The notes beneath the pieces are model-generated. The model saw only the letters and a list, made by a program, of their open reading frames with translations, was not told the DNA's origin and ran no database searches. This document shows positions 1-64,000 of a DNA stretch of 64,000 nt, in pieces. A program made the translations under genes and the position numbers. Source of the DNA: Metellina segmentata (lineage: Eukaryota; Arthropoda; Arachnida; Araneae; Tetragnathidae); assembly GCA_947359465.1 (NCBI GenBank), contig OX375877.1:73792698-73856697 (forward strand). Direction: 5' to 3'. How positions within the stretch are numbered: position 1 is the stretch's first letter; each line of letters opens with the position of its first letter.

Positions 1-164
1 TTCAATCGAAAAGATTTCACATAAATTTACTCTAGCAATAATATGGGAATGTTTGAAGATATCGTTCGAAAACTTTGAAGACGGAGTTATAACAAGTCGG
101 GAAAACATTGAATCAGAGGTTCCATTGGTGGTTAAACAAGTTTAGAAAACAAACCGAATCATAC

Positions 165-242
165 CTGTCACTGGAGTAGTTGAACTACCAGTGCCTGCTG
201 TTGGTGTCGATCCGGAACTAGCTCCGCTAACGGTAGACCCAC
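165..242 (-). CDS. Type exon A (unit 1)
   Basis: 78 bp, phase 1-1. Acceptor tattttag|GTGGGT, donor GTGACAG|gtatga. It encodes GSTVSGASSGSTPTAG then TGSSTTPVT with a split Gly at each end. It shares the TPTA-TGSSTTPV core with exons C and D, so the exons of a unit are paralogues of each other. Confidence 0.82.
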
Positions 243-3200
243 CTAAAATACACATTTAAAACTTATTTATTCCAAAAAGTTTGAGAGTTGTCCTTATTTA
301 AAAAGGTAACCAGAGTTTAGATTAACTTTAGAAATAAAAATAATTGTCTTCGAAACACAAGAAGGAACAGTATTTTTCGTATTTCCTGTACACTCAACTC
401 TGAAGTAGTTCGTAGCCAGAATTAAGAAATGAAGAAATTTTATGAATTGTTCTCGGCGTGGGAGAGCAATTAAGGCTTTACCTGTGGACGATCCTGGTGT
501 ACCCGAAGATCCTGTATTTCCAGATGTAGAGGATCCTGGAGTTCCAGAAGATCCTGTGTTTGCAGATTGACTGACATCTGGGCTCGAATTGCTGGATGAG
601 GATCCACCTGAAAAGAACAAATGGTTTTCTTAATCTGAAAAATACTTTCTCTTTGCTGATAATCAGCACGAAATAATGGCTGTGAAAAGAGGATTCGGGC
701 AAGATAATGTACGAAAAAAGAAGAAAAGCATAGCTTTAGATTTCCTGCCAGCAGCATAGTTTGAACGTTTCGATGTAAGAATTTTAGAACAGTGTACAAC
801 ATACGCGTTTGAAATAAAACAGCGCATAAAAGCAATTCTAATGCGAAAGCAATGTATTTATTTATAATAGTACCTGTCGACACAGGTGTAGTAGATGATC
901 CAGTACTTGCTGTTGGTGTCGAAGCTGGACTAGAATCACTTGTTGATGAGCCACCTGATCAAAGATGGAAGATAATATTAATATCTATGATTTTCTTCTC
1001 AACTTTGAATAGCAGTTGTAAATGAATGAGCATTTATTAAAAACTGGGAAAGAAAAAGAAGATATTTTGACGAAAATATTTTTTCAATTGAAAATTCCGT
1101 TAACACTTTTAGTTAAACTTGTAGTTTTTTCCAGCATGTTTTTACAATTCTACCAAACGAAAATATTCCCTTAGGAATGAAACGTAAAAGGAGACAGTGT
1201 CTGTCACACCTGTCGTAGAAACAGGTAAGATGGAAGAACCTGTGCTTGCAGTTGGAGTTGACGCAGGTCTCGAATCACTTACAGTTGATCCGCCTGTAAT
1301 TTAAATTATGTGAAATCTCGCATCTAAACCTATGAGTTGAAGCCTACATGCATATGATGAAAAGAATGCCACTAGGAACTGTACTTTTTTCACAAATTGA
1401 AGACGAAATGTTATAAAAAATTTGTTTCGATTTACTTATAAGTCCAAATTACCATGAATACTTTCTGAAGTAAGGTTAGAACCACAGAAATTTTGACGTT
1501 TACAGTTAACGATAACCTGTTGCTTTTTTCGCGACTCTCAAAGTCAGCTTTAATATTCGTATATATTTTGAAACTTTAAATTCTCAAATGTTAATTTTCG
1601 TTGATACAGGTGACTTAGAGGATCCAAGGCTCCCTTTTACAGTGGAAGCAATACTTGAACAACTTGCCCAAAATCCACCTGGATGTAAAATTGATTGCAT
1701 TTGCTAATTTCTACAAGTGAAGTATCAATATCTTTCCCTCACTCAAACATTAAACATATTTGAGTTGTATATTTCGATACATAATTGTAGTTATACTATT
1801 CAATCGAAAAGATTTCACATAAATTTACTCTAGCAATAATATGGGAATGTTTGAAGATATCGTTCGAAAACTTTGAAGACGGAGTTATAACAAGTCGGGA
1901 AAACATTGAATCAGAGGTTCCATTGGTGGTTAAACAAGTTTAGAAAACAAACCGAATCATACCTGTCACTGGAGTAGTTGAACTACCAGTGCCTGCTGTT
2001 GGTGTCGATCCGGAACTAGCTCCGCTAACGGTAGACCCACCTAAAATACACATTTAAAACTTATTTATTCCAAAAAGTTTGAGAGTTGTCCTCTTTTAAA
2101 AAGGTAACCAGAGTTTAGATTAACTTTAGAAATAAAAATAATTGTCTTCGAAACACAAGAAGGAACAGTATTTTTCGTATTTTCTGTACACTCAACTCTG
2201 AAGTAGTTCGTAGCCAGAATTAAGAAATGAAGAAATTTTATGAATTGTTCTCGGCGTGGGAGAGCAATTAAGGCTTTACCTGTGGACGATCCTGGTGTAC
2301 CCGAAGATCCTGTATTTCCAGATGTAGAGGATCCTGGAGTTCCAGAAGATCCTGTGTTTGCAGATTGACTGACATCTGGGCTCGAATTGCTGGATGAGGA
2401 TCCACCTGAAAAGAACAAATGGTTTTCTTAATCTGAAAAATACTTTCTCTTTGCTGATAATCAGCACGAAATAATGGCTGTGAAAAGAGGAATCGGGCAA
2501 GATAATGTACGAAAAAAAGAAGAAAAGCATAGCTTTAGATTTCCTGCCAGCAGCATAGTTTGAACGTTTCGATGTAAGAATTTTAGAACAGTGTACAACA
2601 TACGCGTTTGAAATAAAACAGCGCATAAAAGCAATTCTAATGCGAAAGCAATGTATTTATTGATAATAGTACCTGTCGACACAGGTGTAGTAGATGATCC
2701 AGTACTTGCTGTTGGTGTCGAAGCTGGACTAGAATCACTTGTTGATGAGCCACCTGATCAAAGATGGAAGATAATATTAATATCTATGATTTTCTTCTCA
2801 ACTTTGAATAGCAGTTGTAAATGAATGAGCATTTATTAAAAACTGGGAAAGAAAAAGAAGATATTTTGACGAAAATATTTTTTCAATTGAAAATTCCGTT
2901 AACACTTTTAGTTAAACTTGTAGTTTTTTCCAGCATGTTTTTACAATTCTACCAAACGAAAATATTCCCTTAGGAATGAAACGTAAAAGGAGACAGTGTC
3001 TGTCACACCTGTCGTAGAAACAGGTAAGGTGGAAGAACCTGTGCTTGCAGTTGGAGTTGACGCAGGACTCGAATCACTTACAGTTGATCCGCCTGTAATT
3101 TAAATTATGTGAAATCTCGCATCTAAACCTATGAGTTGAAGCCTACATGCATATGATGAAAAGAATGCCACTAGGAACTGTACTTTTTTCACAAAACGAA

Positions 3201-6200
3201 GACGAAATGTTATAAAAAATTTGTTTCGATTTACTTATAAGTCCAAATTACCATGAATACTTTCTGAAGTAAGGTTAGAACCACAGAAATTTTGACGTTT
3301 ACAGTTAACGATAACCTGTTGCTTTTTTCGCGACTCTCAAAGTCAGCTTTAATATTCGTATATATTTTGAAACTTTAAATTCTCAAATGTTAATTTTCGT
3401 TGATACAGGTGACTTAGAGGATCCAAGGCTCCCTTTTACAGTGGAAGCAATACTTGAACAACTTGCCCAAAATCCACCTGGATGTAAAATTGATTGCATT
3501 TGCTAATTTCTACAAGTGAAGTATCAATATCTTTCCCTCACTCAAACATTAAACATATTTGAGTTGTATATTTCGATACATAATCGTAGTTATACTATTC
3601 AATCGAAAAGATTTCACATAAATTTACTCTAGCAATAATATGGGAATGTTTGAAGATATCGTTCGAAAACTTTGAAGACGGAGTTATAACAAGTCGGGAA
3701 AACATTGAATCAGAGGTTCCATTGGTGGTTAAACAAGTTTAGAAAACAAACCGAATCATACCTGTCACTGGAGTAGTTGAACTACCAGTGCCTGCTGTTG
3801 GTGTCGATCCGGAACTAGCTCCGCTAACGGTAGACCCACCTAAAATACACATTTAAAACTTATTTATTCCAAAAAGTTTGAGAGTTGTCCTTATTTAAAA
3901 AGGTAACCAGAGTTTAGATTAACTTTAGAAATAAAAATAATTGTCTTCGAAACACAAGAAGGAACAGTATTTTTCGTATTTCCTGTACACTCAACTCTGA
4001 AGTAGTTCGTAGCCAGAATTAAGAAATGAAGAAATTTTATGAATTGTTCTCGGCGTGGGAGAGCAATTAAGGCTTTACCTGTGGACGATCCTGGTGTACC
4101 CGAAGATCCTGTATTTCCAGATGTAGAGGATCCTGGAGTTCCAGAAGATCCTGTGTTTGCAGATTGACTGACATCTGGGCTCGAATTGCTGGATGAGGAT
4201 CCACCTGAAAAGAACAAATGGTTTTCTTAATCTGAAAAATACTTTCTCTTTGCTGATAATCAGCACGAAATAATGGCTGTGAAAAGAGGATTCGGGCAAG
4301 ATAATGTACGAAAAAAGAAGAAAAGCATAGCTTTAGATTTCCTGCCAGCAGCATAGTTTGAACGTTTCGATGTAAGAATTTTAGAACAGTGTACAACATA
4401 CGCGTTTGAAATAAAACAGCGCATAAAAGCAATTCTAATGCGAAAGCAATGTATTTATTTATAATAGTACCTGTCGACACAGGTGTAGTAGATGATCCAG
4501 TACTTGCTGTTGGTGTCGAAGCTGGACTAGAATCACTTGTTGATGAGCCACCTGATCAAAGATGGAAGATAATATTAATATCTATGATTTTCTTCTCAAC
4601 TTTGAATAGCAGTTGTAAATGAATGAGCATTTATTAAAAACTGGGAAAGAAAAAGAAGATATTTTGACGAAAATATTTTTTCAATTGAAAATTCCGTTAA
4701 CACTTTTAGTTAAACTTGTAGTTTTTTCCAGCATGTTTTTACAATTCTACCAAACGAAAATATTCCCTTAGGAATGAAACGTAAAAGGAGACAGTGTCTG
4801 TCACACCTGTCGTAGAAACAGGTAAGATGGAAGAACCTGTGCTTGCAGTTGGAGTTGACGCAGGTCTCGAATCACTTACAGTTGATCCGCCTGTAATTTA
4901 AATTATGTGAAATCTCGCATCTAAACCTATGAGTTGAAGCCTACATGCATATGATGAAAAGAATGCCACTAGGAACTGTACTTTTTTCACAAATTGAAGA
5001 CGAAATGTTATAAAAAATTTGTTTCGATTTACTTATAAGTCCAAATTACCATGAATACTTTCTGAAGTAAGGTTAGAACCACAGAAATTTTGACGTTTAC
5101 AGTTAACGATAACCTGTTGCTTTTTTCGCGACTCTCAAAGTCAGCTTTAATATTCGTATATATTTTGAAACTTTAAATTCTCAAATGTTAATTTTCGTTG
5201 ATACAGGTGACTTAGAGGATCCAAGGCTCCCTTTTACAGTGGAAGCAATACTTGAACAACTTGCCCAAAATCCACCTGGATGTAAAATTGATTGCATTTG
5301 CTAATTTCTACAAGTGAAGTATCAATATCTTTCCCTCACTCAAACATTAAACATATTTGAGTTGTATATTTCGATACATAATCGTAGTTATACTATTCAA
5401 TCGAAAAGATTTCACATAAATTTACTCTAGCAATAATATGGGAATGTTTGAAGATATCGTTCGAAAACTTTGAAGACGGAGTTATAACAAGTCGGGAAAA
5501 CATTGAATCAGAGGTTCCATTGGTGGTTAAACAAGTTTAGAAAACAAACCGAATCATACCTGTCACTGGAGTAGTTGAACTACCAGTGCCTGCTGTTGGT
5601 GTCGATCCGGAACTAGCTCCGCTAACGGTAGACCCACCTAAAATACACATTTAAAACTTATTTATTCCAAAAAGTTTGAGAGTTGTCCTTATTTAAAAAG
5701 GTAACCAGAGTTTAGATTAACTTTAGAAATAAAAATAATTGTCTTCGAAACACAAGAAGGAACAGTATTTTTCGTATTTTCTGTACACTCAACTCTGAAG
5801 TAGTTCGTAGCCAGAATTAAGAAATGAAGAAATTTTATGAATTGTTCTCGGCGTGGGAGAGCAATTAAGGCTTTACCTGTGGACGATCCTGGTGTACCCA
5901 AAGATCCTGTATTTCCAGATGTAGAGGATCCTGGAGTTCCAGAAGATCCTGTGTTTGCAGATTGACTGACATCTGGGCTCGAATTGCTGGATGAGGATCC
6001 ACCTGAAAAGAACAAATGGTTTTCTTAATCTGAAAAATACTTTCTCTTTGCTGATAATCAGCATGAAATAATGGCTGTGAAAAGAGGATTCGGGCAAGAT
6101 AATGTACGAAAAAAAGAAGAAAAGCATAGCTTTAGATTTCCTGCCAGCAGCATAGTTTGAACGTTTCGATGTAAGAATTTTAGAACAGTGTACAACATAC

Positions 6201-9200
6201 GCGTTTGAAATAAAACAGCGCATAAAAGCAATTCTAATGCGAAAGCAATGTATTTATTTATAATAGTACCTGTCGACACAGGTGTAGTAGATGATCCAGT
6301 ACTTGCTGTTGGTGTCGAAGCTGGACTAGAATCACTTGTTGATGAGCCACCTGATCAAAGATGGAAGATAATATTAATATCTATGATTTTCTTCTCAACT
6401 TTGAATAGCAGTTGTAAATGAATGAGCATTTATTAAAAACTGGGAAAGAAAAAGAAGATATTTTGACGAAAATATTTTTTCAATTGAAAATTCCGTTAAC
6501 ACTTTTAGTTAAACTTGTAGTTTTTTCCAGCATGTTTTTACAATTCTACCAAACGAAAATATTCCCTTAGGAATGAAACGTAAAAGGAGACAGTGTCTGT
6601 CACACCTGTCGTAGAAACAGGTAAGGTGGAAGAACCTGTGCTTGCAGTTGGAGTTGACGCAGGTCTCGAATCACTTACAGTTGATCCGCCTGTAATTTAA
6701 ATTATGTGAAATCTCGCATCTAAACCTATGAGTTGAAGCCTACATGCATATGATGAAAAGAATGCCACTAGGAACTGTACTTTTTTCACAAAACGAAGAC
6801 GAAATGTTATAAAAAATTTGTTTCGATTTACTTATAAGTCCAAATTACCATGAATACTTTCTGAAGTAAGGTTAGAACCACAGAAATTTTGACGTTTACA
6901 GTTAACGATAACCTGTTGCTTTTTTCGCGACTCTCAAAGTCAGCTTTAATATTCGTATATATTTTGAAACTTTAAATTCTCAAATGTTAATTTTCGTTGA
7001 TACAGGTGACTTAGAGGATCCAAGGCTCCCTTTTACAGTGGAAGCAATACTTGAACAACTTGCCCAAAATCCACCTGGATGTAAAATTGATTGCATTTGC
7101 TAATTTCTACAAGTGAAGTATCAATATCTTTCCCTCACTCAAACATTAAACATATTTGAGTTGTATATTTCGATACATAATTGTAGTTATACTATTCAAT
7201 CGAAAAGATTTCACATAAATTTACTCTAGCAATAATATGGGAATGTTTGAAGATATCGTTCGAAAACTTTGAAGACGGAGTTATAACAAGTCGGGAAAAC
7301 ATTGAATCAGAGGTTCCATTGGTGGTTAAACAAGTTTAGAAAACAAACCGAATCATACCTGTCACTGGAGTAGTTGAACTACCAGTGCCTGCTGTTGGTG
7401 TCGATCCGGAACTAGCTCCGCTAACGGTAGACCCACCTAAAATACACATTTAAAACTTATTTATTCCAAAAAGTTTGAGAGTTGTCCTCTTTTAAAAAGG
7501 TAACCAGAGTTTAGATTAACTTTAGAAATAAAAATAATTGTCTTCGAAACACAAGAAGGAACAGTATTTTTCGTATTTTCTGTACACTCAACTCTGAAGT
7601 AGTTCGTAGCCAGAATTAAGAAATGAAGAAATTTTATGAATTGTTCTCGGCGTGGGAGAGCAATTAAGGCTTTACCTGTGGACGATCCTGGTGTACCCGA
7701 AGATCCTGTATTTCCAGATGTAGAGGATCCTGGAGTTCCAGAAGATCCTGTGTTTGCAGATTGACTGACATCTGGGCTCGAATTGCTGGATGAGGATCCA
7801 CCTGAAAAGAACAAATGGTTTTCTTAATCTGAAAAATACTTTCTCTTTGCTGATAATCAGCACGAAATAATGGCTGTGAAAAGAGGAATCGGGCAAGATA
7901 ATGTAAGGAAAAAAAGAAGAAAAGCATAGCTTTAGATTTCCTGCCAGCAGCATAGTTTGAACGTTTCGATGTAAGAATTTTAGAACAGTGTACAACATAC
8001 GCGTTTGAAATAAAACAGCGCATAAAAGCAATTCTAATGCGAAAGCAATGTATTTATTGATAATAGTACCTGTCGACACAGGTGTAGTAGATGATCCAGT
8101 ACTTGCTGTTGGTGTCGAAGCTGGACTAGAATCACTTGTTGATGAGCCACCTGATCAAAGATGGAAGATAATATTAATATCCATGATTTTCTTCTCAACT
8201 TTGAATAGCAGTTGTAAATGAATGAGCATTTATTAAAAACTTGGAAAGAAAAAGAAGATATGTTGACGAAAATATTTTTTCAATTGAAAATTCCGTTAAC
8301 ACTTTTAGTTAAACTTGTAGTTTTTTCAAGCATGTTTTTACAATTATACCAAACGAAAATATTCCCTTAGGAATGAAACGTAAAAGGAGACAGTGTCTGT
8401 CACACCTGTCGTAGAAACAGGTAAGGTGGAAGAACCTGTGCTTGCAGTTGGAGTTGACGCAGGACTCGAATCACTTACAGTTGATCCGCCTGTAATTTAA
8501 ATTATGTGAAATCTCGCATCTAAACCTATGAGTTGAAGCCTACATGCATATGATGAAAAGAATGCCACTAGGAACTGTACTTTTTTCACAAAACGAAGAC
8601 GAAATGTTATAAAAAATTTGTTTCGATTTACTTATAAGTCCAAATTACCATGAATACTTTCTGAAGTAAGGTTAAAACCACAGAAATTTTGACGTTTACA
8701 GTTAACGATAACCTGTTGCTTTTTTCGCGACTCTCAAAGTCAGCTTTAATATTCGTATATATTTTGAAACTTTAAATTCTCAAATGTTAATTTTCGTTGA
8801 TACAGGTGACTTAGAGGATCCAAGGCTCCCTTTTACAGTGGAAGCAATACTTGAACAACTTGCCAAAAATCCACCTGGATGTAAAATTGATTGCATTTGC
8901 TAATTTCTACAAGTGAAGTATCAATATCTTTCCCTCACTCAAACATTAAACATATTTGAGTTGTATATTTCGATACATAATTGTAGTTATACTATTCAAT
9001 CGAAAAGATTTCACATAAATTTACTCTAGCAATAATATGGGAATGTTTGAAGATATCGTTCGAAAACTTTGAAGACGGAGTTATAACAAGTCGGGAAAAC
9101 ATTGAATCAGAGGTTCCATTGGTGGTTAAACAAGTTTAGAAAACAAACCGAATCATACCTGTCACTGGAGTAGTTGAACTACCAGTGCCTGCTGTTGGTG

Positions 9201-12200
9201 TCGATCCGGAACTAGCTCCGCTAACGGTAGACCCACCTAAAATACACATTTAAAACTTATTTATTCCAAAAAGTTTGAGAGTTGTCCTCTTTTAAAAAGG
9301 TAACCAGAGTTTAGATTAACTTTAGAAATAAAAATAATTGTCTTCGAAACACAAGAAGGAACAGTATTTTTCGTATTTTCTGTACACTCAACTCTGAAGT
9401 AGTTCGTAGCCAGAATTAAGAAATGAAGAAATTTTATGAATTGTTCTCGGCGTGGGAGAGCAATTAAGGCTTTACCTGTGGACGATCCTGGTGTACCCGA
9501 AGATCCTGTATTTCCAGATGTAGAGGATCCTGGAGTTCCAGAAGATCCTGTGTTTGCAGATTGACTGACATCTGGGCTCGAATTGCTGGATGAGGATCCA
9601 CCTGAAAAGAACAAATGGTTTTCTTAATCTGAAAAATACTTTCTCTTTGCTGATAATCAGCACGAAATAATGGCTGTGAAAAGAGGAATCGGGCAAGATA
9701 ATGTAAGGAAAAAAAGAAGAAAAGCATAGCTTTAGATTTCCTGCCAGCAGCATAGTTTGAACGTTTCGATGTAAGAATTTTAGAACAGTGTACAACATAC
9801 GCGTTTGAAATAAAACAGCGCATAAAAGCAATTCTAATACGAAAGCAATGTATTTATTGATAATAGTACCTGTGGACACAGGTGTAGTAGATGATCCAGT
9901 ACTTGCTGTTGGTGTCGAAGCTGGACTAGAATCACTTGTTGATGAGCCACCTGATCAAAGATGGAAGATAATATTAATATCTATGATTTTCTTCTCAACT
10001 TTGAATAGCAGTTGTAAATGAATGAGCATTTATTAAAAACTGGGAAAGAAAAAGAAGATATTTTGACGAAAATATTTTTTCAATTGAAAATTCCGTTAAC
10101 ACTTTTAGTTAAACTTGTAGTTTTTTCAAGCATGTTTTTACAATTATACCAAACGAAAATATTCCCTTAGGAATGAAACGTAAAAGGAGACAGTGTCTGT
10201 CACACCTGTCGTAGAAACAGGTAAGGTGGAAGAACCTGTGCTTGCAGTTGGAGTTGACGCAGGACTCGAATCACTTACAGTTGATCCGCCTGTAATTTAA
10301 ATTATGTGAAATCTCGCATCTAAACCTATGAGTTGAAACCTACATGCATATGATGAAAAGAATGCCACTAGGAACTGTACTTTTTTCACAAAACGAAGAC
10401 GAAATGTTATAAAAAATTTGTTTCGATTTACTTATAAGTCCAAATTACCATGAATACTTTCTGAAGTAAGGTTAGAACCACAGAAATTTTGACGTTTACA
10501 GTTAACGATAACCTGTTGCTTTTTTCGCGACTCTCAAAGTCAGCTTTAATATTCGTATATATTTTGAAACTTTAAATTCTCAAATGTTAATTTTCGTTGA
10601 TACAGGTGACTTAGAGGATCCAAGGCTCCCTTTTACAGTGGAATCAATACTTGAACAACTTGCCAAAAATCCACCTGGATGTAAAATTGATTGCATTTGC
10701 TAATTTCTACAAGTGAAGTATCAATATCTTTCCCTCACTCAAACATTAAACATATTTGAGTTGTATATTTCGATACATAATTGTAGTTATACTATTCAAT
10801 CGAAAAGATTTCACATAAATTTACTCTAGCAATAATATGGGAATGTTTGAAGATATCGTTCGAAAACTTTGAAGACGGAGTTATAACAAGTCGGGAAAAC
10901 ATTGAATCAGAGGTTCCATTGGTGGTTAAACAAGTTTAGAAAACAAACCGAATCATACCTGTCACTGGAGTAGTTGAACTACCAGTGCCTGCTGTTGGTG
11001 TCGATCCGGAACTAGCTCCGCTAACGGTAGACCCACCTAAAATACACATTTAAAACTTATTTATTCCAAAAAGTTTGAGAGTTGTCCTCTTTTAAAAAGG
11101 TAACCAGAGTTTAGATTAACTTTAGAAATAAAAATAATTGTCTTCGAAACACAAGAAGGAACAGTATTTTTCGTATTTTCTGTACACTCAACTCTGAAGT
11201 AGTTCGTAGCCAGAATTAAGAAATGAAGAAATTTTATGAATTGTTCTCGGCGTGGGAGAGCAATTAAGGCTTTACCTGTGGACGATCCTGGTGTACCCGA
11301 AGATCCTGTATTTCCAGATGTAGAGGATCCTGGAGTTCCAGAAGATCCTGTGTTTGCAGATTGACTGACATCTGGGCTCGAATTGCTGGATGAGGATCCA
11401 CCTGAAAAGAACAAATGGTTTTCTTAATCTGAAAAATACTTTCTCTTTGCTGATAATCAGCACGAAATAATGGCTGTGAAAAGAGGAATCGGGCAAGATA
11501 ATGTAAGGAAAAAAAGAAGAAAAGCATAGCTTTAGATTTCCTGCCAGCAGCATAGTTTGAACGTTTCGATGTAAGAATTTTAGAACAGTGTACAACATAC
11601 GCGTTTGAAATAAAACAGCGCATAAAAGCAATTCTAATACGAAAGCAATGTATTTATTGATAATAGTACCTGTCGACACAGGTGTAGTAGATGATCCAGT
11701 ACTTGCTGTTGGTGTCGAAGCTGGACTAGAATCTCTTGTTGATGAGCCACCTGATCAAAGATGGAAGATAATATTAATATCTATGATTTTCTTCTCAACT
11801 TTGAATAGCAGTTGTAAATGAATGAGCATTTATTAAAAACTGGGAAAGAAAAATAAGATATTTTGACGAAAATATTTTTTCAATTGAAAATTCCGTTAAC
11901 ACTTTTAGTTAAACTTGTAGTTTTTTCAAGCATGTTTTTACAATTATACCAAACGAAAATATTCCCTTAGGAATGAAACGTAAAAGGAGACAGTGTCTGT
12001 CACACCTGTCGTAGAAACAGGTAAGGTGGAAGAACCTGTGCTTGCAGTTGGAGTTGACGCAGGACTCGAATCACTTACAGTTGATCCGCCTGTAATTTAA
12101 ATTATGTGAAATCTCGCATCTAAACCTATGAGTTGAAGCCTACATGCATATGATGAAAAGAATGCCACTAGGAACTGTACTTTTTTCACAAAACGAAGAC

Positions 12201-15200
12201 GAAATGTTATAAAAAATTTGTTTCGATTTACTTATAAGTCCAAATTACCATGAATACTTTCTGAAGTAAGGTTAGAACCACAGAAATTTTGACGTTTACA
12301 GTTAACGATAACCTGTTGCTTTTTTCGCGACTCTCAAAGTCAGCTTTAATATTCGTATATATTTTGAAACTTTAAATTCTCAAATGTTAATTTTCGTTGA
12401 TACAGGTGACTTAGAGGATCCAAGGCTCCCTTTTACAGTGGAAGCAATACTTGAACAACTTGCCAAAAATCCACCTGGATGTAAAATTGATTGCATTTGC
12501 TAATTTCTACAAGTGAAGTATCAATATCTTTCCCTCACTCAATTATTAATACGTATTTGAGTTGTATATTTCGATACATAATTGTAGTTATACTATTCAA
12601 TCGAATAGATTTCACATAAATTTACTCTAGCAATAATATGGGAATGTTTGAAGATATCGTTCGAAAACTTTGAAGACGGAGTTATAACAAGTCGGGAAAA
12701 CATTGAATCAGAGGTTCCATTGGTGGTTAAACAAGTTTAGAAAACAAACCGAAACATACCTGTCACTGGAGTAGTTGAACTACCAGTGCCTGCTGTTGGT
12801 GTCGATCCGGAACTAGCTCCGCTAACGGTAGACCCACCTAAAATACACATTTAAAACTTATTTATTCCAAAAAGTTTGAGAGTTGTCCTCTTTTAAAAAG
12901 GTAACCAGAGTTTAGATTAACATTAGAAATAAAAATAATTGTCTTCGAAACACAAGAAGGAACAGTATTTTTCGTATTTTCTGTACACTCAACTCTGAAG
13001 TAGTTCGTAGCCAGAATTAAGAAATGAAGAAATTTTATGAATTGTTCTCGGTGTGGAAGAGCAATTAAGGCTTTACCTGTGGACGATCCTGGTGTACCCG
13101 AAGACCCTGTATTTCCAGATGTAGAGGATCCTGGAGTTCCAGAAGATCCTGTGTTTGCAGATTGACTGACATCTGGGCTCGAATTGCTGGATGAGGATCC
13201 ACCTGAAAAAGAACAAATGGTTTTCTTAATCTGAAAAATACTTTCTCTTTGCTGATAATCAGCACGAAATAATGGCTGTGAAAAGAGGAATCGGGCAAGA
13301 TAATGTAAGGAAAAAAAGAAGAAAAGCATAGCTTTAGATTTCCTGCCAGCAGCATAGTTTGAACGTTTCGATGTAAGAATTTTAGAACAGTGTACAACAT
13401 ACGCGTTTGAAATAAAACAGCGCATAAAAGCAATTCTAATGCGAAAGCAATGTATTTATTGATAATAGTACCTGTCGACACAGGTGTAGTAGATGATCCA
13501 GTACTTGCTGTTGGTGTCGAAGCTGGACTAGAATCACTTGTTGATGAGCCACCTGATCAAAGATGGAAGATAATATTAATATCTATGATTTTCTTCTCAA
13601 CTTTGAATAGCAGTTGTAAATGAATGAGCATTTATTAAAAACTGGGAAAGAAAAAGAAGATATTTTGACGAAAATATTTTTTCAATTGAAAATTCCGTTA
13701 ACACTTTTAGTTAAACTTGTAGTTTTTTCCAGCATGTTTTTACAATTCTACCAAACGAAAATATTCCCTTAGGAATGAAACGTAAAAGGAGACAGTGTCT
13801 GTCACACCTGTCGTAGAAACAGGTAAGGTGGAAGAACCTGTGCTTGCAGTTGGAGTTGACGCAGGTCTCGAATCACTTACAGTTGATCCGCCTGTAATTT
13901 AAATTATGTGAAATCTCGCATCTAAACCTATGAGTTGAAGCCTACATGCATATGATGAAAAGAATGCCACTAGGAACTACTTTTTTCACAAAACGAAGAC
14001 GAAATGTTATAAAAAATTTGTTTCGATTTACTTATAAGTCCAAATTACCATGAATACTTTCTGAAGTAAGGTTAGAACCACAGAAATTTTGACGTTTACA
14101 GTTAACGATAACCTGTTGCTTTTTTCGCGACTCTCAAAGTCAGCTTTAATATTCGTATATATTTTGAAACTTTAAATTCTCAAATGTTAATTTTCGTTGA
14201 TACAGGTGACTTAGAGGATCCAAGGCTCCCTTTTACAGTGGAAGCAATACTTGAACAACTTGCCCAAAATCCACCTGGATGTAAAATTGATTGCATTTGC
14301 TAATTTCTACAAGTGAAGTATCAATATCTTTCCCTCACTCAAACATTAAACATATTTGAGTTGTATATTTCGATACATAATTGTAGTTATACTATTCAAT
14401 CGAAAAGATTTCACATAAATTTACTCTAGCAATAATATGGGAATGTTTGAAGATATCGTTCGAAAACTTTGAAGACGGAGTTATAACAAGTCGGGAAAAC
14501 ATTGAATCAGAGGTTCCATTGGTGGTTAAACAAGTTTAGAAAACAAACCGAATCATACCTGTCACTGGAGTAGTTGAACTACCAGTGCCTGCTGTTGGTG
14601 TCGATCCGGAACTAGCTCCGCTAACGGTAGACCCACCTAAAATACACATTTAAAACTTATTTATTCCAAAAAGTTTGAGAGTTGTCCTCTTTTAAAAAGG
14701 TAACCAGAGTTTAGATTAACTTTAGAAATAAAAATAATTGTCTTCGAAACACAAGAAGGAACAGTATTTTTCGTATTTTCTGTACACTCAACTCTGAAGT
14801 AGTTCGTAGCCAGAATTAAGAAATGAAGAAATTTTATGAATTGTTCTCGGCGTGGGAGAGCAATTAAGGCTTTACCTGTGGACGATCCTGGTGTACCCGA
14901 AGATCCTGTATTTCCAGATGTAGAGGATCCTGGAGTTCCAGAAGATCCTGTGTTTGCAGATTGACTGACATCTGGGCTCGAATTGCTGGATGAGGATCCA
15001 CCTGAAAAGAACAAATGGTTTTCTTAATCTGAAAAATACTTTCTCTTTGCTGATAATCAGCACGAAATAATGGCTGTGAAAAGAGGAATCGGGCAAGATA
15101 ATGTACGAAAAAAAGAAGAAAAGCATAGCTTTAGATTTCCTGCCAGCAGCATAGTTTGAACGTTTCGATGTAAGAATTTTAGAACAGTGTACAACATACG

Positions 15201-18200
15201 CGTTTGAAATAAAACAGCGCATAAAAGCAATTCTAATGCGAAAGCAATGTATTTATTGATAATAGTACCTGTCGACACAGGTGTAGTAGATGATCCAGTA
15301 CTTGCTGTTGGTGTCGAAGCTGGACTAGAATCACTTGTTGATGAGCCACCTGATCAAAGATGGAAGATAATATTAATATCCATGATTTTCTTCTCAACTT
15401 TGAATAGCAGTTGTAAATGAATGAGCATTTATTAAAAACTGGGAAAGAAAAAGAAGATATGTTGACGAAAATATTTTTTCAATTGAAAATTCCGTTGACA
15501 CTTTTAGTTAAACTTGTAGTTTTTTCAAGCATGTTTTTACAATTATACCAAACGAAAATATTCCCTTAGGAATGAAACGTAAAAGGAGACAGTGTCTGTC
15601 ACACCTGTCGTAGAAACAGGTAAGGTGGAAAAACCTGTGCTTGCAGTTGGAGTTGACGCAGGACTCGAATCACTTACAGTTGATCCGCCTGTAATTTAAA
15701 TTATGTGAAATCTCGCATCTAAACCTATGAGTTGAAGCCTACATGCATATGATGAAAAGAATGCCACTAGGAACTGTACTTTTTTCACAAAACGAAGACG
15801 AAATGTTATAAAAAATTTGTTTCGATTTACTTATAAGTCCAAATTACCATGAATACTTTCTGAAGTAAGGTTAGAACCACAGAAATTTTGACGTTTACAG
15901 TTAACGATAACCTGTTGCTTTTTTCGCGACTCTCAAAGTCAGCTTTAATATTCGTATATATTTTGAAACTTTAAATTCTCAAATGTTAATTTTCGTTGAT
16001 ACAGGTGACTTAGAGGATCCAAGGCTCCCTTTTACAGTGGAAGCAATACTTGACCAACTTGCCAAAAATCCACCTGGATGTAAAATTGATTGCATTTGCT
16101 AATTTCTACAAGTGAAGTATCAATATCTTTCCCTCACTCAAACATAAAACATATTTGAGTTGTATATTTCGATACATAATTGTAGTTATACTATTCAATC
16201 GAAAAGATTTCACATAAATTTACTCTAGCAATAATATGGGAATGTTTGAAGATATCGTTCGAAAACTTTGAAGACGGAGTTATAACAAGTCGGGAAAACA
16301 TTGAATCAGAGGTTCCATTGGTGGTTAAACAAGTTTAGAAAACAAACCGAAACATACCTGTCACTGGAGTAGTTGAACTACCAGTGCCTGCTGTTGGTGT
16401 CGATCCGGAACTAGCTCCGCTAACGGTAGACCCACCTAAAATACACATTTAAAACTTATTTATTCCAAAAAGTTTGAGAGTTGTCCTCTTTTAAAAAGGT
16501 AACCAGAGTTTAGATTAACATTAGAAATAAAAATAATTGTCTTCGAAACACAAGAAGGAACAGTATTTTTCGTATTTTCTGTACACTCAACTCTGAAGTA
16601 GTTCGTAGCCAGAATTAAGAAATGAAGAAATTTTATGAATTGTTCTCGGTGTGGAAGAGCAATTAAGGCTTTACCTGTGGACGATCCTGGTGTACCCGAA
16701 GATCCTGTATTTCCAGATGTAGAGGATCCTGGAGTTCCAGAAGATCCTGTGTTTGCAGATTGACTGACATCTGGGCTCGAATTGCTGGATGAGGATCCAC
16801 CTGAAAAAGAACAAATGGTTTTCTTAATCTGAAAAATACTTTCTCTTTGCTGATAATCAGCACGAAATAATGGCTGTGAAAAGAGGAATCGGGCAAGATA
16901 ATGTAAGGAAAAAAAGAAGAAAAGCATAGCTTTAGATTTCCTGCCAGCAGCATAGTTTGAACGTTTCGATGTAAGAATTTTAGAACAGTGTACAACATAC
17001 GCGTTTGAAATAAAACAGCGCATAAAAGCAATTCTAATGCGAAAGCAATGTATTTATTGATAATAGTACCTGTCGACACAGGTGTAGTAGATGATCCAGT
17101 ACTTGCTGTTGGTGTCGAAGCTGGACTAGAATCACTTGTTGATGAGCCACCTGATCAAAGATGGAAGATAATATTAATATCTATGATTTTCTTCTCAACT
17201 TTGAATAGCAGTTGTAAATGAATGAGCATTTATTAAAAACTGGGAAAGAAAAAGAAGATATTTTGACGAAAATATTTTTTCAATTGAAAATTCCGTTAAC
17301 ACTTTTAGTTAAACTTGTAGTTTTTTCCAGCATGTTTTTACAATTCTACCAAACGAAAATATTCCCTTAGGAATGAAACGTAAAAGGAGACAGTGTCTGT
17401 CACACCTGTCGTAGAAACAGGTAAGGTGGAAGAACCTGTGCTTGCAGTTGGAGTTGACGCAGGACTCGAATCACTTACAGTTGATCCGCCTGTAATTTAA
17501 ATTATGTGAAATCTCGCATCTAAACCTATGAGTTGAAGCCTACATGCATATGATGAAAAGAATGCCACTAGGAACTGTACTTTTTTCACAAAACGAAGAC
17601 GAAATGTTATAAAAAATTTGTTTCGATTTACTTATAAGTCCAAATTACCATGAATACTTTTTGAAGTAAGGTTAAAACCACAGAAATTTTGACGTTTACA
17701 GTTAACGATAACCTGTTGCTTTTTTCGCGACTCTCAAAGTCAGCTTTAATATTCGTATATATTTTGAAACTTTAAATTCTCAAATGTTAATTTTCGTTGA
17801 TACAGGTGACTTAGAGGATCCAAGGCTCCCTTTTACAGTGGAAGCAATACTTGAACAACTTGCCAAAAATCCACCTGGATGTAAAATTGATTGCATTTGC
17901 TAATTTCTACAAGTGAAGTATCAATATCTTTCCCTCACTCAAACATTAAACATATTTGAGTTGTATATTTCGATACATAATTGTAGTTATACTATTCAAT
18001 CGAAAAGATTTCACATAAATTTACTCTAGCAATAATATGGGAATGTTTGAAGATATCGTTCGAAAACTTTGAAGACGGAGTTATAACAAGTCGGGAAAAC
18101 ATTGAATCAGAGGTTCCATTGGTGGTTAAACAAGTTTAGAAAACAAACCGAATCATACCTGTCACTGGAGTAGTTGAACTACCAGTGCCTGCTGTTGGTG

Positions 18201-21200
18201 TCGATCCGGAACTAGCTCCGCTAACGGTAGACCCACCTAAAATACACATTTAAAACTTATTTATTCCAAAAAGTTTGAGAGTTGTCCTCTTTTAAAAAGG
18301 TAACCAGAGTTTAGATTAACTTTAGAAATAAAAATAATTGTCTTCGAAACACAAGAAGGAACAGTATTTTTCGTATTTTCTGTACACTCAACTCTGAAGT
18401 AGTTCGTAGCCAGAATTAAGAAATGAAGAAATTTTATGAATTGTTCTCGGCGTGGGAGAGCAATTAAGGCTTTACCTGTGGACGATCCTGGTGTACCCGA
18501 AGATCCTGTATTTCCAGATGTAGAGGATCCTGGAGTTCCAGAAGATCCTGTGTTTGCAGATTGACTGACATCTGGGCTCGAATTGCTGGATGAGGATCCA
18601 CCTGAAAAGAACAAATGGTTTTCTTAATCTGAAAAATACTTTCTCTTTGCTGATAATCAGCACGAAATAATGGCTGTGAAAAGAGGAATCGGGCAAGATA
18701 ATGTAAGGAAAAAAAGAAGAAAAGCATAGCTTTAGATTTCCTGCCAGCAGCATAGTTTGAACGTTTCGATGTAAGAATTTTAGAACAGTGTACAACATAC
18801 GCGTTTGAAATAAAACAGCGCATAAAAGCAATTCTAATACGAAAGCAATGTATTTATTGATAATAGTACCTGTCGACACAGGTGTAGTAGATGATCCAGT
18901 ACTTGCTGTTGGTGTCGAAGCTGGACTAGAATCACTTGTTGATGAGCCACCTGATCAAAGATGGAAGATAATATTAATATCTATGATTTTCTTCTCAACT
19001 TTGAATAGCAGTTGTAAATGAATGAGCATTTATTAAAAACTGGGAAAGAAAAAGAAGATATTTTGACGAAAATATTTTTTCAATTGAAAATTCCGTTAAC
19101 ACTTTTAGTTAAACTTGTAGTTTTTCCAGCATGTTTTTACAATTCTACCAAACGAAAATATTCCCTTAGGAATGAAACGTAAAAGGAGACAGTGTCTGTC
19201 ACACCTGTCGTAGAAACAGGTAAGGTGGAAGAACCTGTGCTTGCAGTTGGAGTTGACGCAGGACTCGAATCACTTACAGTTGATCCGCCTGTAATTTAAA
19301 TTATGTGAAATCTCGCATCCAAACCTATGAGTTGAAGCCTACATGCATATGATGAAAAGAATGCCACTAGGAACTGTACTTTTTTCACAAAACGAAGACG
19401 AAATGTTATAAAAAATTTGTTTCGATTTACTTATAAGTCCAAATTACCATGAATACTTTCTGAAGTAAGGTTAGAACCACAGAAATTTTGACGTTTACAG
19501 TTAACGATAACCTGTTGCTTTTTTCGCGACTCTCAAAGTCAGCTTTAATATTCGTATATATTTTGAAACTTTAAATTCTCAAATGTTAATTTTCGTTGAT
19601 ACAGGTGACTTAGAGGATCCAAGGCTCCCTTTTACAGTGGAATCAATACTTGAACAACTTGCCAAAAATCCACCTGGATGTAAAATTGATTGCATTTGCT
19701 AATTTCTACAAGTGAAGTATCAATATCTTTCCCTCACTCAAACATTAAACATATTTGAGTTGTATATTTCGATACATAATTGTAGTTATACTATTCAATC
19801 GAAAAGATTTCACATAAATTTACTCTAGCAATAATATGGGAATGTTTGAAGATATCGTTCGAAAACTTTGAAGACGGAGTTATAACAAGTCGGGAAAACA
19901 TTGAATCAGAGGTTCCATTGGTGGTTAAACAAGTTTAGAAAACAAACCGAATCATACCTGTCACTGGAGTAGTTGAACTACCAGTGCCTGCTGTTGGTGT
20001 CGATCCGGAACTAGCTCCGCTAACGGTAGACCCACCTAAAATACACATTTAAAACTTATTTATTCCAAAAAGTTTGAGAGTTGTCCTCTTTTAAAAAGGT
20101 AACCAGAGTTTAGATTAACTTTAGAAATAAAAATAATTGTCTTCGAAACACAAGAAGGAACAGTATTTTTCGTATTTTCTGTACACTCAACTCTGAAGTA
20201 GTTCGTAGCCAGAATTAAGAAATGAAGAAATTTTATGAATTGTTCTCGGCGTGGGAGAGCAATTAAGGCTTTACCTGTGGACGATCCTGGTGTACCCGAA
20301 GATCCTGTATTTCCAGATGTAGAGGATCCTGGAGTTCCAGAAGATCCTGTGTTTGCAGATTGACTGACATCTGGGCTCGAATTGCTGGATGAGGATCCAC
20401 CTGAAAAGAACAAATGGTTTTCTTAATCTGAAAAATACTTTCTCTTTGCTGATAATCAGCACGAAATAATGGCTGTGAAAAGAGGAATCGGGCAAGATAA
20501 TGTAAGGAAAAAAAGAAGAAAAGCATAGCTTTAGATTTCCTGCCAGCAGCATAGTTTGAACGTTTCGATGTAAGAATTTTAGAACAGTGTACAACATACG
20601 CGTTTGAAATAAAACAGCGCATAAAAGCAATTCTAATGCGAAAGCAATGTATTTATTGATAATAGTACCTGTCGACACAGGTGTAGTAGATGATCCAGTA
20701 CTTGCTGTTGGTGTCGAAGCTGGACTAGAATCACTTGTTGATGAGCCACCTGATCAAAGATGGAAGATAATATTAATATCTATGATTTTCTTCTCAACTT
20801 TGAATAGCAGTTGTAAATGAATGAGCATTTATTAAAAACTGGGAAAGAAAAAGAAGATATTTTGACGAAAATATTTTTTCAATTGAAAATTCCGTTAACA
20901 CTTTTAGTTAAACTTGTAGTTTTTTCCAGCATGTTTTTACAATTCTACCAAACGAAAATATTCCCTTAGGAATGAAACGTAAAAGGAGACAGTGTCTGTC
21001 ACACCTGTCGTAGAAACAGGTAAGGTGGAAGAACCTGTGCTTGCAGTTGGAGTTGACGCAGGACTCGAATCACTTACAGTTGATCCGCCTGTAATTTAAA
21101 TTATGTGAAATCTCGCATCCAAACCTATGAGTTGAAGCCTACATGCATATGATGAAAAGAATGCCACTAGGAACTGTACTTTTTTCACAAAACGAAGACG

Positions 21201-24200
21201 AAATGTTATAAAAAATTTGTTTCGATTTACTTATAAGTCCAAATTACCATGAATACTTTCTGAAGTAAGGTTAGAACCACAGAAATTTTGACGTTTACAG
21301 TTAACGATAACCTGTTGCTTTTTTCGCGACTCTCAAAGTCAGCTTTAATATTCGTATATATTTTGAAACTTTAAATTCTCAAATGTTAATTTTCGTTGAT
21401 ACAGGTGACTTAGAGGATCCAAGGCTCCCTTTTACAGTGGAATCAATACTTGAACAACTTGCCAAAAATCCACCTGGATGTAAAATTGATTGCATTTGCT
21501 AATTTCTACAAGTGAAGTATCAATATCTTTCCCTCACTCAAACATTAAACATATTTGAGTTGTATATTTCGATACATAATTGTAGTTATACTATTCAATC
21601 GAAAAGATTTCACATAAATTTACTCTAGCAATAATATGGGAATGTTTGAAGATATCGTTCGAAAACTTTGAAGACGGAGTTATAACAAGTCGGGAAAACA
21701 TTGAATCAGAGGTTCCATTGGTGGTTAAACAAGTTTAGAAAACAAACCGAATCATACCTGTCACTGGAGTAGTTGAACTACCAGTGCCTGCTGTTGGTGT
21801 CGATCCGGAACTAGCTCCGCTAACGGTAGACCCACCTAAAATACACATTTAAAACTTATTTATTCCAAAAAGTTTGAGAGTTGTCCTCTTTTAAAAAGGT
21901 AACCAGAGTTTAGATTAACTTTAGAAATAAAAATAATTGTCTTCGAAACACAAGAAGGAACAGTATTTTTCGTATTTTCTGTACACTCAACTCTGAAGTA
22001 GTTCGTAGCCAGAATTAAGAAATGAAGAAATTTTATGAATTGTTCTCGGCGTGGGAGAGCAATTAAGGCTTTACCTGTGGACGATCCTGGTGTACCCGAA
22101 GATCCTGTATTTCCAGATGTAGAGGATCCTGGAGTTCCAGAAGATCCTGTGTTTGCAGATTGACTGACATCTGGGCTCGAATTGCTGGATGAGGATCCAC
22201 CTGAAAAGAACAAATGGTTTTCTTAATCTGAAAAATACTTTCTCTTTGCTGATAATCAGCACGAAATAATGGCTGTGAAAAGAGGAATCGGGCAAGATAA
22301 TGTAAGGAAAAAAAGAAGAAAAGCATAGCTTTAGATTTCCTGCCAGCAGCATAGTTTGAACGTTTCGATGTAAGAATTTTAGAACAGTGTACAACATATA
22401 CGCGTTTGAAATAAAACAGCGCATAAAAGCAATTCTAATACGAAAGCAATGTATTTATTGATAATAGTACCTGTCGACACAGGTGTAGTAGATGATCCAG
22501 TACTTGCTGTTGGTGTCGAAGCTGGACTAGAATCTCTTGTTGATGAGCCACCTGATCAAAGATGGAAGATAATATTAATATCTATGATTTTCTTCTCAAC
22601 TTTGAATAGCAGTTGTAAATGAATGAGCATTTATTAAAAACTGGGAAAGAAAAATAAGATATTTTGACGAAAATATTTTTTCAATTGAAAATTCCGTTAA
22701 CAATTTTAGTTAAACTTGTAGTTTTTTCAAGCATGTTTTTACAATTATACCAAACGAAAATATTCCCTTAGGAATGAAACGTAAAAGGAGACAGTGTCTG
22801 TCACACCTGTCGTAGAAACAGGTAAGGTGGAAGAACCTGTGCTTGCAGTTGGAGTTGACGCAGGACTCGAATCACTTACAGTTGATCCGCCTGTAATTTA
22901 AATTATGTGAAATCTCGCATCTAAACCTATGAGTTGAAGCCTACATGCATATGATGAAAAGAATGCCACTAGGAACTGTACTTTTTTCACAAAACGAAGA
23001 CGAAATGTTATAAAAAATTTGTTTCGATTTACTTATAAGTCCAAATTACCATGAATACTTTCTGAAGTAAGGTTAGAACCACAGAAATTTTGACGTTTAC
23101 AGTTAACGATAACCTGTTGCTTTTTTCGCGACTCTCAAAGTCAGCTTTAATATTCGTATATATTTTGAAACTTTAAATTCTCAAATGTTAATTTTCGTTG
23201 ATACAGGTGACTTAGAGGATCCAAGGCTCCCTTTTACAGTGGAAGCAATACTTGAACAACTTGCCAAAAATCCACCTGGATGTAAAATTGATTGCATTTG
23301 CTAATTTCTACAAGTGAAGTATCAATATCTTTCCCTCACTCAAACATTAAACATATTTGAGTTGTATATTTCGATACATAATTGTAGTTATACTATTCAA
23401 TCGAATAGATTTCACATAAATTTACTCTAGCAATAATATGGGAATGTTTGAAGATATCGTTCGAAAACTTTGAAGACGGAGTTATAACAAGTCGGGAAAA
23501 CATTGAATCAGAGGTTCCATTGGTGGTTAAACAAGTTTAGAAAACAAACCGAAACATACCTGTCACTGGAGTAGTTGAACTACCAGTGCCTGCTGTTGGT
23601 GTCGATCCGGAACTAGCTCCGCTAACGGTAGACCCACCTAAAATACACATTTAAAACTTATTTATTCCAAAAAGTTTGAGAGTTGTCCTCTTTTAAAAAG
23701 GTAACCAGAGTTTAGATTAACATTAGAAATAAAAATAATTGTCTTCGAAACACAAGAAGGAACAGTATTTTTCGTATTTTCTGTACACTCAACTCTGAAG
23801 TAGTTCGTAGCCAGAATTAAGAAATGAAGAAATTTTATGAATTGTTCTCGGTGTGGAAGAGCAATTAAGGCTTTACCTGTGGACGATCCTGGTGTACCCG
23901 AAGATCCTGTATTTCCAGATGTAGAGGATCCTGGAGTTCCAGAAGATCCTGTGTTTGCAGATTGACTGACATCTGGGCTCGAATTGCTGGATGAGGATCC
24001 ACCTGAAAAAGAACAAATGGTTTTCTTAATCTGAAAAATACTTTCTCTTTGCTGATAATCAGCACGAAATAATGGCTGTGAAAAGAGGAATCGGGCAAGA
24101 TAATGTAAGGAAAAAAAGAAGAAAAGCATAGCTTTAGATTTCCTGCCAGCAGCATAGTTTGAACGTTTCGATGTAAGAATTTTAGAACAGTGTACAACAT

Positions 24201-27200
24201 ACGCGTTTGAAATAAAACAGCGCATAAAAGCAATTCTAATGCGAAAGCAATGTATTTATTGATAATAGTACCTGTCGACACAGGTGTAGTAGATGATCCA
24301 GTACTTGCTGTTGGTGTCGAAGCTGGACTAGAATCACTTGTTGATGAGCCACCTGATCAAAGATGGAAGATAATATTAATATCTATGATTTTCTTCTCAA
24401 CTTTGAATAGCAGTTGTAAATGAATGAGCATTTATTAAAAACTGGGAAAGAAAAAGAAGATATTTTGACGAAAATATTTTTTCAATTGAAAATTCCGTTA
24501 ACACTTTTAGTTAAACTTGTAGTTTTTTCAAGCATGTTTTTACAATTCTACCAAACGAAAATATTCCCTTAGGAATGAAACGTAAAAGGAGACAGTGTCT
24601 GTCACACCTGTCATAGAAACAGGTAAGGTGGAAGAACCTGTGCTTGCAGTTGGAGTTGACGCAGGACTCGAATCACTTACAGTTGATCCGCCTGTAATTT
24701 AAATTATGTGAAATCTCGCATCTAAACCTATGAGTTGAAGCCTACATGCATATGATGAAAAGAATGCCACTAGGAACTGTACTTTTTTCACAAAACGAAG
24801 ACGAAATCTCTCTATATTAAAAAAAAGTTACCGCCGCCGCCGCCGCCGCCGCCGAAGAATTGAAATTTTTGTTGTTTAGCTCCATTCTTAGACGGTTTCC
24901 CGAGAAAGTACTGATCGGAAAAATATGAAATTAACATGCTTTGTTCTTCATCGTATTCCCTGGATAATTATTAGGATTTTTTTCCGATGCGACTATTAGT
25001 TTAGGTTTTATTAAGTGTTAAAGTTGAAGAAGTGAAATTTCTTCCGCGAGTGAGCAAAACACATTCAAAATTTCAGTCTTTAGTCGTGAGTTTTTTTTTA
25101 AGAGTACCTCTCAACGTAAATTTTTGCAGCTCGTCGAGTTTTTTTTGAAATTTAAATGTGGTTCTTGGTAATATTTTTTTGAAATTCGGGAAAAATCGGG
25201 ACATTTTTGTTACTTTTTTTTAAAACTGCCGTATCTATATCTAATTACTATTAGTTTTTAATTTTTAAAATATAGCAGTATACCTCAGAATATACTCTTT
25301 CTTACGGTACTATTATTTTTGAAATCGGTTAATAATTAAATTGGATGCGATCAAAAGTTCGTCATACAAAATTCGGAATCTTTGGATATTTTCGCTACTT
25401 ATTGTTAAAACCGTTTTGTCTACGGCAAAAGCCATTATTTTTTAAATTTGAAAACATCACTGAATACATTACATTACACTCTTTCTTATGGTACAATTAT
25501 TTTTCAAATTGGTTAATAAATAAAATCGATGCAAATAAAAGTGGGTCATACAATTTTCGGAACTTTCAGATCGTAACTTCCGATACAAAACTAAAATGGT
25601 CATATCTGTATAGTATTACTGTTAATATTTAATTTTAAAAATATTGCAGTATACCTCAGAATATACTCTTTCTTACGGTACAATTATTTTTAAAATTGGT
25701 TCATAAATAAATTCGATGCAATCAAAAGTTGGTGACACAAATTTCGTATTTTTCAGTTCGCATAGCTGCTTCCGAAAGCAGTAGTGGGTTACACTTTTGA
25801 CTATCGGGTTTGCCAGATATCAAATTTATCGTAGCAACAATTGCCATAAAAACGATTTCTTTTTATTTGGCGAGGAAAAAGGCTCGCTTTTTTCCCTCTG
25901 TTTTCAAGACAGTTTACCGACAAAGTACAGATCGTAAAGTTTGGATATTAACAATGTTTAGTTAAAATTGTACAGGGAACAAGATGCAGAAGATTTTTTA
26001 CTGATGCGGCTATTAGTTTAGGGTGCATTAAGTGTTAAAGCAAAAAAAAGTTAAATCACTTGCGAAAGAAGTATTGGTTTGAGAAAGCAAACCAAACGGA
26101 TTGCGTAGCAATCCCCGGGGTCGGCGAGCGTAAGCGAGACGCAGCGAAGCCCTCGCTGTGACGTCATGAACCGGAAAGTGAAATCAGCATAATACGAATT
26201 ATTCAGATAGTTTCACTCTGTGAAAGTAATGTTGGTTTGCGAAGCAAACCAAATGGTATCTGTGACAGGAGTGTTGGTTTGCGAAGCAAACCAAATGGGA
26301 TTGCGCAGCAATCCCCGGGGGTTGGCGAGCGTAAGCGAGCAGGGGGCGGAGCCCCCTAGTGTTATAAAAAATTTGTTTCGATTTACTTATAAGTCCAAAT
26401 TACCATGAATACTTTCTGAAGTAAGGTTAGAACCACAGAAATTTTGACGTTTACAGTTAACGATAACCTGTTGCTTTTTTCGCGACTCTCAAAGTCAGCT
26501 TTAATATTCGTATATATTTTGAAACTTTAAATTCTCAAATGTTAATTTTCGTTGATACAGGTGACTTAGAGGATCCAAGGCTCCCTTTTACAGTGGAAGC
26601 AATACTTGAACAACTTGCCAAAAATCCACCTGGATGTAAAATTGATTGCATTTGCTAATTTCTACAAGTGAAGTATCAATATCTTTCCCTCACTCAAACA
26701 TTAAACATATTTGAGTTGTATATTTCGATACATAATTGTAGTTATACTATTCAATCGAAAAGATTTCACATAAATTTACTCTAGCAATAATATGGGAATG
26801 TTTGAAGATATCGTTCGAAAACTTTGAAGACGGAGTTATAACAAGTCGGGAAAACATTGAATCAGAGGTTCCATTGGTGGTTAAACAAGTTTAGAAAACA
26901 AACCGAATCATACCTGTCACTGGAGTAGTTGAACTACCAGTGCCTGCTGTTGGTGTCGATCCGGAACTAGCTCCGCTAACGGTAGACCCACCTAAAATAC
27001 ACATTTAAAACTTATTTATTCCAAAAAGTTTGAGAGTTGTCCTCTTTTAAAAAGGTAACCAGAGTTTAGATTAACTTTAGAAATAAAAATAATTGTCTTC
27101 GAAACACAAGAAGGAACAGTATTTTTCGTATTTTCTGTACACTCAACTCTGAAGTAGTTCGTAGCCAGAATTAAGAAATGAAGAAATTTTATGAATTGTT

Positions 27201-30200
27201 CTCGGCGTGGGAGAGCAATTAAGGCTTTACCTGTGGACGATCCTGGTGTACCCGAAGATCCTGTATTTCCAGATGTAGAGGATCCTGGAGTTCCAGAAGA
27301 TCCTGTGTTTGCAGATTGACTGACATCTGGGCTCGAATTGCTGGATGAGGATCCACCTGAAAAGAACAAATGGTTTTCTTAATCTGAAAAATACTTTCTC
27401 TTTGCTGATAATCAGCACGAAATAATGGCTGTGAAAAGAGGAATCGGGCAAGATAATGTAAGGAAAAAAAGAAGAAAAGCATAGCTTTAGATTTCCTGCC
27501 AGCAGCATAGTTTGAACGTTTCGTTGTAAGAATTTTAGAACAGTGTACAACATACGCGTTTGAAATAAAACAGCGCATAAAAGCAATTCTAATACGAAAG
27601 CAATGTATTTATTGATAATAGTACCTGTCGACACAGGTGTAGTAGATGATCCAGTACTTGCTGTTGGTGTCGAAGCTGGACTAGAATCACTTGTTGATGA
27701 GCCACCTGATCAAAGATGGAAGATAATATTAATATCTATGATTTTCTTCTCAACTTTGAATAGCAGTTGTAAATGAATGAGCATTTATTAAAAACTGGGA
27801 AAGAAAAAGAAGATATTTTGACGAAAATATTTTTTCAATTGAAAATTCCGTTAACACTTTTAGTTAAACTTGTAGTTTTTTCAAGCATGTTTTTACAATT
27901 CTACCAAACGAAAATATTCCCTTAGGAATGAAACGTAAAAGGAGACAGTGTCTGTCACACCTGTCGTAGAAACAGGTAAGGTGGAAGAACCTGTGCTTGC
28001 AGTTGGAGTTGACGCAGGACTCGAATCACTTACAGTTGATCCGCCTGTAATTTAAATTATGTGAAATCTCGCATCTAAACCTATGAGTTGAAGCCTACAT
28101 GCATATGATGAAAAGAATGCCACTAGGAACTGTACTTTTTTCACAAAACGAAGACGAAATGTTATAAAAAATTTGTTTCGATTTACTTATAAGTCCAAAT
28201 TACCATGAATACTTTCTGAAGTAAGGTTAGAACCACAGAAATTTTGACGTTTACAGTTAACGATAACCTGTTGCTTTTTTCGCGACTCTCAAAGTCAGCT
28301 TTAATATTCGTATATATTTTGAAACTTTAAATTCTCAAATGTTAATTTTCGTTGATACAGGTGACTTAGAGGATCCAAGGCTCCCTTTTACAGTGGAAGC
28401 AATACTTGAACAACTTGCCAAAAATCCACCTGGATGTAAAATTGATTGCATTTGCTAATTTCTACAAGTGAAGTATCAATATCTTTCCCTCACTCAAACA
28501 TTAAACATATTTGAGTTGTATATTTCGATACATAATTGTAGTTATACTATTCAATCGAAAAGATTTCACATAAATTTACTCTAGCAATAATATGGGAATG
28601 TTTGAAGATATCGTTCGAAAACTTTGAAGACGGAGTTATAACAAGTCGGGAAAACATTGAATCAGAGGTTCCATTGGTGGTTAAACAAGTTTAGAAAACA
28701 AACCGAAACATACCTGTCACTGGAGTAGTTGAACTACCAGTGCCTGCTGTTGGTGTCGATCCGGAACTAGCTCCGCTAACGGTAGACCCACCTAAAATAC
28801 ACATTTAAAACTTATTTATTCCAAAAAGTTTGAGAGTTGTCCTCTTTTATAAGGTAACCAGAGTTTAGATTAACATTAGAAATAAAAATAATTGCCTTCG
28901 AAACACAAGAAGGAACAGTATTTTTCGTATTTTCTGTACACTCAACTCTGAAGTAGTTCGTAGCCAGAATTAAGAAATGAAGAAATTTTATGAATTGTTC
29001 TCGGCGTGGGAGAGCAATTAAGGCTTTACCTGTGGACGATCCTGGTGTACCCGAAGATCCTGTATTTCCAGATGTAGAGGATCCTGGAGTTCCAGAAGAT
29101 CCTGTGTTTGCAGATTGACTGACATCTGGGCTCGAATTGCTGGATGAGGATCCACCTGAAAAGAACAAATGGTTTTCTTAATCTGAAAAATACTTTCTCT
29201 TTGCTGATAATCAGCACGAAATAATGGCTGTGAAAAGAGGAATCGGGCAAGATAATGTAAGGAAAAAAAGAAGAAAAGCATAGCTTTAGATTTCCTGCCA
29301 GCAGCATAGTTTGAACGTTTCGATGTAAGAATTTTAGAACAGTGTACAACATACGCGTTTGAAATAAAACAGCGCATAAAAGCAATTCTAATGCGAAAGC
29401 AATGTATTTATTGATAATAGTACCTGTCGACACAGGTGTAGTAGATGATCCAGTACTTGCTGTTGGTGTCGAAGCTGGACTAGAATCACTTGTTGATGAG
29501 CCACCTGATCAAAGATGGAAGATAATATTAATATCTATGATTTTCTTCTCAACTTTGAATAGCAGTTGTAAATGAATGAGCATTTATTAAAAACTGGGAA
29601 AGAAAAAAGAAGATATTTTGACGAAAATATTTTTTCAATTGAAAATTCCGTTAACACTTTTAGTTAAACTTGTAGTTTTTTCCAGCATGTTTTTACAATT
29701 CTACCAAACGAAAATATTCCCTTAGGAATGAAACGTAAAAGGAGACAGTGTCTGTCACACCTGTCGTAGAAACAGGTAAGGTGGAAGAACCTGTGCTTGC
29801 AGTTGGAGTTGACGCAGGACTCGAATCACTTACAGTTGATCCGCCTGTAATTTAAATTATGTGAAATCTCGCATCTAAACCTATGAGTTGAAGCCTACAT
29901 GCATATGATGAAAAGAATGCCACTAGGAACTGTACTTTTTTCACAAAACGAAGACGAAATGTTATAAAAAATTTGTTTCGATTTACTTATAAGTCCAAAT
30001 TACCATGAATACTTTCTGAAGTAAGGTTAGAACCACAGAAATTTTGACGTTTACAGTTAACGATAACCTGTTGCTTTTTTCGCGACTCTCAAAGTCAGCT
30101 TTAATATTCGTATATATTTTGAAACTTTAAATTCTCAAATGTTAATTTTCGTTGATACAGGTGACTTAGAGGATCCAAGGCTCTCTTTTACAGTGGAAGC

Positions 30201-33200
30201 AATACTTGAACAACTTGCCAAAAATCCATCTGGATGTAAAATTGATTGCATTTGCTAATTTCTACAAGTGAAGTATCAATATCTTTCCCGCACTCAAACA
30301 TTAAACAGATTTGAGTTGTATATTTCGATACATAATTGTAGTTATACTATTCAATCGAAAAGATTTCACATAAATTTACTCTAGCAATAATATGGGAATG
30401 TTTGAAGATATCGTTCGAAAACTTTGAAGACGGAGTTATAACATGTCGGGAAAACATTGAATCAGAGGTTTCATTGGTGGTTAAACAAGTTTAGAAAACA
30501 AACCGAATCATACCTGTCACTGGAGTAGTTGAACTACCAGTGCCTGCTGTTGGTGTCGATCCGGAACTAGCTCCGCTAACGGTAGACCCACCTAAAATAC
30601 ACATTTAAAACTTATTTATTCCAAAAAGTTTGAGAGTTGTCCTCTTTTATAAGGTAACCAGAGTTTAGATTAACATTAGAAATAAAAATAATTGCCTTCG
30701 AAACACAAGAAGGAACAGTATTTTTCGTATTTTCTGTACACTCAACTCTGAAGTAGTTCGTAGCCAGAATTAAGAAATGAAGAAATTTTATGAATTGTTC
30801 TCGGCGTGGGAGAGCAATTAAGGCTTTACCTGTGGACGATCCTGGTGTACCCGAAGATCCTGTATTTCCAGATGTAGAGGATCCTGGAGTTCCAGAAGAT
30901 CCTGTGTTTGCAGATTGACTGACATCTGGGCTCGAATTGCTGGATGAGGATCCACCTGAAAAGAACAAATGGTTTTCTTAATCTGAAAAATACTTTCTCT
31001 TTGCTGATAATCAGCACGAAATAATGGCTGTGAAAAGAGGAATCGGGCAAGATAATGTAAGGAAAAAAAGAAGAAAAGCATAGCTTTAGATTTCCTGCCA
31101 GCAGCATAGTTTGAACGTTTCGATGTAAGAATTTTAGAACAGTGTACAACATACGCGTTTGAAATAAAACAGCGCATAAAAGCAATTCTAATGCGAAAGC
31201 AATGTATTTATTGATAATAGTACCTGTCGACACAGGTGTAGTAGATGATCCAGTACTTGCTGTTGGTGTCGAAGCTGGACTAGAATCACTTGTTGATGAG
31301 CCACCTGATCAAAGATGGAAGATAATATTAATATCTATGATTTTCTTCTCAACTTTGAATAGCAGTTGTAAATGAATGAGCATTTATTAAAAACTGGGAA
31401 AGAAAAAAGAAGATATTTTGACGAAAATATTTTTTCAATTGAAAATTCCGTTAACACTTTTAGTTAAACTTGTAGTTTTTTCCAGCATGTTTTTACAATT
31501 CTACCAAACGAAAATATTCCCTTAGGAATGAAACGTAAAAGGAGACAGTGTCTGTCACACCTGTCGTAGAAACAGGTAAGGTGGAAGAACCTGTGCTTGC
31601 AGTTGGAGTTGACGCAGGACTCGAATCACTTACAGTTGATCCGCCTGTAATTTAAATTATGTGAAATCTCGCATCTAAACCTATGAGTTGAAGCCTACAT
31701 GCATATGATGAAAAGAATGCCACTAGGAACTGTACTTTTTTCACAAAACGAAGACGAAATGTTATAAAAAATTTGTTTCGATTTACTTATAAGTCCAAAT
31801 TACCATGAATACTTTCTGAAGTAAGGTTAGAACCACAGAAATTTTGACGTTTACAGTTAACGATAACCTGTTGCTTTTTTCGCGACTCTCAAAGTCAGCT
31901 TTAATATTCGTATATATTTTGAAACTTTAAATTCTCAAATGTTAATTTTCGTTGATACAGGTGACTTAGAGGATCCAAGGCTCTCTTTTACAGTGGAAGC
32001 AATACTTGAACAACTTGCCAAAAATCCACCTGGATGTAAAATTGATTGCATTTGCTAATTTCTACAAGTGAAGTATCAATATCTTTCCCGCACTCAAACA
32101 TTAAACAGATTTGAGTTGTATATTTCGATACATAATTGTAGTTATACTATTCAATCGAAAAGATTTCACATAAATTTACTCTAGCAATAATATGGGAATG
32201 TTTGAAGATATCGTTCGAAAACTTTGAAGACGGAGTTATAACATGTCGGGAAAACATTGAATCAGAGGTTTCATTGGTGGTTAAACAAGTTTAGAAAACA
32301 AACCGAATCATACCTGTCACTGGAGTAGTTGAACTACCAGTGCCTGCTGTTGGTGTCGATCCGGAACTAGCTCCGCTAACGGTAGACCCACCTAAAATAC
32401 ACATTTAAAACTTATTTATTCCAAAAAGTTTGAGAGTTGTCCTCTTTTAAAAAGGTAAACAGAGTTTAGATTAACTTTAGAAATAAAAATAATTGTCTTC
32501 GAAACACAAGAAGAAACAGTATTTTTCGTATTTTCTGTACACTCAACTCTGAAGTAGTTCGTAGCCAGAATTAAGAAATGAAGAAATTTTATGAATTGTT
32601 CTCGGCGTGGGAGAGCAATTAAGGCTTTACCTGTGGACGATCCTGGTGCACCCGAAGATCCTGTATTTCCAGATGTAGAGGATCCTGGAGTTCCAGAAGA
32701 TCCTGTGTTTGCAGATTGACTTACATCTGGGCTCGAATTGCTGGACGAGGATCCACCTGAAAAGAACAAATGGTTTTCTTAATCTGAAAAACACTTTCTC
32801 TTTGCTGATAATCAGCACGAAATGATGGCTGTGAAAAGAGGAATCGGGCAAGATAATGTACGAAAAAAAGAAGAAAAGCATAGCTTTAGATTTCCTGCCA
32901 GCAGCATAGTTTGAACGTTTCGATGTAAGAATTTTAGAACAGTGTACAACATACGCGTTTGAAATAAAACAGCGCATAAAAGCAATTCTAATGCGAAAGC
33001 AATGAATTTATTGATAATAGTACCTGTCGACACAGGTGTAGTAGATGATCCAGTACTTGCTGTTGGTGTCGAAGCTGGACTAGAATCACTTGTTGATGAG
33101 CCACCTGATCAAAGATGGAAGGTAATATTAATATCTATGATTTTCTTCTCAACTTTGAATAGCAGTTGTAAATGAATGAGCATTTATTAAAAACTGGGAA

Positions 33201-36200
33201 AGAAAAAAGAAGATATTTTGACGAAAATATTTTTTCAATTGAAAATTCCGTTAACACTTTTAGTTAAACTTGTAGTTTTTTCCAGCATGTTTTTACAATT
33301 CTACCAAACGAAAATATTCCCTTAGGAATGAAACGTAAAAGGAGACAGTGTCTGTCACACCTGTCGTAGAAACAGGTAAGGTGGAAGAACCTGTGCTTGC
33401 AGTTGGAGTTGACGCAGGACTCGAATCACTTACAGTTGATCCGCCTGTAATTTAAATTATGTGAAATCTCGCATCTAAACCTATGAGTTGAAGCCTACAT
33501 GCATATGATGAAAAGAATGCCACTAGGAACTGTACTTTTTTCACAAAACGAAGACGAAATGTTATAAAAAATTTGTTTCGATTTACTTATAAGTCCAAAT
33601 TACCATGAATACTTTCTGAAGTAAGGTTAGAATCACAGAAATTTTGACGTTTACAGTTAACGATAACCTGTTGCTTTTTTCGCGACTCTCAAAGTCAGCT
33701 TTAATATTCGTATATATTTTGAAACTTTAAATTCTCAAATGTTAATTTTCGTTGATACAGGTGACTTAGAGGATCCAAGGCTCTTTTTTACAGTGGAAGC
33801 AATACTTGAAAAACTTGCCAAAAATCCACCTGGATGTAAAATTGATTGCATTTGCTAATTTCTACAAGTGAAGTATCAATATCTTTCCCGCACTCAAACA
33901 TTAAACAGATTTGAGTTGTATATTTCGATACATAATTGTAGTTATACTATTCAATCGAAAAGATTTCACATAAATTTACTCTAGCAATAATATGGGAATG
34001 TTTGAAGATATGGTTCGAAAACTTTGAAGACGGAGTTATAACAAGTCGGGAAAACATTGAATCAGAGGTTTCATTGGTGGTTAAACAAGTTTAGAAAACA
34101 AACCGAATCATACCTGTCACTGGAGTAGTTGAACTACCAGTGCCTGCTGTTGGTGTCGATCCGGAACTAGCTCCGCTAACGGTAGACCCACCTAAAATAC
34201 ACATTTAAAACTTATTTATTCCAAAAAGTTTGAGAGTTGTCCTCTTTTAAAAAGGTAAACAGAGTTTAGATTAACTTTAGAAATAAAAATAATTGTCTTC
34301 GAAACACAAGAAGGAACAGTATTTTTCGTATTTTCTGTACACTCAACTCTGAAGTAGTTCGTAGCCAGAATTAAGAAATGAAGAAATTTTATGAATTGTT
34401 TTTGGCGTGGGAGAGCAATTAAGGCTTTACCTGTGGACGATCCTGGTGTACCCGAAGATCCTGTATTTCCAGATGTAGAGGATCCTGGAGTTCCAGAAGA
34501 TCCTGTGTTTGCAGATTGACTGACATCTGGGCTCGAATTGCTGGATGAGGATCCACCTGAAAAGAACAAATGGTTTTCTTAATCTGAAAAATACTTTCTC
34601 TTTGCTGATAATCAGCACGAAATGATGGCTGTGAAAAGAGGAATCGGGCAAGATAATGTACGAAAAAAAGAAGAAAAGCATAGCTTTAGATTTCCTGCCA
34701 GCAGCATAGTTTGAACGTTTCGATGTAAGAATTTTAGAACAGTGTACAACATACGCGTTTGAAATAAAACAGCGCATAAAAGCAATGCGAAAGCAATGTA
34801 TTTATTGATAATAGTACCTGTCGACACAGGTGTAGTAGATGATCCAGTACTTGCTGTTGGTGTCGAAGCTGGACTAGAATCACTTGTTGATGAGCCACCT
34901 GATCAAAGATGGAAGATAATATTAATATCTATGATTTTCTTCTCAACTTTGAATAGCAGTTGTAAATGAATGAGCATTTATTAAAAACTGGGAAAGAAAA
35001 AAGAAGATATTTTGACGAAAATATTTTTTCAATTGAAAATTCCGTTAACACTTTTAGTTAAACTTGTAGTTTTTTCCAGCATGTTTTTACAATTCTACCA
35101 AACGAAAATATTCCCTTAGGAATGAAACGTAAAAGGAGACAGTGTCTGTCACACCTGTCGTAGAAACAGGTAAGGTGGAAGAACCTGTGCTTGCAGTTGG
35201 AGTTGACGCAGGACTCGAATCACTTACAGTTGATCCGCCTGTAATTTAAATTATGTGAAATCTCGCATCTAAACCTATGAGTTGAAGCCTACATGCATAT
35301 GATGAAAAGAATGCCACTAGGAACTGTACTTTTTTCACAAAACGAAGACGAAATGTTATAAAAAATTTGTTTCGATTTACTTATAAGTCCAAATTACCAT
35401 GAATACTTTCTGAAGTAAGGTTAGAACCACAGAAATTTTGACGTTTACAGTTAACGATAACCTGTTGCTTTTTTCGCGACTCTCAAAGTCAGCTTTAATA
35501 TTCGTATATATTTTGAAACTTTAAATTCTCAAATGTTAATTTTCGTTGATACAGGTGACTTAGAGGATCCAAGGCTCTCTTTTACAGTGGAAGCAATACT
35601 TGAACAACTTGCCAAAAATCCACCTGGATGTAAAATTGATTGCATTTGCTAATTTCTACAAGTGAAGTATCAATATCTTGCCCGCACTCAAACATTAAAC
35701 ATATTTGAGTTGTATATTTCGATACATAATTGTAGTTATACTATTCAATCGAAAAGATTTCACATAAATTTACTCTAGCAATAATATGGGAATGTTTGAA
35801 GATATCGTTCGAAAACTTTGAAAACGGAGTTATAACATGTCGGGAAAACATTGAATCAGAGGTTTCATTGGTGGTTAAACAAGTTTAGAAAACAAACCGA
35901 ATCATACCTGTCACTGGAGTAGTTGAACTACCAGTGCCTGCTGTTGGTGTCGATCCGGAACTAGCTCCGCTAACGGTAGACCCACCTAAAATACACATTT
36001 AAAACTTATTTATTCCAAAAAGTTTGAGAGTTGTCCTCTTTTAAAAAGGTAAACAGAGTTTAGATTAACTTTAGAAATAAAAATAATTGTCTTCGAAACA
36101 CAAGAAGGAACAGTATTTTTCGTATTTTCTGTACACTCAACTCTGAAGTAGTTCGTAGCCAGAATTAAGAAATGAAGAAATTTTATGAATTGTTCTCGGC

Positions 36201-39200
36201 GTGGGAGAGCAATTAAGGCTTTACCTGTGGACGATCCTGGTGTACCCGAAGATCCTGTATTTCCAGATGTAGAGGATCCTGGAGTTCCAGAAGATCCTGT
36301 GTTTGCAGATTGACTGACATCTGGGCTCGAATTGCTGGATGAGGATCCACCTGAAAAGAACAAATGGTTTTCTTAATCTGAAAAATACTTTCTCTTTGCT
36401 GATAATCAGCACGAAATGATGGCTGTGAAAAGAGGAATCGGGCAAGATAATGTACGAAAAAAAGAAGAAAAGCATAGCTTTAGATTTCCTGCCAGCAGCA
36501 TAGTTTGAACGTTTCGATGTAAGAATTTTAGAACAGTGTACAACATACGCGTTTGAAATAAAACAGCGCATAAAAGCAATGCGAAAGCAATGTATTTATT
36601 GATAATAGTACCTGTCGACACAGGTGTAGTAGATGATCCAGTACTTGCTGTTGGTGTCGAAGCTGGACTAGAATCACTTGTTGATGAGCCACCTGATCAA
36701 AGATGGAAGATAATATTAATATCTATGATTTTCTTCTCAACTTTGAATAGCAGTTGTAAATGAATGAGCATTTATTAAAAACTGGGAAAGAAAAAAGAAG
36801 ATATTTTGACGAAAATATTTTTTCAATTGAAAATTCCGTTAACACTTTTAGTTAAACTTGTAGTTTTTTCCAGCATGTTTTTACAATTCTACCAAACGAA
36901 AATATTCCCTTAGGAATGAAACGTAAAAGGAGACAGTGTCTGTCACACCTGTCGTAGAAACAGGTAAGGTGGAAGAACCTGTGCTTGCAGTTGGAGTTGA
37001 CGCAGGACTCGAATCACTTACAGTTGATCCGCCTGTAATTTAAATTATGTGAAATCTCGCATCTAAACCTATGAGTTGAAGCCTACATGCATATGATGAA
37101 AAGAATGCCACTAGGAACTGTACTTTTTTCACAAAACGAAGACGAAATGTTATAAAAAATTTGTTTCGATTTACTTATAAGTCCAAATTACCATGAATAC
37201 TTTCTGAAGTAAGGTTAGAACCACAGAAATTTTGACGTTTACAGTTAACGATAACCTGTTGCTTTTTTCGCGACTCTCAAAGTCAGCTTTAATATTCGTA
37301 TATATTTTGAAACTTTAAATTCTCAAATGTTAATTTTCGTTGATACAGGTGACTTAGAGGATCCAAGGCTCTCTTTTACAGTGGAAGCAATACTTGAACA
37401 ACTTGCCAAAAATCCACCTGGATGTAAAATTGCTTGCATTTGCAAATTTCTACAAGTGAAGTATCAATATCTTTCCCGCACTCAAACATTAAACAGATTT
37501 GAGTTGTATATTTCGATACATAATTGTAGTTATACTATTCAATCGAAAAGATTTCACATAAATTTACTCTAGCAATAATATGGGAATGTTTGAAGATATC
37601 GTTCGAAAACTTTGAAAACGGAGTTATAACATGTCGGGAAAACATTGAATCAGAGGTTTCATTGGTGGTTAAACAAGTTTAGAAAACAAACCGAATCATA
37701 CCTGTCACTGGAGTAGTTGAACTACCAGTGCCTGCTGTTGGTGTCGATCCGGAACTAGCTCCGCTAACGGTAGACCCACCTAAAATACACATTTAAAACT
37801 TATTTATTCCAAAAAGTTTGAGAGTTGTCCTCTTTTAAAAAGGTAAACAGAGTTTAGATTAACTTTAGAAATAAAAATAATTGTCTTCGAAACACAAGAA
37901 GGAACAGTATTTTTCGTATTTTCTGTACACTCAACTCTGAAGTAGTTCGTAGCCAGAATTAAGAAATGAAGAAATTTTATGAATTGTTCTCGGCGTGGGA
38001 GAGAAATTAAGGCTTTACCTGTGGACGATCCTGGTGTACCCGAAGATCCTGTATTTCCAGATGTAGAGGATCCTGGAGTTCCAGAAGATCCTGTGTTTGC
38101 AGATTGACTGACATCTGGGCTCGAATTGCTGGATGAGGATCCACCTGAAAAGAACAAATGGTTTTCTTAATCTGAAAAATACTTTCTCTTTGCTGATAAT
38201 CAGCACGAAATAATGGCTGTGAAAAGAGGAATCGGGCAAGATGATGTACGAAAAAAAGAAGAAAAGCATAGCTTTAGATTTCCTGCCAGCAGCATAGTTT
38301 GAACGTTTCGATGTAAGAATTTTAGAACAGTGTACAACATACGCGTTTGAAATAAAACAGCGCATAAAAGCAATTCTAATGCGAAAGCAATGTATTTATT
38401 GATAATAGTACCTGTCGACACAGGTGTAGTAGATGATCCAGTACTTGCTGTTGGTGTCGAAGCTGGACTAGAATCACTTGTTGATGAGCCACCTGATCAA
38501 AGATGGAAGATAATATTAATATCTATGATTTTCTTCTCAACTTTGAATAGCAGTTGTAAATGAATGAGCATTTATTAAAAACTGGGAAAGAAAAAAGAAG
38601 ATATTTTGACGAAAATATTTTTTCAATTGAAAATTCCGTTAACACTTTTAGTTAAACTTGTAGTTTTTTCCAGCATGTTTTTACAATTCTACCAAACGAA
38701 AATATTCCCTTAGGAATGAAACGTAAAAGGAGACAGTGTCTGTCACACCTGTCGTAGAAACAGGTAAGGTGGAAGAACCTGTGCTTGCAGTTGGAGTTGA
38801 CGCAGGACTCGAATCACTTACAGTTGATCCGCCTGTAATTTAAATTATGTGAAATCTCGCATCTAAACCTATGAGTTGAAGCCTACATGCATATGATGAA
38901 AAGAATGCCACTAGGAACTGTACTTTTTTCACAAAACGAAGACGAAATGTTATAAAAAATTTGTTTCGATTTACTTATAAGTCCAAATTACCATGAATAC
39001 TTTCTGAAGTAAGGTTAGAACCACAGAAATTTTGACGTTTACAGTTAACGATAACCTGTTGCTTTTTTCGCGACTCTCAAAGTCAGCTTTAATATTCGTA
39101 TATATTTTGAAACTTTAAATTCTCAAATGTTAATTTTCGTTGATACAGGTGACTTAGAGGATCCAAGGCTCTCTTTTACAGTGGAAGCAATACTTGAACA

Positions 39201-42200
39201 ACTTGCCAAAAATCCACCTGGATGTAAAATTGATTGCATTTGCTAATTTCTACAAGTGAAGTATCAATATCTTTCCCGCACTCAAACATTAAACAGATTT
39301 GAGTTGTATATTTCGATACATAATTGTAGTTATACTATTCAATCGAAAAGATTTCACATAAATTTACTCTAGCAATAATATGGGAATGTTTGAAGATATC
39401 GTTCGAAAACTTTGAAGACGGAGTTATAACATGTCGGGAAAACATTGAATCAGAGGTTTCATTGGTGGTTAAACAAGTTTAGAAAACAAACCGAATCATA
39501 CCTGTCACTGGAGTAGTTGAACTACCAGTGCCTGCTGTTGGTGTCGATCCGGAACTAGCTCCGCTAACGGTAGACCCACCTAAAATACACATTTAAAACT
39601 TATTTATTCCAAAAAGTTTGAGAGTTGTCCTCTTTTAAAAAGGTAAACAGAGTTTAGATTAACTTTAGAAATAAAAATAATTGTCTTCGAAACACAAGAA
39701 GGAACAGTATTTTTCGTATTTTCTGTACACTCAACTCTGAAGTAGTTCGTAGCCAGAATTAAGAAATGAAGAAATTTTATGAATTGTTCTCGGCGTGGGA
39801 GAGCAATTAAGTCTTTACCTGTGGACGATCCTGGTGTACCCGAAGATCCTGTATTTCCAGATGTAGAGGATCCTGGAGTTCCAGAAGATCCTGTGTTTGC
39901 AGATTGACTGACATCTGGGCTCGAATTGCTGGATGAGGATCCACCTGAAAAGAACAAATGGTTTTCTTAATCTGAAAAATACTTTCTCTTTGCTGATAAA
40001 CAGCACGAAATAATGGCTGTGAAAAGAGGTATCGGGCAAGATAATGTACGAAAAAAAGAAGAAAAGCATAGCTTTAGATTTCCTGCCAGCAGCATAGTTT
40101 GAACGTTTCGATGTAAGAATTTTAGAACAGTGTACAACATATACGCGTTTGAAATAAAACAGCGCATAAAAGCAATTCTAATGCGAAAGCAATGTATTTA
40201 TTGATAATAGTACCTGTCGACACAGGTGTAGTAGATGATCCAGTACTTGCTGTTGGTGTCGAAGTTGGACTAGAATCACTTGTTGATGAGCCACCTGATC
40301 AAAGATGGAAGATAATATTAATATCTATGATTTTCTTCTCAACTTTGAATAGCAGTTGTAAATGAATGAGCATTTATTAAAAACTGGGAAAGAAAAAGAA
40401 GATATTTTGACGAAAATACTTTTTCAATTGAAAATTCCGTTAACACTTTTAGTTAAACTTGTAGTTTTTTCCAGCATGTTTTTACAATTCTACCAAACGA
40501 AAATATTCCCTTAGGAATGAAACGTAAAAGGAGACAGTGTCTGTCACACCTGTCGTAGAAACAGGTAAGGTGGAAGAACCTGTGCTTGCAGTTGGAGTTG
40601 ACGCAGGACTCGAATCACTTACAGTTGATCCGCCTGTAATTTAAATTATGTGAAATCTCGCATCTAAACCTATGAGTTGAAGCCTACATGCATATGATGA
40701 AAAGAATGCCACTAGGAACTGTACTTTTTTCACAAAACGAAGACGAAATGTTATAAAAAATTTGTTTCGATTTACTTATAAGTCCAAATTACCATGAATA
40801 GTTTCTGAAGTAAGGTTAGAACCACAGAAATTTTGACGTTTACAGTTAACGATAACCTGTTGCTTTTTTCGCGACTCTCAAAGTCAGCTTCAATATTCGT
40901 ATATATTTTGAAACTTTAAATTCTCAAATGTTAATTTTCGTTGATACAGGTGACTTAGAGGATCCAAGGCTCCCTTTTACAGTGGAAGCAATACTTGAAC
41001 AACTTGCCCAAAATCCACCTGGATGTAAAATTGATTGCATTTGCTAATTTCTACAAGTGAAGTATCAATATCTTTCCCTCACTCAAACATTAAACATATT
41101 TTAGTTGTATATTTCGATACATAATTGTAGTTATACTATTCAATCGAAAAGATTTCACATAAATTTACTCTAGCAATAATATGATAATGTTTGAAGATAT
41201 CGTTCGAAAACTTTGAAGACGGAGTTATAACAAGTCTTGAAAACATTGAATCAGAGGTTTCATTGGTGGTTAAACAAGTTTAGAAAACAAACCGAATCAT
41301 ACCTGTCACTGGAGTAGTTGAAGTACCAGTGCCTGCTGTTGGTGTCGATCCGGAACTAGCTCCGCTAACGGTAGACCCACCTAAAATATACATTTAAAAA
41401 TAATTTATTCCAAAACGTTTAAGAGTTGTCCTATTTAATAAAGGTAACCAGAGTTTAGATTAACTTTAGGAATAAAAATAATTGTCTTCGAAACACAAGA
41501 ATGCACAGTATTTTTTGTGTTTTCTCTACACTTAACTCGGAAGTAGTTCGTAGTCAGAATTAAAAAATTAAGAAGAAATTTAGAAATTTTAGGAATTGTT
41601 CTCGCTGTCGGATTACTTTTAAGGCTTTACCTGTAGATGATCCTGGTGATGTCGTAAAGAATTTTAAGATAACGGGAAAGGGTTACGAACTGCCGTTCTC
41701 GTGAACTGTTCTTTCGGGATCGGCGTGTCCTGAAGCGTGTGGTTCGTAAGCACTGCAAGAAAATACTCTAAATCATTAGCAGTGAGTTTCAACAGGCAGC
41801 AGTGGTTATGTTGCTCCTAATACTTTGCGGAAAGAACTGCTAGCTCTCAATGTGTTCTGATGTATTGCCGCACACAAACCTAACATCACCCCATCCAACC
41901 AAGCCTGTAGACTCGCTTGGTGTTTATAACGTTGCAACTGGTCTGTGGACCACTGGAAAACTGTTTCATTGAGTGACGAGTCACTCTACGTGCTCTTCCA
42001 GTGAGATGGCCGTGCTTGGGTTTTGCGAATGACAGGCGAACTCGAGAGCATCGTTCCAACTGTCAAGTTCGGTTTCTGTGGTGTTTCAGTTAAAACTTTT
42101 AATTTCACTTGTGGTTTCTTCCAGGATGTTATTACAATTCTACCAAACGAAATTATACTCTTAGTGATTAAACGTTAAATGAGACAGTGTCTATCATACC

Positions 42201-45200
42201 TGTCGTAGAAACAGGTAAAGTGGAAGAACCTGTGCTTGCAGTTGGAGTTGACGCAGGACTCGAATCACTTACTGTTGATAAACCTGCAGTTAAAATTATG
42301 TGAAATATCGCCTCTAAACATATGAGTTGAAGAATACGTGGATGGAAGATGAAAAAAATGTCACTAGGAACTTAACTCTTTTCTCAAAGGGAAGACAATA
42401 TTGTAAAATTTGTTTCGAAATACTTTCTAGTGAACTTTATTTTATGAATTAGTTCTGAAATAAGGATTGAAAGACGGAAATTATCACGACAATCAACGAC
42501 ATACTGATTTTTGTTAGACTCTCTCAGTCAGCTTTAATATTCGTATATATTCTATGAACGTTAAATTCTCAAATGTTTCCTGTCGTTGACACAGGTGACG
42601 TAAAGTATCCCTTGCTTGCTGTTGGAGTGGAAGTACGACTTGAACCACTTGCCGAAGAGCCCCCTGAATGTAAAATTGTCTATATCAGAATAATTTCTTC
42701 AATATTTTCCTCACACTTTTTTATGGTGCATATTTGAATTGCAAATTTGGTATAAAATTTTAGTTAATTTATTGAAATCGAAAAGATTTTAGAGAAAATA
42801 ACCCACATTAGAAAACCCCTGATGTGAATTGGGCCTTAATAAGTTAGGTTGACACAAAACTGAAGCATCCATATGCAGAAAACACCTCAATCTGGTGTTT
42901 TAATAGCAACCTTTGTTCGAGTGTCTCCGTTCGTTCGTGCACGACTGAAACTTGAGGTACATATGAATATGGTACGCTGTTTATATGACACACGTATTGA
43001 CTGGCGTTTGGGATTTTTTCCATTAATTTTAAATCGGCGGAAAATATTACACCAAAATAGATTCCTAAATGGTGATTTTCTTTAAATAAATAATTTTATT
43101 TGTAACTTTTATATTTTCGTAGCACGACTTTGGCCATTCTGACGAAGATGAGTATTACGAACACAAAAACGACTATTTACCTGGAGAACTTTGTTGCCTT
43201 GATTTAATGCTTTTTTTAATGCAGTTCAAAATGGGATGCAAATTCAATCATATTCGATATTTTGAAGATATTTTCCAACAAAAGGGATAGTATATAATTT
43301 TATTTTTGTGGTAACGTATACCGACGACGTTCCGTTTAAGTTTTCATGTGTGTCAAACGTCTTGAAAAAATATATATAAATTTAAACAAACAAATAGAAA
43401 GATAAACTTCGAAGTTATTTTTTTAATGTTTTCATGAAATGTGAAAGATAAGTTTTAATTTTTTTATTTATTTTTCACATCCTCGTGATTAATTGAACTC
43501 GATATGACTTTTCAAAAAGAAATTATTAGTCTGGTATACTGTACGTAGTTTAATGGTGATCTTATTTAACGTAGAATTTATGTTTCAATCTTGAAATTAG
43601 TGTTATTACAGACTTTTATCGAAATTGTTATTCTATAAAAACAGAAATTATCTTCACAATCTTCCGGTTTTCGATATAACACTTGTTTTTGGTCATTATT
43701 ATACATTTTTAGTTTTGCACAATTCTCGCGTCTTTTTGTAGATTTTAATTGAAAAACACGCAAACGTGGTAGAAACGAATTTTTGAAAGGTCCGTGTGAA
43801 CACCCTTTGCGCGTTTTACCAAGTTCAGATTTACTTCTGCATTTTATATTGTGTTTTTATTCATTCAAATCAAGCATCAAACCAAAAGCATAATTTTCTT
43901 AGTAAAAAATAAATTTTCTGTAGTCGTAACTAATCTTTTAGCGAAAAGCATTTGCATCTATTTACAAGATTTATCACAGGAAATTTACCACGGGGGGGAA
44001 AATGTCAGTTTAAACTGTGAGAGAGAAATAATCAGATTACTTTGTGAATGAAGGTAAAATATCATGTCAGCATAAAATGATATACATGTTATTAAGTATT
44101 TAAAATAAACTAATACAAAAAATTTACCCAAAATATTCTTTTTTTTCTTTAGTGTCTCCAACTTCACAAAAAATTTCTACAATATCTTCCCAAGACGAAT
44201 TTTTCAATACTCTGTTCTTATAATCAGGGCACCCCATATTCCGAATATGGAAGATAATATTAATATGTATGATTTTCATCTCAACATCTATGTAAGCAGT
44301 TGTAAATAAATAAATATTGATTAAAAACTATAAAAAAATTTTCGACGAAAATTTTTTTTTTCTTATTTGAAAATTCAGTTAAAACTCTTAATTACACTTA
44401 TGGTTTTCCAGCATGTTTGTACAATTCTACCAAACGAAATGATCCTCTTAGTAATAAAACGTGAAATGAGACAGTGTCTGTCACACCTGTCGTAGAAACA
44501 GGTAAGGTGGAAGAACCTGTGCTTGCAGTTGGAGTTGACGCAGGACTCGAATCACTTACAGTTGATCCGCCTGTAATTTAAATTCTGTGAAATCTCGCTT
44601 CTAAACCTATGAGTTGAAGCATATATGCATGGATGATGAATAACATATCACAAGGAACTTTAGTCTTTCGAAAGGAAGACAATTTTAAGTGAATTTGTTT
44701 CGATATTCAAGTCAATGTGATTTCATGCATTATTTCTGATATTAATTTAGATCGACAGAATTTATTACTTTTACAAACAACGATATACTAGTGTTTCCTT
44801 TGCGTCTGTATATTTCGTTGCCATTTTGTATTCTTTTCAAGTTATGCCTCACACTTGGCTGCTAAATGGCATCATAGGACATTATATGGTCATAATTACG
44901 GATCGTATTACTACTCATACATTTGTACAAACCTTAATACAGCCCTCACATATCACGCAATTGACAGTCAACTAGAAATAGCATATCGCACCCCGGCAAG
45001 AAAAGTGACACAACTCAAAATTGCAGCATTTGAGAAACATCAACTTAAAGGATACTATAAAACTTATATTGAAATAGTATAAGCTTCTTTTAAATTTTAG
45101 GTAGTATTTATGGTGGTAACTTCTATTATATTCCATAGAATAGTAATATAACACCCTGGGGCACCTCATGCATAGTTTTCAATGACATAACATCAAAGTT

Positions 45201-48200
45201 TATATTTTTTTACTTGTGTCACTTTTCTTGCCGGGGTGCGATATATCGAATTGTGCCACTACTTAATTCTGGAGGGAGAGTATGATCATGACTGGTGGGT
45301 ATCACTTCAAAAATTAGCTTTAAATATTGTAGTGTATATGCATACGTACATATACACACAACTGTATAAGCTTTCTCCTCTATGGAGAACTTTTATTTCA
45401 ACATATTTGACTAACGTTCAAAATACAGTAGTGTATATGGATAACCTTTATCTATATCCATCACTGAGAACTTTTTGTTTAAACATATTAGACAGAGTTC
45501 CATTTTCGTTCACACGTCTATCTAAAGATACTGTCTTCTTGGTGAGCACAGAAAAGCAGTAAATCATTATCTGAATCGAGTTTTGAGTGCCATATGAAAT
45601 ACATTTATCAAAGCGTGATAGCAGTAAATTGTTATCTGAAACGCGTTTTGAGTGCCATATGAAATACATTTATCAAAGCGTGATAGGATGGAAAGAAATA
45701 ATGCAGATATATTAAGAAATAATGGAAGGAAAAAATCTCACATAAGTACTGTCATCTGTTTGTTTCATGATATGAGTAAACTTTACAACTAACTAATTTT
45801 AAAGTAGAAAGAAACATAATGAAAAGTTATTTAAAAATAAAAAGCTGTTTGAAAACAAAAAGTTATTTAAAAATAAAAAGTTATTTAAAAATAAAAAGTT
45901 ATTTAAAAATAAAAAATTATTTAAAAATAAAAAGTTATTTAAAAATAAAAAGTTATTTAAAAATAAAAATTTATTTAAAATAAAAATTTATTTAAAATAA
46001 AAAATTATTTAAAAATAAAAAATTATTTAAAAATAAAAATTAAAAACTATTTTAAAACATTGTTTATTCACAGTTAGCTTGGGGAAAATATCTAGCTTAT
46101 TATTTTAAAACGGTTTGGGTTTTATGACGCAAGGGGCATATTTGGGCAAGAGGCTTCAAACATAAAACAGATTAGGTTATATTAGGTACTTAATTAACGT
46201 CTAACCGAGTAGCACGATAAACACGACACACCACTGTAAGTAATGGGTATACATTTTCATGGAAGGTTTTACTAATACGGAAGAATACGCTCTGATTAAG
46301 TAACAGGATTGATGGCACAATAGACTTATGCACAATGGAAAAACCCACTGAATCATTAAAAAAAGAATTTAAAAGTAACCATAAACTTTGTTACCTGTTT
46401 GTGGTGGGTTAGGACCAAACAGTGCCGACATTACTGCGGATATTATAGCTTGTGGAAGACTTTGATCTTCGTCATCCGGGTTGGTTGCTAAAGTAGCTAA
46501 TGTGGTTGCCATTGTAGAAGTTGGTGCAGTCTTTGATTTTGTAGACCCCATTGTAGTTGAGGGCATGACACTTGTTTTTGTAGTTGTGGGTGTAGTAGTC
46601 GGTGGCATTGAACCAGACGACATCATAGCACCTGATTGAGGGACCGGAGCAGCTTGTGGCACATCCTGAACCTCATCAGGGGTTGTTTGTATAGTAGTTG
46701 CTACTGATGTTGCTAATGGTGAAGTTGATACAGTTGTCGGCGTTGTAGTTGTGGGCACAGTAGTCGGTATTGTTGTTGTGGGAAGAGTAGTCGGCATTGT
46801 TGTTGTGGGAAGAGTAGTCGGCATAGTTGTAGTAGGCAGAGTGGTCGGCATTGTTGTAGTAGGCAGAGTGGTTGGCATTTTAGTAGTGGGCAGAGTGGTC
46901 GGCATTGTAGTTGTGGGAAGAGTAGTCGGCATAGTTGTAGTGGGCAGAGTGGTCGGCATTGTAGTAGTGGGTAGGGTAGTCGACATTGTAGTTGGGGCTT
47001 GTGTTGTAGTTCTGTATGGGTAGTAATCGTAAACTTGTTGACCATTGTAGTAGTAATATGTCCCTGAGAATGTAAATAAGATATTTACACATATTATACA
47101 TTACTAAAATAAAAGTGCGTGACAAAATAGAAATGGATTAGATTCATCCATTAAGATGCTAAAGTTATTTAGGTTTGACCTTTCAACATTTGCGTAAAAT
47201 AGCCACATTATTCTTAAAATCTTATCCGTTTCTAACGTGGAATATTAGTTTGTGTAACATAATATTCACTCTACAAAATTAGGATATCTTATACCATAAG
47301 TTCTTTATCTCAGAATGTAGTTAATACCAGTTAAATTAAAAAATAGAAGTTTTCATGTATGAACCTATAAATCTTGATACGAATAGATGTATGATGATCA
47401 TCCTACAGATATCCCTAACTATCTGTCAGGAACACAATTCTGTTCCACGTACCCTAGTGGGAAAATACAGTATTGGATGACCTAGAGGGTGATGTTATCG
47501 TTTTTGGAATGGTTAGATGGAGCACCAAACTAGAGTTACTGCACTATCCCTGTAGATATCGAGTCTTCTCTTTTTGTATTTTTGTATTCTTCTTGCACAC
47601 GTGTGACACAATATTACTTATAGCATTATTTTTAGAGTTACTGGTATGAGTTTGATTATACTATTCTCCAAATAAAAGGATTATTTAACATAATAAATAC
47701 ACAATACTCTTTAGAAAGTATTTTTTATGTAACTACGTCTACAAATTTAAAGTTTCTTCTATTGGTCACGAATTTATGCTATAATATATCGACAATTTGC
47801 TTATATATTTATGCTATTAACTCTATCATCAATTTCTTTATATATTCATGCTATATATTACCAATTTATTTATATATTTATGTTACATATTACCAATTTA
47901 TATTTATATTTATGATATATTACTAATTTATATATATATTTATGTTACTTCGCAATTAATTTTGTGCAAAATTATTTATTAACTTTATATGTTGCATGAA
48001 CTTTAGTAAGTTACTTTTCTAACACATAATTTTAAAAAATTTTAGAGCGTGAGGAACCTTTAGAATATCTTATGAGTATATTCTAATGATTACTTTTATT
48101 TAGGACGTGATTGGTTGGTTTTACTTTTATAGCGAATGGGCCATATTTATTTAAATTTGTCTAATTGGTGCCAAAAACGTAAATAGGCATACACCCAAGT

Positions 48201-48966
48201 GGAAAGTTTTACTAATTCAGAAGAGACGGCGAATCACTCAAAGGGGAATCGAAACTCCACGGTCTGCAACTCACAGCTTGCTAGCCAGTGAGCAAACCCG
48301 CTGAGCCACAATGAGTCCTTAAATGAAAGAAAAATTCAGATTGCTCTTAGGTTTTACTTACTTCCATCTGGATCAGTTCCATAAGAGTAAGATTGTCCTG
48401 AAATTAAAAATCACATGTAGAGTTTAACAAAATGAGCTCAAGTTAACAAAATTCAAGAACAAATAGTTTTGAATTTCTTGTTCAATTTTTAATATAAATA
48501 CAGGGATATTTTAATGAGGCAACATTCTTTAGATCCACATTGTGTGATTGGTAAAATCTCTTTGGTCTTCCTTAAGTACTGTTCGAAACACTACAATAAA
48601 GATGCATTGAAAGAATTCTATTTTTTTGTTTATCGCTAAATTTGATATTGTAAATTTTTAAGCAGTAAATCAAAATTTATTGCAGAGAAAATTATCCGAT
48701 TTGCAAATCCACCTATCATCTGCCCAACCTCTATACTACGGCTGATACAGCTGTTGTACATTGATCGTGCCAAGCAATAATTTAGACTACGGCCATTATA
48801 GCAGTTGTACCGTGAAAGTTATAAGAATCGCGACAAAAAAGAATTTAGGCTATGGCCGGTACAGCAGTTGTGCATTTAAAGTTATAAAAATTGAGCCAAG
48901 AAATAATCGCCTCAATTATATCTATAGCCGAAGTCAAGAGGTTAAGGATTTTTCCAAGTTGTACTA

Positions 48967-49022
<56 letters not shown>

Positions 49023-49880
49023 AGACAGATATCAAGTAATGGACACACACATTGAAAGCTTAACAGACACAAAGAGTAAAACACACGCAGAGAGAAACCG
49101 AAACTGACAGAAATCAAACATTCACCAACAACAACCCGCAAGTTGCTAGCGCAGTAGGAAATCTACTGAGAATTCTTCCCGATACGAAGTGCATGAGAAA
49201 AGCATGATGATTCACGAGAAGGTATAATAGAATTTCAATCCTCAAGTTAGAGAAGTTTAAAAAAAAAATCCAAAATTGTGCAAACAAATACTTTGGAAGA
49301 CAAATGAGTTATAAGATTATAAGAAATTAATCTAGTGTATGATTATCCATAAGAAATCCAAAGGAGAAATATTTGCTTTTTAGGTAAAAGCAATATTTTA
49401 AAGTCATTTTACAGGATAAAAGATATCTTGAATGGTAAAATGAAGCTTAAAAATCAACTATACAAATTTGACGTTGAAAATATGGAGTAGAAATTAAAAT
49501 TTGTACACAGTGAAACAATAGACAAAATTTAAAATAATATATTTTGTTAATGTTTGCCAAAACCAAGGTTTTTTCTTTAATGTCAAAAGAACACTATAAT
49601 TAGTTCATTAATAAAAATAATAATTAGTTAATAAAACAATTATGGCATGCAAGTAAAAAACCTTCAAATTGATATATTGATTGATGGTATCATATATAGC
49701 TTGTTTTTCAAAGCTATACTTAAAAATAATGAGAAAAATTTCTCGTACCATTTGGATAAGTGTACTGAACTTGATATGTATAACGCTGGTTGTAGTTAGG
49801 ATAATTGGCATTTGTGGGATAGTTGTAATTGTAGTTGTAATGATATGGTCCGAATCCGTAGTTCTGGTAGTAATTGTAAC
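165..49880 (-). CDS. Modular Ser/Thr/Gly/Pro-rich secreted-type protein gene, partial at both ends
   Basis: Spliced minus-strand gene. Transcript order: Tyr/Asn-rich exon (49749-49880), linker exon (48362-48397), Thr/Pro exon (46395-47063), edge exons D24 (44487-44570), D23 (42200-42283) and A23 (41303-41380), then 22 repeats of exons D-C-B-A down to 165. Every internal exon is phase 1 at both ends: the last base of a Gly codon in G|GT form spans most junctions, and the acceptor is always AG and the donor GT. Composition is Gly, Ser, Thr, Pro with few charges, as in mucins and silk- or glue-associated proteins, so an extracellular, O-glycosylated product is likely; this is inference. The visible coding part is about 3,000 residues. 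No stop codon is reached at the left edge and no start exon was securely found on the right. I do not recognise the family. Exon skipping would preserve frame everywhere. Confidence 0.8.
482..607 (-). CDS. Type exon B (unit 1)
   Basis: 126 bp, phase 1-1. Acceptor ttttcag|GTGGAT, donor CCACAG|gtaaag. It encodes 42 residues: GSSSSNSSPDVSQSAN, then two internal copies of the TGSSGTPGSST motif separated by SGN. It is the longest module and the only one with the internal duplication. Copies in other units vary at single residues: Ser to Leu in unit 4, Thr to Ala in unit 18. Confidence 0.84.
874..954 (-). CDS. Type exon C (unit 1)
   Basis: 81 bp, phase 1-1. Acceptor tgatcag|GTGGCT, donor TCGACAG|gtacta. 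It encodes GSSTSDSSPASTPTAS then TGSSTTPVST. Units 7 and 13 carry Ser to Arg and unit 22 carries Ala to Thr. Confidence 0.82.
1210..1293 (-). CDS. Type exon D (unit 1)
   Basis: 84 bp, phase 1-1. Acceptor attacag|GCGGAT, donor ACGACAG|gtgtga. It encodes GSTVSDSRPASTPTAS then TGSSILPVSTT. Most units read SSP and STLP; units 1 and 3 share SRP with ILP, and units 4 and 8 have SRP only. Confidence 0.82.
1595..1678 (-). pseudogene. Dead exon E (unit 1; same state in all 22 units)
   Basis: Aligned with the edge copy at 42580-42663. The acceptor (atccag|GTGGAT) remains. The donor GACAG|g is replaced by GAAAATT, so no 5' splice site exists, and read-through meets TGA five codons past the old Val-Ser-Thr end. 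The residues have drifted (GFWASCSSIAST) away from the module consensus. It is presumably skipped, leaving a 669-bp intron between exon A of one unit and exon D of the next. Confidence 0.7.
1799..3597 (-). repeat. Unit 2
   Basis: Exons D 3009-3092, C 2673-2753, B 2280-2405, A 1963-2040; dead E 3394-3477. Common-type exons. Confidence 0.9.
3598..5395 (-). repeat. Unit 3
   Basis: Exons D 4807-4890, C 4471-4551, B 4079-4204, A 3762-3839; dead E 5192-5275. Nearly a copy of unit 1. Confidence 0.9.
5396..7194 (-). repeat. Unit 4
   Basis: Exons D 6606-6689, C 6270-6350, B 5877-6002, A 5560-5637; dead E 6991-7074. Exon B has GSLGTPG in place of GSSGTPG; D has SRP. Confidence 0.9.
7195..8994 (-). 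repeat. Unit 5
   Basis: Exons D 8406-8489, C 8070-8150, B 7676-7801, A 7359-7436; dead E 8791-8874. Shares the intron markers atatccatg and gatatgttg with unit 9 and gttaaaacc with unit 10. Confidence 0.9.
8995..10794 (-). repeat. Unit 6
   Basis: Exons D 10206-10289, C 9870-9950, B 9476-9601, A 9159-9236; dead E 10591-10674. Exon C has a synonymous change at its last Ser codon. Confidence 0.9.
10795..12595 (-). repeat. Unit 7
   Basis: Exons D 12006-12089, C 11670-11750, B 11276-11401, A 10959-11036; dead E 12391-12474. Exon C carries Ser to Arg, shared with unit 13. Confidence 0.9.
12596..14394 (-). repeat. Unit 8
   Basis: Exons D 13808-13891, C 13472-13552, B 13077-13202, A 12760-12837; dead E 14191-14274. 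Shares the markers gaaacatacc, gtgtggaaga and a one-base intron insertion after B with units 10 and 14. Confidence 0.9.
14395..16193 (-). repeat. Unit 9
   Basis: Exons D 15605-15688, C 15269-15349, B 14876-15001, A 14559-14636; dead E 15990-16073. Exon D has Ser to Phe (TGFSTLP), the only bulky aromatic change seen in a D module. Confidence 0.9.
16194..17994 (-). repeat. Unit 10
   Basis: Exons D 17406-17489, C 17070-17150, B 16675-16800, A 16358-16435; dead E 17791-17874. Same variant class as units 8 and 14 in the A/B region. Confidence 0.9.
17995..19793 (-). repeat. Unit 11
   Basis: Exons D 19205-19288, C 18870-18950, B 18476-18601, A 18159-18236; dead E 19590-19673. Shares gtggaatcaatac in E with units 6 and 12. 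Confidence 0.9.
19794..21593 (-). repeat. Unit 12
   Basis: Exons D 21005-21088, C 20669-20749, B 20275-20400, A 19958-20035; dead E 21390-21473. Confidence 0.9.
21594..23395 (-). repeat. Unit 13
   Basis: Exons D 22807-22890, C 22471-22551, B 22075-22200, A 21758-21835; dead E 23192-23275. C has the same Ser to Arg change as unit 7; there is a 2-bp TA gain in the B-C intron. Confidence 0.9.
24831..24854. repeat. (CCG)8 microsatellite
   Basis: Eight CCG triplets 24 bp inside the Helitron 5' end. Confidence 0.9.
25262..25730. repeat. Three degenerate copies of a roughly 190-bp AT-rich repeat
   Basis: Copies begin near 25262, 25450 and 25637, marked by tatacctcagaatatactc (first and third), ctctttcttayggtac, attatttttnaaatyggtt and gatgca. 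Internal to the Helitron; non-coding. Confidence 0.65.
26072..26359 (+). repeat. Reiterated hairpin block at the Helitron 3' end
   Basis: Perfect hairpins ttggtttgc-gaa-gcaaaccaa at 26232-26252 and 26274-26294, ggattgc-gca-gcaatcc at 26298-26314 and gggggc-gga-gccccc at 26342-26356. An older imperfect set lies at 26072-26165. The set looks like stacked copies of the Helitron 3' end. Confidence 0.75.
26750..28549 (-). repeat. Unit 15
   Basis: Exons D 27961-28044, C 27625-27705, B 27231-27356, A 26914-26991; dead E 28346-28429. Confidence 0.9.
28550..30349 (-). repeat. Unit 16
   Basis: Exons D 29761-29844, C 29424-29504, B 29030-29155, A 28714-28791; dead E 30146-30229. Shares ttttataagg and attgccttc with unit 17, a recent neighbour duplication. 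Confidence 0.9.
30350..32149 (-). repeat. Unit 17
   Basis: Exons D 31561-31644, C 31224-31304, B 30830-30955, A 30514-30591; dead E 31946-32029. Confidence 0.9.
32150..33949 (-). repeat. Unit 18
   Basis: Exons D 33361-33444, C 33024-33104, B 32631-32756, A 32314-32391; dead E 33746-33829. B has GAPG for GTPG. It carries several private substitutions. Confidence 0.9.
33950..35743 (-). repeat. Unit 19
   Basis: Exons D 35155-35238, C 34818-34898, B 34431-34556, A 34114-34191; dead E 35540-35623. A 6-bp deletion in the B-C intron is shared with unit 20. Confidence 0.9.
35744..37537 (-). repeat. Unit 20
   Basis: Exons D 36949-37032, C 36612-36692, B 36225-36350, A 35908-35985; dead E 37334-37417. 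Carries the same 6-bp deletion as unit 19. Confidence 0.9.
37538..39337 (-). repeat. Unit 21
   Basis: Exons D 38749-38832, C 38412-38492, B 38019-38144, A 37702-37779; dead E 39134-39217. Confidence 0.9.
39338..41138 (-). repeat. Unit 22
   Basis: Exons D 40550-40633, C 40214-40294, B 39819-39944, A 39502-39579; dead E 40935-41018. C has Ala to Thr. Last of the homogenised units; substitutions rise toward its right end. Confidence 0.9.
41303..41380 (-). CDS. Exon A of edge unit 23
   Basis: 78-bp type A exon, one plus-strand base different from the common copy (gaagtacc instead of gaactacc), with intact donor (gtatga) and acceptor (tattttag). It joins in phase 1 to unit 22. Its expected upstream partner, exon B23, is destroyed, so the transcript should splice D23 directly to A23. 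Confidence 0.7.
41631..41650 (-). pseudogene. Truncated exon B remnant in unit 23
   Basis: Only the last 20 or so bases of exon B and its donor (|gtaaag) remain. The rest of B, all of C and the introns between are replaced by a Tc1-like fragment, so there is no acceptor for this remnant. Confidence 0.65.
41651..42083 (+). pseudogene. Tc1/mariner-like transposase fragment
   Basis: Plus-strand translation across several frames gives family-typical pieces in the right order: an N-terminal helix-turn-helix-like stretch, AAHKPNITP, DHWKTVSLSDES (holding the first catalytic Asp of a Tc1 DDE domain), then an in-frame stop, DGRAW and IVPTVKFG. The parts with the second Asp and the Glu are missing. 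Frameshifts and stops mean it is dead. It replaces most of exon B, exon C and the B-C intron of unit 23, so insertion was accompanied by deletion. No terminal repeats seen. Confidence 0.75.
42200..42283 (-). CDS. Exon D of edge unit 23, diverged
   Basis: 84-bp type D exon with acceptor ctgcag|GTTTATC and donor ACAG|gtatga. The open frame reads GLSTVSDSSPASTPTAS and then the usual TGSST end. Gly at the second position of the module is replaced by Leu. Flanking introns are clearly alignable to the array but diverged. Confidence 0.7.
42580..42663 (-). pseudogene. Exon E of edge unit 23, least decayed copy
   Basis: 84-bp exon in the same frame as the others: GGSSASGSSRTSTPTAS, then KGYFTSPVSTTG. 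The acceptor (attcag) is intact but the donor reads ACAG|gaaac instead of GT, so it is probably skipped; reading through meets TGA three codons later. It shows that E was once a normal member of the exon family. Confidence 0.6.
42664..44224. other. Intron between edge units 24 and 23; mostly featureless
   Basis: AT-rich DNA. Apart from the unit 23 remnant up to about 42800 and a weak plus-strand open stretch at 43124-43291, I see no recognisable feature. Confidence 0.5.
43124..43291 (+). other. Possible terminal exon on the plus strand (weak)
   Basis: An acceptor-like ttttatattttcgtag precedes an open stretch of about 55 codons beginning HDFGHSDEDEYYEHKNDY and ending FQQKG-stop. Acidic/Tyr-rich start, two adjacent Cys further on. 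No upstream exon was found and I do not recognise it; it may be chance. Confidence 0.2.
44225..44790 (-). repeat. Edge unit 24, partial
   Basis: Homology begins at the old exon C acceptor region (aagataatattaatatg), runs through the C-D intron and exon D, and fades in the D-E intron. Introns are diverged while the D exon matches the array. Confidence 0.8.
44487..44570 (-). CDS. Exon D of edge unit 24 (first modular exon of the tail)
   Basis: 84-bp exon of type D with canonical acceptor (attacag) and donor (ACAG|gtgtga). Its 84 bases are the same as the common D exon of the main array, while the introns on both sides have many substitutions and indels relative to the array. It follows the Thr/Pro exon after a 1.8-kb intron. 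The unit around it (about 44225-44790) has lost exons A, B and C; homology starts just at the old exon C boundary. Confidence 0.72.
44983..45244. mobile_element. MITE-like element with 31-bp terminal inverted repeats
   Basis: The arms 44983-45013 and 45214-45244 are perfect reverse complements with the core caccccggcaagaaaagtg. The inside is non-coding and 200 bp long. A clear target duplication cannot be defined because the flanks are AT-rich, so the superfamily is unknown. Confidence 0.7.
45556..45685. repeat. 65-bp tandem duplication
   Basis: Two copies running from gcagtaaat to caaagcgtgata with a few differences. Confidence 0.8.
45822..46055. repeat. AT-rich minisatellite, 17-18 bp period
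   Basis: About 13 copies of aaaaagttatttaaaaat, decaying rightwards to aaaatttatttaaaat. Confidence 0.85.
46106..46310 (-). mobile_element. Degraded SINE remnant
   Basis: Contains gttttatgacgcaaggggca and catatttgggcaagag, related to copies near 58440 and 60320, and a gaaggttttactaatacgga segment shared with the SINE at 48095. The tRNA-like head is not recognisable. Confidence 0.5.
46395..47063 (-). CDS. Thr/Pro-rich mucin-like exon with nonapeptide repeats
   Basis: 669-bp exon (223 codons), phase 1 at both ends; acceptor ctcag|GGACAT, donor ACAG|gtaaca. It begins with a Tyr-rich stretch (TYYYYNGQQVYDYYPYR), then about eight tandem MPTTLPTTT nonapeptides (27-bp DNA period) and a degenerate Thr/Pro/Val/Ser part. 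It ends with a Ser/Thr region, an acidic patch (NPDDEDQ) and a short hydrophobic amphipathic segment (LPQAIISAVMSALFG). Dense Thr/Pro suggests heavy O-glycosylation (inference). The acidic plus amphipathic end is unlike the rest and may be a folded hinge or interaction motif. Apparent plus-strand reading frames over the repeat are antisense shadows. Confidence 0.8.
46744..46986 (-). repeat. 27-bp coding minisatellite (MPTTLPTTT)n
   Basis: About eight copies of a 27-bp unit coding M(P/S)TTLPTT(T/K), followed by one decayed copy (IPTTVPTTT). Copies differ mainly at synonymous sites (gttgtggga versus gtagtgggc on the plus strand), so the frame is kept. It is likely length-polymorphic. Confidence 0.85.
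47775..47950. repeat. AT-rich imperfect minisatellite
   Basis: About five copies of a 33-38-bp unit of the type ttatatatttatgctatwwattaccaat in the intron upstream of the Thr/Pro exon. The rest of this intron (47064-48361) is plain AT-rich DNA apart from the SINE. Confidence 0.65.
48095..48317 (-). mobile_element. tRNA-derived SINE
   Basis: On the minus strand the head reads tggctcagcggg (A-box-like) and gtttcgattcc (B box), about 40 bp apart, as in tRNA-derived SINEs transcribed by RNA polymerase III. The body extends to about 48095. No clean target duplication seen. Confidence 0.7.
48362..48397 (-). CDS. 36-bp linker exon
   Basis: Very short exon with a strong donor (GGAA|gtaagt) and acceptor (aatttcag|GACAATC). 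It encodes QSYSYGTDPDG and its ends are phase 1 on both sides, joining the Tyr/Asn exon to the Tyr-rich start of the Thr/Pro exon through an Arg codon split A|GG. The composition (Ser, Tyr, Gly, Asp) bridges the two neighbours. The call rests on the splice signals and the perfect frame match; an RNA read would settle it. Confidence 0.62.
48722..48935 (+). repeat. Tandem repeat of about 75 bp, three copies
   Basis: Copies share cggntatagcagttgtac, gttataagaatcg and gcaatttagactac-type segments. A related array is present in inverted orientation at 60710-60850. Confidence 0.65.
48969..49021. repeat. (CA)n microsatellite
   Basis: About 26 CA dinucleotides without interruption, in the intron between the linker exon and the Tyr/Asn exon. 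Confidence 0.95.
49022..49748. other. Intron sequence without recognised features
   Basis: AT-rich, no open frame of interest and no repeat family recognised. Confidence 0.5.
49749..49880 (-). CDS. Tyr/Asn-rich exon near the N-terminus
   Basis: 132-bp exon, phase 1 to phase 1. The acceptor on the minus strand is a pyrimidine-containing tract ending ttttcag; the donor is AATG|gtacga. It encodes 44 residues dominated by Tyr and Asn with NYNYP-type steps (for example HYNYNYNYP, then NYPNYNQRYTYQVQYTYPNG). Joining to the next exon gives GGA CAA without a frame break. Tyr/Asn-rich, Pro-punctuated sequence is typical of extracellular structural or adhesive arthropod proteins. The exon starts with a split Gly codon, so at least one further exon, presumably with the signal peptide, lies to the right. 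Confidence 0.72.
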
Positions 49881-50123
49881 CTGAAAAGATATAAATCAGT
49901 AACACAATCCTTGCATTGAATTCAAAAATTTTACGTATATAACAGTTAAAATAATTATAATAATAAATTTTCGTATTAATGAAAGAAACTGATTAGATTA
50001 CCCACTAATACGAAATTTACATAGAACTTAGGAAATTTTTTTTCAGATTTTGGTTTACTGAATATTTTATCAATATTTCGCAACGTTGCGCGAAAATTAA
50101 AGGAATTTAAACCTCCAAGAGGT

Positions 50124-50801
50124 TGCGAGATGTTTCGTCCATCAATGTTTGAACAATTTTGCCAATGTAACGAGATATCTCGTCCATAAAGATGTGGTCA
50201 ATTTTCTTATATTGACGAGATATCTCGTCCTTCAAGATGTGGTCAATTTTCTTATATTGACGAGATATCTCGTCCTTCAAGATGTGGTCAATTTTCTTAT
50301 ATTGACGAGATATCTCGTCCTTCAATATGTGGTCCATTTTCTTATGTTGTTGTTGTCGTGCGGGCCATATATGGCCCAATTGAGGGGGGCCATTGCCCCG
50401 GAGGGTTGGACTTCATCATGCATGACACATCCGTTTTACAGGAAGGTCCCTTTCACACATCCATTCACTCACACATATCGTAATTTAGATCCCAATCAGA
50501 GGCCGATAACCCCCTGATCAGGTTCCCCCAGAGGTATTGATTTGGTATGGAAACATGGGGGACTTTGTGACCACGACCTATTAACGTGCCCCAGCCACCA
50601 TTAGCGAACACGACGGTCTTTAGCCAGGTCCAAGCGCCGATCTCGCAACCATCAGAATTGCAGGATCTGCTGAGGACCGAACCCACAACCCTTCCGATGC
50701 GATCCCGACGCTCTACTGACTGAGCTACCGCGGCTCAACGTCCATTTTCTTATATTGACGAGGTATCTCGTCCATCATGGTCTAGTCAGTTTTTCTAATC
50801 A
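50124..50801. repeat. 45-bp minisatellite with a palindrome in each unit, split by a SINE
   Basis: Units start at 50124 (diverged), 50169, 50214, 50259, 50304 and 50757. Each good unit begins with the perfect 16-bp palindrome gacgagatatctcgtc, followed by a 29-bp spacer. A SINE interrupts between the fifth and sixth units; removing it and one target duplication restores the 45-bp phase exactly. Confidence 0.85.
50346..50739 (-). mobile_element. Young tRNA-derived SINE with 14-bp target duplication
   Basis: The minus-strand head gcggtagctcagtcagtag is a near-intact tRNA 5' half (A box) and gtgggttcggtcc is the B box. The tail toward 50346 is (CAA)-rich. The flanks 50332-50345 and 50740-50753 are an identical 14-bp duplication (gtccattttcttat). 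Confidence 0.88.
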
Positions 50802-51360
50802 GACGAAATACATCGTTAAAACTACTAGAAGAGAGGGTTTAAGACATTTTTACGGGAGAAATATACAAGACATAACAACGTAATGATTCAACAAGTAATG
50901 ATGATTGAATATAATGTGATGTTAAGCATTACCAGAGACATCCAAAGCAATTGATATATATTTTGTTCACCTAAAATAATTTAAATGATTTAATTTGTAA
51001 GTGTACTTCTGAAATTGTAATGCGCATCATATCTCTAGAAGAATCTGGATAGAATGGATAAAATTAATATTCAACCATCCGGGATAACTGAACTTCGAAT
51101 CAACTTTTCAAAATATTTAAACTACCTTAAAATTGTATAATGCATACATGAAAAATGTGTATAGAAAGTATGAATATGTATAATATGAAGTTGGTTATCC
51201 TAAATTAAAATCAAATTACAAAGGTTGAAAGATTTAAATACGTGAGAATATAAAAACTTGTCAACAAAAGTAAGAACTAAGATGATTCAGCACCATCTTA
51301 GTTATGAGGAATTACAAATGGGGTAAAAAATTCCGACTAACGTTAAAAGATAACAAGTGG
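50802..51360. other. Unannotated AT-rich stretch
   Basis: No gene, repeat or transposon recognised. Confidence 0.5.
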
Positions 51361-51364
51361 TGGT

Positions 51365-51655
51365 AGGTATATAATTAACGTCGCGCTAGAGCCATAGATC
51401 CGGCTATTGGCGAAGGTCAGAGATTCATCCCAAAGAGAAGGATCCGGAGACAACACCACATAATTTTGAACCACTGCTAGGCAACACATGAGCTAGCAAC
51501 CCACTCTCCAAATTTTTGCACCACGCCCACGTGAGAACATTTGAGGCCACGAATAATTTAAAGTGATCCAGCCAGCCCCCTTGTACTCGACGGTCTTTTT
51601 CGATTCGAACTCGCAATCCTCCGTTTGGTACTCTTCTAACCGGGCTATCATGGCC
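51365..51655 (-). mobile_element. tRNA-derived SINE (second family member)
   Basis: On the minus strand ggccatgatagcccggttag (A-box region) and gagttcgaatcg (B box) precede a body with ctcaaatgttctcacgtggg. Confidence 0.65.
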
Positions 51656-51704
51656 TTACTACCGATTGGCAAGAATTATTCAAGGAATGTAAAGGTCAAA
51701 ATCA

Positions 51705-52030
51705 TCGTGGCCAACCAACTGGTCTAGTGGTTAAGCTGTTAGCCTCTGGATATGAAGGTTCTTGGTCAGAATTCGGGTCATTGCATGGATATTTGTAGGC
51801 GTCTTTTGCACCTTGAATCTGTCGTGGCCAAAAGTCTTCACGTTGGGTTGGTGTGGAAGTTTGTAGAGTGGGGTTCCAGCTCAGGTGAAGCCTCGGCATC
51901 TGACTGTGGTTCAAAATTACGTAGTGTTGTCCTCAGGTCCTTTGAGGATTCATCCCAGACCGTCGTAGATAGCTCGTTGTGTTGCTCTAGTACGACGTTA
52001 TTTAAAAATTTCCAAAAATTATCAAGATCC
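51705..52030 (+). mobile_element. tRNA-derived SINE, plus orientation
   Basis: Head tggtctagtggttaagctg (A box) and agaattcgggtca (B-box-like). The body has ggtgtggaagtttgtagagt, ctgactgtggttcaaaatta and cgtagtgttgtcctcagg; the tail has tgctctagtacgacgtta. I remember the body from spider genomes. Flanks the oppositely oriented SINE at 51365. Confidence 0.75.
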
Positions 52031-52069
52031 TTATTTTTAAACTTTCTTTTCTACAAGGTAGGTAATTGA

Positions 52070-52813
52070 ATTTACTTCGCAGAGGAGCAGCATAACGGGC
52101 TATTGCCAACGATTCCATGGTCGAATTCGGAGAGAAAGCTAGAGCACAACACCTCGTAATTTTGCGTACGAGGTCGTGCTATTTTCTACGAGGAAACCTT
52201 AAAATGAAAATCTATTTTCAACAATTTGTCTTACACAGAAAGCTGATTTTAGAAATAAATTTCAAATCACATAGAAAAGATTAGCTTATAGTTTTTAGAT
52301 TTTCAATTGGAATGCCAGTTGCAAAAAATAGGAAAATTTGAAAAAGTGTTGTGAAATATATTTGATAAAATCCTTTCACAAATTCGATAATCCATTAAAA
52401 CTCTTATATCGTACTCGTCAGATCAGTTTATCGTATGAATTGATGTGTTTTTGAATGTATTTTCCAGGCACGAAGCGTATTGCTGCCGAAACTTTGTATT
52501 CTCCCACCCCCTGAGTTTGGTTTATACTTTATGGTTTATATACGCGTCGAACCCCCCCCCCCCTTGTAGTGTCCAGTCTCTGAAACGAAACCTGTTCCAA
52601 ACTGATACTAGTTCTAAGCAAAAGGTAATTTTTGTATATTATTTGGATATTCATCACCCCTTGAAGTAATAGCGCAATTTTGTCTCGACGTGGTACGTTG
52701 TCATGAGCAAATGCTCATGAGCAAAATTTACCAGATCTGCTTGCGATATATCTCTTCATTAGCAAAATTGACCAGCTTTTGAATAAGATATCTCGTCAAA
52801 ACCAGTTTTAAGG
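52070..52813. other. Unannotated stretch with a poly-C run
   Basis: Contains a 13-bp C run near 52551 and gatatctcgtcaaaacc segments related to the 45-bp minisatellite (about 52740-52810). No gene recognised. Confidence 0.4.
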
Positions 52814-53647
52814 TTAAGGTAGTCCGGGACACAAAAATCGTCAAATTTTCGAAATTATTTTATTATTTTAAGAAATTCTCTGCGTTTTTCTGCTTAAAAT
52901 GACGTCTAAATCATGTTTCTATCTTAATTAGTACTAGAGATATATTTATTTTTGTGGTTCGTTGTTTTGAAAATCTAACACTCTTGACAGTTGTTACAAC
53001 ATCTGCGAAAGACATCTGCGAATTAAACCAAAGATTTAAGAGAAAAGAAGGAGTTAGATACTCATCTGGATGCTTTTAAAAGGTATTTACGCATTTTATT
53101 AACTGTAAATCGGTCTTTAAAACTTTAAATGCGTTTTTCTCCATGATACATTTTTTCAAGATTTCATGTATTCAAGTTGCTTATAAGTCAAAAACCGATA
53201 AAGTTTAAGGGTGAAATTTAAAATATATCTTTTTCAAACATTATACTTTAATTTTGATTCAGCAAATTTGAAACAAATGTTTACTTTTAAAAATATGACT
53301 TTTTCTGAAAAAAGTAACTTAACATTTTCAAAAATTTTCATTCAAATATTTTTCATTTTTTATTAAATTAATATTTTTTAAATTGCTAAATCAAAATTAA
53401 AGTTTATAAATTTGTGAATAATTTACTGCAAGAATTTTGAAAATTTATCAAGAATATTTTGAGCTTTAGCAATTTAAAATGACCCTTCTTTTTTTCAAAA
53501 AAATTTAATTTAAAATTTTTAAAAACTTTTGGAAATTTTTTGTGTTGGGTTTTTGCTTATTAGTTAGATGGATAATCAGTACAAAAAAATTCTAAATTCT
53601 AAATTAATTAATTAATTTTTTTTTCAATGTGTCCCGGATCCCTTTAA
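52814..53647. mobile_element. TTAA-flanked MITE (GGTAGTCCGGGACACA ends)
   Basis: TTAA at 52814-52817 and 53644-53647 flank an 826-bp AT-rich non-coding segment. The subterminal 11 bp tccgggacaca is repeated in inverse at the right end. A TTAA target is used by piggyBac and Kolobok elements; the superfamily cannot be chosen. Confidence 0.65.
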
Positions 53648-53957
53648 ATGCATGTAAACAATTCCAGTCCAATGTGATTTACAGCCTGTATTTTATACAA
53701 AGCGTATAAATGGGAATCATACCTTGGGATTACTTACTCAAAAAATCCTTTGTTGTTTTTTGTTTATCTTTTCGGATATGAATGGGAAGGATATTTTAAG
53801 GGAAATATTTTGTACCGATTTTTTTGTAAACTATAATAGTTGCTTCAACCGGAGATTAATGTGACTTTCACTTGTCAAAAGAAACAACGTTCCCACGCTA
53901 AAATCAGGAATGGCTCGTTAAAGTATGCATGGAGCGTGAAGTGCTCTGAGATGTTGT
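53648..53957. other. Unannotated spacer
   Basis: No feature recognised between the TTAA MITE and the mariner-type relic. Confidence 0.45.
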
Positions 53958-54519
53958 ACAGAGTGTCCTAAAAGTTCCCGTACTCAAACTTTAAAAAAAT
54001 TATTACTCGTTTTTTTTTTAATTATTGAATTTTATCGTATGCTTATAGTTTTATCGAGTCTGTAATATTTATCGTTTGGTTTTCTTAGAGCTCAAGTTGT
54101 GCGATAATAAAGTTCACCGCCATTTTATTCTTCATTGCAAGATGAATTTATCACGCATTTTGAATGTAAATTAAATGAAAGATGCAAAAAATTGCGACGA
54201 CATAAATATCCAAATGATGCAATACCGTGTAAAGATACGCTATATCAACTCGTTCGGCTATTTCGTGAGACAGGTTCGTTGAAAAACAAAACACAGACCA
54301 AATATCGTTAGACCAGACTTTGTGAAAGAAACTCAACGGAGGATATTGCAATCCCCTCATCAATCCGTGACGCGTTTGTTGCAACAAATGGACAAATCAC
54401 AGGAATCGATACATAAGGCTTTAAGGTGCCTACCTACGTTCGGATACCTTTTTTTTTAATATTTCAAAAATTGACTTGTTATGTGCATTATGCTATCAAA
54501 TACATCTAAAAACTATGAA

Positions 54520-56173
54520 TCTATATAAATAAGAATGGAGTGTTTGTTTGTACATTCAATATTTTCGACCCATTTCAAGTTTTCTATCCGTTTTGGACCC
54601 TACTGATGCCGAATCTGTCTTTTTCTCGTTTGGTGTCTGTCTGTCTGTCTGTCTGTATGTTGTGCCCTATACACGTCCACGCGGTTTAAGATATTTTCAT
54701 GAAAATTTGCATACAGTGAGTACTTATCTTCATTTAGTGAGTGGCATTGGTTGCGAAAGTCTGTCTGTCCGTCTTTCTGTTATATGCTCGATTTTGTGCT
54801 AGTGTGTTTGTGTAGACATCACATGAATTGTATTCCAGATATTTGATTGCATTGTATTTTATTTTATACATTATCTATTAGTTTAGTGAATGCAATATTA
54901 AACATTTCTTTATTGTTATATTTAGTTGAGTTTCATGCTAAAACACCTGAGTAAGTATGCTTAAATCCACCATAATTTGGTAGTTTTGGAAAAATTGGAA
55001 TGTCTATTGAATATTACGATTATTTCGATTGCTTTACCAGTACTGTGCTGAAAAAGTAATTATTCTTCAAAAAAAAATTTTTTTATGGAATTTTATCTCT
55101 GATACTTCATTTATTTCGAGTCTTATTTTTATTCTTTGCGCAATGAAAACGATTTAAAGAATATTTGGGACAGACGATATTTTTCAGTGAAACAAGAATG
55201 AACAAGATCGCGCGAGCAGTGATATTTTTTCTGGTTCTTTCGCTCTGAATTAATTTCACATTTCTAAATTTTGTACACTTTTAGTTGTAAGTTGTGGCAA
55301 CTGTGCGAGATCAAGAGATAAAATTGAATCACAAATTAATATCTTTAGAACAATTTTTTGCGACATCTTTTATTTTGTTTTACTTTGCTGTTTCCTTTTT
55401 TAAATATTTATTATTTTAATAAATGTGTTTTCCTTCTCATCACACGCAACAGCACCACAAAGTATTAGACTTAAAAATGTTAGGTAAGTCAGTATACATT
55501 TTCAGTAAATTTTAAGTGTAGTTATGCCATTATTTAAAGAATAATGCCGTTATTTAAAGAATAATGCCGTTATTTAAAGAATAATGCCGTTATTTATAGA
55601 ATAATGCCGTTATTTAAAGAATAATGCCGTTATTTAAAGAATAATGCCTTTATTGAAAGAATAATAATGTTTATTAATCCAAACTGGAACTTTTTCCAAC
55701 ATTAAAAAATTCGTTGTAATAATGACAGCAGAAGATTGCAAAATTTCACAATGTCGCATACCGGAGGCAAGAGTGCCCCAAGTAAAAAAATATTGTTTTG
55801 TTGACTATGAGTGCGAGAGCACTCGCCTTAAATCGTAATTTTAATTAATTGAGTTGAACATGAAAAGAACTTAAGAAAGGGAATTCCAAATCTTCCTATA
55901 AATCGTCTTTAATAGTAGTAACCTTAGTATCACCTTTCGTCATTTTGTAGCTTTGTCATACAGCAATTGTGCGATGTATGTGAAATGTATTACATGAATG
56001 GATATGCATGTGTAGGATTTGTGTCCAAAGTAAGTTGTAGAAAATATAAAGATGGCGAAAGATGTTAAAATAAATTTTTATTCTACAAAAAACGTAAGTC
56101 ATTATATATTTTAATTATCTCTTCAATCTAGAGTAAACCAATTCAAACCGAGTAAGGTCGGGTATTTTGCTAG
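54520..56173 (+). mobile_element. Helitron-like element nested in the TTAA element
   Basis: Starts TCTATATAAATAAGAATGG after an A and ends accgagtaaggtcgggt (weak hairpin), attttgCTAG before a T. No target duplication. No helicase coding. Contains a (CTGT)n run near 54634-54657 and a 20-bp minisatellite. Termini match Helitron rules, but there is no empty copy in the window for proof. Confidence 0.68.
55522..55665. repeat. 20-bp minisatellite
   Basis: Seven copies of taatgccgttatttaaagaa, the outer ones degenerate. Confidence 0.9.
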
Positions 56174-56640
56174 TAATATATAAAATAGCTATACATGTTT
56201 TTTTAATTTTCATTTTTTGCAAAAAATAAACAAAAAATTTCAATAAATTAGCAACTTTGCAGAACAACAAAACCCAAATTCAAATTAAGATATTCTATTT
56301 TTGTAAATTGTATTGTATTATCAAAACCCTCTTCTGGAATCTCTACCCATTTTATAACTGAAACTTTGTATTAAAAAAGCTTATGCAAATAAACCTCTTT
56401 CGACATAGAAAAAAAAATCATCAAAAATTATTACAACTTCATACTTATGCAATCAAAAAACTAAAAAACAATGCATAAACAATTAAAATAAAGGTAGGTT
56501 ACCTGAATTGAACCCTTTAAAATATTCTACCAAAGTTTAAAATTATTTGAAGAATAATGTTATGAGTTGTGCGGAAGAGCAAAATGTAAAAACTTCCGTT
56601 AGCAGAACACTACTTACGGTTAGATAATCTTTCAACATAC

Positions 56641-56752
56641 TAATATTAAAAGTTCTGAAACTAGAGTTCTAAGTAAGAGATAAACAAAATTTAAACTAAT
56701 ATTAAAAGTTCTGAAACTAGAGTTCTAAGTAAGAGATAAACAAAATTTAAAC
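56641..56752. repeat. 56-bp exact tandem duplication
   Basis: Two copies starting taatattaaaagttctg, at 56641 and 56697. Confidence 0.9.
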
Positions 56753-57323
56753 TGATTTGGAAATCTAAGAAACTATACTTTCAAAGTTAGGCAAAATTAA
56801 AAAATCGTATTTTTCTCCACAAATGCGGTTTTATAGGTAGGCAGGCACCTTAAGAGCTTTGCATTTTCGTCCTAATCGTGTAAAAATGTTACAGGAGCTT
56901 AAGCCACCGGACAATGAGAAGCGGCTTTATTATTGTTGATGGTATTGCGATCTTATTATTACGATCGACTCATCTCAAGAAACCATTGGCCACCTCGTTC
57001 CCCTAATCTGATCATCCCTGACTTTTTTCTGTGGGGATATTTAAGGATCAAAGTTAATGAAGATAATCACTGCGCAATAGGTGATCTGCAAATTGCCATT
57101 GTTCAAAGAATACAAGAACTCACTCCTAGCATCTTGAAACGCGTTTCTACAAATATGCGCAAACGACTTCAGCTATGCATCCCAGAAAAGGGCGGAAATT
57201 TTGAACATTCATTATAAATGCAAGACCAAAATTTTTTCCTACGTTAGATTAAAAGTGTTCTCTACCATTGGCGTAAAAATAATTGTTTTAAAGTTAGTTG
57301 TTTTGTGTAATAAATTCACAAAT

Positions 57324-58434
<1,111 letters not shown>

Positions 58435-58489
58435 TGAGTTTTATGACGCAATGGGGTCATATTTAGCCAAGAGATTAGATTACATAAAC

Positions 58490-59944
58490 TTAAGGGGACC
58501 GGGAAAGCAAAATTCGACTAAAAAATCAATTTCTATTTTATTGCTCCTTTATATAGTTCAAAATCTCCTCTTTCCAATGATATATCACACTAGGTAATAG
58601 AATAAGAGGAAGTTTGAAAATTATGCACGTTTCCAATAAGCACTTCACATCTGACACGGCCTTTCAAATGTAAACAAACCGTTTGTGGACATTTCTAATC
58701 TTTGTTGCTCAACAATGTATATTATATTTTTTACTTTACTTTACTCAAATTATTTTCGATATTCTGGTAACAGTATTAACTGTAATCATTTAGTTTTTTT
58801 CTAACTATTTTTATTAATTTTACCATGCGATATAAGTTAGCACTTTCTGAGACATGACATTTGATCTATTATGGACTAGCAATAAGGATAAATGTTGGTT
58901 TTCTGCACAATATGCAACAATCTGTCTGGGCAGAATATTTTTATTTACTGTCAAGTAACTTAAATCCAAATCACGGTCTTTGTCCAGTTGGGAATGAAAG
59001 CTGGTAGAAATTTCAACGTGCTGTAGCTAAAAGTGATGTATATTACCATGATCAACACACACATATTGCCTTGCCTTATACTGCCTACATTTTGAAGACA
59101 ATTAAATCAAATTTCAGAGACTTGGCGAATTCAGAATTGTTGAAAAAATGTGTTCACGGAAAGACTCAAAACCCAATTGAATCGGTGAACAATGTGATTT
59201 GGACTCGCGTTCCAAAAAATGTGTTTGTAACCATCCAAACTTTAAAACTGGGAGTGTTTGATGCTGTTTCCTGCTGCAACAGTGGAAATATTATAAAGTG
59301 CTATACATTATCTAGAGTTAAAATCAATCCAGGCTGCCATTTTATACAAATTTTTGAGAAAACTGGACTAAGACCGTGTTATTGATGGAGAGCGAAAACT
59401 CTCCGAATACAGTAAAAAGGCCCGCCATAGAAAGAAAAGCATAAAAAAAATTGAAGATACATGTATTAAAAATGAAAGAGATCACCCTTTATATAAATCA
59501 GGATTTCATTAAGGTTAGACGTAAAATTATTTATAAAAATTCATTTGAAATGTTTAAATCCATTTTTCTCAAAACTTAGATTTTTAAGTTTCATGCCCCA
59601 TTTTCTCAGAGTCTACTGAACATAATGACTTAATATTTTTATGACATATTTGTGTTATATCTCTAAAGATTTTAACACGGGCATTTTTGGATTTTTTGAA
59701 AATTGAATTTTTTAGAAATTTAAATGTGTTAAAAAATGCTATCTGAAAAGTGATATTCAGTTAAAAATTTCTATAAAATTAAAATTTTTAAATAAAAAAA
59801 AAGTGAGCTGTTAAAGTTTGTATAACATATCAGTCTAACCACCATAAAAATTTTTTGTTGATTACTATTATAGTTATTGAGAAAAAGGGTCTTGAATTTC
59901 GTGAATTTAACATGGAGGAGATAGAGTCTTCCCGGTCCCCTTAA
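58490..59944 (+). mobile_element. TTAA transposon with perfect 12-bp TIRs, Kolobok-like
   Basis: TTAA at 58490-58493 and 59941-59944; TIRs ggggaccgggaa and ttcccggtcccc; 1447 bp between. It carries the C-terminal part of a transposase. TTAA target plus this transposase type suggests the Kolobok superfamily (from memory; not checked). Confidence 0.75.
58971..59385 (+). pseudogene. C-terminal fragment of a Mutator-like/Kolobok transposase
   Basis: The translation reads GLCPVGNESW, a stop (where Cys is usual), KFQRAVAKSDVYYHDQ, then an open stretch from 59071 containing LANSELLKKCVHGKTQNPIE, SVNNVIWTRVPKNVF and GVFDAV, ending TGLRPCY-stop. KTQNP-ES-N-IW followed by CPK-like is characteristic of this transposase group as I know it. 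The N-terminal two thirds and the first stop mean it is inactive. Confidence 0.62.
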
Positions 59945-60299
59945 CTAACTTAATCCCACTGCATGATTTTAGAAATTTTCGAATATTTATAAACTTAAAA
60001 TAGCATTGCCAGAAATGAGTTTTTATTGCTCTTACATGGAGCCAAATAGTAATCTAAGTAGATATATTTTTACGGTTGTGTTGCTCTAGTACGACGTTAA
60101 TTAAAAAAAAGCATTACCATACATTTTTAAGAAGTTCCAATGGTTAAGCCTTGAATTAACTACGTACTTAAATTTAAACTATTTACTTTCTTATTTTACA
60201 CGTTTCATAGGTTTAAAAATCATAACACACGTAATCAGAAAATTTTGAATTATAGCTCCAAGAGAAAGTGCGATTCCCATGAAACTTATAGCCAAGACC

Positions 60300-60690
60300 G
60301 ATTGCGATCATTAGTTGGGGTTTTATGGCGCAGAGACGCCATATTTGGCAAAGCTGCGCCAATCACAAGTCAAGCAATGCCAAGTAATGTCAGGTACTTT
60401 AATTTACGTGACGTTTCGACTACGACAACCGGAGGGTTGCGAATTTGAATCCAGTCAAAATATCTTGTACAAAGGGGGTTGGTTTACGTTAAATCAGTAC
60501 TCAAAGGTCATCACTTTTGCGTGGTGTGGAAGTTTGGAGAGAGGGGAGCCAGCTCAGGTGCGGCCTCATCATCTGACCGTGGTTTCAAATTACGTGGTGT
60601 TGTCCTCGGTTTTTTTCCCTAGGGGATGGATCCAGGACCATCGTCAATAACCCGTTCTGTTCCTCCAGTACGACGTTAATTAAATTACCA
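60300..60690 (+). mobile_element. SINE-related composite repeat
   Basis: Contains gttttatggcgcagagacgc, a B-box-like tttgaatccagtc, ggtgtggaagtttggagaga, tctgaccgtggtttcaaatt and a ccagtacgacgttaatt tail followed by (ccata)n. It shares its body with the SINE at 51705 and overlaps spurious open frames. Confidence 0.65.
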
Positions 60691-60709
60691 TACCATACCA
60701 TAACTTTTG

Positions 60710-60850
60710 ACTATGGCTATAGATAAAACTGGCTCGATTCGTATAACTCCCAAGGTGCAGCTGCTGTACTAAATGTAGTCTAAATTCTTTCTTGGTGCGA
60801 TTCTTATAACTTTCAACGTACAACTGCTGTACCGACGGTATTATAAATTT
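60710..60850 (-). repeat. Inverted copy of the roughly 75-bp repeat family
   Basis: The reverse complement contains gtacagcagttgtacgttga, aagttataagaatcgcacca and tttagactac, matching the array at 48722-48935. Confidence 0.62.
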
Positions 60851-60974
60851 AAGCTATGTTTCAAAATTAAATATGTTTATTATTTTTTGTAAAAACTGCA
60901 TAATAAATTTTGAACTACAATCTAAAATAATTTGTAGCAAACAATACAGAAATTGAATTCCTTGGTTATAAGCT

Positions 60975-61270
60975 CTCATGCAATAACAATAATAATTATT
61001 ATTTATAAGCGCTCTCATGTAATTACAATAATATTAATTATTTTAAGATCAAGTAATAACAATAATTATTATTTATAAGTGCTTATGTGTAATAACAACA
61101 ATCATTATTGTTTATAAGTGTTCATGTAATAACAATAATTATTATTATTTATGACTGTTCATGTGTGTCTTAGCAAAAATAATTTTTATTTATAAGTGCT
61201 CATGTGTGCAATAACTATAATTATTATTATTTATAAGTGATTATGTACTAACAATAATTAATATTATTTA
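60975..61270. repeat. AT-rich minisatellite, about 55-60 bp period
   Basis: Five to six degenerate copies of aacaataattattatttata followed by agtgcttatgtgta-type sequence. Confidence 0.75.
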
Positions 61271-63642
61271 AATATGTTGTTCTCTTTATTTAGTTTCTGT
61301 AGTACTGTACGATATGTGAATGAAGGTTTGTCAGCATTAAAAAGAGGACAATGTTTTGATTTTGAAAATCGATTATTACTGAATAGAGTTAAGAAAGGGA
61401 ATTGTACGATTAAAAATATGGTTATACAAGATTTACATCATTATTTGAAATGTTATTTCAGCAAGAAAAATTTGTTAACTCAATTAATTCTTTTAGGCTG
61501 ACTCCACATCAAAGTTAAAAGCAAACAGAAAGTCAAAGTTTGTAGATATTGAGCACAGAGATTATTTAAAAATTTATTTATTTGAATAGATTTTAGTATT
61601 TTTATAAACTCCCAATTGTTGAAAATGTTCTATAACCACGCAAGAGCAATGTATAACAACCCAATTTCATGTACAATGGTCGCGTTCGTAAACGCGAATA
61701 AATCGCACCGGTTGTACCAGTTATTCAAACGGATCGTTCGGAAATTCTTTCATTTTTCTAGTGTAAAAACTAGCCGTATCATGAGCCACTGGAAACGAAA
61801 AATTATAGAATATTGCTCCGTGTTTCATCAGTTCATATTGTAATGTATACAAGCGTTCGTAAATGCAACTTCAGAACTGGTGAAACCTGGTGAAACGGAG
61901 GTCACATGAGGAATTATTTTCTGGTTAAGACTTTTTTCAAAGAATTGTTTACGAACGCCAGCCAATGTATCAGAATAGAAAAAGAAATTCTATATCTGAA
62001 TCCATTTTAAAATTTTAAAAGGGATCGGATCTCATGATCTATAAGTACTGAAAAACCACGAAAACAGGCATTTTTTAAAAGCCACGACAGTAAGTTTCTG
62101 TTAAAATGGCATGAAAAGCCTTACCAACTATATTTATGAACATTAGAATACTTAAAACCTTAGAAACGAAAATGTAGATAAAATTTTACTTCAGTTTTAT
62201 GAAATTTATACTTCATATTTCCCCAAATTTTGATTGACAGTTTACTTTTTCATAACAGTCCTTTAAATAACGATTACTAAAACATCGACATCATACATTT
62301 GAAAATAGCTTTCTTGGGTAAGTTCTTCCATAATTGAATCATACAGCTATAAATTACAATAAAAGAAAGCAGATTTTCTATATTTATCCCTGGTTGTGAC
62401 TTTGTAAGTGTGCAGAACTTACTGTTGCTTCACCAATTTTATTTAAATCCAAAATATCTCTGATAATTACAACTCTCATTCAATTTGGTGGATTATCCCA
62501 AATGATCACTGTCAAAGTTTGGGTCACCTCCTCCATCTTCCAATTGGTGCAATCCCCTCTTCTGTATGTTCCATAGCACTAATTTCCGAGAAAATGAGAA
62601 AGTTATATTTACCGCATACTGCAGGAAAGATAATCCCCAGTAAAGGCACAATAAGAGTTTCTCTTATCATTTTGCCAGCTATTGGAGTATATCGCCATTA
62701 TGGTCCAGCCTAGAGCTTATAAAACTTTTGCATTTAGCTGCATATCACGACACATGTTTCAAAATCTATATCACAAGATGCATCGTTATTTGGTTTCGAA
62801 TCGCTTAATAGTTCTCGTGGTCCTTGTATTACCCTATACCGGATGTGTAAAGTTTCTTTTGTGGTATTATCTGGAGTAAGTTTTAATGTATTGACAAGTG
62901 TTTGCCTGTGTCACTGATGCTTCCCGTCGATGACATTTTAACAATCTTTTGTCCTATTCTGGAATTTTCCAGTATGCTGTCGAGTCTTTTAAGTCAATAC
63001 TGGAAAAAAGGTATAAAAAGAACACAAGGATGATGATGTTATAGTAATCCGTGATATAGGGAATCCCTGGAACAAGAAACAAAAGAGATATTTCTAGGGC
63101 TGAGAGAAATTTGCTTATCAGTTACAAAAAGGAATACATTCAACAATATATTTATGCTTTTTAATTTTTAATAATGTGAAACAAGTCAACCACCATATTG
63201 AACTTAAAATAAAACTAAAATTGGTGCAATGTTTTGAAACAGAAATTTCTTCTGACGCATGCTTTCGAGAAACTCGAATATTTTCAACCAGTTCAGCTCA
63301 AGATAACTTCTTGAAACAAGTGATTTTTACTTTCATATTATAAAGAAACATTTAGATTTTGTCTACAGTACCGAACCGAAAATTCGCCATGATACAAGTA
63401 AAAAAGAGCGATGTAATAAGGTATTCGTGTGCCTTCGTATGGCATGAAATAATTACAATATATTAAAGGGATGGAGTTTGCTTTTAAATTAATGCGATAT
63501 TTATGCAATGATTATAAAATATTATACGCAAATGTATAAACCTGTTGCTTTTCTCAGCATTTTAAAGCACTAAATTGGCCGAAAACTCCGTTTAATATAA
63601 AAACTAACAAGTTTCATCGATTGTAATGAATAGATTAATTAC
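61271..63642. other. Long stretch without supported genes
   Basis: Only short open frames (for example plus-strand 61274-61501, 61616-61843, 62519-62713) without recognisable domains or paired splice context. Confidence 0.4.
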
Positions 63643-63712
63643 CAGGTACATCTTTGATACAGATCCCTTTTACATTTCTACAGCTAAGCGCACAGAAGTC
63701 CTCTTTACAAAA
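63643..63712 (-). CDS. Candidate cysteine-rich exon
   Basis: 70 bp on the minus strand between aaaaacag and |gtaatt. It encodes FCKEDFCALSCRNVKG then ICIKDVPG with four Cys (spacing 4, 3 and 6). It starts in phase 0 and ends in phase 1, the phase the modular gene needs, so it could be a far-upstream exon of that gene or part of another gene. The C-x3-C spacing recalls disulfide-rich secreted peptides, but the family cannot be named. The acceptor lacks a strong pyrimidine tract. Confidence 0.35.
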
Positions 63713-64000
63713 CTGTTTTTAGATCTTAAAAGATATAAAATTTGTTAAAATAGAAACAATTATTTTCCATGTTGGATGTAGTATATCGCATAGAAAAATT
63801 CCTACATTTCAGGTTTCGCGTTTTGTTCATTACCGAAGAAACAGATTATTCTATGAAGAAAGAGGATGTTCAAAGAACAAAGAGCATACGATTTTTGCGA
63901 CCAGCATTTGTTATCCCGCTATAATGCTGAGAAACCACTTTAACAGGGGGATTTGTTGACATATTTTCTAATCAACAGAACGCATCATACATTGGATAGA

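Follow-up and report, generated by a model that had tools for sequence, protein, structure and literature searches.

Organization of the repeat array

The window, that is, the whole stretch of 64,000 nucleotides of DNA from the tetragnathid orb-weaver Metellina segmentata analysed here, contains on the minus strand 22 of the 80 complete exon-intron units of a tandem array that spans 149 kb, with a unit length of ~1.8 kb (Table 1). The initial annotation had placed 22 units of 1794-1802 bp between position 1 and an array end at 41138 and had them continue past the window. The count of complete units (from 41380 down to 243) and the continuation, which reaches -107651, are borne out; the unit length holds for 21 of the 22, the remaining unit being 3354 bp long because of an insertion of ~1.55 kb; and the end had to be moved, as the first full unit starts at 41380 and diverged and partial copies reach ~44.6 kb. 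When a reference unit was compared with the window by BLAST, 20 matches were full-length (one of them the unit itself), with 98.6-99.8% identity, in line with the near-identity through introns described earlier; a further match was split by the insertion and another, at the window start, was partial; the outermost unit match, at the outer edge, had 96.4% identity over 1,712 columns. When the DNA of the whole genome was searched with the unit, at least nine places were found (an undercount, with four scored), all inside the array.

Table 1. Features of the array and of the region upstream of it, in window coordinates
Feature	Position	Strand	Remarks
22 complete exon-intron units	243..41380	-	C-E-B-A-D in transcript order; first 22 of 80; array extends to -107651
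Insertion-bearing unit	23638..26991	-	3354 bp; ~1.55-kb intronic insertion at ~24807-26360, with a 187-bp tandem repeat inside
Exon C of first unit	41303..41380	-	phase 1-1, 78 bp; GGSTVSGASSGSTPTAGTGTSTTPVT/G; representative of the type C exons
Second upstream exon B copy	42200..42283	-	5/84 mismatches vs 115/538 in introns
Older copy of dead exon E	42583..42663	-	readable as A-like exon (GGSSASGSSRTSTPTASKGYFTSPVST); donor GT already gone; 24/89 mismatches vs array E
Isolated upstream exon B copy	44487..44570	-	84 bp, identical to array consensus; its introns 18% different
Head exon, 669 bp	46395..47063	-	phase 1-1; Tyr-rich at the start (TYYYYNGQQVYDYYPY), with Thr/Pro/Met repeats after it; last residues ...FGPNPPQT/G
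Candidate head exon, 36 bp	48362..48397	-	QSYSYGTDPDG; phase 1-1 kept; sole support is its borders TTTCAG/GTAAGT
Head exon, 132 bp	49749..49880	-	phase 1-1; Tyr-rich, YNYYQNYGFGPYHYNYNYNYPTNANYPNYNQRYTYQVQYTYPN/G; relative of paralogue exon at ~+139.2-139.4 kb
Weak candidate signal-peptide exon	62613..62670	-	MIRETLIVPLLGIIFPAVC/G; phase-1 donor GTAAAT

Each unit carries four live exons of types A-D (lengths of 126, 78, 84 and 81 bp, C being the 78-bp and B the 84-bp exon), all of phase 1-1, and the gain or loss of a whole unit therefore leaves the frame intact. The four GT/AG-bordered exons per unit of the initial annotation are confirmed over the whole array and its recognisable flanking copies, where the acceptor AG is present in 324 and the donor GT in 325 of 326 A-D exons, although these counts are not independent evidence because the copies are nearly identical. 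None of the 326 exons has changed in length, and the recognisable exons contain no frameshift. Exon C was doubled by duplication at two places, with a spacing of 208 bp and the loss of one AG per pair; the donors of exons A and B (GTACTA and GTGTGA) look weak. Every A, C and D exon (244 in total) has an open frame, as have 79 of the 82 B exons; a TAA is present in exon B of three nearby units outside the window (at -56276, -58075 and -59874), and, if exon B is included in these units, translation would stop after ~53 units. A fifth exon-like piece, E, was considered as a live exon and rejected: none of its 80 copies has a GT within 6 bases of the ancestral junction, and a splice at one of the in-frame GTs (at 15, 18 and 24 bp; 75 of 80 copies have the full set with the same hexamers) would yield a tiny exon at most. 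The GC content is 51% in exons vs 31% in introns, with exon GC3 at just 24%.

The 80 units are predicted to encode a chain of ~9,840 residues (123 per unit; ~861 kDa before sugars) that consists of 35% Ser, 22% Thr, 17% Gly and 9% Pro, in keeping with the low-complexity Ser/Thr/Gly/Pro sequence and the ~2,700 residues first estimated for the window (22 x 123 = 2,706). Tandem repeats rich in Ser, Thr and Pro, as in secreted mucins, are thus present (Ser+Thr 57%, Pro 9%). The consensus repeat is acidic and devoid of Lys, Arg, Cys and aromatic residues; an S-to-R variant in exon B, found in 27 of 76 aligned units, adds one trypsin site. GPGGX and poly-Ala are absent from the unit peptide, and GG is confined to exon joints. 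No Pfam family matched the unit peptide at E <= 1, so that a SEA domain is absent from the unit, and none matched the head exons; no homologue of the unit was found at E <= 0.001 among 4,303 candidates in the protein database searched, and a text search of 5.39 million papers with five peptide motifs gave no match. As the Pfam, PDB and homologue searches yielded no relative, the functional reading is drawn from composition alone.

The head region and a neighbouring paralogue

The putative head exons upstream of the array have counterparts in a paralogous locus, also on the minus strand, at +82 to +139 kb, with the same order of a Tyr-rich exon, a YYYYNG exon and GGSST repeats; the 669-bp head exon and the paralogue exon at ~+131.9 kb have [ST]YYYYNG.. 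in common. The paralogue repeat exons contain at least seven in-frame stops, the first after three open exons and one of them in four copies. No homologue of the paralogue head was found in the protein database searched, and the PDB gave two chance-level matches (E 0.39 and 0.46) to a query that included a piece of dispersed repeat. A candidate signal-peptide exon for the paralogue (MHVVNFILFACFLQGVAFTVANS, ~+139.8 kb) lies in a dispersed repeat and was withdrawn, because the residues at its start recur in at least 147 other places of the genome (of 2,538 candidates, 150 were scored and 149 matched, two of these being the paralogue's own later exons). The candidate signal-peptide exon upstream of the array exceeds in hydrophobicity the two other phase-1 candidates between 50 and 82 kb and is unique within the 294 kb tested. 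At the other end, the search past an exon at -111693 revealed neither a terminal exon nor a C-terminal domain. No Ser/Thr/Gly/Pro-rich open stretch, as would be expected of a third gene, was seen in the next 10 kb on either side.

Concerted evolution and conservation at the array edges

Unequal exchange in the array is recent, introns and dead exon E included, given that 17 unit pairs are free of substitutions (gaps ignored) and that a block of six units (u24-u29) recurs almost unchanged (0-1 differences in each unit) as u30-u35. The mean number of differences between units rises from 8.7 for neighbours to 33 for units 70 positions apart, and nucleotide diversity (pi) is 0.0082 in introns, 0.0014-0.0119 in exons A-D and 0.0143 in dead exon E. 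Thus, near-identical tandem units, introns as alike as exons and less alike ends, the features of the mode of evolution known from the flagelliform silk gene (Flag), are all present, which supports the modular gene with homogenised units proposed at the outset. Furthermore, dead exon E is copied alongside the live exons, and exchange therefore acts on the whole DNA unit, not on the protein. Dead exon E accordingly provides a built-in control, and what was kept by selection can be read from the diverged copies at the edges.

In these edge copies, which unlike the near-identical inner ones count as independent evidence, exons A-D have 20/324 mismatches vs 271/1,736 in introns (Fisher p = 2e-6). 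The C exon at the extreme 3' end shows no such conservation (14/78 mismatches, as diverged as introns); without this exon and its introns, the counts are 6/246 vs 234/1,449 (p = 7e-11). Exon C of the first unit differs from the consensus at 1/78 positions vs 34/442 in nearby introns, and the exon B copy at 44487..44570 at 0/84 vs 85/469. Dead exon E, at 24/89 vs 115/538 in the intron, is no better conserved (p = 0.27). Because the edge exons diverge much less than introns and dead exon E does not, these comparisons support past coding constraint on exons A-D at the edges. Inside the array, pN/pS is 0.68 and indistinguishable from 1 (Fisher p = 0.26). Among 76 aligned units, 20 of 20 distinct small indel events are intronic (P ~0.01 by length), and so are two larger insertions. 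Gene conversion limited to exons was also considered and rejected: exon B at 44570 has 0 vs ~4.5 expected synonymous changes (P = 0.007), yet this is a single exon; an apparent second case, the last D exon, is merely the array edge.

Interpretation and relation to known systems

The explanation that we consider probable is that the array belongs to a protein-coding gene of Metellina segmentata whose product is a secreted structural protein, giant and mucin-like. Splicing would join C-B-A-D 80 times into ~9,840 residues; the product may be secreted and O-glycosylated on its Ser and Thr (57%), and could form an extended, hydrated polymer with a use as a glue, as the coating of a fibre or as the mucus of an epithelium. 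The weight we give to this explanation is divided about equally between a role in silk glands and one in another mucin-secreting tissue.

In the latter case the gene would encode a mucin of a non-silk epithelium (that of gut, cuticle, egg or venom duct) and would play no role in silk or glue, which, taken separately, is a real possibility well short of an even chance. The composition suits any secreted O-glycosylated mucin, the sequence holds no pointer to a silk gland, and MUC16 is a human mucin of the same build (PMC3431878); the argument against is a prior one, namely that silk and glue genes of spiders typically combine an extreme size with homogenised repeats. A more tentative reading, also well short of an even chance, is that the locus represents a family of giant silk or glue proteins that is new for spiders and lies outside the spidroins. 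Such a family would include at least two paralogues side by side, each with a Tyr-rich head and a mucin-like core of ~10,000 residues, and one of them would be built from ~320 tiny symmetric exons.

The array could instead be a once-coding gene in decay, in which units are duplicated in a satellite-like manner and open exons are relics of recent copying, not of selection. We regard this as rather unlikely; it is nevertheless a live rival because three units and the paralogue carry stops. The array pN/pS (0.68, p = 0.26), the stop-bearing B exons in three nearby units, the stops (at least seven) in the paralogue repeat exons, the first and last exons, which are putative or not found, the carriage of dead exon E in 80 of 80 units and the divergence of the 3'-most C exon to the intron level are all compatible with decay. 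Two findings stand against it: both exon B copies upstream of the array, like the C exon of the first unit, are conserved far better than their introns, which dead exon E is not, and the 326 recognisable exons are without a frameshift and all open except for three B exons.

It is very unlikely that a shorter array was inflated to 80 units by the assembler: difference-free runs (u45-u48, ~7 kb) leave the exact count uncertain there, but the 264 kb joined contain no N, the HiFi assembly has a QV of 59.5 (PMC11519618), and private or block-shared variants occur in many units, graded in a way that does not readily result from misassembly. Least probable of all is a flagelliform- or aggregate-like spidroin with missed terminal domains, notwithstanding the spider genome, the repetitive core of the predicted product, the homogenised exon-intron repeats of Flag and MaSp2 (PMC9779670) and the giant, Thr-rich AgSp genes (PMC6553539), since Spidroin_N matched 31 places in the genome and the Spidroin_MaSp-type C-terminal domain 23, none of them on chromosome 5, which carries the array, in a frame-by-frame search that an intron-split domain could escape. 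The Spidroin_N matches elsewhere serve as a positive control, and the array is not filed as a spidroin because neither terminal domain matched on its chromosome; the absence of GPGGX and poly-Ala from the unit and of Pfam matches from the head exons points the same way.

If expressed, the predicted mucin-like protein would approach aggregate spidroins in size (a frame of 13,786 codons with spidroin domains lies elsewhere in the same genome) and would be a giant protein outside the spidroins built by copying whole exon-intron units. A family of this kind would be easily overlooked because spidroin surveys seek spidroin termini and the consensus repeat lacks Lys and Arg for trypsin, so that it would be little visible to standard proteomics; a spidroin survey that used the same assembly dropped genes of >100 kb. 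If the family is real, the number of units would vary among individuals, tuning chain length. The stop-bearing units pose a testable question, namely the way in which concerted evolution purges or spreads a nonsense mutation within a giant gene.

Flag consists of long repeat exons and is known for homogenised exon-intron repeats; the array differs in its 80 units of four tiny exons. Sericins, the glue proteins of silk moths, are large, Ser-rich, repeat-built silk coats and are alike in this build, but belong to insects, not arachnids. AgSF1 and AgSF2 of Latrodectus are not known to have spidroin features, and their repeat motifs, as far as is known, differ from those of the array. Both are, like the presumed product of the array, spider proteins with internal block repeats; they are found in aggregate glands (PMC4275877, PMC8631074) and have been described as non-glycosylated. 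AgSp1 and AgSp2 are giant, repetitive glue proteins with Thr and Ser beside Gly and Pro and are thought to be O-glycosylated (PMC6553539), but Argiope AgSp1 has two big exons and AgSp1 repeats have 17.8% Ser+Thr, vs ~320 small exons and 57% in the array; AgSp proteins also have spidroin termini. Flag and Argiope MaSp2 are, like the array, spider genes with the repeat laid out as near-identical exon-intron units (for MaSp2: PMC9779670), and in Flag and AcSp1, too, the first and last repeats are less homogenised (PMC3933166); unlike Flag and MaSp2, the array is Ser/Thr-rich, without GPGGX or poly-Ala and without a spidroin terminal domain on its chromosome. Outside spiders, the mucin-like repeat domain of MUC16, with repeats of ~1,900 bp, 5 exons and 156 residues and >9,360 residues in total (PMC3431878), resembles the array, with its units of ~1,800 bp, four live exons plus one dead exon, 123 residues and ~9,840 in total. 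The array differs from MUC16 in having no SEA domain (no Pfam match in the unit), no Cys in the consensus and no transmembrane part seen in a gene for which the C-terminus was not found, and the likeness of the two is presumably convergent.

Extent and anatomy of the repeat array

The initial annotation described an array of near-identical exon-intron units, and BLAST comparison of one unit with the window bore it out and placed it on the minus strand, with 20 full-length matches (self included; 98.6-99.8% identity), one match split by an insertion, one partial match at the window start and a nearly full match at the outer edge of the array (96.4% identity). The window holds 22 complete units (coordinates 41380 to 243), as originally counted; 21 of these fit the size range first given, 1794-1802 bp, and the remaining one reaches 3354 bp because of an intronic insertion. 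The continuation beyond the window that was noted there was also found: with 150 kb added on the left and 50 kb on the right, the array could be followed to window coordinate -107651 (window coordinate w is position 73,792,697 + w of chromosome 5, C5). Cutting by the exon order C-E-B-A-D yielded 80 complete units; three additional C exons began no complete unit and lie outside this count. The assembly is based on HiFi reads and has a QV of 59.5 (PMC11519618).

The live exons A-D are all in phase 1-1, the last base of each being the first of a Gly codon. A similarity search recovered 326 such exons, counting the flanking copies and leaving out a partial copy of D near 41.65 kb; 324 have the AG acceptor, 325 have the GT donor and none has changed in length. 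As donor, D exons mostly have GTAAAG, C exons GTATGA, B exons GTGTGA and A exons GTACTA, of which the last two look weak by eye. All 80 copies of the dead exon E keep the acceptor, but none has a GT 6 bases or less from the ancestral junction.

Exons of the putative array gene, its flanks and the neighbouring paralogue (window coordinates)
Feature	Position	Strand	Length	Phase	Sequence or remark
Exon C			78 bp	1-1	GGSTVSGASSGSTPTAGTGSSTTPVT; first in transcript order
Exon E (dead)					Second in transcript order, between C and B
Exon B			84 bp	1-1	GGSTVSDSSPASTPTASTGSSTLPVSTT
Exon A			81 bp	1-1	GGSSTSDSSPASTPTASTGSSTTPVST
Exon D			126 bp	1-1	GGSSSSNSSPDVSQSANTGSSGTPGSSTSGNTGSSGTPGSST; last in transcript order
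Older exon E copy	42663-42583	minus			Readable as A-like exon; donor lost too
Head exon, Tyr-rich	49880-49749	minus		1-1	Upstream of array
Candidate head exon	48397-48362	minus		1-1	
Head exon, Tyr-rich then Thr/Pro	47063-46395	minus		1-1	
Additional exon	-111693			1	GGSSSIDTNSEITPNPLLMELLNSTISLT; downstream of array
Paralogue, long GGSST-rich exons	+82 to +130 kb	minus			
Paralogue, SYYYYNGKAV exon	+131.9 kb	minus			Upstream of GGSST-rich exons
Paralogue, Tyr-rich exon	+139.2-139.4 kb	minus			Upstream of GGSST-rich exons

In the consensus unit the live exons together code for 123 residues, of which 35.0% are Ser, 22.0% Thr, 17.1% Gly, 8.9% Pro, 5.7% Ala and 4.9% Val, whereas Lys, Arg, Cys and aromatics are absent; 80 units correspond to 9,840 residues with a computed mass of 861 kDa and pI of 4.05; an S-to-R variant of exon B is present in 27 of 76 aligned units.

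Evidence on coding

A TAA codon is present in exon B of three units (-56276, -58075 and -59874); 79 of the 82 B exons are open, as are all counted A, C and D exons. If the exon B carrying the first TAA were included, translation would stop after about 53 units. Being symmetric, exon B could be skipped without a frameshift, as we infer, and the units downstream of the TAA-bearing exons stay open.

Within the array, pN/pS is 0.68 (p = 0.26), and segregating sites in the aligned units amount to 39/369 in exons A-D versus 195/1,341 in introns (p = 0.049; the 76-unit alignment leaves out four units with long insertions). Given that the units are too young, this variation does not decide the coding question, for which the array edges are the informative part. 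There, mismatches to the consensus number 0/84 in the exon B at 44570 versus 85/469 in its introns, 5/84 versus 115/538 for the exon B at 42283, and 1/78 versus 34/442 for the first C exon; at the 3' edge, the last C exon is not conserved (14/78), and a copy of the dead exon E at the edge has 24/89. Altogether, 20/324 exon positions are mismatched versus 271/1,736 in introns (p = 2e-6), an exon sum that omits the last D exon (0/126), because one of its flanks is still within the array, and an 18-bp D fragment (2 mismatches), the introns adjoining both being counted in the intron total.

Every one of the 20 distinct small indel events counted in the 76-unit alignment falls in an intron (P about 0.01 by length), and so do two larger insertions. 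Exon C has been doubled by a 208-bp-spaced duplication at two places (-60927/-61135 and -66534/-66742); all copies are open, one per pair has GG in place of the AG acceptor, and this loss counts against exon constraint. Read from the sequence, the edge and indel evidence supports the view that exons A-D were under selection before the units were amplified and around that time, and does not prove present expression.

Flanking exons and the neighbouring paralogue

No last exon was found downstream of the array. Upstream, of three candidates for a signal-peptide exon, the one at 62670 has the highest hydrophobicity; it is a weak candidate, unique within the 294 kb tested. The flanks also contain a nearly pure dinucleotide run (TA x125; 57326-57575), at 50170-50745 a 45-bp tandem repeat (4 copies, 96% matches) adjoined by a stretch of ~380 bp that recurs near +133 kb with 92% identity, and a Ser/Thr-rich open stretch with two in-frame stops on the minus strand (-142201 to -140945), perhaps a dead relative.

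The exon order of the paralogue matches that of the array gene. In this locus (+82000 to +139450), the longest GGSST-rich exons are open for up to 1,789 codons; the Ser/Thr/Gly/Pro-rich open stretches sum to 14,144 codons, a figure that is too high, as part of them overlap and others extend into flanks. The repeat exons carry at least 7 in-frame stops, several in more than one copy, the first coming after three fully open exons. The likeness between the two heads is weak (Tyr exon, 1.5e-5 by tblastx of this region only), and the head exons of the window were not among the matches to the paralogue head in a genome-wide search. A stretch at about +139818, translating to MHVVNFILFACFLQGVAF.., was rejected as the signal exon: it has at least 147 further matches across the genome and is therefore a dispersed repeat.

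Mode of evolution and comparison with known systems

Neighbouring units differ at 8.7 positions on average, a mean that grows to 12.9 for units 20 apart and to 33 for units 70 apart, and divergence is greater in the outer units. There are 17 unit pairs without a substitution (gaps ignored); u24-u29 are repeated as u30-u35 with 0-1 differences per unit, and u42 and u45-u48 show zero differences among themselves. Units u74, u76 and u77 (-93805 to -104025) share a ~1 kb insertion and are 99.5-99.8% alike across the whole unit, so copying of the unit postdates the insertion. Diversity (pi) between units is somewhat higher in the dead exon E than in introns (0.0143 versus 0.0082). Judged by sequence pattern, the graded differences, the recurring and identical units, the shared insertion and the divergent outer units together are the signature of unequal crossing-over, a process that has been argued for spider genes (PMC9779670, PMC3933166).

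None of five repeat peptides, and no published account of the locus, was found in the open-access papers searched. A spidroin study on the same assembly started from terminal domains and dropped genes over 100 kb (PMC11646306), so the locus is not expected there.

Neither Spidroin_N (31 matches genome-wide) nor Spidroin_MaSp (23) has a match on C5; their presence elsewhere in the genome confirms that the DNA is from a spider. Pfam families were absent from the head, the unit, the paralogue head, the downstream exon and seven of the eight flanking ORFs searched (138 listed), the eighth giving a sub-threshold PuR_N match. Because the spidroin domains are unmatched on C5, the array gene, although alike in mode of evolution to the silk genes Flag and MaSp2, is not classed as a spidroin. 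Elsewhere in the genome, an open reading frame spanning 13,786 codons with Spidroin N- and C-terminal matches (C7:56756828-56797999) is probably the aggregate spidroin AgSp1 of Metellina segmentata, a name that we assign by size. Unlike in MUC16, a human mucin, no SEA domain was found in the array gene, and the likeness between the two is one of build; in this respect MUC16 is the closest, with a repeat of ~1,900 bp, 5 exons and 156 residues and a total of more than 9,360 residues (PMC3431878).
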